Part shown: piece after piece, positions 1 through 21,198 of the stretch
Layout of the letters: each line of letters begins with the position of its first letter
Numbering within the stretch: position 1 is the stretch's first letter
DNA from: a virus
Length of the DNA stretch: 21,198 nucleotides
Virus record (IMG/VR): IMGVR_UViG_3300035703_002886
Span: 1 to 21,198 of that record
Reading direction: 5' to 3' (one strand)
Made by a program: the position numbers and the translations under genes
Notes under the pieces: generated by a model
Told to the model about the DNA's origin: nothing
Databases searched by the model: none
Seen by the model: only the letters and a program-made list of their open reading frames with translations

Positions 1-1037
1 CTGGAGAAACATTTGGTGTAGGTACAACTGATGCTTGGTTGTTTAACTATGCTGTTGGTGTCGGATCTACACAAGTTCCTAATGGAGTTCGTTTTGCTGC
101 AAGTGCAATACAATTTACAGATGATACAATCAATACTCCAAATATAAATGTTTCTGATACTTCAATACTTGATGGAGTAAAAATTGCATCAGGTATCATC
201 ACTGCATCATCTGGTATTGTTACTTATTATGGGGATGGGTCAAAATTAACTGGTCTTAGTGCTCTTCCTACGTTACAATCAGTTTTAAATACTGGAAATA
301 CATCTACAATAGGGATGTCTATTGTTGGTGTAGTGACTGCAACATCCTTTATTGGTGACGGTAGTGGATTAACCGGTATTTCTTCAGTATCTTTTGCTAC
401 AACTTCATTTGGTCTTTCGGGAACTCCTAATCTTAATGTTGGTGTAGTGACTGCAACATCCTTTATTGGTGACGGTAGTGGTCTTACTGGTATTTCTTCA
501 GTATCTTTTGCTACAACTTCATTTGGTCTTTCGGGAACTCCTAATCTTAATGTTGGTGTAGTGACTGCAACATCCTTTATTGGTAATGGTAGTGGTCTTA
601 CTGGAGTTGGTGCTACAATTTTTAATGATACTACAACAAATCAAGAGTTCTTTCCATTATTTACAAATATCCAAACAGGAACAATCACTTCTACTGGAAT
701 ATCAACATCAAAACTAACTTATAATCCTTCTACAGGGACTATTACAGTAATAGATATAAATTCCACTAGTGACGTAAATCTCAAAGAAAATATTCGCACA
801 GTAGAGAATGCATTAGAAACCATAAATTCTCTTCGTGGTGTTTCTTTTGATTGGAAAGAAACTGGAAAGAGTTCTTATGGCGTTATTGCACAAGAATTGG
901 AAGAAGTTCTACCACAACTTGTAAAACATGGCGAAGTTAAATCGGTGAATTATAATGGACTGATTAGTGTATTGATTGAAGCAGTGAAAGAATTAAAAGT
1001 AGAAGTAGAAGAACTTAAAAATCATAAATATACTTAG
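1..1037 (+). CDS. Tail fibre protein with C-terminal S74 autoprotease/chaperone (5' end missing)
   Basis: The reading frame is open at the left edge (codons in phase from base 3), so the true start lies upstream; the TTG at 39 is only an internal codon. Residues are numbered from base 39. Residues 55-190 are a low-complexity fibre shaft with GDGS-x-LTG motifs and a 38-residue tandem repeat. Residues 243-330 match a Peptidase_S74 intramolecular chaperone: S244-D-V-N-L-K249 gives the Ser...Lys dyad spaced five apart as in endosialidase-type chaperones, then a GVIAQELEEVLP motif and a terminal helical coiled coil (residues about 305-330). In this family the domain trimerises the fibre and then cuts itself off, here predicted just before S244 (base 768). 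It is a structural receptor-binding or host-contact component of the virion. The family call is secure; which fibre it is cannot be told from this end alone. Confidence 0.88.
   Translation, partial: GETFGVGTTDAWLFNYAVGVGSTQVPNGVRFAASAIQFTDDTINTPNINVSDTSILDGVKIASGIITASSGIVTYYGDGSKLTGLSALPTLQSVLNTGNTSTIGMSIVGVVTATSFIGDGSGLTGISSVSFATTSFGLSGTPNLNVGVVTATSFIGDGSGLTGISSVSFATTSFGLSGTPNLNVGVVTATSFIGNGSGLTGVGATIFNDTTTNQEFFPLFTNIQTGTITSTGISTSKLTYNPSTGTITVIDINSTSDVNLKENIRTVENALETINSLRGVSFDWKETGKSSYGVIAQELEEVLPQLVKHGEVKSVNYNGLISVLIEAVKELKVEVEELKNHKYT
327..604 (+). repeat. 114-bp in-frame tandem repeat in the fibre shaft
   Basis: Two nearly identical 114-bp units (327-440 and 441-554) and a partial third (555-604) encode the 38-residue unit beginning GVVTATSFIGDGSGLTG. 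Copies 1 and 2 differ only by a few bases near the GSGLTG codons. The period is a multiple of three, so gain or loss of a unit keeps the frame and changes shaft length. Confidence 0.93.
1024..1030 (+). promoter_or_regulatory. Putative T4-like late promoter box (ATAAATA)
   Basis: CATAAATA lies at the very end of the S74 fibre gene, 29 bases before the ATG at 1060. T4-like phages use TATAAATA-type -10 boxes for sigma-gp55 late transcription, and cyanophages use the same or CTAAATA. Position and spacing fit transcription of the 1060 gene. In AT-rich DNA chance matches are common, so this is suggestive only. Confidence 0.45.
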
Positions 1038-1059
1038 TAAATGCCTAGTATAAACGAAG

Positions 1060-2187
1060 ATGGCTATTAGAATTAATAACGATACGATAATTGATAATAG
1101 TAAAAACATAAATGCGGGTGTTGGAACATTTACTAACTTAAATGTAACGCCAAATGCTCTTGTATTTAATCCTGTTGACGGCGCTACTAGTGTTGTTTTT
1201 AATCCAACTATATCTATTACATTTAGTCAATTAATACAAAAAGGATCTGGTAATATAACTCTTAGATCTGGTAGCGCAGGAGGAACTATACTTCAGACAA
1301 TTGCCGTAAGTTCTGGAAGCGTTTCAATTTCTGGATCAACAGCAAATATTACTCCACCATCTCCTCTTCCACCAAGCACTGATGTTTATGTTGTGGTTGA
1401 TGCAGGAGCATTTACTAGTATCAATTTCACTAGTCCTACTGGATTAATTAATACTTATAATTTTACCACTGGTTCTAGCACACTCAATTCCACAACTCCT
1501 TCTAATGGCGCTACAAACCAATTAATAACAACTAATATAACATTAAATTTTACTGGCCTAGCTCCAGTAAGAGGAACTGGAACTATTACCTTGAGAAGTG
1601 GTAGTGCATCTGGAACCATTCTAGAATCTTTTGATGCGGCTTCTAGTGGAAGAATAAGTGTTTCTGGAAATAACTGGATTTTAGATCCTACTAGTGATTT
1701 GCCTTATGACTCGTCAATATTTCTGGTAGTTCCTAATACTGCAATTGTAAATTTTGCTGGACTAAATGTCTCTGGTGGAACTACTTATAGTTTTACTACG
1801 GCCGCTCCTGCACTAGGTGCCTTTTATGAAGGTGGATATTTGATATGTAAGGCATCGCCAGTAAGATGGATTGTATCTCCCTTTAGTGCTGAAGTCTCAA
1901 GAAGTTGGTATCTCAGAACAGACGCAAACACAAGAGCACAACAAGTTTCTGGATGTGCAGGATGGTTTGTGCCAACAGCATCGCAACTTCAAAATCCTGG
2001 ATTCATCTGTAGATCTTTCTGGGGTCCGTCACCTTGTTATAACGTAACTGCTCACGGTCCTTGGTCTGATACGCAGTCTAATTCAAATCATGGATGTGCT
2101 ATCAATTTTATCAATGGCGCATTAATTGTTGGTGGATCTAAGAATAATACGAGAACGGTGCGTGCCTTTAGGTGCGTGACTTACTAA
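1060..2187 (+). CDS. Virion adhesin: two SbsA-type Ig-like domains plus C-type-lectin-like (DUF1566-like) tip
   Basis: 375 residues from the ATG at 1060. The N-terminus (MAIRINNDTIIDNSKNI) is a short fibre-attachment-like stretch. Residues about 34-138 and 141-248 are two copies of an Ig-like module of the SbsA_Ig/Big_5 type, sharing the pattern NITLRSGSA-GGTIL / TITLRSGSA-SGTIL and ending in YNFTTGS / YSFTTAA. Residues about 252-375 form a cysteine- and tryptophan-rich domain with the DUF1566/C-type-lectin layout: GWFVPTASQL, then PWSDTQ, AINFINGALIVGG and a terminal TVRAFRCVTY. Such folds usually sit at receptor-binding tips. It follows the S74 fibre directly and has its own putative late promoter. 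The domain calls are by eye from motifs; the adhesin role is inferred from architecture and context. Its last codons recur in the remnant ORF at 16148-16264. Confidence 0.75.
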   Translation: MAIRINNDTIIDNSKNINAGVGTFTNLNVTPNALVFNPVDGATSVVFNPTISITFSQLIQKGSGNITLRSGSAGGTILQTIAVSSGSVSISGSTANITPPSPLPPSTDVYVVVDAGAFTSINFTSPTGLINTYNFTTGSSTLNSTTPSNGATNQLITTNITLNFTGLAPVRGTGTITLRSGSASGTILESFDAASSGRISVSGNNWILDPTSDLPYDSSIFLVVPNTAIVNFAGLNVSGGTTYSFTTAAPALGAFYEGGYLICKASPVRWIVSPFSAEVSRSWYLRTDANTRAQQVSGCAGWFVPTASQLQNPGFICRSFWGPSPCYNVTAHGPWSDTQSNSNHGCAINFINGALIVGGSKNNTRTVRAFRCVTY

Positions 2188-2305
2188 ACTTTGCATTTCA
2201 ATGCACATATTTTATATCTATACTGGATGAAAACTACTAGATTTGCTATGTTTGGTTAAATGGGTCTTTATATTTTTTAAAATAGATGAGGACTTTACAA
2301 ACAAT

Positions 2306-2312
2306 CTAAATA
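2306..2312 (+). promoter_or_regulatory. Putative late promoter box (CTAAATA) ahead of the modification cassette
   Basis: CTAAATA lies in the 157-base gap between the lectin-tipped adhesin and the first oxygenase, 32 bases before the ATG at 2345. It is the cyanophage form of the T4 late -10 box. The rest of the gap (2188-2344) shows only AT-rich sequence and one weak 5-bp hairpin just after the adhesin stop. Confidence 0.5.
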
Positions 2313-2344
2313 TGATATAATAAAAATGAATTTGCAAAACTATT

Positions 2345-2962
2345 ATGAATTTGATGTCTATTTATTCTATTCCACTTTGGCAAAGTGAATATCCGGAGTT
2401 TGATGAATATAAAGAAATATTCCTCAATGCCGTAAGAACTTATAAGGAAGAAAACACTTCAGTACAAAAGTCAAATATCACAGGATATCGTTCTCCAGAA
2501 ACGCTTCAACATGTTTCAGAATTGCGTCCACTTTTTGAATACATCTGTCAGATGGGATTTAAGGCTGTTGCAGACTTAGAATTTATCGATTGTGATATTG
2601 CACTTACATCTGCCTGGTTAAATATTAATGATACTCGTCAATGCATGAATTCTGAGCATATTCATGGAGATGTATTCTCTGGGGTATTTTATCTTCAAGC
2701 ACCTGAAGAAAGTGGAAAATTAGTGGTACAAAATCCAGCAATTAACAAGATGTGGAATGGTTGCTCTTTGACTTCGCAAAAGAACCAATTTACTGGAGAA
2801 AGTATTCGTATTGAACCCACAGAAGGAGATATTATTCTCTTTCCTTCTTATCTTCCTCATTCAGTAGAAACCAATAATCACGACGAAGAAAGAATTTCAA
2901 TTTCTTTTAATCTCATTGCACTTCCAAAAGGTAGTATTGAATATTCTCAAAGTGGAACATAA
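2345..2962 (+). CDS. 2OG-Fe(II) oxygenase (TIGR02466-like)
   Basis: 205 residues. The double-stranded beta-helix signature is visible: EHIHGD with H107 and D109 as the likely HxD iron ligands, SGVFYL (112-117), ESGKLVVQNP, then GDIILFPSYLPHSVETN with H172 as the distal ligand and ERISISFN with R183 as the likely 2-oxoglutarate anchor. This order and spacing match the putative 2OG-Fe(II) oxygenase family common in cyanophages and cyanobacteria. It is expected to hydroxylate a substrate using O2 and 2-oxoglutarate; the substrate is unknown. No clear Shine-Dalgarno precedes 2345; an in-frame ATG at 2354 (MSIYSIPLW) is an equally good start and closer to relatives' N-termini. First gene of the accessory cassette; its 3' end overlaps the next gene. 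Confidence 0.82.
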   Translation: MNLMSIYSIPLWQSEYPEFDEYKEIFLNAVRTYKEENTSVQKSNITGYRSPETLQHVSELRPLFEYICQMGFKAVADLEFIDCDIALTSAWLNINDTRQCMNSEHIHGDVFSGVFYLQAPEESGKLVVQNPAINKMWNGCSLTSQKNQFTGESIRIEPTEGDIILFPSYLPHSVETNNHDEERISISFNLIALPKGSIEYSQSGT

Positions 2963-3617
2963 TATTTTTATAGGAACTCCGTGTTTTGAATATAAAGTCA
3001 ATGCAAATTATGTAAAGTCACTTATAGAGTTTTCTAAAAACAATATTAATTTTGAAACATTTTTTCTTCACGATAGTTTGATTACTCGCGCAAGAAATGA
3101 GTTAATTACTCGATTTTATGAGAACTCACAAAACTTTACACATTTATTATGGTTAGATGCAGATGTATCCATCACTGCAAGCGGCCTTCAAAATCTACTA
3201 GATGAAAATGTAAATGTGATTGCAGCTCCAGTTCCAATTAAAGATTTAAATCCTGGAGCACATCAATCGGTGAGGAAATCTTATGAAGAAGTAAGGCCTT
3301 ATGTCTATAAGGCAGAAGCAGCAGCAACTGGTTGTCTTCTGATGAGTAAAAAATCAGTTATTGATTTGATAGAAAGTTCAAAATATTATTTTATTAATGA
3401 TCATAGCGAAAGAAAAATATATAATGTATTTGAAAGTGGCATTAAGGATCGACAATTGATGAGTGAGGACTGGGATATTTGTTATAAGTTAAGAGAATTA
3501 GGATATGAAATTTATGTGAATAGTTCCTTTCCAGTGTCTCACTTTGGAATTTATAATTACTCCAGAGGTCCAATGTTAAATAAAGGATTTTCAAAAAAAC
3601 CATTTAGTTATTCATAA
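2952..3617 (+). CDS. Glycosyltransferase, GT-A fold (Anp1/GT2-like)
   Basis: About 222 residues from a GTG at 2952, chosen because a family-like N-terminus (NIFIGTPCFEYKVNANYV) starts there; it overlaps the upstream oxygenase by 11 bases. Residues 46-51 RARNEL and 67-72 WLDADV give the GT-A pattern with the DxD metal/nucleotide-sugar site (D69, D71). SEDWDICYKL and a following HFGIYNY near the C-terminus are the usual acceptor-side motifs. It should transfer a sugar from a nucleotide sugar; donor and acceptor are unknown. It is followed one base later by another glycosyltransferase, suggesting stepwise glycan assembly. An alternative upstream TTG (2916) would lie inside the oxygenase gene and is not favoured. 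Confidence 0.75.
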   Translation: MEHNIFIGTPCFEYKVNANYVKSLIEFSKNNINFETFFLHDSLITRARNELITRFYENSQNFTHLLWLDADVSITASGLQNLLDENVNVIAAPVPIKDLNPGAHQSVRKSYEEVRPYVYKAEAAATGCLLMSKKSVIDLIESSKYYFINDHSERKIYNVFESGIKDRQLMSEDWDICYKLRELGYEIYVNSSFPVSHFGIYNYSRGPMLNKGFSKKPFSYS

Positions 3618-3618
3618 A

Positions 3619-4437
3619 ATGAAAATTCATCAAATACTCATAAATGATACTAATAAGTTACCTGATAAATTTCCAAAGTTTCATAATGTTTGCGTAAATC
3701 AAATTAAAAAGTTATATCAAAATGAAGAATATCATTTATATTCTGGAGAAGAACTAGAAGAAATTATAAAATCTAATTTTCATGTCGATGTATTTGCTGC
3801 ATATAATAAATTAAAACCTTATGCTTATAAAGCAGATCTTGCAAGATATTGTTTATTATATCTTTATGGTGGTCTTTATATCGACTTAAATGTGTATTTT
3901 ATTAATACTATTCCCGACTTAGATGAGTTAGATTTTTTTGCATTTAGAGATAGGTCTAAAGCATCTATGCAATGTTGGGCTGTGCAAAATTGTATTATGT
4001 TTTCACATAAAAGTTCAAATGTAACTAAAGGTGCAATTGATTTAATCGTAAAAAATTGCAAAGAAGAATATTATGGAATACAACCTATTGATGTGAGTGG
4101 TCCAACTATTCTGGGAATGTCTATAGTAAATTCTTTGCCGAATTTAAAAATTTCAACTCGCGGACAACAAGATTTTATTTTAAAAAATAATCTTAATATT
4201 GAAATAATAGAAAAATTAAATAAAAATGGTTATAATAATATGGATATATTGGAAGGATATATAATTGATGATAATGATAAACTGGTTGCCATAAGAAAAC
4301 CTTCATCTGATGGTGATATTGAAAAATTGAGATTTAAAGGAACAAATAATTTTGTAAAAATGTGGAGAGATAGACAAATTTACAATAAGAAATTTAAATT
4401 TACAGATAAAAAATTAATATCATTAAATTATCAATGA
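3619..4437 (+). CDS. Glycosyltransferase with DXD-type sugar-binding domain (GT32/OCH1-like)
   Basis: 272 residues from ATG 3619, one base after the previous stop. The N-terminus MKIHQILINDTNKLP and the KPYAYKADLARYCLLYLYGG core (residues 67-85) are typical of the Gly_transf_sug family (GT32, OCH1/capsule type). The motif normally reading YxDxD is YIDLN here (D89-L-N91), so the second acidic residue is replaced by Asn. QNCIMFSHKSS and SGPTILG further on also fit the family. The C-terminal 60 residues are Lys/Asn-rich. It probably adds a hexose to a glycan; whether the DLN variant lowers activity or alters metal use is open. Its last four bases overlap the next gene (ATGA). Confidence 0.75.
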   Translation: MKIHQILINDTNKLPDKFPKFHNVCVNQIKKLYQNEEYHLYSGEELEEIIKSNFHVDVFAAYNKLKPYAYKADLARYCLLYLYGGLYIDLNVYFINTIPDLDELDFFAFRDRSKASMQCWAVQNCIMFSHKSSNVTKGAIDLIVKNCKEEYYGIQPIDVSGPTILGMSIVNSLPNLKISTRGQQDFILKNNLNIEIIEKLNKNGYNNMDILEGYIIDDNDKLVAIRKPSSDGDIEKLRFKGTNNFVKMWRDRQIYNKKFKFTDKKLISLNYQ

Positions 4438-5267
4438 AATCTTATTATTTTATTTCTGGACTTCCAAGATCTGGTTCCACATTACTTTCTTCTATTCTTC
4501 GACAAAATCCAGAGTTTTATGCAGATATTGCATCACCAGTAGAAGCACTTACCGAGTCTGCAATTGATATAGTCACAAGCACAGGAAGTAATCTAACAGT
4601 TACAGAAGAACAAAGAAAAAATTTAATGTATGGAATTTTTGAAGGTTACTATACGCATATAGAGAATTCAGTAGTTTTTGATAGTTCGAGGAGTTGGACA
4701 AAAAAAACTAATTTTCTCAAGGCACTTTTTCCTTATACTAAAATTTTATGTCCCGTAAGAGACATCGTTTCAATTTTAAATTCATTTGAAGTCATTTCAT
4801 CAAAAAATCCATTTTATACCAATACACTCACGAAGCATATTGACAATGTATTTGTGAGATGTAATAATATGATGAATAAGAATGACGGAATTGTTGCGGG
4901 CCCTTGGATTTTTCTTCAAGAAGGTTATGCACTCAATCCAGAGATGATTCACTTTATTGAATATGAAAATTTGTGTAAAGATCCAGAAAAGACAATGAAA
5001 GGTATCTATGAGTTTCTAGAAAAACCTTATTACTCTCATGATTTTCAAAACCTTGAATATTCTAACGAAAACTTCGATAAAGCATATAATCTTAAAAATT
5101 TACATACCGTTAAAAGAAAAGTAGAATACAAACCACCAAGATGTATTCTTCCTCCAGAAATCGTTCAGAAGTATGTGGAAATGAATATGGAGTTCTGGAA
5201 AAAAAGTTATAAAACTAACTCAAATATTATTGAAAAGTTGGATAAGAAGTTTATCGAGTATGAATAA
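4434..5267 (+). CDS. Sulfotransferase (Sulfotransfer_3 type)
   Basis: 277 residues from ATG 4434, overlapping the preceding stop as ATGA, so translational coupling is likely. Residues 7-19 (ISGLPRSGSTLLS) form the P-loop-like 5'-phosphosulfate-binding motif of PAPS-dependent sulfotransferases. CPVRDIVSILNSFE (106-119) supplies the 3'-phosphate-binding Arg109 and Ser113. The region between carries the SRSW-KKTNFLKALFP spacing common to this family. It would move sulfate from host-made PAPS to a hydroxyl or amine, plausibly on the glycan made by the two preceding glycosyltransferases. It belongs to a different sulfotransferase family from the two at 9327 and 12770. Confidence 0.85.
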   Translation: MKSYYFISGLPRSGSTLLSSILRQNPEFYADIASPVEALTESAIDIVTSTGSNLTVTEEQRKNLMYGIFEGYYTHIENSVVFDSSRSWTKKTNFLKALFPYTKILCPVRDIVSILNSFEVISSKNPFYTNTLTKHIDNVFVRCNNMMNKNDGIVAGPWIFLQEGYALNPEMIHFIEYENLCKDPEKTMKGIYEFLEKPYYSHDFQNLEYSNENFDKAYNLKNLHTVKRKVEYKPPRCILPPEIVQKYVEMNMEFWKKSYKTNSNIIEKLDKKFIEYE

Positions 5268-5300
5268 ACATAATTTATATAAAACTTTTAATTGAGATGT

Positions 5301-5320
5301 GATTTTAAATAATTAAAATC
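5301..5320. repeat. Perfect AT-rich inverted repeat in an intergenic gap
   Basis: GATTTTAA-ATAA-TTAAAATC is a perfect 8-bp inverted repeat with a 4-base loop between the sulfotransferase stop (5267) and the carbamoyltransferase start (5382). It could be a weak RNA hairpin or protein site. There is no following T-tract, and such structures arise readily in AT-rich DNA, so no function is assigned. Confidence 0.3.
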
Positions 5321-5381
5321 AATAAAATAGGATTTGCAATCAAAAGTTAAAAAAACATATCCACAATATCATATTAAAGTA

Positions 5382-6944
5382 ATGAGAATTCTAACAATAC
5401 CAATATTAATGCATGACAGTTCAATTACTGAATTTTATGATGGTGAAATAATTTCTTACAAAATGGAAGAAAGATTTTCTAGAAAAAAACATGACTTTTG
5501 TTATGAAGAAATATTAAATTCAATATCCAAAAATAAAAAATATATATTCGATTATGTAATCATAATTAAGCATACGATAGAAGAATATATTTATCCAATT
5601 AAAAGTGTATTAAAATTATTAGAAAAAATACCACATAAACAAATTTTAATATGCGATGAAGAACATCATCTTTATCATGCATATTGTGGATTTTATAATT
5701 CAAATTTTGATGATGCACTTTGTTTTTCCATAGATGGTGTTGGTGCATTATTGCGTGATAATAATTTGGAATTAGAAAGTGTATACTATTTAAATAGAAA
5801 AAACGAAGTAAAAGAAATTTTTAAAAGGACTAGAAAATTTCAAATGTGTTCTGAAGATAATAATATTCTTGATCATTATAAAAGAATAAATTATGAGGAT
5901 CAAACTGTTGGTGAAAAGTTTGCCTTATATTCATACAAAATAAATTATAACATTCTTGACGGACCAGGAAAAGTAATGGGTCTTGCTCAGTATAAAAATA
6001 ATAAACATAAACTACAATATCCATACGACACAAATGAATGGAAAGAAAGAGTAAATGGTGCTCATGATATACAACAAGAAACACAAAATCATGTGTTAAA
6101 TCTTATAAAAAAATATACAGAAAAAACTAATATTAAAAATGTTGTGATCTCTGGTGGTTATGGGTTGAATTGTGTCGCAAATTATTATTATCTCAAAAAC
6201 CTTAAGAACATCAACTTTTACATAGATCCAGTTTGTTTCGATGCAGGTATTAGTATTGGCGTCGCATATTATCATTATTTACAATCTTCTCAAAACTTAT
6301 TTCCAATACAACCACTTCAAAATGTTTACATAGGACATCAAGAAACTTCTTATGACTTAAAAGGTTTACAAACACAAAAAGTATCTCATGAGGACATAGT
6401 AAACCTTCTCCTTCAAAAAAATATTATTGCACTGTTCCAAGGAAGAAGCGAAGCGGGTCAAAGAGCACTTGGCAATCGTTCTTTACTTTTTGATCCAAGA
6501 ATTCCTGATGGGAAGGATTTGGTTAATAAAATTAAAAAAAGAGAAAGCTTTCGTCCTTTTGCTGGAACTATTCTTCAAGAAGAAGCACATAAATGGTTTA
6601 ATATGCTTTCATTGAAAGAAAGTCCTTATATGCAATATGCAATGGATGCTTATAAAAATACAATAGAGCAAGTTCCTGCGATTATTCACGCAGATAACAC
6701 TTGCAGAATTCAAACGGTCACACTAGAGCAAAATCAACATTTTTATAATTTGATTTCCTGTTTCTTTGAGAAAACTGGAGTTCCTATGTTATTAAATACC
6801 AGTTTTAATCTTGGTGGAGAACCATTGGTTGAGACCCTCAAACATGCGATTCACACTCTTAAGAATAGCATGATAGAATACTTATATCTTCCAGAGATAG
6901 AAACATTAGTTACGATTAAAAATAAAAAACTAATGTATAAATAA
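5382..6944 (+). CDS. Full-length carbamoyltransferase (NodU/CmcH/TobZ family)
   Basis: About 520 residues. ATG 5382 is chosen because MRILTIPILMHDSS-x7-DGEIISYKMEERFSRKKHD matches the family's N-terminus; the upstream TTG (5334) adds 16 unrelated residues. N-terminal Kae1-like domain: HHLYH (H95 and H99, HxxxH metal site), FSIDGVG (D118), GPGKVMGLAQY, VISGGYGLNC and PVCFDAGISIG (D287). C-terminal YrdC-like domain from about residue 340: FQGRSEAGQRALGNRS, RESFRPFAGTIL, HADNTCRIQT and LLNTSFNLGGEP. In TobZ the C-terminal domain makes carbamoyl-adenylate from carbamoyl phosphate and ATP, and the N-terminal domain transfers the carbamoyl to a hydroxyl. All landmark motifs are intact, so activity is expected. 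It sits with sulfo- and glycosyltransferases, suggesting O-carbamoylation of a sugar. Confidence 0.92.
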   Translation: MRILTIPILMHDSSITEFYDGEIISYKMEERFSRKKHDFCYEEILNSISKNKKYIFDYVIIIKHTIEEYIYPIKSVLKLLEKIPHKQILICDEEHHLYHAYCGFYNSNFDDALCFSIDGVGALLRDNNLELESVYYLNRKNEVKEIFKRTRKFQMCSEDNNILDHYKRINYEDQTVGEKFALYSYKINYNILDGPGKVMGLAQYKNNKHKLQYPYDTNEWKERVNGAHDIQQETQNHVLNLIKKYTEKTNIKNVVISGGYGLNCVANYYYLKNLKNINFYIDPVCFDAGISIGVAYYHYLQSSQNLFPIQPLQNVYIGHQETSYDLKGLQTQKVSHEDIVNLLLQKNIIALFQGRSEAGQRALGNRSLLFDPRIPDGKDLVNKIKKRESFRPFAGTILQEEAHKWFNMLSLKESPYMQYAMDAYKNTIEQVPAIIHADNTCRIQTVTLEQNQHFYNLISCFFEKTGVPMLLNTSFNLGGEPLVETLKHAIHTLKNSMIEYLYLPEIETLVTIKNKKLMYK

Positions 6945-7001
6945 AAGTTTAATCAGTATGGAAAAAATATTTATAATTTAAGTTATGGATTAAAGAATAA
7001 G

Positions 7002-7610
7002 ATGAAAAATACAAAACTCGTAAAAATAGAACCTAATTTTATATCAGAAGAAGAATCAAAGGTATTATCAAATTGGACTTCATCTAATTATGATCAACCA
7101 TACTTCATGAATCCGAAAATGAATAATGATAAAGTTCAAACAAGATTTACGACTCGTCATGCTCATCATAGAATAAGTGAGTATCAAGATTTTAAAGTTA
7201 AATATCCAAAAGAAGTCTATAATATTCAAAAAAGAATTTTTAAATATTTAAATTTAACTCTAAACGATATCATACCTTTTCCAGCATTTACTGATGGAAT
7301 TGTAACAACTTTTGGATTTTCTCCTGGAAGTTGTATAAGTCATAAAGATCCAATTTATTATCAAAATACCTATACTTTACATTGCAATTTTTGCACTCAA
7401 ACTCCAGAAAGTGGAGGAATAACTATACTTGAAGGTAAAGAATATCCATTTAAATATAGAGATATGATAATGTATGTTGCATCACATGTTGAGCATGAAG
7501 TTAGTGAATGTGTTGGAAATACTCCAAGAGTTTTATGGATATTTGGATTTTGTGTTTCTTTAGAACAAATGAATAATATTTTTAATATTAAATCTTTTAC
7601 ATATAGTTAA
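7002..7610 (+). CDS. 2OG-Fe(II) oxygenase (prolyl-4-hydroxylase-like)
   Basis: 202 residues from ATG 7002. HKDPIYYQNTYTLHCNFC gives the HxD iron ligands (H114, D116) in the loop before a core strand. TPESGGITILEGKEYPF and YRDMIMYVASHVEHEVSEC supply the distal histidine (H165, possibly H162), and GNTPRVLWIFGF the 2-oxoglutarate Arg (R176). Substrate unknown. It separates the full-length carbamoyltransferase from the split one and is two bases from the next ORF. Notably, a diverged copy of its last 31 codons is found at 9933-10028, in frame behind the sulfotransferase stop, implying that a second oxygenase of this family once lay there. Confidence 0.78.
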   Translation: MKNTKLVKIEPNFISEEESKVLSNWTSSNYDQPYFMNPKMNNDKVQTRFTTRHAHHRISEYQDFKVKYPKEVYNIQKRIFKYLNLTLNDIIPFPAFTDGIVTTFGFSPGSCISHKDPIYYQNTYTLHCNFCTQTPESGGITILEGKEYPFKYRDMIMYVASHVEHEVSECVGNTPRVLWIFGFCVSLEQMNNIFNIKSFTYS

Positions 7611-7612
7611 AT

Positions 7613-8182
7613 ATGAATAAATTAAAACTTATAGAAAATGTTGAATCTTATGATATTGCAAATTTATTATTAGATAATAAATTTATTTGCATATTTAATG
7701 GAAGATCCGAAGCTTCTCCAAGAGCATTGGGCAATAGGTCTTTAATATTTAATCCTACAATTTCATCAAATAAAGATGTAGTTAACGAAATAAAAGGAAG
7801 AGAAAAGTTTAGACCATTAGCTTGCTCTATTCTTTTAGATCACACTAAAAATTGGTTTTATATGAATGATATAGAAGAATCTCCTTTTATGACTTACTCG
7901 TTTAATGTTAAATCTGAAAAAGAACATCTCATTTCATCTGTCATACATGTTGATGGTACTTGCAGATTGCAGACAGTATCAAAAAAAAACAATTTTAACT
8001 ATTATTCAATAATAGAGAATTTTTACAATTTATGTAATGTTCCACTAATTGGAAATACTTCATTTAATTTAGCAGGTGATCCAATAGTAGAAACCATTGA
8101 AGATGCGATAAAAACAATACATCTTTCAAAATTAAATTATTTGTATTTTCCTGAGTGTAAATTTCTTATAAAAAAAACATAA
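7613..8182 (+). CDS. Carbamoyltransferase C-terminal (YrdC-like, carbamoyl-adenylate-forming) domain as a separate gene
   Basis: 189 residues beginning only about 12 residues before the domain. It contains all the C-domain landmarks: FNGRSEASPRALGNRS (28-43), REKFRPLACSIL (63-74), IHVDGTCRLQT (111-121) and IGNTSFNLAGDP (146-157). The matching part of the full-length enzyme at 5382-6944 starts at about its residue 340. No N-terminal Kae1-like domain is present upstream; instead that domain is the next gene, two bases downstream. The two products should together make one enzyme. The protein is clearly diverged from the C domain of the upstream full-length enzyme, so it is not a recent duplicate fragment, and the intact frame argues against decay. 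Confidence 0.88.
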   Translation: MNKLKLIENVESYDIANLLLDNKFICIFNGRSEASPRALGNRSLIFNPTISSNKDVVNEIKGREKFRPLACSILLDHTKNWFYMNDIEESPFMTYSFNVKSEKEHLISSVIHVDGTCRLQTVSKKNNFNYYSIIENFYNLCNVPLIGNTSFNLAGDPIVETIEDAIKTIHLSKLNYLYFPECKFLIKKT

Positions 8183-8184
8183 TT

Positions 8185-9324
8185 ATGATTATAGTATCTA
8201 TTGCCATACAAAATCACAATGCATCAATATGCATTCTAGAAGATGAAAAAATTTTACTTTTATTGCAAGAAGAAAGAGTAAGTAGAATAAAAAATGATTC
8301 TTCACTTCCACTTAAAATGCTTAATTGCATACAAAATTACGCAAAAGTAATCGATTACTTATGTCTTACAAATATAAGAGAAGAAGAAAAAATATATATA
8401 TGTGATTTTTTGAATATTAATAAGATAAAAGTACTCGATATTATTTTTGAAGGATCTGATAATCATCATTTATATCATGCATCTTCTGCTTTTTATGGTT
8501 CTGGATTTGAAGAATCTGCATGTCTTGTTATAGATGGTTGGGGAGGTGCATTTAATGACTCTAAAAATAATTTATCTTTTCTAGAGACAACATCAATATA
8601 TTGTGCAAATTATCCAAATAATTTTACCACAATATATAAAAATTTGTGGTATTTGCCACATATTAACACTCCAGATCAATATATTATGTCTGACTTTGAG
8701 TCTCAATTTGATTATGATGTTAATTTAAATCATCATTTAGACCTAGGAGTCATGTATCGCACAGTAACTGATCATATTGGATATTCTGTGATAGGAGGTC
8801 AAGGAAAAACTATGGGATTATCTGCATATGGCAAATCAAATAAAAATATTCCAAATATTTTATGTGAAAATAGTATTTTATCTAATATGAATTTATTTCT
8901 TTCAAATAGATCTTTAAACATAAATTTATTTCCATATTTAAAAAATATGGATTTTCAAAAAAAAGCAGATTTGGCATATTCAATTCAACAAGCATTAGAA
9001 AAAATATTTTTAGAAAGAATTGATTATACAATAAAAAAAACAAATTGCAAAAATATTGTTTTTTCTGGTGGATGTGCATTGAATGTAGTTGGTAATTCGG
9101 AAATTAAAAAAAACTTTTCCAAAATAAACTTTTATGTAGATCCAATATCTAATGATGCATGTCAGTCTTTTGGTGCTGCAAAATTTTATTATCACCAGAT
9201 TACAAATAGCAATAAAATTTCCAAATTAGAAAATTTATATCTTGGTGATGATTATAATATTGCAAAAAACAAAAATAAAATTAAATGTGCAGTGGATAAA
9301 TACAATCTAATAAACTATAATTGA
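8185..9324 (+). CDS. Carbamoyltransferase N-terminal (Kae1-like) domain as a separate gene
   Basis: 379 residues from ATG 8185. Motifs: IQNHNAS (9-14), LQEERVSR (28-34), DNHHLYHASSAFYGSGF (from residue 92; H94 and H98 metal ligands), LVIDGWGG (D117), GQGKTMGLSAYG, FSGGCALNVVGN and DPISNDACQSFGAA (D324). It ends with the LENLYLGDDYN linker plus about 22 residues, exactly where full-length relatives run into the C-terminal domain. The catalytic carbamoyl-transfer domain is therefore complete, but it depends on a C-terminal partner, supplied by the preceding gene (7613-8182) or possibly by the intact enzyme at 5382. It is one of the most A/T-rich genes here, with many poly-A runs. Confidence 0.88.
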   Translation: MIIVSIAIQNHNASICILEDEKILLLLQEERVSRIKNDSSLPLKMLNCIQNYAKVIDYLCLTNIREEEKIYICDFLNINKIKVLDIIFEGSDNHHLYHASSAFYGSGFEESACLVIDGWGGAFNDSKNNLSFLETTSIYCANYPNNFTTIYKNLWYLPHINTPDQYIMSDFESQFDYDVNLNHHLDLGVMYRTVTDHIGYSVIGGQGKTMGLSAYGKSNKNIPNILCENSILSNMNLFLSNRSLNINLFPYLKNMDFQKKADLAYSIQQALEKIFLERIDYTIKKTNCKNIVFSGGCALNVVGNSEIKKNFSKINFYVDPISNDACQSFGAAKFYYHQITNSNKISKLENLYLGDDYNIAKNKNKIKCAVDKYNLINYN

Positions 9325-9326
9325 TA

Positions 9327-9932
9327 ATGACAATTAATCATAAAAAGAAACTTATATTCATTCATATACCAAAAAATGCAGGAACTTCTATTATTAAGAC
9401 AATGGGAATTGAAAATCTTTATATGGATAAAACCATAGAGGAATATAAAGAACATTATAAAGATTATTGGAAATCTTATACAAAATTTACTGTAGTTCGT
9501 GATCCAGTGGATAGATTTATTTCTGCATATAAATTTGCAAGAATGAAAGAAAGTGGTTGGTTTTCTGCAACTGGAGAAGAAGGTTTAGAAAAACATCATC
9601 ATTATGAAATGTGCAATTCGATGGATATTAATGAATATGTTTCTTACCTTTATAAAAATTTAAAAGAATTTAACAGATGGATAATGCCTCAAACATTTAT
9701 TATTGAAAATAAAAATGGAGAAATAGAAATAGATTATTTTGTAAGATATGAGAATCTTTTAAATGACTTACAAAAAATTGGTATTGATAAAATTGAAAAA
9801 TTAAATTCATCAAAAGTTAATGACGATCAAGTAATTCAACTTACAAAAAAATCTAAACATATGTTATATGAAATTTATGATATTGACTATCAAAACTTTT
9901 TTTATGTAAAAAATATATTCTATTATAATTAA
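9327..9932 (+). CDS. Sulfotransferase family 2 (PF03567-like), paralogue A
   Basis: 201 residues from ATG 9327, which is preferred over the TTG at 9321 because the paralogue at 12770 begins with the same MTINH. Residues 11-21 (FIHIPKNAGTS) form the 5'-phosphosulfate-binding loop and FTVVRDPVDRFISAYKF (54-70) the 3'-phosphate site with R58 and S67. The family sulfates carbohydrates using PAPS. It starts two bases after the split carbamoyltransferase stop. Its stop codon is followed in the same frame by the tail of a lost oxygenase gene. It shares N-terminus, core and the QLTKKSKHMLYEIYDIDYQ C-terminal motif with the gene at 12770, so the two are duplicates or related imports. Confidence 0.85.
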   Translation: MTINHKKKLIFIHIPKNAGTSIIKTMGIENLYMDKTIEEYKEHYKDYWKSYTKFTVVRDPVDRFISAYKFARMKESGWFSATGEEGLEKHHHYEMCNSMDINEYVSYLYKNLKEFNRWIMPQTFIIENKNGEIEIDYFVRYENLLNDLQKIGIDKIEKLNSSKVNDDQVIQLTKKSKHMLYEIYDIDYQNFFYVKNIFYYN

Positions 9933-10028
9933 ACTGAGATAACTGGCAATATTCCAAGAATTTTGTGTGTCTATGTGTTTTGTATAATGAATAATATTTT
10001 TAATATTCTAAACTTTAACTATAAGTAA
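9933..10028 (+). pseudogene. Remnant: last 31 codons of a 2OG-Fe(II) oxygenase related to 7002-7610
   Basis: Reading on in the same frame directly after the sulfotransferase stop (TAA at 9930-9932), the sequence encodes TEITGNIPRILCVYVFC-IMNNIFNILNFNYK-stop. It aligns with the end of the oxygenase at 7002 (SECVGNTPRVLWIFGFC...MNNIFNIKSFTYS-stop), with a short gap of about four residues. A 21-base stretch is identical (7569-7589 and 9987-10007). There is no start codon with a plausible ribosome site, so it is a gene tail left by replacement or deletion. Confidence 0.8.
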
Positions 10029-10054
10029 AACTTGAAATCATCTGAAAAAAAATC

Positions 10055-10079
10055 AAAATAAAATAAAATAAAATAAATA
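10055..10079 (+). promoter_or_regulatory. AAAAT tandem repeat running into a late-promoter-like ATAAATA box
   Basis: Four perfect AAAAT units (10055-10074) merge into ATAAATA (10073-10079), 33 bases before the ATG at 10113. A/T-rich upstream DNA plus a T4-type late -10 box could form a promoter for the small gene and the downstream oxygenase/glycosyltransferase genes. Supported only by sequence resemblance and position. Confidence 0.4.
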
Positions 10080-10112
10080 CTTAAACAAAAAAAAAAATAT
10101 TTGAGGTGAATT

Positions 10113-10379
10113 ATGACTGAAAAACCTTTAAGAAGATTTGAACTTTGTGTAGAAAAAATTGAAACACTTGACGATGTAAAAAAGATTTTGGAGGCAATGC
10201 GTATAAGAATTGATACTGACAATCCTTATTATCAAGAAGTGGAGCATTACTTTTCAACTGAAGTGGTTCCAAAAGGTTATATTAAAGTATTAGAAAAAGT
10301 TGGATATGAACAAATCAATAAAATGACTTTAGGAGAAATTGAAAAAATAGGTCTTGAACTTTTAAATGAAATAGAATAG
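10113..10379 (+). CDS. Small acidic/helical protein of unknown function
   Basis: 88 residues from ATG 10113, with a clear Shine-Dalgarno (GAGG at 10103-10106), one of the better ribosome sites in the window. The protein begins MTEKPLRRFELCVEKIETLDDVKKILEAM and looks mostly alpha-helical with many charged residues; no signal peptide, membrane segment or recognised motif is visible. It lies between the oxygenase remnant and an intact oxygenase gene, behind its own putative promoter. I do not recognise the family. The good ribosome site and balanced composition argue that it is real. Confidence 0.65.
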   Translation: MTEKPLRRFELCVEKIETLDDVKKILEAMRIRIDTDNPYYQEVEHYFSTEVVPKGYIKVLEKVGYEQINKMTLGEIEKIGLELLNEIE

Positions 10380-10413
10380 TATGAATCTAAGAAATTTGTT
10401 GTAGGTAGTTTTT

Positions 10414-10977
10414 ATGATAAGAACTTATAATAATGTTTTAGATGAACATTTGATTAAAAATATTATGGATTACTTTAGATCTATACTGAGAGAAGGTGTG
10501 TGGGGATCAAATATTGGATGGGATCAAAATTTGGGTTTAATATCTTCTAATACACTTACACATATCATATCAAATAAGTTTTTAGAAAAAAAAATTAAAA
10601 GTAGTATAGAAAAAGCACTTAATGTTAATTTTGAAAAGGAAAAATTAACATTTGTTCCTTCAATTTATGTCTGGTGTGGTGGTTCTTACATAACATGGCA
10701 CCAAGATAATTTTTACAATTATAATGGTACGATATATTTAAATGAAGAATGGGATAGTAATAATGGCGGAATATTCTTATATAAAGACAATCAAACAAAA
10801 GAAATCATAGGTATTGAACCATGCTATAATTCTATGGTTGTAAACTCTGCAATAGAAACAGATCCTCACAATTCACATTGCGTAACTTGTATTGTTCCAG
10901 GAACAATAAAAAAAAGAGTTACAATTCAGTGGAGAGCTAATAATACAGATAAAAAAAATAATATTAAATATCAATGA
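10414..10977 (+). CDS. 2OG-Fe(II) oxygenase (prolyl-4-hydroxylase-like)
   Basis: 187 residues from ATG 10414, with a weak TAGG ribosome site eight bases upstream. YITWHQDNFYNYNGTIYLN gives the HxD ligands (H96, D98) and the following core strand. WDSNNGGIFLY matches the family's glycine-rich turn, DPHNSHCVTCI supplies the distal His (H155 or H152), and KKRVTIQWR the 2-oxoglutarate Arg (R168). This arrangement is the phage P4H-like form. Substrate unknown; it overlaps the following glycosyltransferase as ATGA, suggesting coupled synthesis of a hydroxylase and a glycosyltransferase. Confidence 0.8.
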   Translation: MIRTYNNVLDEHLIKNIMDYFRSILREGVWGSNIGWDQNLGLISSNTLTHIISNKFLEKKIKSSIEKALNVNFEKEKLTFVPSIYVWCGGSYITWHQDNFYNYNGTIYLNEEWDSNNGGIFLYKDNQTKEIIGIEPCYNSMVVNSAIETDPHNSHCVTCIVPGTIKKRVTIQWRANNTDKKNNIKYQ

Positions 10978-11771
10978 AAAAACCAATTGAAGTCTTTTTG
11001 AGACACTGTTATTACTCTAAATTACAAGAACTTCCAGACAGAACAAGACCTTCTTGGTTTAATAAAATTAAAGTATTCGAAAATTTTAAAAATACTTTAA
11101 ATCCAGATCTCGTAAACTATACAATAATCTATGATGAGTTTTGTGGTGGTATAGATAAGACTTTTTTATCACGAGAAAAAGATATAGAGATTATTAACTG
11201 TGGAAGTGAGACCGATAGCTTTCTTCAAACACTTGATATTATTCAATCACGAAATTTTACTGATGATACGATTGTTTATTTTTTAGAAGATGATTATTTA
11301 CATCGTCCAGGATGGTGTGAGATAATGCTAGAAGGTTTTTCAATTAATCCTGCATATGTCACTTTATATGACTTTGATTTTTTTATTGCAAAAGGATACT
11401 TATGTGAAATTTTTACAACATCAAGTTCTCATTGGAGAGCCGTTCCTGCAACAACCAATACTTTTGCTTGTAGATATGAAACGCTACTAGAAGATTTAGA
11501 AATACATAAAAAGTACTCAGATAAAAATATATGGATTCCTGAATTAATGAGTGAAAATCTTGTAGAAGATTCTGGTTATTATTTTTCAAAAGATTATGAT
11601 AAGTTTTGGGAGCTTCAAAAACAAAATAAGTATTTGATTTCACCAATACCCGGTTGGAGCACTCATTGTGATGCAAATCATATAAGTCCCGTGATAGATT
11701 GGGAGAAAATTATGAATGACACTTATTTTCAAAAAGAAAAAAAACAAACTTCGAGTTTTAATTATAAATGA
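10974..11771 (+). CDS. Glycosyltransferase-like protein (EDD-type, GT-A-like)
   Basis: 265 residues from ATG 10974, overlapping the oxygenase stop by four bases. The landmark is VYFLEDDYLHRPGW (101-114), an acidic EDD motif in the place of the DxD of GT-A enzymes, preceded by an SFLQTLDII helix. The C-terminal PGWSTHCDANHISPVIDWE motif is shared by phage and bacterial homologues annotated as glycosyltransferases. Donor and acceptor are unknown. The assignment rests on the acidic motif and context; overall similarity to characterised enzymes cannot be judged by eye. Its stop overlaps the next glycosyltransferase gene as ATGA. Confidence 0.65.
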   Translation: MKKPIEVFLRHCYYSKLQELPDRTRPSWFNKIKVFENFKNTLNPDLVNYTIIYDEFCGGIDKTFLSREKDIEIINCGSETDSFLQTLDIIQSRNFTDDTIVYFLEDDYLHRPGWCEIMLEGFSINPAYVTLYDFDFFIAKGYLCEIFTTSSSHWRAVPATTNTFACRYETLLEDLEIHKKYSDKNIWIPELMSENLVEDSGYYFSKDYDKFWELQKQNKYLISPIPGWSTHCDANHISPVIDWEKIMNDTYFQKEKKQTSSFNYK

Positions 11772-12736
11772 CTACAATTATTTCATTAGATGGTGGAATT
11801 GGAAGAGTTATCGCTGCAATTCCTGCACTACTCAAATATCATAAGAATCATTCAGACGAAGAGTGGTATATCATGATTCTTGGATGGGACTTCGTGACTT
11901 GGGGATTTCCAGAATTGCAAGAAAGAACTTTTAATCCTGATGCTCGTGGATCTTTTGATTTATATTGGAAAGCAGATCGAGTAATTGCACCAGAACCTTA
12001 TCGTCTTCCTGCATACTATCGCAATGAGATTTCATTGAGAGAAGCATTTGATGTTTGTATTAATGGTTCTACAGACCACAGTGACTTACCACCAATGCAA
12101 TTGAATATTTCGGCAGCAGAAAAAAGAAAAGCATATGAAATCATAGAGCAATCAAAATCAATTCATAAGAAATCAAAAACTATTGTTATTCAACCTTATG
12201 GTTCCACAGCAACTCCGCATTCTTCTGGAATATTTGATGATAGTTTGAGATCAATTCCAAAACTGATGTTAGATTATTTCATCAATAATCTTTCAAAAAA
12301 TTATAATATAATTTTTATGGGAGCAAAGGAATTTCATGATATAAGAACTTACAAACCAGATCCTGATCCAAACTTAAGAGAATGGGCTGCGATTATTGGT
12401 TCCTCTGATTATTTTATTGGTTGTGATTCCTGCGGTCAGCATATGTGCAGAGCACTCAATAAACCTGCGTCTGTAGTTATTGCAGGCACTCATCGTGTGA
12501 ATGTAACCTATGATGGTTTTCATATTATTGAAAGAGATGTTGAGTTTTATCCTGACTCAATGAGAATATCAGGTTTTCAATCACATATGTCCTCTAGATT
12601 AAATGAACCAAGGATTGAATTTACTCAAGAAGAGATCGAAAGTTCATATAAAGAAATTATTGAAAAAATAGAAGGTAATAATAGGAGAGTAGAATTATCA
12701 AAACCAGTAGTCGTTAAAGGAGTGTCTTATGTTTAA
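11768..12736 (+). CDS. Glycosyltransferase family 9 / heptosyltransferase-like (GT-B fold)
   Basis: 322 residues from ATG 11768, overlapping the preceding stop. The N-terminal ISLDGGIGRVIAAIPALLKYHK resembles the GxG-D-ALP start of ADP-heptose:LPS heptosyltransferases. TIVIQPYGSTATP (138-150) is the mid-protein phosphate/base-contacting loop. IIGSSDYFIGCDSCGQHMCRALNKPASVVI (from residue 209) matches the GT9 'signature' where D and SG contact the nucleotide sugar. It likely transfers a heptose or related sugar. The gene contains, near its end, a strong Shine-Dalgarno (12716-12722) for a short overlapping ORF at 12729. Confidence 0.75.
   Translation: MTTIISLDGGIGRVIAAIPALLKYHKNHSDEEWYIMILGWDFVTWGFPELQERTFNPDARGSFDLYWKADRVIAPEPYRLPAYYRNEISLREAFDVCINGSTDHSDLPPMQLNISAAEKRKAYEIIEQSKSIHKKSKTIVIQPYGSTATPHSSGIFDDSLRSIPKLMLDYFINNLSKNYNIIFMGAKEFHDIRTYKPDPDPNLREWAAIIGSSDYFIGCDSCGQHMCRALNKPASVVIAGTHRVNVTYDGFHIIERDVEFYPDSMRISGFQSHMSSRLNEPRIEFTQEEIESSYKEIIEKIEGNNRRVELSKPVVVKGVSYV
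12716..12722 (+). promoter_or_regulatory. Strong Shine-Dalgarno (AAAGGAG) serving the truncated start at 12729
   Basis: AAAGGAG lies six bases ahead of the ATG at 12729, the best-placed ribosome site in the window. Most cassette genes have no recognisable site, so its presence here before only 13 codons suggests it once served a full gene. It may now feed the sulfotransferase at 12770 by coupling. Confidence 0.7.
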
Positions 12737-12770
12737 ATGGAAATCATTAAATGAGTTATATAATCAATAA
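12729..12770 (+). pseudogene. 13-codon truncated gene start (or leader peptide), MFKWKSLNELYNQ
   Basis: ATG 12729 has an excellent ribosome site and overlaps the end of the GT9 gene, a normal phage gene junction. Translation gives MFKWKSLNELYNQ and then stops at TAA, whose last base is the first base of the sulfotransferase ATG (TAATG). The peptide looks like the beginning of a larger protein cut off where the sulfotransferase begins. The stop-start overlap would let ribosomes re-initiate, so it may now work as a leader. The identity of the lost gene is not determinable here; the start faintly resembles some SAM-dependent methyltransferases, which I could not check. Confidence 0.55.
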
Positions 12771-13402
12771 TGACAATAAATCACGAAAAAAAATTAATAT
12801 TCATACATATACCAAAAACTGCAGGAACATCAGTACATGCATCTTTAGGTGTAAAAGAGACTTTACTTAACAATAAATTTGTAGGACATAAAAGTATATG
12901 CGATTATAAGAAACAATATAAAAATTATTGGAACATTTATTTGAAATTTACTGTAGTTAGAGATCCAATAGATAGATTTATTTCTGCATATAAGTTTATG
13001 AAAATGGAAGAAAATTTTTGGCATTCGCCAAACAATCCAAATAAGTATCCAATTCATGAACATTATAAAATATGCAATTCTTTAGATATTAATCAATACA
13101 TTTCATACTTATCTAAAACGACAAAAAATCATTCTATGCTTACTGTACCTCAAATATTTTTTATTATGGATAAATATGAAAAAATCGAAATTGATTATAT
13201 TGCAAAATATGAAAATTTAAATAATGACTTAAAAAAAATTGGAATTGACTTGGTTGATAGATTAAATATATCTACTATAAAAGATAAAAGTTCTATACAA
13301 TTAACAAAAAAATCAAAAAAAATGTTATATGACATTTATGATATGGATTATCAGTACTTTTCTTATATCAAGGATGTTAAAAATATATTTTCTTACGATT
13401 AA
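12770..13402 (+). CDS. Sulfotransferase family 2 (PF03567-like), paralogue B
   Basis: 210 residues from ATG 12770. FIHIPKTAGTS (11-21) is the 5'-phosphosulfate loop and FTVVRDPIDRFISAYKF (60-76, R64 and S73 region) the 3'-phosphate site. The C-terminus carries QLTKKSKKMLYDIYDMDYQ, nearly the same as in the gene at 9327, and both begin MTINH, so the two are paralogues that differ mainly in the central acceptor-facing part (FWHSPNNPNKYP here versus WFSATGEEGLEKHH there). The difference suggests distinct acceptor specificity. It begins in a TAATG overlap with a 13-codon truncated ORF. The 56 bases after it hold no recognised gene. Confidence 0.85.
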   Translation: MTINHEKKLIFIHIPKTAGTSVHASLGVKETLLNNKFVGHKSICDYKKQYKNYWNIYLKFTVVRDPIDRFISAYKFMKMEENFWHSPNNPNKYPIHEHYKICNSLDINQYISYLSKTTKNHSMLTVPQIFFIMDKYEKIEIDYIAKYENLNNDLKKIGIDLVDRLNISTIKDKSSIQLTKKSKKMLYDIYDMDYQYFSYIKDVKNIFSYD

Positions 13403-13458
13403 AAAAATCAAATGTAAAAAAGTAGAATCATCAAAACTGAAAAATCCAAAGGTATCTT

Positions 13459-13821
13459 ATGCGAATGATAGTTACAATTCCAATTTCTGTAGGAGAACTC
13501 TTAGATAAGATTTCAATACTTTCTATTAAATCTCAACACACAAAAAATGAATATGTGATAAAAGAGCTTCAAGATCTTATTGAAATTGCAAAAGAACATC
13601 AGGTTTATGATGCTCACTATGTTTCACAATTACTTACAATTAATCGTAAACTTTGGAAAATTGAAGATGACTTAAGAGTTTTTGAAAAATCAAAAATATT
13701 TAATCAAGAATTTATAGAACTTGCACGAAGTGTATATATTACTAATGATAAAAGGGCACTCATCAAAAAAGAAATTAATGAGAAGTATAAATCTTATTAT
13801 AATGAGGTGAAAATTTACTAA
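13459..13821 (+). CDS. DUF6165 family protein
   Basis: 120 residues from ATG 13459 (AAAGG at 13447-13451 is a reasonable ribosome site; an in-frame ATG at 13465 is an alternative). The signature ISVGELLDKISILSIK at the N-terminus, then LLTINRKLWKIEDDLRVFEK and FIELARSVYITNDKRALIKKEIN, matches DUF6165, a helical family of unknown function found near lipopolysaccharide and glycan genes in bacteria and cyanobacteria. No membrane segment or catalytic motif is visible. Its position at the end of the glycosyltransferase/sulfotransferase run fits a glycan-related accessory role. The stop codon overlaps a CTAAATA promoter box for the next gene. Confidence 0.75.
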   Translation: MRMIVTIPISVGELLDKISILSIKSQHTKNEYVIKELQDLIEIAKEHQVYDAHYVSQLLTINRKLWKIEDDLRVFEKSKIFNQEFIELARSVYITNDKRALIKKEINEKYKSYYNEVKIY

Positions 13822-13824
13822 ATA
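13818..13824 (+). promoter_or_regulatory. Putative late promoter box (CTAAATA)
   Basis: CTAAATA overlaps the stop codon of the DUF6165 gene and ends 25 bases before the ATG at 13850. The same box occurs at almost the same distance (27 bases) before the remnant ORF at 16148, whose N-terminus is homologous, supporting a conserved promoter-plus-start module. Confidence 0.6.
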
Positions 13825-13849
13825 TTTGCAAAGGGTCTACAAAATTTAC

Positions 13850-14413
13850 ATGTCCTACACAGATATTTTTGCAACCGAGTCAAGGGGATTATATAGTCCT
13901 CCAAATGGAAATCATCCACAGTTGCTTCCTGATTTGTGGAGAGAAAGTTTTCCTGATGGCCCTATAAGAACTGATTTACCAGATCTCTCTAATGAGGAAC
14001 TGAATGCTCTTGGTTGGAAAGGACCAATTACAATGCCTCCTCTTGAAGGAACGAGTTATTTTACCCATTATTATGAATGGAATAAAGAAACACGAGAGTA
14101 TGATGCATTTGAATTTGATGAGTTTGAGAAGAGACTTAAAGTTCAATATCAAACTTTTTGGGATTTGCTACTAGATACTAATGCTTATACGAAAATTAAA
14201 TTAATTGCTTCACAATCACTAGCAGCAAATACTCTTGCTACTGAGTTCATTGCTCTCATTAATGATGCAAAAAGAGGTGAAGCAAATATAAAAAAAATTC
14301 AACAAGTTCTTTCAGAAATTATACTAAATATACCTTTTACTGAAGAAGAGTTCGTAGAAATACAAGAAATATTCACCAAAAGTGGAATGTTTGCAATTTA
14401 CACATTAACATAA
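13850..14413 (+). CDS. Virion-associated-looking protein of unknown function
   Basis: 187 residues from ATG 13850; this is preferred over the upstream TTG at 13826 because MSYTDIFATESRGLYSPPNGN aligns with the start of the ORF at 16148. The first half is rich in Pro, Trp and acidic residues (LPDLWRESFPDGP, LPDLSNEELNALGWKGP, HYYEWNKETREY); the second half is helical with KLIASQSLAANTLATEF and a TEEEFVEIQEIF segment. A late promoter box precedes it and three oxygenases follow at once. I recognise it only as similar in style to uncharacterised cyanophage structural-region proteins; a fibre-associated or baseplate role is inference. It could be a substrate of the oxygenases that follow. Confidence 0.6.
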   Translation: MSYTDIFATESRGLYSPPNGNHPQLLPDLWRESFPDGPIRTDLPDLSNEELNALGWKGPITMPPLEGTSYFTHYYEWNKETREYDAFEFDEFEKRLKVQYQTFWDLLLDTNAYTKIKLIASQSLAANTLATEFIALINDAKRGEANIKKIQQVLSEIILNIPFTEEEFVEIQEIFTKSGMFAIYTLT

Positions 14414-14417
14414 TATC

Positions 14418-14942
14418 ATGACTTATGAAATTATAGATAATTTTCTTGAGAAAGAAGATTTTGATTTTATTATATCTACATTTTTTCCAAGTGACTTAAA
14501 TAATCCAAATAATTTTGCTTGGAATTATCAAAAAGGAATCGTAAGAGATCCAGAATTCGGACCAACAGGATATGAAGAAAATGACTGGATTTATGTACAT
14601 TCATTATACTCCAGTGATAATGGACTTAAGTTTGATAGACATTATTCTATAGTCAAACCAATTTTAAATAAACTCAAAATAAAAAAACTTTTTGATATTC
14701 GTGCAAATCTTTTAGTTCCTACAAAAGATCATATTTATCATGAGTTTCATATTGATCGAAAAGTGCTTCATAAAGTTGCCTTATTTTATGTAACATCTTG
14801 TAATGGTTTTACTGTGCTTAAGGATACTGCTGAAGTACAATGTTTGGAAAACAATATGTTACTCTTTGATGGAAATATAGAGCATCATTCAGTAACTTCA
14901 ACTGACTATCCTCGATGCGTGATTAACATTAATTATCTATAA
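14418..14942 (+). CDS. 2OG-Fe(II) oxygenase, short form A
   Basis: 174 residues from ATG 14418, four bases after the preceding stop. HEFHIDRKVLHKVALFYV provides HxD (H111, D113) and the next core strand; NGFTVLKD is the turn; ENNMLLFDGNIEHHSVTS contains the distal His (H156 or H157); YPRCVININY holds the 2-oxoglutarate Arg (R166). The catalytic half is clearly paralogous to the gene at 15625 (same NG-T-V, LLLFD, HHS and RVN-type spacing). Substrate unknown. Being the first of three consecutive oxygenases directly behind a virion-like gene, it may modify that product. Confidence 0.78.
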   Translation: MTYEIIDNFLEKEDFDFIISTFFPSDLNNPNNFAWNYQKGIVRDPEFGPTGYEENDWIYVHSLYSSDNGLKFDRHYSIVKPILNKLKIKKLFDIRANLLVPTKDHIYHEFHIDRKVLHKVALFYVTSCNGFTVLKDTAEVQCLENNMLLFDGNIEHHSVTSTDYPRCVININYL

Positions 14943-14957
14943 ATTGGAGAATATTTT

Positions 14958-15632
14958 ATGACTTTTAATCCACAAAAACTTAAATATAACTTTAAGGAAT
15001 TTATTGGAATTTATGAAAATGCATTTACATTAAATGAGTGTGAAGATACTGTAAAGTTATTTGAAACTTATCACAAAGCAGGTTTTACCTATGATAGATT
15101 TGAAGGGACACTTAATCATAAAGATGATATTTCAGCAACCATTGGACCAAATGTAGAGCTTGATTGGAATATTGAATTTATCAATTCATTTCATGATAGA
15201 TTTTACAATTACATTTATCCATTATATAATATTCAATATCCTGTATTGCAAACTTTACAAAAACATAGATCAAAAATTATTAAAATACAAAAAACATATC
15301 CAACGAAAGGTTATCATGTTTGGCATTGTGAGCATGATGCAACTTTATCGGGTAAAGAAAGAATTTTATCTTGGATTCTATATTTAAATAATGTAGAAGA
15401 AGGTGGAGAGACAGAATTTTTATACCAATCATTAAGATTTAAACCAAAAGCAGGAACTTTTATTCTTTTTCCCGCACACTTTACACATACGCATAGAGGA
15501 AATCCACCACTATCTGGAGTTAAATATATCGCAACCGGATGGATCGAATTTTTAAATACGACAGAACCTCAAGGAGCATCTATAATTCCAAATTTAAATC
15601 AAATAAAAAATAGCAACTTAGATTATGCATAA
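14958..15632 (+). CDS. 2OG-Fe(II) oxygenase, P4H-like with HxE motif
   Basis: 224 residues from ATG 14958, with a GGAGA ribosome site at 14945-14949. YHVWHCEHDA gives H123-x-E125 rather than the usual HxD, followed by RILSWILYLNNVEEGGETEF, the typical P4H strand and GGET turn. FKPKAGTFILFPAHFTHTHRGNPP supplies the distal His (H177 by alignment) and GVKYIATGWIEF the probable 2-oxoglutarate Lys (K189). This matches the P4H-type oxygenases widely seen in T4-like cyanophages; the WHxE form has been noticed in such phage proteins, so it is likely a genuine variant and not a defect. It overlaps the next oxygenase gene by eight bases. Confidence 0.85.
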   Translation: MTFNPQKLKYNFKEFIGIYENAFTLNECEDTVKLFETYHKAGFTYDRFEGTLNHKDDISATIGPNVELDWNIEFINSFHDRFYNYIYPLYNIQYPVLQTLQKHRSKIIKIQKTYPTKGYHVWHCEHDATLSGKERILSWILYLNNVEEGGETEFLYQSLRFKPKAGTFILFPAHFTHTHRGNPPLSGVKYIATGWIEFLNTTEPQGASIIPNLNQIKNSNLDYA

Positions 15633-16110
15633 AATTATAGATAATGTTCTTCCAAAAGAAGAATTTGAAAATATCAAAAACTTTATGTTAAATCCACATT
15701 TTCCGTGGAATTTAACAACTGTTGTGTCTAATAAAAAAGAAAATTTACCGATATCAGCATCTTATTATTTTACTCATGAGTTTTGGTCTGGTTTTCATAC
15801 AGAGCCAGAGGCACAAGTATTTGCACCAATTCTTAATCAAATTGAGTGTCGTGCAGTGATGAGAATTAAAGGAAACTTATATCCTTCGACAGAAACTATA
15901 GTTCATCATATTGATCATGTGGATTATGAGTTTCCTCATCGTGGTGCAATTTTTTATTTAAATACCAATAATGGTCTCACAGTAGTTGATGGAAAAGAAG
16001 TAGAATCTGTAGAAAATCGTTTATTACTTTTTGATCCAACAGTTCCTCATCATAGTACAACTTGCACCAATGATAAGTGTAGAGTGAATGTAAATTTTAA
16101 CTTCTTTTGA
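15625..16110 (+). CDS. 2OG-Fe(II) oxygenase, short form B
   Basis: 161 residues from ATG 15625, overlapping the previous gene by eight bases. IVHHIDHVDYEFPHRGAIFYL supplies HxD (H95, D97) and the core strand; NNGLTVVDGKEVESVENRLLLFDPTVPHHSTT gives the distal His (H142 or H143); DKCRVNVNFNFF holds the 2-oxoglutarate Arg (R153). It is a paralogue of the gene at 14418. Third of three adjacent oxygenases; its downstream 37 bases carry a short AGGAAgTTCCT inverted repeat and the promoter for the next ORF. Confidence 0.8.
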   Translation: MHKIIDNVLPKEEFENIKNFMLNPHFPWNLTTVVSNKKENLPISASYYFTHEFWSGFHTEPEAQVFAPILNQIECRAVMRIKGNLYPSTETIVHHIDHVDYEFPHRGAIFYLNTNNGLTVVDGKEVESVENRLLLFDPTVPHHSTTCTNDKCRVNVNFNFF

Positions 16111-16113
16111 TCA

Positions 16114-16120
16114 CTAAATA
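16114..16120 (+). promoter_or_regulatory. Putative late promoter box (CTAAATA)
   Basis: CTAAATA ends 27 bases before the ATG of the chimeric remnant at 16148, repeating the layout at 13818-13850. This matched promoter and N-terminus pair suggests that both were copied as a unit. Confidence 0.55.
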
Positions 16121-16147
16121 GAAAAAAGGAAGTTCCTAATTTAATAA

Positions 16148-16264
16148 ATGGACATTTTTGAAATAGAATCAAGAGGAATGTACATCACTCCAAATGGTAA
16201 TGCCGGATACTTCAATAAGTCAACTGATCGCTGTGTTCGTGCCTTCAGGTGTGTTACCTATTGA
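16148..16264 (+). pseudogene. 38-codon chimeric remnant: head of the 13850 gene joined to the tail of a lectin-tipped adhesin
   Basis: The ORF has an intact start and stop. Its first half, MDIFEIESRGMYITPNGN, matches the start of the protein at 13850 (TDIFATESRGLYSPPNGN). Its last residues, RCVRAFRCVTY-stop, match the end of the adhesin at 1060-2187 (RTVRAFRCVTY-stop), with matching DNA at 16218-16264 and 2155-2187. The middle is only AGYFNKSTD. The simplest reading is an internal deletion of a fibre/adhesin gene that kept both ends and the promoter. It could still be expressed as a tiny peptide, but no function is evident. The following 16265-16325 shows only a promoter-like box. Confidence 0.75.
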
Positions 16265-16306
16265 ACCTTGTGCTTTGTTACTTGTATTTTGTTATGCGTT
16301 GAAATC

Positions 16307-16313
16307 ATAAATA
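16307..16313 (+). promoter_or_regulatory. Putative late promoter box (ATAAATA)
   Basis: CATAAATA sits only 12 bases ahead of the ATG at 16326. If used, the transcript would have a leader of just a few bases. Weakly supported because AT-rich DNA gives chance matches. Confidence 0.4.
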
Positions 16314-16325
16314 CCTAAAAAACCA

Positions 16326-16661
16326 ATGGCAGCAGTCATAGCAGAAAACTTTACAATTCAGCAAGGTGAGGATTTCACCAGAAATTTTGTTCTTAAAAAT
16401 CCAGATCAATCTCTTGTAGGAATTTCTTCTTATACTGCATCAGGTTATCTTGCAAAGTATGCTGGTGATACGACGATTTATGCTTTTACTGTTGGTATCA
16501 CAACAAGTAGCAGCACAATTACAATCTCAATGGCAAGCACTGTGACTGCTACACTTGATGCTGGTAGATATTATTATAATGTCTTTACTGTTGATGGTGA
16601 TTCTCAAAAGAAAAAACAAAGAGAAGGTAATGTACTTGTCAATGCTTCTGTTTTGAGTTAA
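16326..16661 (+). CDS. Small beta-sandwich virion structural protein (BppU-N-like)
   Basis: 111 residues from ATG 16326. FTIQQGEDFTRNFVLKNPDQSLVGISSYTASGYLAKY, then ITISMASTVTATLDAGRYYYNVFTVDGDSQKKKQREGNVLVNASVLS, follows the pattern of phage baseplate/tail beta-sandwich proteins: a polar 'QGxxF' strand, an alternating strand with a 'Y-A/T' turn, a 'LDAGRYYYNV' strand and a closing 'EGNVLV' strand. Such proteins commonly precede fibre genes in cyanophages. It lies 34 bases ahead of the 1206-residue fibre gene. Exact position in the virion is not determinable from sequence. Confidence 0.65.
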   Translation: MAAVIAENFTIQQGEDFTRNFVLKNPDQSLVGISSYTASGYLAKYAGDTTIYAFTVGITTSSSTITISMASTVTATLDAGRYYYNVFTVDGDSQKKKQREGNVLVNASVLS

Positions 16662-16662
16662 A

Positions 16663-16669
16663 ATAAATA
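16663..16669 (+). promoter_or_regulatory. Putative late promoter box (ATAAATA)
   Basis: AATAAATA immediately follows the stop of the 16326 gene and ends 26 bases before the GTG start at 16696, the spacing seen at the other late-type boxes here. It would drive the long fibre gene. Confidence 0.5.
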
Positions 16670-16695
16670 TCTAAACAGTAATCAAGATTATATAA

Positions 16696-19600
16696 GTGGC
16701 ACTTAAGAAACCATCTGATTTTTTTGGCAAAAATTCAAATGATAAGAAAGAAACAATAGTATCTCAGGACCAAACAATTCCTGAAAGTATTAATGCGTAT
16801 AAAGATAATTTAAAAAATATTCAAACACTTAATGAGTTTACTGAGAATTTTGGTTCTTTTGCGGATAACATTGCCAAAATTAATACTTTAGAGCAATCTA
16901 TTCTTGAAATAAAAGAAGAGATCAAGAATACACTCACACAACAAGATCTGGACAGTGCAATCATGTCCAATCTTTTAGTACTAGAAAAAAATATCAATCA
17001 TATTCAGAATAATCTTGAAGGAATTAATCAACAAAATCTTCAAGAAATTTATAGTGAAGTAGAAAATGTCGTTTTTCTCGTTGAAAATTTTGCAGAGGAA
17101 CTTCCTACTTATAAAAATCTTATTAAGTCCAATGAAGTTTCTTTAGATAAGAAACTAATTTCTTATCAACAAAAAGTTCAAGAAAAGTTAGAACAATTTG
17201 ATGAATCTATTGACGATAAATTTTCAATCATTGTAGAAAATTTAGAAGGAATTAATGAAGAGGCTCTTTCAGATATTGCTTCTCAAGTTAATGAAATCGA
17301 TAATACGGTCAACGATAGTATTTCAAAATATAAAAATCAGGTTTTAGAAAAAACTATTCAGATTGATGAAAAGTTTTCTTCTTTTCAAAAAGATATTCTT
17401 AGCAATTTAAATGCAAATCATCAGGATTTAGAAAATCAAGTTTTAGAAGTTCAGAAATCAGTAAAAGAATTTATAGATGTTGAAATTCCAAAGTATCAAA
17501 ATCTTCTTACTGATGTAAAGATTAATAATGATAAAAAGATAGAAGAACTTGCAAATAACTTTTCTCATAAGATCAAATCACTTGTAGAAAATGCACAGCA
17601 GTTAAATGATGAAGTAGAAAATAGAGCTAAATCTCTTGATCAATCATTCACAAATCAAATTGAAAAATTAGAAGAACATATTCTTAAAGTAAAAAAAGAG
17701 GCAGAAGATACAAGTTCTACATACAAAAAACTTTATAATGTAATTGAAGCAAAAGGTTTAAGAGATACAAATCAATTTGATGTTTTGGAGAACACTATTT
17801 CTTTTCTAGCAAATCAAATTGAAAATGCATATCAAAAGATAGAAAATACTAGAGAAAGTATTGAAGAACAGGAAAAAGAATATCAAGAGTTTTATCAAGA
17901 AGAATTAAAGAAAGTTCAAGAACAATTTTCAAAGAAATTAAATCTTCTTGAGAATGATATTGAAAGTAAGAACAAAAAGATAAAAGAAACTAATAAAACT
18001 CTTGTTGAAGATATAACTTTGCTTAAAGAAAAAGTACAATCTTTTCCTAAACTAGAAAAAAATTACGATAAGATTCAGAAAAAACTTTCTTTTATTGAAG
18101 AAGCATTTAATAAGGTAAGCGAAAAAACATTACTCAAAGAGAATGGATCTTTACTTACTGGAACAGAAAAAGAGAGGACGAAAGATCCTCTCACTCCATT
18201 AGATAAAAACTTTGTCACCTTTGGAGATCTTTCCAATCATTATCGCCAATTTATTAATAGAATTCAAATTCAACTTGCATCTATTGGTGGAGGTGGATCT
18301 GGTTTTATTAAAGATCTCGATGATGTTGATTTTGACCAAACAACAGGAAATGGAAAACTATTAATTTATAATCAATCCTTATCAAAGTGGGTTGGTATTG
18401 CCAGCACTTCATTTGGTAGTGGTGGTGGTGCAGTTGGAGCTGCTGAAACATGGTCAGTAGATGCAGTAGGAATTCATACTACAAAAAGTGTTGGTATTGG
18501 AACTACTTCTGCTGATCCAAATTATCGTCTTCTTGTTGATGGTGATGTAAAAATCACAGGTAATATTTCTGTTGCAGGAACAGTTACTTATGATGATGTA
18601 ACAAATATAGACAGTATTGGTATTATTACTACAAGAGAAGATGTAATTGTCCAGAGAAATCTTTTTGTATCTGGAATTACAACTCTTGGAGCATCAAATG
18701 GTATTGGAACTGTTTATGTTGGTCTTGGTAGCACTGCACTTTATGTTGATGGTGATGCAAGAATCACTGGCATTTTAACAGTTGGTCGCTCATCAGTTAC
18801 AATTGATGGTGATAATAATACCATCACTGCTGGAGATATTCTGATTACAGGATCTTCAATTACGATTGGTGATAATGTAACGATCAATGCAGGTGCGACT
18901 GGTATTAACTCTGCACCAAATGTTCTTTATGTTGCAAAAGATGGTAATGATGCAAATAATGGTACTTCTATTGATAATGCAAAATTAACAATTGCTGGTG
19001 CTGTTGCCATTGCACAATCAGGAACAACAATTAAAGTTCTTTCTGGAACGTATAATGAAAATAATCCTATTGAAGTTCCATCGTTTGTTTCAATTGTTGG
19101 TGATAGTTTAAAGACAGTAACTGTAGTTCCAAATAATTCAACAGAAGATATCTTCCATGTTAATAAAGGAACATATCTATCAAATATGACTTTTACAGGT
19201 CATACTTCACCAGCAGCCGCAGTTGCATTTCCACCAACTATTGCAGAAAATACTGGTGGTGGATCTTGGGAGAGTCCTTATGTTCAGAACTGTACCAGCA
19301 ATACAACAACTGGAACTGGTATGAGAATTGATGGATCTCTTGCAGAAGGTCTAAAGTCAATGGTTGTGGATAGTTATACACAATACAATCAAGGTGGGGT
19401 TGGCATTGCAATCACAAACAATGGTTATGCACAATTAGTTTCAGTATTTACTATATGCTGTAATGAAGGAATTACTGCATATAAAGGTGGACAATGTTCA
19501 CTTACAAACAGTAACACTGATTTTGGAACATATGGTCTAATTGCAGATGGTGTAAGTGATCTACAGTTTGTTGGTACTGCCTCAAGTGCAACAGTTGCAA

Positions 19601-20316
19601 CTGATACAGTAACAGTTGCAGTTACAACTACCACAAGACCATATGAAGGTCAGGTAATGTATTTTGATACCTTATATCAATCGATAGAAACAATAACAAT
19701 TACAAATAATGGAAGTGGGTATACGGTTGCTCCAACAGTTTCTATTTCAGCACCAGCAGGTCCTAATGGAATTGCAGCAACTGCTTTTGCTTCCATTGAA
19801 AATGGAAGTGTTACTGAAATCACTATAATTGGAGGAGGAACTCAGTATACAGAAGCTCCTACAATTACAATTTCTGCACCTGATAGTGGGACGACTGCAA
19901 CAGCGACAGCAAACATGACGCCGATTTACTATACAATAAATAGTTCGACACCGATTGTTTCTGGAATAACTACAGTTACTCTTGAAGAAAATTTAAATAA
20001 CACAGTATCAACTGGATCTACTGCTTATTTTTACCAAGTAAGTAAAATTACTTCTAGTTCTCATACATTTGAATATGTTGGAGCAGGAAATACTATTTCT
20101 TTAGCAACTCCATCAAGAGGTGGAGTTCCAATTCCCGGAAATGAAATTATTGAGAGGAATGGTGGAAGAGTTGTATATACGAGCACTGATCAGTCAGGTA
20201 ATTTCAAAATTGGTAACGACATTACAATTAACCAAAATACTGGTACAATTAGTGGTAGAGCATTCACAAGAAGTTTGTTTAATCAAATGACACCTTTCAT
20301 CCTTGCACTAAGTTAA
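16696..20316 (+). CDS. Giant virion fibre: long coiled coil, beta-helix (DUF1565/pectin-lyase-like) and C-terminal cap
   Basis: 1206 residues with a GTG start at 16696 (MALKKPSDFFG). Residues about 20-480 are Lys/Glu/Gln/Asn-rich with long heptad-like helical stretches and repeated elements such as NNLEGIN (106) and ENLEGIN (181), a very long coiled coil. Residues 507-530 (FVTFGDLSNHYRQFINRIQ) lead to a glycine hinge (531-537). Residues about 540-740 hold short beta repeats (LLVDGDVKITGNISVAG, LYVDGDARITGILTVG) typical of cyanophage fibres. Residues 742-960 start LYVAKDGNDANNGT, the DUF1565 entry to a right-handed beta-helix. Residues 998-1074 contain two about 45-residue beta repeats (YTVAPTVSISAP, YTEAPTITISAP). 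The C-terminus NTGTISGRAFTRSLFNQMTP closes the fibre. No S74 domain is present. A trimeric tail or whisker-like fibre is the likely role. Confidence 0.82.
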   Translation: MALKKPSDFFGKNSNDKKETIVSQDQTIPESINAYKDNLKNIQTLNEFTENFGSFADNIAKINTLEQSILEIKEEIKNTLTQQDLDSAIMSNLLVLEKNINHIQNNLEGINQQNLQEIYSEVENVVFLVENFAEELPTYKNLIKSNEVSLDKKLISYQQKVQEKLEQFDESIDDKFSIIVENLEGINEEALSDIASQVNEIDNTVNDSISKYKNQVLEKTIQIDEKFSSFQKDILSNLNANHQDLENQVLEVQKSVKEFIDVEIPKYQNLLTDVKINNDKKIEELANNFSHKIKSLVENAQQLNDEVENRAKSLDQSFTNQIEKLEEHILKVKKEAEDTSSTYKKLYNVIEAKGLRDTNQFDVLENTISFLANQIENAYQKIENTRESIEEQEKEYQEFYQEELKKVQEQFSKKLNLLENDIESKNKKIKETNKTLVEDITLLKEKVQSFPKLEKNYDKIQKKLSFIEEAFNKVSEKTLLKENGSLLTGTEKERTKDPLTPLDKNFVTFGDLSNHYRQFINRIQIQLASIGGGGSGFIKDLDDVDFDQTTGNGKLLIYNQSLSKWVGIASTSFGSGGGAVGAAETWSVDAVGIHTTKSVGIGTTSADPNYRLLVDGDVKITGNISVAGTVTYDDVTNIDSIGIITTREDVIVQRNLFVSGITTLGASNGIGTVYVGLGSTALYVDGDARITGILTVGRSSVTIDGDNNTITAGDILITGSSITIGDNVTINAGATGINSAPNVLYVAKDGNDANNGTSIDNAKLTIAGAVAIAQSGTTIKVLSGTYNENNPIEVPSFVSIVGDSLKTVTVVPNNSTEDIFHVNKGTYLSNMTFTGHTSPAAAVAFPPTIAENTGGGSWESPYVQNCTSNTTTGTGMRIDGSLAEGLKSMVVDSYTQYNQGGVGIAITNNGYAQLVSVFTICCNEGITAYKGGQCSLTNSNTDFGTYGLIADGVSDLQFVGTASSATVATDTVTVAVTTTTRPYEGQVMYFDTLYQSIETITITNNGSGYTVAPTVSISAPAGPNGIAATAFASIENGSVTEITIIGGGTQYTEAPTITISAPDSGTTATATANMTPIYYTINSSTPIVSGITTVTLEENLNNTVSTGSTAYFYQVSKITSSSHTFEYVGAGNTISLATPSRGGVPIPGNEIIERNGGRVVYTSTDQSGNFKIGNDITINQNTGTISGRAFTRSLFNQMTPFILALS

Positions 20317-20320
20317 TCAA

Positions 20321-20656
20321 ATGGCACAACTACCGATTAATACATTTAAGACTGTTACTTACGAAATTACAAACTCAACTGAAACAGTTTATACTGCACC
20401 AACTGGAATTACTTCTATTGTTCTTTATGCACATGTGACAAATGTAACTACAGATGTCACAACATATACAATGCATCACAAAAGAAGCACTGTATCAACT
20501 GAAATTGCAAATAGTGTAATTGTACCTCCAAATGATGCACATATTCCTCTCGATGGAAAATTAGTTCTTGAAACTGGAGATCAGGTTACAATATCAGCAA
20601 GTGCAAATAGCTCTCTCAAATTGATTCTGAGTATATTGGAGACAGCAAATGCCTAA
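20321..20656 (+). CDS. Small virion structural protein, beta-rich
   Basis: 111 residues from ATG 20321, four bases after the giant fibre stop. It is a Thr/Ser/Val-rich beta protein: YEITNSTETVYTAPTG, IVLYAHVTNVTT, YTMHHKRSTVSTEIANSVIVPPNDAHIPLDGKLVLETGDQVTISA. The layout (NSTETVYTAPTG ... IPPNDAHIPLDGKLVLETGD) is that of small tail/head-decoration-like proteins that accompany fibre genes in T4-like cyanophages. No enzymatic motif. Its end overlaps the next gene by eight bases, so the two are probably co-translated and may form a pair in the virion. Confidence 0.6.
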   Translation: MAQLPINTFKTVTYEITNSTETVYTAPTGITSIVLYAHVTNVTTDVTTYTMHHKRSTVSTEIANSVIVPPNDAHIPLDGKLVLETGDQVTISASANSSLKLILSILETANA

Positions 20657-20993
20657 ACTTATATCACAAAAAAACTTTACAAGTATTGAAACATATTATG
20701 AAGAGACAAATTCAACATCAGAAGCAGTTGTTGATGTTTTCTCCAAAAATAGATTCAGATCTGTAAAATACCAAATTCAAGTTACGAATAGTACATCACA
20801 TCACACTACAGAAATTCTTTTAGTTCATGATGGTGCAATTGTTTATTTAACTGAATATGGAATAATTGTGACTGATGAAAATCTAGCAACATTTAGTTCC
20901 AGCATCGTTGGAAATAACGTAAGATTATTAGCAACTCCCGCTCTAGGAACAACAACAAAGTTTAAAATTATAAGAACAGGAATTAATACTTAA
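20649..20993 (+). CDS. Small virion structural protein, beta-rich
   Basis: 114 residues from ATG 20649, overlapping the previous gene by eight bases. Pattern: VVDVFSKNRFRSVKYQIQVTNSTSHHTTEILLVHDGAIVYLTEYGIIVTDENLATFSSSIVGNNVRLLATPALGTTTKFKIIRTGI. The 'F-x3-Rx-R-VKYQIQVT ... T-E-I-L-LVHDG-x2-YLTEYG' core is a beta-sandwich seen in cyanophage virion proteins next to fibres. Last gene before the strong terminator, so it ends the structural operon. Role beyond a virion component is unknown. Confidence 0.6.
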   Translation: MPKLISQKNFTSIETYYEETNSTSEAVVDVFSKNRFRSVKYQIQVTNSTSHHTTEILLVHDGAIVYLTEYGIIVTDENLATFSSSIVGNNVRLLATPALGTTTKFKIIRTGINT

Positions 20994-21016
20994 GACACTC
21001 CATAAACTGTCCACTG

Positions 21017-21042
21017 AACCTCACAGATCACTCTGTGAGGTT
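21017..21042. terminator. Strong rho-independent terminator ending the structural operon
   Basis: A perfect 11-bp stem (AACCTCACAGA / TCTGTGAGGTT) with a TCAC loop is followed by TTTTA, 24 bases after the last structural stop. The A-containing 5' flank makes it weakly bidirectional. It is the only convincing terminator in the window, so transcription of the structural block should end here. Confidence 0.88.
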
Positions 21043-21072
21043 TTATAGTATCTACATAACGACCAAAACAAA

Positions 21073-21177
21073 ATGAGGTACTCCAACCTAGACCGACTGA
21101 TTTTTGTTGGATCTTTTGTATGGACTCTACACTGGGCATCAAAAGTATCTGAAGTTGTCCTCAAATCTTTGTTCTGA
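21073..21177 (+). CDS. 34-residue putative membrane peptide
   Basis: ATG AGG TAC... encodes MRYSNLDRLIFVGSFVWTL followed by HWASKVSEVVLKSLF and TGA. A hydrophobic stretch (about residues 8-20) with Arg before it suggests a single membrane-spanning or membrane-surface helix, and the second half looks amphipathic. No strong Shine-Dalgarno is visible; A-rich bases precede the ATG. Its base composition is more balanced than that of the neighbouring cassette, and it starts just after the terminator. Small membrane proteins are common in cyanophages, but I cannot identify a family. Confidence 0.45.
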   Translation: MRYSNLDRLIFVGSFVWTLHWASKVSEVVLKSLF

Positions 21178-21198
21178 TGTACTGCCTTGATATTACAG
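21177..21198 (+). CDS. Possible start of a further gene, cut by the window edge
   Basis: The stop of the 34-residue ORF overlaps an ATG as TGATG, a typical translational-coupling junction. Only seven codons (MYCLDIT) are inside the window, so nothing can be said about the product, and the ATG may be chance. Confidence 0.25.

Follow-up and report, generated by a model that had tools for sequence, protein, structure and literature searches.

The window is the whole stretch of 21,198 nucleotides (IMGVR_UViG_3300035703_002886, positions 1 to 21,198), a fragment of a phage genome, and the island studied spans positions 2345-16110. All listed genes lie on the plus strand with intact frames, at the positions given by the original prediction (Table 1). 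Three sulfotransferases, one full-length and one split carbamoyltransferase, four glycosyltransferase-like genes and six 2OG-Fe(II) oxygenases are found between tail genes, about 15 enzymes in a block beside genes for host recognition; these families, proposed beforehand, were confirmed by Pfam and PHROG profiles, motifs and predicted folds. The genes had also been described as mostly overlapping as ATGA or within a few bases. This holds for 10 of the 18 junctions, which overlap or are at most 4 bases apart, whereas the others measure 15 to 180 bases. No strongly hydrophobic segment was detected in any island enzyme, the highest 19-residue Kyte-Doolittle mean being 1.68.

Table 1. Genes of the island and of the adjoining tail region in the window.
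Feature	Position	Strand	Evidence
Tail fibre/baseplate-type protein, 5' end beyond window	3..1037	+	PHROG tail families, best phrog_18186 E 8.5e-40
lcl, tail-tip-like protein, Big_5 Ig-like N part and Lcl_C-like C part	1060..2187	+	Big_5 67 bits
oxy1, 2OG-Fe(II) oxygenase	2345..2962	+	PF13759 82 bits, TIGR02466 101 bits, alignment; H105-x-H107, H172, R183
gtA, probable GT-A glycosyltransferase	2952..3617	+	weak Anp1/DUF5672 (E about 8e-4); phrog_1574 E 2e-17; LDAD motif
GT32-like glycosyltransferase	3619..4437	+	PF04488, PF05704 over cut-off
st1, Sulfotransfer_3 sulfotransferase	4434..5267	+	PF13469 68 bits; 5' PAPS loop GLPRSGSTLL
ct1, full-length NodU/TobZ-type carbamoyltransferase	5382..6944	+	PF02543+PF16861; PDB matches 7xb6, GdmN, TobZ
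oxy2, probable 2OG-Fe(II) oxygenase, weakest of six	7002..7610	+	HxD..H..R motif; phrog_13746 E 0.004
ctC, C-terminal half of split carbamoyltransferase	7613..8182	+	PF16861 179 bits; PDB matches including TobZ, GdmN
ctN, N-terminal half of split carbamoyltransferase	8185..9324	+	PF02543 100 bits
st2, Sulfotransfer_2 sulfotransferase	9321..9932	+	PF03567 53 bits; HIPKNAGTS
sm88, 88 aa, function not predicted	10113..10379	+	conserved in island: 12/27 distinct loci
oxy3, 2OG-Fe(II) oxygenase	10414..10977	+	PF13640 30 bits
gtB, GT-A-fold glycosyltransferase	10974..11771	+	model pLDDT 77, fold matches, alignment
GT9-like (heptosyltransferase-fold) glycosyltransferase	11768..12736	+	phrog_8954 E 7e-60; model pLDDT 84 matching GT9, WaaC, TibC
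st3, Sulfotransfer_2 sulfotransferase, st2 paralogue	12770..13402	+	PF03567 51 bits
DUF6165 protein, island member	13459..13821	+	PF19662 49 bits; in 16/27 distinct loci
Tail-fibre assembly-chaperone-like protein	13850..14413 (ORF opens 13826)	+	phrog_28714; own HMM
oxy4, phrog_274-family 2OG-Fe(II) oxygenase	14418..14942	+	phrog_274 E 2.7e-37
oxy5, 2OG-Fe(II) oxygenase	14958..15632	+	PF13640 49 bits; phrog_61 E 2.8e-45
oxy6, phrog_274-family 2OG-Fe(II) oxygenase	15625..16110	+	phrog_274 E 4.8e-41
L-shaped tail fibre assembly protein	16326..16661	+	phrog_3304 E 1e-17
Large tail-fibre-type protein	16696..20316	+	SynMITS9220M01 gp093, 48% identity over 88%

Graded by evidence, three oxygenases were clear, two good and one weak. 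The Pfam cut-off was passed by oxy1, oxy3 and oxy5; oxy2 had no Pfam match, and its H114-x-D116, H162/H165 and R176 are invariant in the three aligned sequences. The HxD/E...H triad with a distal R/K reads HxD in oxy2, oxy3, oxy4 (HxD and distal H invariant in 11/11 aligned) and oxy6, and HxE in oxy5. The exception is oxy1, which reads HxH and has a relative, in locus L180, without the second and distal histidines. The family phrog_274 is labelled 'DNA endonuclease V', yet the oxygenases oxy1 and oxy5 match it too.

Two glycosyltransferases, gtB and the GT9-like protein, had no significant Pfam match and were assigned from their predicted folds, GT-A and GT9 respectively. The acidic metal motif of gtB, EDD, is invariant in all 28 aligned sequences. 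The top 30 Foldseek matches of the GT9-like model were all GT9, WaaC, WaaF or TibC, that is, of the heptosyltransferase fold; WaaC and WaaF are LPS enzymes, and TibC heptosylates an adhesin protein. In the GT32-like protein the DxD motif is altered to D-L-N.

The three sulfotransferases all exceed the Pfam cut-off and carry the 5' phosphosulfate loop of PAPS-dependent enzymes, with GLPRSG-TL invariant in 16/16 sequences for st1 and HIPK-AGTS present in st2 and st3, the latter two sharing 71% DNA identity over their matched part. Among the carbamoyltransferases, ct1 has both Carbam_trans_N and Carbam_trans_C, whereas ctN and ctC have one each and stand in reverse order, ctC preceding ctN. HHxxH, DG and RALGNR stretches are invariant in the seven aligned full-length proteins. 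The ct1 frame opens at TTG 5334, but translation probably begins at ATG 5382, the start used in relatives.

Among the tail genes, lcl has a weak Lcl_C match (E 0.046) and shares 58% identity over 142 aa with L103:2283-2795. The product of 13850, which had been placed among the adhesins, instead resembles tail-fibre assembly chaperones; the HMM for its family was seeded with L011:13178-13915, itself a Phage_tail_APC match. The gp093 homologue of the large fibre gene sits between small and large terminase subunit genes. No diversity-generating retroelement (template repeat and reverse transcriptase by the tip gene) was found in the window; one is present at this place in relatives L103, L110, L111 and L112, where it diversifies the tip.

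A syntenic island was found at 27 distinct loci, window included, nine of which hold all four enzyme classes, and the co-occurrence that had been anticipated in relatives was thus observed. A tip-type gene is present in 25 of the 27 and a fibre-chaperone-like gene in 21. Gene content otherwise varies widely: in the stretch examined, sulfotransferase is missing in 3/27 loci and carbamoyltransferase in 15/27. The head of the island, tail tip - oxygenase - sulfotransferase, is more constant than the rest. In 16 of the 21 related loci compared, labelled gene order places st1 directly after oxy1, a few bases apart, so that the oxygenase-glycosyltransferase overlap noted at 2952 is not general, whereas the one at 10974 recurs in L103. 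As controls, 80 uvsW-anchored loci (761 kb) were analysed. Oxygenase density (genes per 10 kb) was 2.83 for the window versus 0.26 for controls, and sulfotransferase density 1.42 versus 0.16; glycosyltransferases and carbamoyltransferases were absent from the 80 control loci. With a syntenic island in 27 loci and these low control counts, the clustering of the four classes is not due to chance. The phages that carry it are T4-like cyanophages, and psbA is present on the three largest relatives. Island genes are under purifying selection, with a median pN/pS of 0.19-0.39 in 16 of the 18 genes tested (those with a relative over threshold, a set without gtA).

Parts of the island are already present in the published cyanophages P-SSM2, S-SSM7, Sf-FS3 and S-SRM01. 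The glycan ('LPS') clusters of the first three share with the window a GT9-like gene, a NodU-type carbamoyltransferase and 2OG oxygenases adjoining tail-fibre genes; in S-SSM7 and Sf-FS3, oxygenases, GT9 and two carbamoyltransferase genes occur together, immediately ahead of neck genes. In contrast to the window, which has three sulfotransferases, none was found in the stretches of these three examined, and they carry ADP-heptose pathway genes, for which a Pfam search of the window (a genome fragment) was negative; the window likewise has no sugar-nucleotide genes. Their GT9 arrangement also differs: a GT9 gene lies directly upstream of the carbamoyltransferase in 69/80 carbamoyltransferase loci, whereas the window GT9 does not adjoin ct1. 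The tail-fibre region of S-SRM01 holds an oxy1-family oxygenase, DUF6165 and glycosyltransferases beside tail fibres, and an st1-family sulfotransferase followed directly by gtB (48% identity); unlike the window, it gave no carbamoyltransferase by HMM search. The original prediction knew of no phage system with all four steps. Together they were found only in the window and uncultured relatives, although S-SSM7, Sf-FS3 and S-SRM01 hold partial sets. New here are the constant tip - oxygenase - sulfotransferase head, the retroelement-diversified tip of some relatives, and the linkage of the st1 family to Lcl_C in podovirus-like phages. In the latter, sulfotransferases 50-54% identical to st1 lie beside Lcl_C-type tail genes (within 4 kb in 38 of 59 loci, by our own HMM), which indicates that the sulfotransferase stays linked to the tail gene even between phages that are unrelated. 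Oxygenases are absent from these podovirus-like loci, and an APS-kinase-like gene, which could be a source of the sulfotransferase donor, adjoins the sulfotransferase in 55/59.

As the leading explanation, plausible though far from assured, the island would decorate the adsorption apparatus of the phage itself. Soluble enzymes would act in the host cytoplasm late in infection, during assembly, on new adsorption proteins, the candidate acceptors being the Lcl-type tip, neighbouring fibres, or both. The 2OG oxygenases would place hydroxyls on side chains (or sugars); gtA, GT32, gtB and GT9 would then attach sugars taken from host nucleotide sugars; and PAPS-dependent sulfotransferases and carbamoyl-phosphate-dependent carbamoyltransferases would cap hydroxyls. 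The organelle of host recognition would thereby gain a surface of variable chemistry, changed by swapping enzyme genes in a way comparable to the retroelement change of the tip in some relatives. As far as genes go, the enzyme families, their co-occurrence, tail-fibre linkage, solubility and selection agree with the virion-glycan interpretation first put forward. The conserved head, the tip and chaperone-like genes of most island loci, the ending of published relatives at neck genes gp13-gp15 (likewise L137, read from gene order), the podovirus-like linkage, the glycosyltransferase-linked clade of ct1 and TibC among the GT9 matches argue for it. Glycans are known on capsid and tail tube subunits of mycobacteriophages (PMC12619734, citing Freeman et al. 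2023, in a passage that names no hydroxylation, sulfation or carbamoylation), whereas the acceptor proposed for the window is a candidate. Collagen hydroxylysine glycosylation also uses a 2OG oxygenase and a GT-A glycosyltransferase in series, and the first Foldseek matches of gtB include its proteins Mimivirus R699, lysyl hydroxylase LH3 and COLGALT1. However, identity is 8-11%, the window has no collagen-like protein, the alignment spans LH3 residues 294-543, the accessory domain of that enzyme, and the score is better for GnT-I (Z 13.7 vs 12.3), so that this analogy is a lead only. Against self-decoration also stand WaaC/WaaF among the GT9 matches, the location of a gtB homologue of Microcystis phage Mel-JY01 close to genes for DNA polymerase and IMP dehydrogenase, not by fibres, the loci missing a sulfotransferase or carbamoyltransferase, sulfotransferases near uvsW, away from fibres, in 12/80 controls, and the altered motifs of GT32 and of oxy1 and its L180 relative.

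Alternatively, though this seems rather unlikely, the enzymes may act on the infected cyanobacterium's LPS or on other glycans of its surface, leaving superinfecting or newly released phages unable to bind; the adjoining tail tip would then recognise the unmodified receptor. Serotype-conversion genes adjoin tailspike genes in some temperate phages, the GT9 fold is that of LPS heptosyltransferases, and related clusters encode the ADP-heptose pathway. Such clusters have indeed been interpreted as host-surface genes (PMC9602691). The location among tail and neck genes does not favour this, nor does the window, in which Pfam search found no flippase, polymerase or lipid-linked initiating enzyme. 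T4-like cyanophages are lytic, so a long-term surface change would be of little help. We regard as improbable a division of targets, in which sulfotransferase and oxygenase act on a tail protein (e.g. on hydroxylated residues or tyrosine) and a separate glycan is the product of GT9, GT32 and carbamoyltransferases. The greater constancy of the tip-oxygenase-sulfotransferase core, the tyrosylprotein sulfotransferases that are the best PDB matches of the st1 profile (E 8e-12), and the scarcity of labelled glycosyltransferases (6 in 746 kb) at the podovirus-like loci would fit; however, Sulfotransfer_3 is a broad family and the Glu-Glu-x-Arg (EExR) stretch of those enzymes, presumably catalytic, is not kept in st1 in the profile alignment.

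DNA hypermodification, with a hydroxymethylated base as the substrate of oxygenase, glycosyltransferase and carbamoyltransferase, is very unlikely. A carbamoyltransferase that acts on 5-hydroxymethylcytosine and belongs to these Pfam families (PF02543/PF16861) is proven in a phage (PMC8670742), and split carbamoyltransferases adjoin thymidylate synthase in S-SCSM1 and S-RIM44, with one of which ctC groups, on long branches. In contrast to that thymidylate synthase context, the window context is glycosyltransferases, and no Pfam match to thymidylate synthase, dCMP hydroxymethylase or Tet_JBP was found among island proteins. A glycosyltransferase lies within 2.5 kb of 91 of the 103 carbamoyltransferase genes examined, against thymidylate synthase within 4 kb of three, and every member of the ct1 clade (6 rows, support 100/100) has a glycosyltransferase neighbour; unmodified contigs with carbamoyltransferases between glycosyltransferases are described in the same source (PMC8670742). 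Drifting stuffer DNA without function, once considered for cyanophage LPS genes (PMC3037559) and already disfavoured, would accord with the variable gene content, but low pN/pS, intact frames and conserved order leave it scarcely credible.

Cyanophage 2OG oxygenases have been read as nitrogen metabolism or DNA repair (PMC3037559) and carbamoyltransferases as pyrimidine synthesis (PMC9146016; PMC10436341), while the role of sulfotransferases was called 'unclear' (PMC10580990). For years such genes have been listed as isolated 'auxiliary metabolic genes' of doubtful meaning; an island that is linked to tail genes and has a conserved core offers a single interpretation, open to test, that covers many of them, with S-SRM01 as a cultured relative. 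More speculatively, the tip may be diversified twice, in sequence by the retroelement of relatives and in chemistry by exchangeable hydroxylating, glycosylating, sulfating and carbamoylating enzymes; with its tip-oxygenase-sulfotransferase core, this would be the first sulfated phage adsorption organelle, as we know of no earlier one. Should self-decoration prove right, the chemistry of the virion would add to host recognition or shielding a second layer that can be changed by swapping genes.

All 25 genes assigned in the window, which is an entire viral entry of IMG/VR (21,198 bases) and a fragment, lie on the + strand. Scans against Pfam and PHROG upheld, with graded strength, the enzyme classes named in the original prediction: the island encodes six 2OG-Fe(II) oxygenases, four glycosyltransferase-like proteins, three sulfotransferases, one full carbamoyltransferase (ct1) and one split carbamoyltransferase, whose C-terminal half (ctC) lies upstream of its N-terminal half (ctN). 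The products all look soluble, and two of the glycosyltransferase-like genes, gtB and GT9, were assigned a fold by structure modelling (see table). Gene 7002 is a probable oxygenase. Two further oxygenases, 14418 and 15625, fall in phrog_274, a family labelled 'DNA endonuclease V'; this label is wrong for them, since they carry the HxD...H pattern and Pfam-recognised oxygenases also match phrog_274. In other cyanophages, for example P-SSM2 and S-SSM7, genes annotated as denV possibly reflect the same mislabelling. TIGR02466 was the sole NCBIfam match over the cut-off, and the third oxygenase, oxy3, weakly matched a cyclophane-peptide oxygenase of that collection. The 13826/13850 gene, previously taken for an adhesin, is of the assembly-chaperone type of tail gene. 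Median pN/pS relative to homologues was 0.19–0.39 in 16 of 18 genes; for the glycosyltransferase GT32 and the sulfotransferase st3 no relative passed the threshold, and the glycosyltransferase-like gtA was outside the set. The late-promoter motif TATAAATA was observed twice versus 4.7 expected, and CTAAATA four times versus 7.9. In the window, a sigma-70 scan gave the same result as in shuffled sequences, an Rfam scan returned no match and no tRNA was found.

Coordinates of features in the window and in related loci (L-numbers)
Sequence	Coordinates	Feature
Window	323-604	tandem repeat of a 114-bp unit (2.5 copies) within upstream fibre gene
Window	10974-11771	gtB, modelled GT-A fold, pLDDT 77
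Window	11768-12736	GT9, modelled GT9 fold, pLDDT 84
Window	14418-14942	oxygenase, phrog_274
Window	15625-16110	oxygenase, phrog_274
L103	2283-4523	A-specific diversity-generating retroelement acting on Lcl-type tip gene directly upstream of island
L110	7533-9379	same
L111 and L112		same
L098	3-1622	long Gly-X-Y runs
L110	4300-7008	long Gly-X-Y runs
L165	8823-11604	tail gene, 140-aa gene, sulfotransferase, kinase in a row
L013	18183-21765	two tandem split carbamoyltransferases of S-SCSM1 adjoining thymidylate synthase
L137	8480-9448	radical SAM/SPASM gene within island, adjoining oxygenase and sulfotransferase

Related loci were collected with the carbamoyltransferase (80 loci, the best 80 of at least 596), the sulfotransferase st1 (80 loci, the best 80 of 159) and st3 (6 loci) as anchors, and the counts are not a census. 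ORFs were labelled with profile HMMs built from these same loci (E threshold 1e-4), and presence of an oxygenase divided 21 island loci from 59 others. Three pairs lay on the same contig (L107 and L177, L103 and L179, L105 and L182); L177, L179, L181 and L182 were excluded from the 29 loci, and near-copies were collapsed, giving 27 distinct islands including the window. The predicted co-occurrence was borne out, all four classes being found together in 9 of the 27 among the loci listed. In the same islands, oxygenases and glycosyltransferases were each present in 27/27, sulfotransferases in 24/27 and carbamoyltransferases in 12/27, the last two classes being enriched by choice because loci were selected by matches to them; an Lcl_C-like tail-tip gene (LCL) was present in 25/27 and a fibre chaperone in 21/27. 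Two loci, L004 and L019, carry 11 and 9 labelled oxygenase genes and two carbamoyltransferases, with no sulfotransferase within the compared stretch.

As a neutral control, 80 loci anchored on uvsW (761 kb) were used. Oxygenase density was 2.83 per 10 kb in the window versus 0.26 in the controls, and sulfotransferase density 1.42 versus 0.16, whereas glycosyltransferases (1.89 per 10 kb in the window) and carbamoyltransferases (1.42) were absent from all 80. Inspection of the sequences revealed real-looking Sulfotransfer_2 genes near uvsW in 12 of the 80 controls (L184, L193, L198, L203 and eight more), so that a sulfotransferase by itself is not an island marker.

The recurrent order was tip (LCL), oxy1, st1, variable enzymes, gtB, sm88 (an 88-aa protein), gtB, GT9, DUF6165, fibre chaperone, oxy4 and oxy6. 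Its most constant piece was tip, oxygenase and sulfotransferase: by labelled order, oxy1 was followed by st1 in 16 of 21 loci (L005, L018, L097-L115), with a gap of 3 to 6 bases in L005, L018, L103 and L177. Among the exceptions, four have a GT4 gene between the two and L109 lacks oxy1. Since st1 follows oxy1 in most loci, and gtA and GT32 are interposed in the window, the oxy1-gtA pair, noted earlier as directly overlapping, is a local feature. Nearest in content among the loci listed was L107/L177, whose ct1, st2, oxy2 and split ctC and ctN are 62–84% identical to those of the window, and in which ct1 and ctC flank st2 and oxy2.

A GT9 gene lay within 300 bases of the carbamoyltransferase start in 69 of 80 loci (best 80 of at least 596); in contrast, the two are apart in the window. 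In a tree of 40 of 103 carbamoyltransferase rows, ct1 clustered with five glycosyltransferase-linked enzymes (100/100). The split enzyme fell with that of L107 and also with an S-SCSM1 gene adjoining thymidylate synthase, the latter a placement on long branches and so possibly misleading. A split with swapped halves is already established among cyanophages, as S-SCSM1 has a tandem C-N-C-N and S-RIM44 a C-N arrangement; we infer that it arose via tandem duplication followed by loss of the ends. The S-SCSM1 pair beside thymidylate synthase is possibly DNA-directed. Action of a phage carbamoyltransferase on DNA is proven in PMC8670742, and PMC9146016 and PMC10436341 interpret carbamoyltransferase as pyrimidine synthesis. 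The carbamoyltransferase of Synechococcus phage MS29 (H12, H13) matches the NodU-type ct1, whereas PMC10436341, on that same phage, names it aspartate carbamoyltransferase.

No labelled oxygenase was found in 59 of the 80 st1-anchored loci (best 80 of 159). Near the sulfotransferase of these 59 (within the best 80 of 159) were a 140-aa gene (59/59), an APS-kinase-like gene (55/59) and an LCL-type gene (38/59); two kinase examples (APS_kinase) and two tail examples (Lcl_C) passed the curated cut-off. The row seen in L165 also occurs in L121, L138 and L172, with Lcl_C in L165 and L172. We term the group podovirus-like on the basis of one locus, L165, in which portal and capsid families were recognised. 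Its capsid protein shares 89% identity with that of an uncultured Manatee Spring virus and more distantly matches Pseudomonas and Rhizobium phages. This gene row is possibly a small PAPS-supply system; it is only a lead, because the L165 kinase has a nucleotidyltransferase-like C part and kinase homologues occur in Stenotrophomonas, Xanthomonas and Clavibacter phages, in which no st1 relative was found.

Reverse transcriptases of diversity-generating retroelements were detected in seven loci by motif search. In L103, a bAvd gene and the reverse transcriptase are placed between tip and oxy1. Differences between template and variable repeat fell at template A in 18/19 positions in L103, 26/26 in L110 and 28/29 in L111 and L112, which are near-copies. 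The neighbour of oxy1 in these relatives is therefore a hypervariable recognition protein. No retroelement was found in the window, and the 3' end of its tip gene aligned poorly with the relatives' templates. ORFs with collagen-like Gly-X-Y runs of at least eight occurred in 7 of 21 island loci (L137 by a short ORF at the locus end, L098 and L099 as near-copies) versus 0 of 80 uvsW controls, in 2/80 carbamoyltransferase loci (best 80 of at least 596), in 4/59 podovirus-like loci (within the best 80 of 159), and in no window ORF. A collagen-like acceptor is a lead suggested by these sequences. The runs reached 23 to 94 triplets in L098, L099, L100, L102, L110 and L111, with Gly-Pro-Thr repeats in some.

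The large fibre gene at 16696 shares 48% identity over 88% of its length with SynMITS9220M01 gp093, a gene that in this T4-like cyanophage sits between those for the terminase subunits. psbA was found in 3 of 27 records searched, the three largest (59, 86 and 125 kb; sources of L004, L107 and L110); the other 24 range in size from 4 to 51 kb and are fragments or close to it. The fibre and these psbA genes indicate that the island is a cyanophage feature. No near-identical phage DNA was matched to the window.

2OG oxygenases hydroxylate and glycosyltransferases add sugars; sulfotransferases use PAPS as donor, and carbamoyltransferases need carbamoyl phosphate and ATP. These enzymes could remodel the host envelope, GT9 enzymes serving LPS (WaaC, WaaF) as well as an adhesin, the substrate of TibC; we consider this the less likely reading. 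In Microcystis phage Mel-JY01, a gtB homologue lies among glycosyltransferase genes close to the DNA polymerase, so gtB is not bound to fibres everywhere. In published work, cyanophage LPS genes are left undecided between functional and 'stuffer DNA' and oxygenases are linked to nitrogen metabolism and DNA repair (PMC3037559), 24 oxygenases are counted in S-SCSM1 (PMC9602691), phage sulfotransferase function is called unclear (PMC10580990) and mycobacteriophage virion glycosylation is cited (PMC12619734). No phage cassette uniting all four chemistries was described in the open-licence literature searched, and the window island is a variant of known cyanophage glycan clusters. The island is conserved, tail-linked and real. 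Because it adjoins fibre, tip and neck genes, and because the sulfotransferase also accompanies a tail gene of this type in unrelated phages, we favour the adsorption apparatus as the likeliest target of its enzymes.

What the first reader, a model, noticed from the sequence alone, without database searches (positions are those of the whole stretch)
7613..9324. Carbamoyltransferase split into two genes in reversed (C-domain first) order
Seen: gene 7613-8182 carries only the YrdC-like C-terminal domain motifs, and gene 8185-9324 only the Kae1-like N-terminal domain motifs. They are two bases apart, both intact, with all landmark residues. The break lies in the inter-domain linker and nothing is missing when the two are joined (379 + 189 residues against about 520 in the fused copy upstream). 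Known: NodU/CmcH/TobZ enzymes are single chains with N then C order, and the carbamoyl-adenylate intermediate passes between domains. Inference: a two-subunit, circularly permuted enzyme, which may also exchange subunits with the intact enzyme at 5382-6944. It could have arisen from a tandem pair that lost the outer halves.
Basis: partly seen in the sequence, partly recalled or inferred. Interest (0 to 1): 0.78.

Follow-up and report, generated by a model that had tools for sequence, protein, structure and literature searches.

The report
Phage carbamoyltransferase in two subunits
Many ocean viruses that infect cyanobacteria encode a carbamoyl-adding enzyme as two separate genes, the activating half first and the transferring half second, where the known enzyme is a single protein; the arrangement is conserved, often repeated in tandem, and looks like a genuine two-part enzyme whose parts can be mixed.

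Summary
Window 7613-8182 is a complete Carbam_trans_C (YrdC-like) protein and 8185-9324 a complete Carbam_trans_N (Kae1-like) protein, two bases apart, C first. All catalytic residues known from TobZ/GdmN are kept. It is not an assembly error or a one-off. A survey gave 67 distinct virus contigs or phage records with 99 such C-then-N pairs (46 with a 4-base overlap), including cultured cyanophages S-SCSM1, S-RIM44 and Sf-FP1. No chain fused in C-N order was found, and none of 70 bacterial or archaeal loci had a C-then-N pair. Separate trees place the window's C and N in the same orthologous group ("pair 2"), found in other viruses in tandem arrays C-N-C-N(-N) between thyX and rbpA/phoH. In the window and six related contigs a 2OG-oxygenase gene lies directly upstream of C. 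Best reading: a two-subunit O-carbamoyltransferase in which C makes carbamoyl-AMP and N passes the carbamoyl group to a hydroxyl, here probably one made by the adjacent oxygenase. Subunit contact and activity are not shown. "Circularly permuted" applies to gene order only. Subunit exchange with the fused enzyme at 5382-6944 is untested.

The parts
7613..8182 (+). Stand-alone YrdC-like (Carbam_trans_C) subunit, 189 aa; predicted to make carbamoyl-AMP
   Evidence: PF16861 E 9.6e-53; PDB matches VtdB, NovN, GdmN, TobZ; KxR...SxN residues kept
8185..9324 (+). Stand-alone Kae1-like (Carbam_trans_N) subunit, 379 aa; predicted to transfer the carbamoyl group
   Evidence: PF02543 E 3.2e-28; PDB matches NovN, TobZ, GdmN; Fe ligands and base His kept
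7002..7610 (+). 2OG-Fe(II)-oxygenase-type protein (H-x-D...H...R motif), 2 bases upstream of the C gene; proposed maker of the acceptor hydroxyl
   Evidence: No Pfam match; 35% identical to S-SCSM1_241, annotated 2OG-Fe(II) oxygenase; motif kept in all homologs, which lie directly upstream of C in 6 other contigs
9321..9932 (+). Sulfotransferase gene following the N gene (ATG at 9327)
   Evidence: PF03567 E 5.3e-14; homolog also downstream of the pair in L009/L101 and upstream of it in L008/L100
5382..6944 (+). Fused N-C carbamoyltransferase, 520 aa, paralogue in the same island
   Evidence: PF16861 E 3.4e-57 and PF02543 E 7.8e-15 in one chain; relative in L008/L100

Best explanation
7613-8182 and 8185-9324 encode the two subunits of a class III O-carbamoyltransferase. 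Step 1 (inferred from homology and intact KxR...SxN): the C protein activates carbamoyl phosphate with ATP to carbamoyl-AMP. Step 2 (inferred): the N protein binds it at its Fe(II) site and transfers the carbamoyl group to a hydroxyl using the conserved His. The intermediate must pass between two polypeptides, as in the TsaC/TsaD t6A pathway, most likely within a complex. Translation is probably coupled (4-base overlaps or a few bases between the genes). In the window the acceptor hydroxyl is probably installed by the 2OG oxygenase encoded directly upstream, on a glycan or tail-fibre-related substrate, given the surrounding glycosyltransferases and sulfotransferases; this substrate is a guess (about 0.3). 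The pair is an established gene unit in cyanophage-type viruses, with a second setting in tandem arrays next to thyX.
For: Domain content and intactness. 99 C-then-N pairs in 67 distinct contigs or records, 46 with a 4-base overlap (47 of 48 such overlaps in the full set read ATGA), 27 with other overlaps, 26 with 0-6 bases between; no C-N fused chain. Cultured phages S-SCSM1 (two pairs in tandem), S-RIM44 and Sf-FP1. Window C and N fall in the same orthologous 'pair 2' set in independent trees (10-row C set 97*, 46-row N set 99*). C and N distances correlate across 75 pairs (r 0.79, 0 of 2000 permutations). Catalytic residues invariant or nearly so. The predicted N part of a relative has the TobZ/GdmN N-domain fold (Z about 28, rmsd 2.8-3.0). 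2OG oxygenase beside the pair in the window and six related contigs, and between C and N in L114.
Against: No direct evidence of complex or activity. AlphaFold2 of a read-through C-N relative folds both domains (pLDDT 84) but pTM 0.68 leaves the docking open; the N-C order test failed on the C domain. Congruent trees are expected from linkage alone. Collection patterns contained some of the motif residues, so part of the invariance is selected. The C proteins could serve several N proteins, so strict one-to-one pairing is not shown.
Confidence: 0.75

Rival explanations
1. The C and N genes are decaying halves of broken fused genes, on the way to loss.
For: Split genes in N-C order at overlapping ORFs do occur: L056 and two bacterial loci L186, L244. 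Two N lineages have lost the base His.
Against: Conserved full-length ORFs across 67 contigs or records and deep trees, regular 4-base overlaps, all active-site residues kept.
Confidence: 0.07
2. C is a shared activating subunit for several acceptor subunits: the adjacent N, other N-only genes, and the N domain of fused enzymes. (An extension of the best explanation, not exclusive of it.)
For: More N than C genes: C-N-C-N-N and N-C-N arrays; N followed by N in 19 distinct contigs. N-only genes beside fused enzymes with Fe ligands kept, as in S-SSM7 and Sf-FS3.
Against: In the window-type island there is one C and one N; the fused copy has its own C domain. No biochemical data.
Confidence: 0.4
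3. The pair modifies phage DNA (5-carbamoyloxymethyl-pyrimidine) as the fused enzyme of PMC8670742 does.
For: In the array setting the pairs lie between thyX and rbpA/phoH/cas4-like exonuclease. A fused phage carbamoyltransferase next to a thymidylate synthase made 5-carbamoyloxymethyl-dC from 5hmdC.
Against: The window pair has no thyX neighbour; it lies among 2OG oxygenase, sulfotransferase, glycosyltransferase and tail-fibre genes. The neighbouring ThyX proteins of the array setting carry RHRSFT[YF]QEFSQRY, which I judge from memory to be an ordinary ThyX motif, with no sign of a hydroxymethylase.
Confidence: 0.15
4. Assembly artefact at 8180-8190 or 9324.
For: None found.
Against: The same junction order occurs in independent contigs and in cultured, annotated phage genomes.
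Confidence: 0.01

Closest known systems
Class III O-carbamoyltransferases (TobZ, GdmN, NovN, VtdB, NodU/CmcH)
   Same: Both domains, Fe ligands, base His, KxR...SxN motifs; N-subunit fold Z about 28
   Different: Two polypeptides, C gene first; the known members are single chains in N-C order
Phage 5-hydroxymethylcytosine carbamoyltransferase (MetaGPA, PMC8670742)
   Same: Phage Carbam_trans_N/C enzyme near a thymidylate synthase, as in the array setting
   Different: Single 63 kDa chain; splitting is not mentioned in that paper; the window pair is not near thyX
TsaC/TsaD (YrdC + Kae1) of t6A biosynthesis
   Same: YrdC-like and Kae1-like proteins on separate chains that hand over an acyl-adenylate
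   Different: Different sequence families; uses threonylcarbamoyl-AMP and tRNA; C matches Carbam_trans_C and no Sua5/YrdC model
HypF
   Same: YrdC domain before Kae1 domain, carbamoyl-AMP intermediate (PMC9654439)
   Different: One chain with ACP and zinc-finger domains; S-carbamoylation of HypE
PHROG 20469 and split 'Nol-like carbamoyltransferase' entries in S-RIM44 and S-SCSM1
   Same: The same kind of separate C and N genes, already deposited
   Different: Annotated only as two carbamoyltransferases; no description of a two-subunit enzyme found in the papers searched

Membership tests
Class III O-carbamoyltransferase (NodU/CmcH/TobZ) | Carbam_trans_N and Carbam_trans_C domains present | tested here: met
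   Both over cut-off, on separate genes
Class III O-carbamoyltransferase (NodU/CmcH/TobZ) | Fe ligands HxxxH...D...D and base His in the Kae1-like domain | tested here: met
   H94, H98, D117, D324, H11 (compared with GdmN in PMC9633730)
Class III O-carbamoyltransferase (NodU/CmcH/TobZ) | KxR...SxN motif in the YrdC-like domain | tested here: met
   K61-G-R63, S150-F-N152; invariant in 112 split and 94 fused C domains
Class III O-carbamoyltransferase (NodU/CmcH/TobZ) | Single chain, N domain then C domain | tested here: not met
   Two genes, C first, in the window and 66 other contigs or records
Class III O-carbamoyltransferase (NodU/CmcH/TobZ) | Interdomain channel / domain interface | tested here: inconclusive
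   pTM 0.68 for a read-through relative; second model failed on the C domain
Class III O-carbamoyltransferase (NodU/CmcH/TobZ) | Carbamoyl transfer to a hydroxyl | not testable with these tools
   Needs an assay
HypF | YrdC then Kae1 in one chain with ACP and Zn-finger domains | tested here: not met
   Separate chains; no such domains; HypF_C_2 match below cut-off
TsaC/TsaD (t6A) | Sua5/YrdC and TsaD family sequence | tested here: not met
   C gene matches only PF16861; N gene matches PF02543, a TsaD chain only weakly (E 3.8e-6)

The most novel reading that the evidence does not exclude
Phages have turned a single-chain carbamoyltransferase into a modular system: stand-alone carbamoyl-adenylate-making subunits that feed several different acceptor subunits in trans, including N domains of fused enzymes, so that one activation step serves several hydroxylated targets (DNA, glycan or protein).
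Probability: 0.35. Interest if true: 0.8.

Novelty: new variant of a known kind. Interest (0 to 1): 0.57.

Why it matters
It indicates that the carbamoyl-AMP handover between YrdC-like and Kae1-like domains, described as an internal channel in TobZ and HypF, can be encoded on separate proteins in O-carbamoyltransferases, as it is in t6A synthesis. It gives a natural system in which activation and acceptor choice are separable and can be tested by mixing subunits. It also improves the annotation of a common cyanophage gene pair, now listed as two carbamoyltransferases, and offers candidate enzymes for phage DNA or surface modification.

Tried and rejected
Single-protein IMG/VR scans found few relatives; alignment queries were needed. 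A first alignment for structure prediction (A3) put N-terminal parts of N rows on the C domain and was dropped; A4 misplaced N tails. AlphaFold2 of an N-C read-through relative failed on the C domain, probably because few C rows were present, so the TobZ-like interface could not be judged; Foldseek of the C-N model gave TM-scores of about 0.4 to TobZ, as expected when chain order differs. One clade for all split C genes is not rejected (p-AU 0.29, leaving out L056 and L078), so the number of origins stays open. Assembly error rejected by recurrence. The S-SCSM1 paper does not mention carbamoyltransferases; a paper search for split phage carbamoyltransferases found nothing (held library only).

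Full report
Observation. The window is a 21,198-base virus record. Genes 7613-8182 and 8185-9324 are intact, two bases apart and on the + strand. The first is only Carbam_trans_C, the second only Carbam_trans_N apart from a sub-threshold Kae1-like HypF_C_2 match. Gene 5382-6944 has both domains in N-C order. Against the full-length PHROG 1601 model the two split genes cover positions 355-524 and 1-339, so the break is in the linker. The residues that bind iron and act as base in GdmN (H133, H137, D156, D333, H27; PMC9633730) correspond to H94, H98, D117, D324 and H11 of the N protein; the KxR...SxN motif of YrdC-like domains (PMC9654439) is K61-R63 and S150-N152 of the C protein.

Survey. Phage records: S-SCSM1 has two C-N pairs in tandem (genes 194-197), S-RIM44 one pair (gp035/034), Sf-FP1 one pair (218/219), and single-virus record AG-345-D19 one pair. 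IMG/VR scans with alignments of split C and split N gave 80 and 79 loci. After removal of repeat fetches, 67 contigs or records hold 99 C-then-N pairs; 32 hold two or more; in 19 an N gene is followed by another N gene. Of the 99 spacings 46 are a 4-base overlap, 27 other overlaps, 26 are 0-6 bases. No chain has C before N. Among 70 bacterial and archaeal loci found with the split-N alignment, none has a C-then-N pair; two have split genes in N-C order. The survey started from split sequences and was capped, so these are counts, not frequencies.

Trees. C and N domains were treed apart. Genes at array position 1 and position 2 form separate groups; the extra third N derives from the position-2 N group (99*). 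The window's C and N both fall with position-2 genes. S-RIM44 and Sf-FP1 N genes fall with position 1. Pairwise distances of C and N agree across 75 pairs (r 0.79; none of 2000 permutations reached it), as co-inheritance predicts; linkage alone could also give this. A single origin of split C genes, with L056 and L078 left out, is not rejected.

Settings. (A) Arrays lie between thyX and rbpA, phoH and a cas4-like exonuclease gene. The ThyX proteins carry the motif RHRSFT[YF]QEFSQRY, which I take from memory to be usual. (B) In the window and contigs L100, L101, L021, L108, L109 and L113 the gene just upstream of C is a homolog of window 7002-7610; it has H-x-D...H...R in every member, no Pfam match, and its S-SCSM1 homolog is annotated 2OG-Fe(II) oxygenase. 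In L114 a different, Pfam-supported 2OG oxygenase lies between C and N. Sulfotransferase, glycosyltransferase and tail-fibre genes surround the window's pair. (C) Fused enzymes with an extra N-only gene occur in S-SSM7, Sf-FS3 and several contigs.

Structure. A relative in which C and N can be read through in one frame (stop read as Gly) gave pLDDT 84.1 and pTM 0.68. Its N part matches GdmN, NovN and TobZ N domains at Z about 28. The relative placement of the two parts is not established. A second model in N-C order failed on its C domain.

Interpretation. Shown: the gene arrangement, its conservation, the intact domains and active-site residues. Inferred: that C makes carbamoyl-AMP and N transfers the group, that they form a complex, that the oxygenase supplies the hydroxyl, and what the substrate is. 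The fused phage enzyme of PMC8670742 acts on 5hmC, which makes DNA a candidate for setting A but not clearly for the window.

Verdict. Real and conserved; a two-subunit form of a known enzyme class. The separate genes are already deposited as carbamoyltransferases, but I found no description of the two-subunit arrangement in the papers searched.

Noticed in passing
L042, L053, L066, L071, L092, L096, L097 (N-C-N layout): The base His (TobZ H14, window H11) is Lys in upstream N genes (L042, L053, L066, L071, L096, L097) and Asn in downstream N genes (L066, L071, L092, L096, L097), although the Fe ligands are kept.
   Followed up: partly
window 7002-7610: A 2OG-oxygenase-like family with an H-x-D...H...R motif that Pfam does not detect.
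   Followed up: yes
L013 5095-5649 (S-SSM7_124); window 14418-14942 and 15625-16110: S-SSM7 'denV, DNA endonuclease V' matches 2OG-FeII_Oxy_3 in Pfam; the two window genes match PHROG 274 'DNA endonuclease V' but no Pfam family, so the label is doubtful.
   Followed up: partly
L013 3989-5098, L014 3968-5125, L154, L155, L174, L176, L178: An extra N-only gene downstream of a fused N-C enzyme, in S-SSM7 and Sf-FS3 with a 2OG oxygenase directly before it.
   Followed up: partly
window 4434-5267, 9321-9932, 12770-13402: Three sulfotransferase genes in one tail-fibre island.
   Followed up: no
L186 80-1613 (Maricaulis MAG contig of 4,036 bases); L056: Carbamoyltransferase split in the canonical N-C order with overlapping ORFs; the Maricaulis MAG also has another C-only frame on a second contig.
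   Followed up: no
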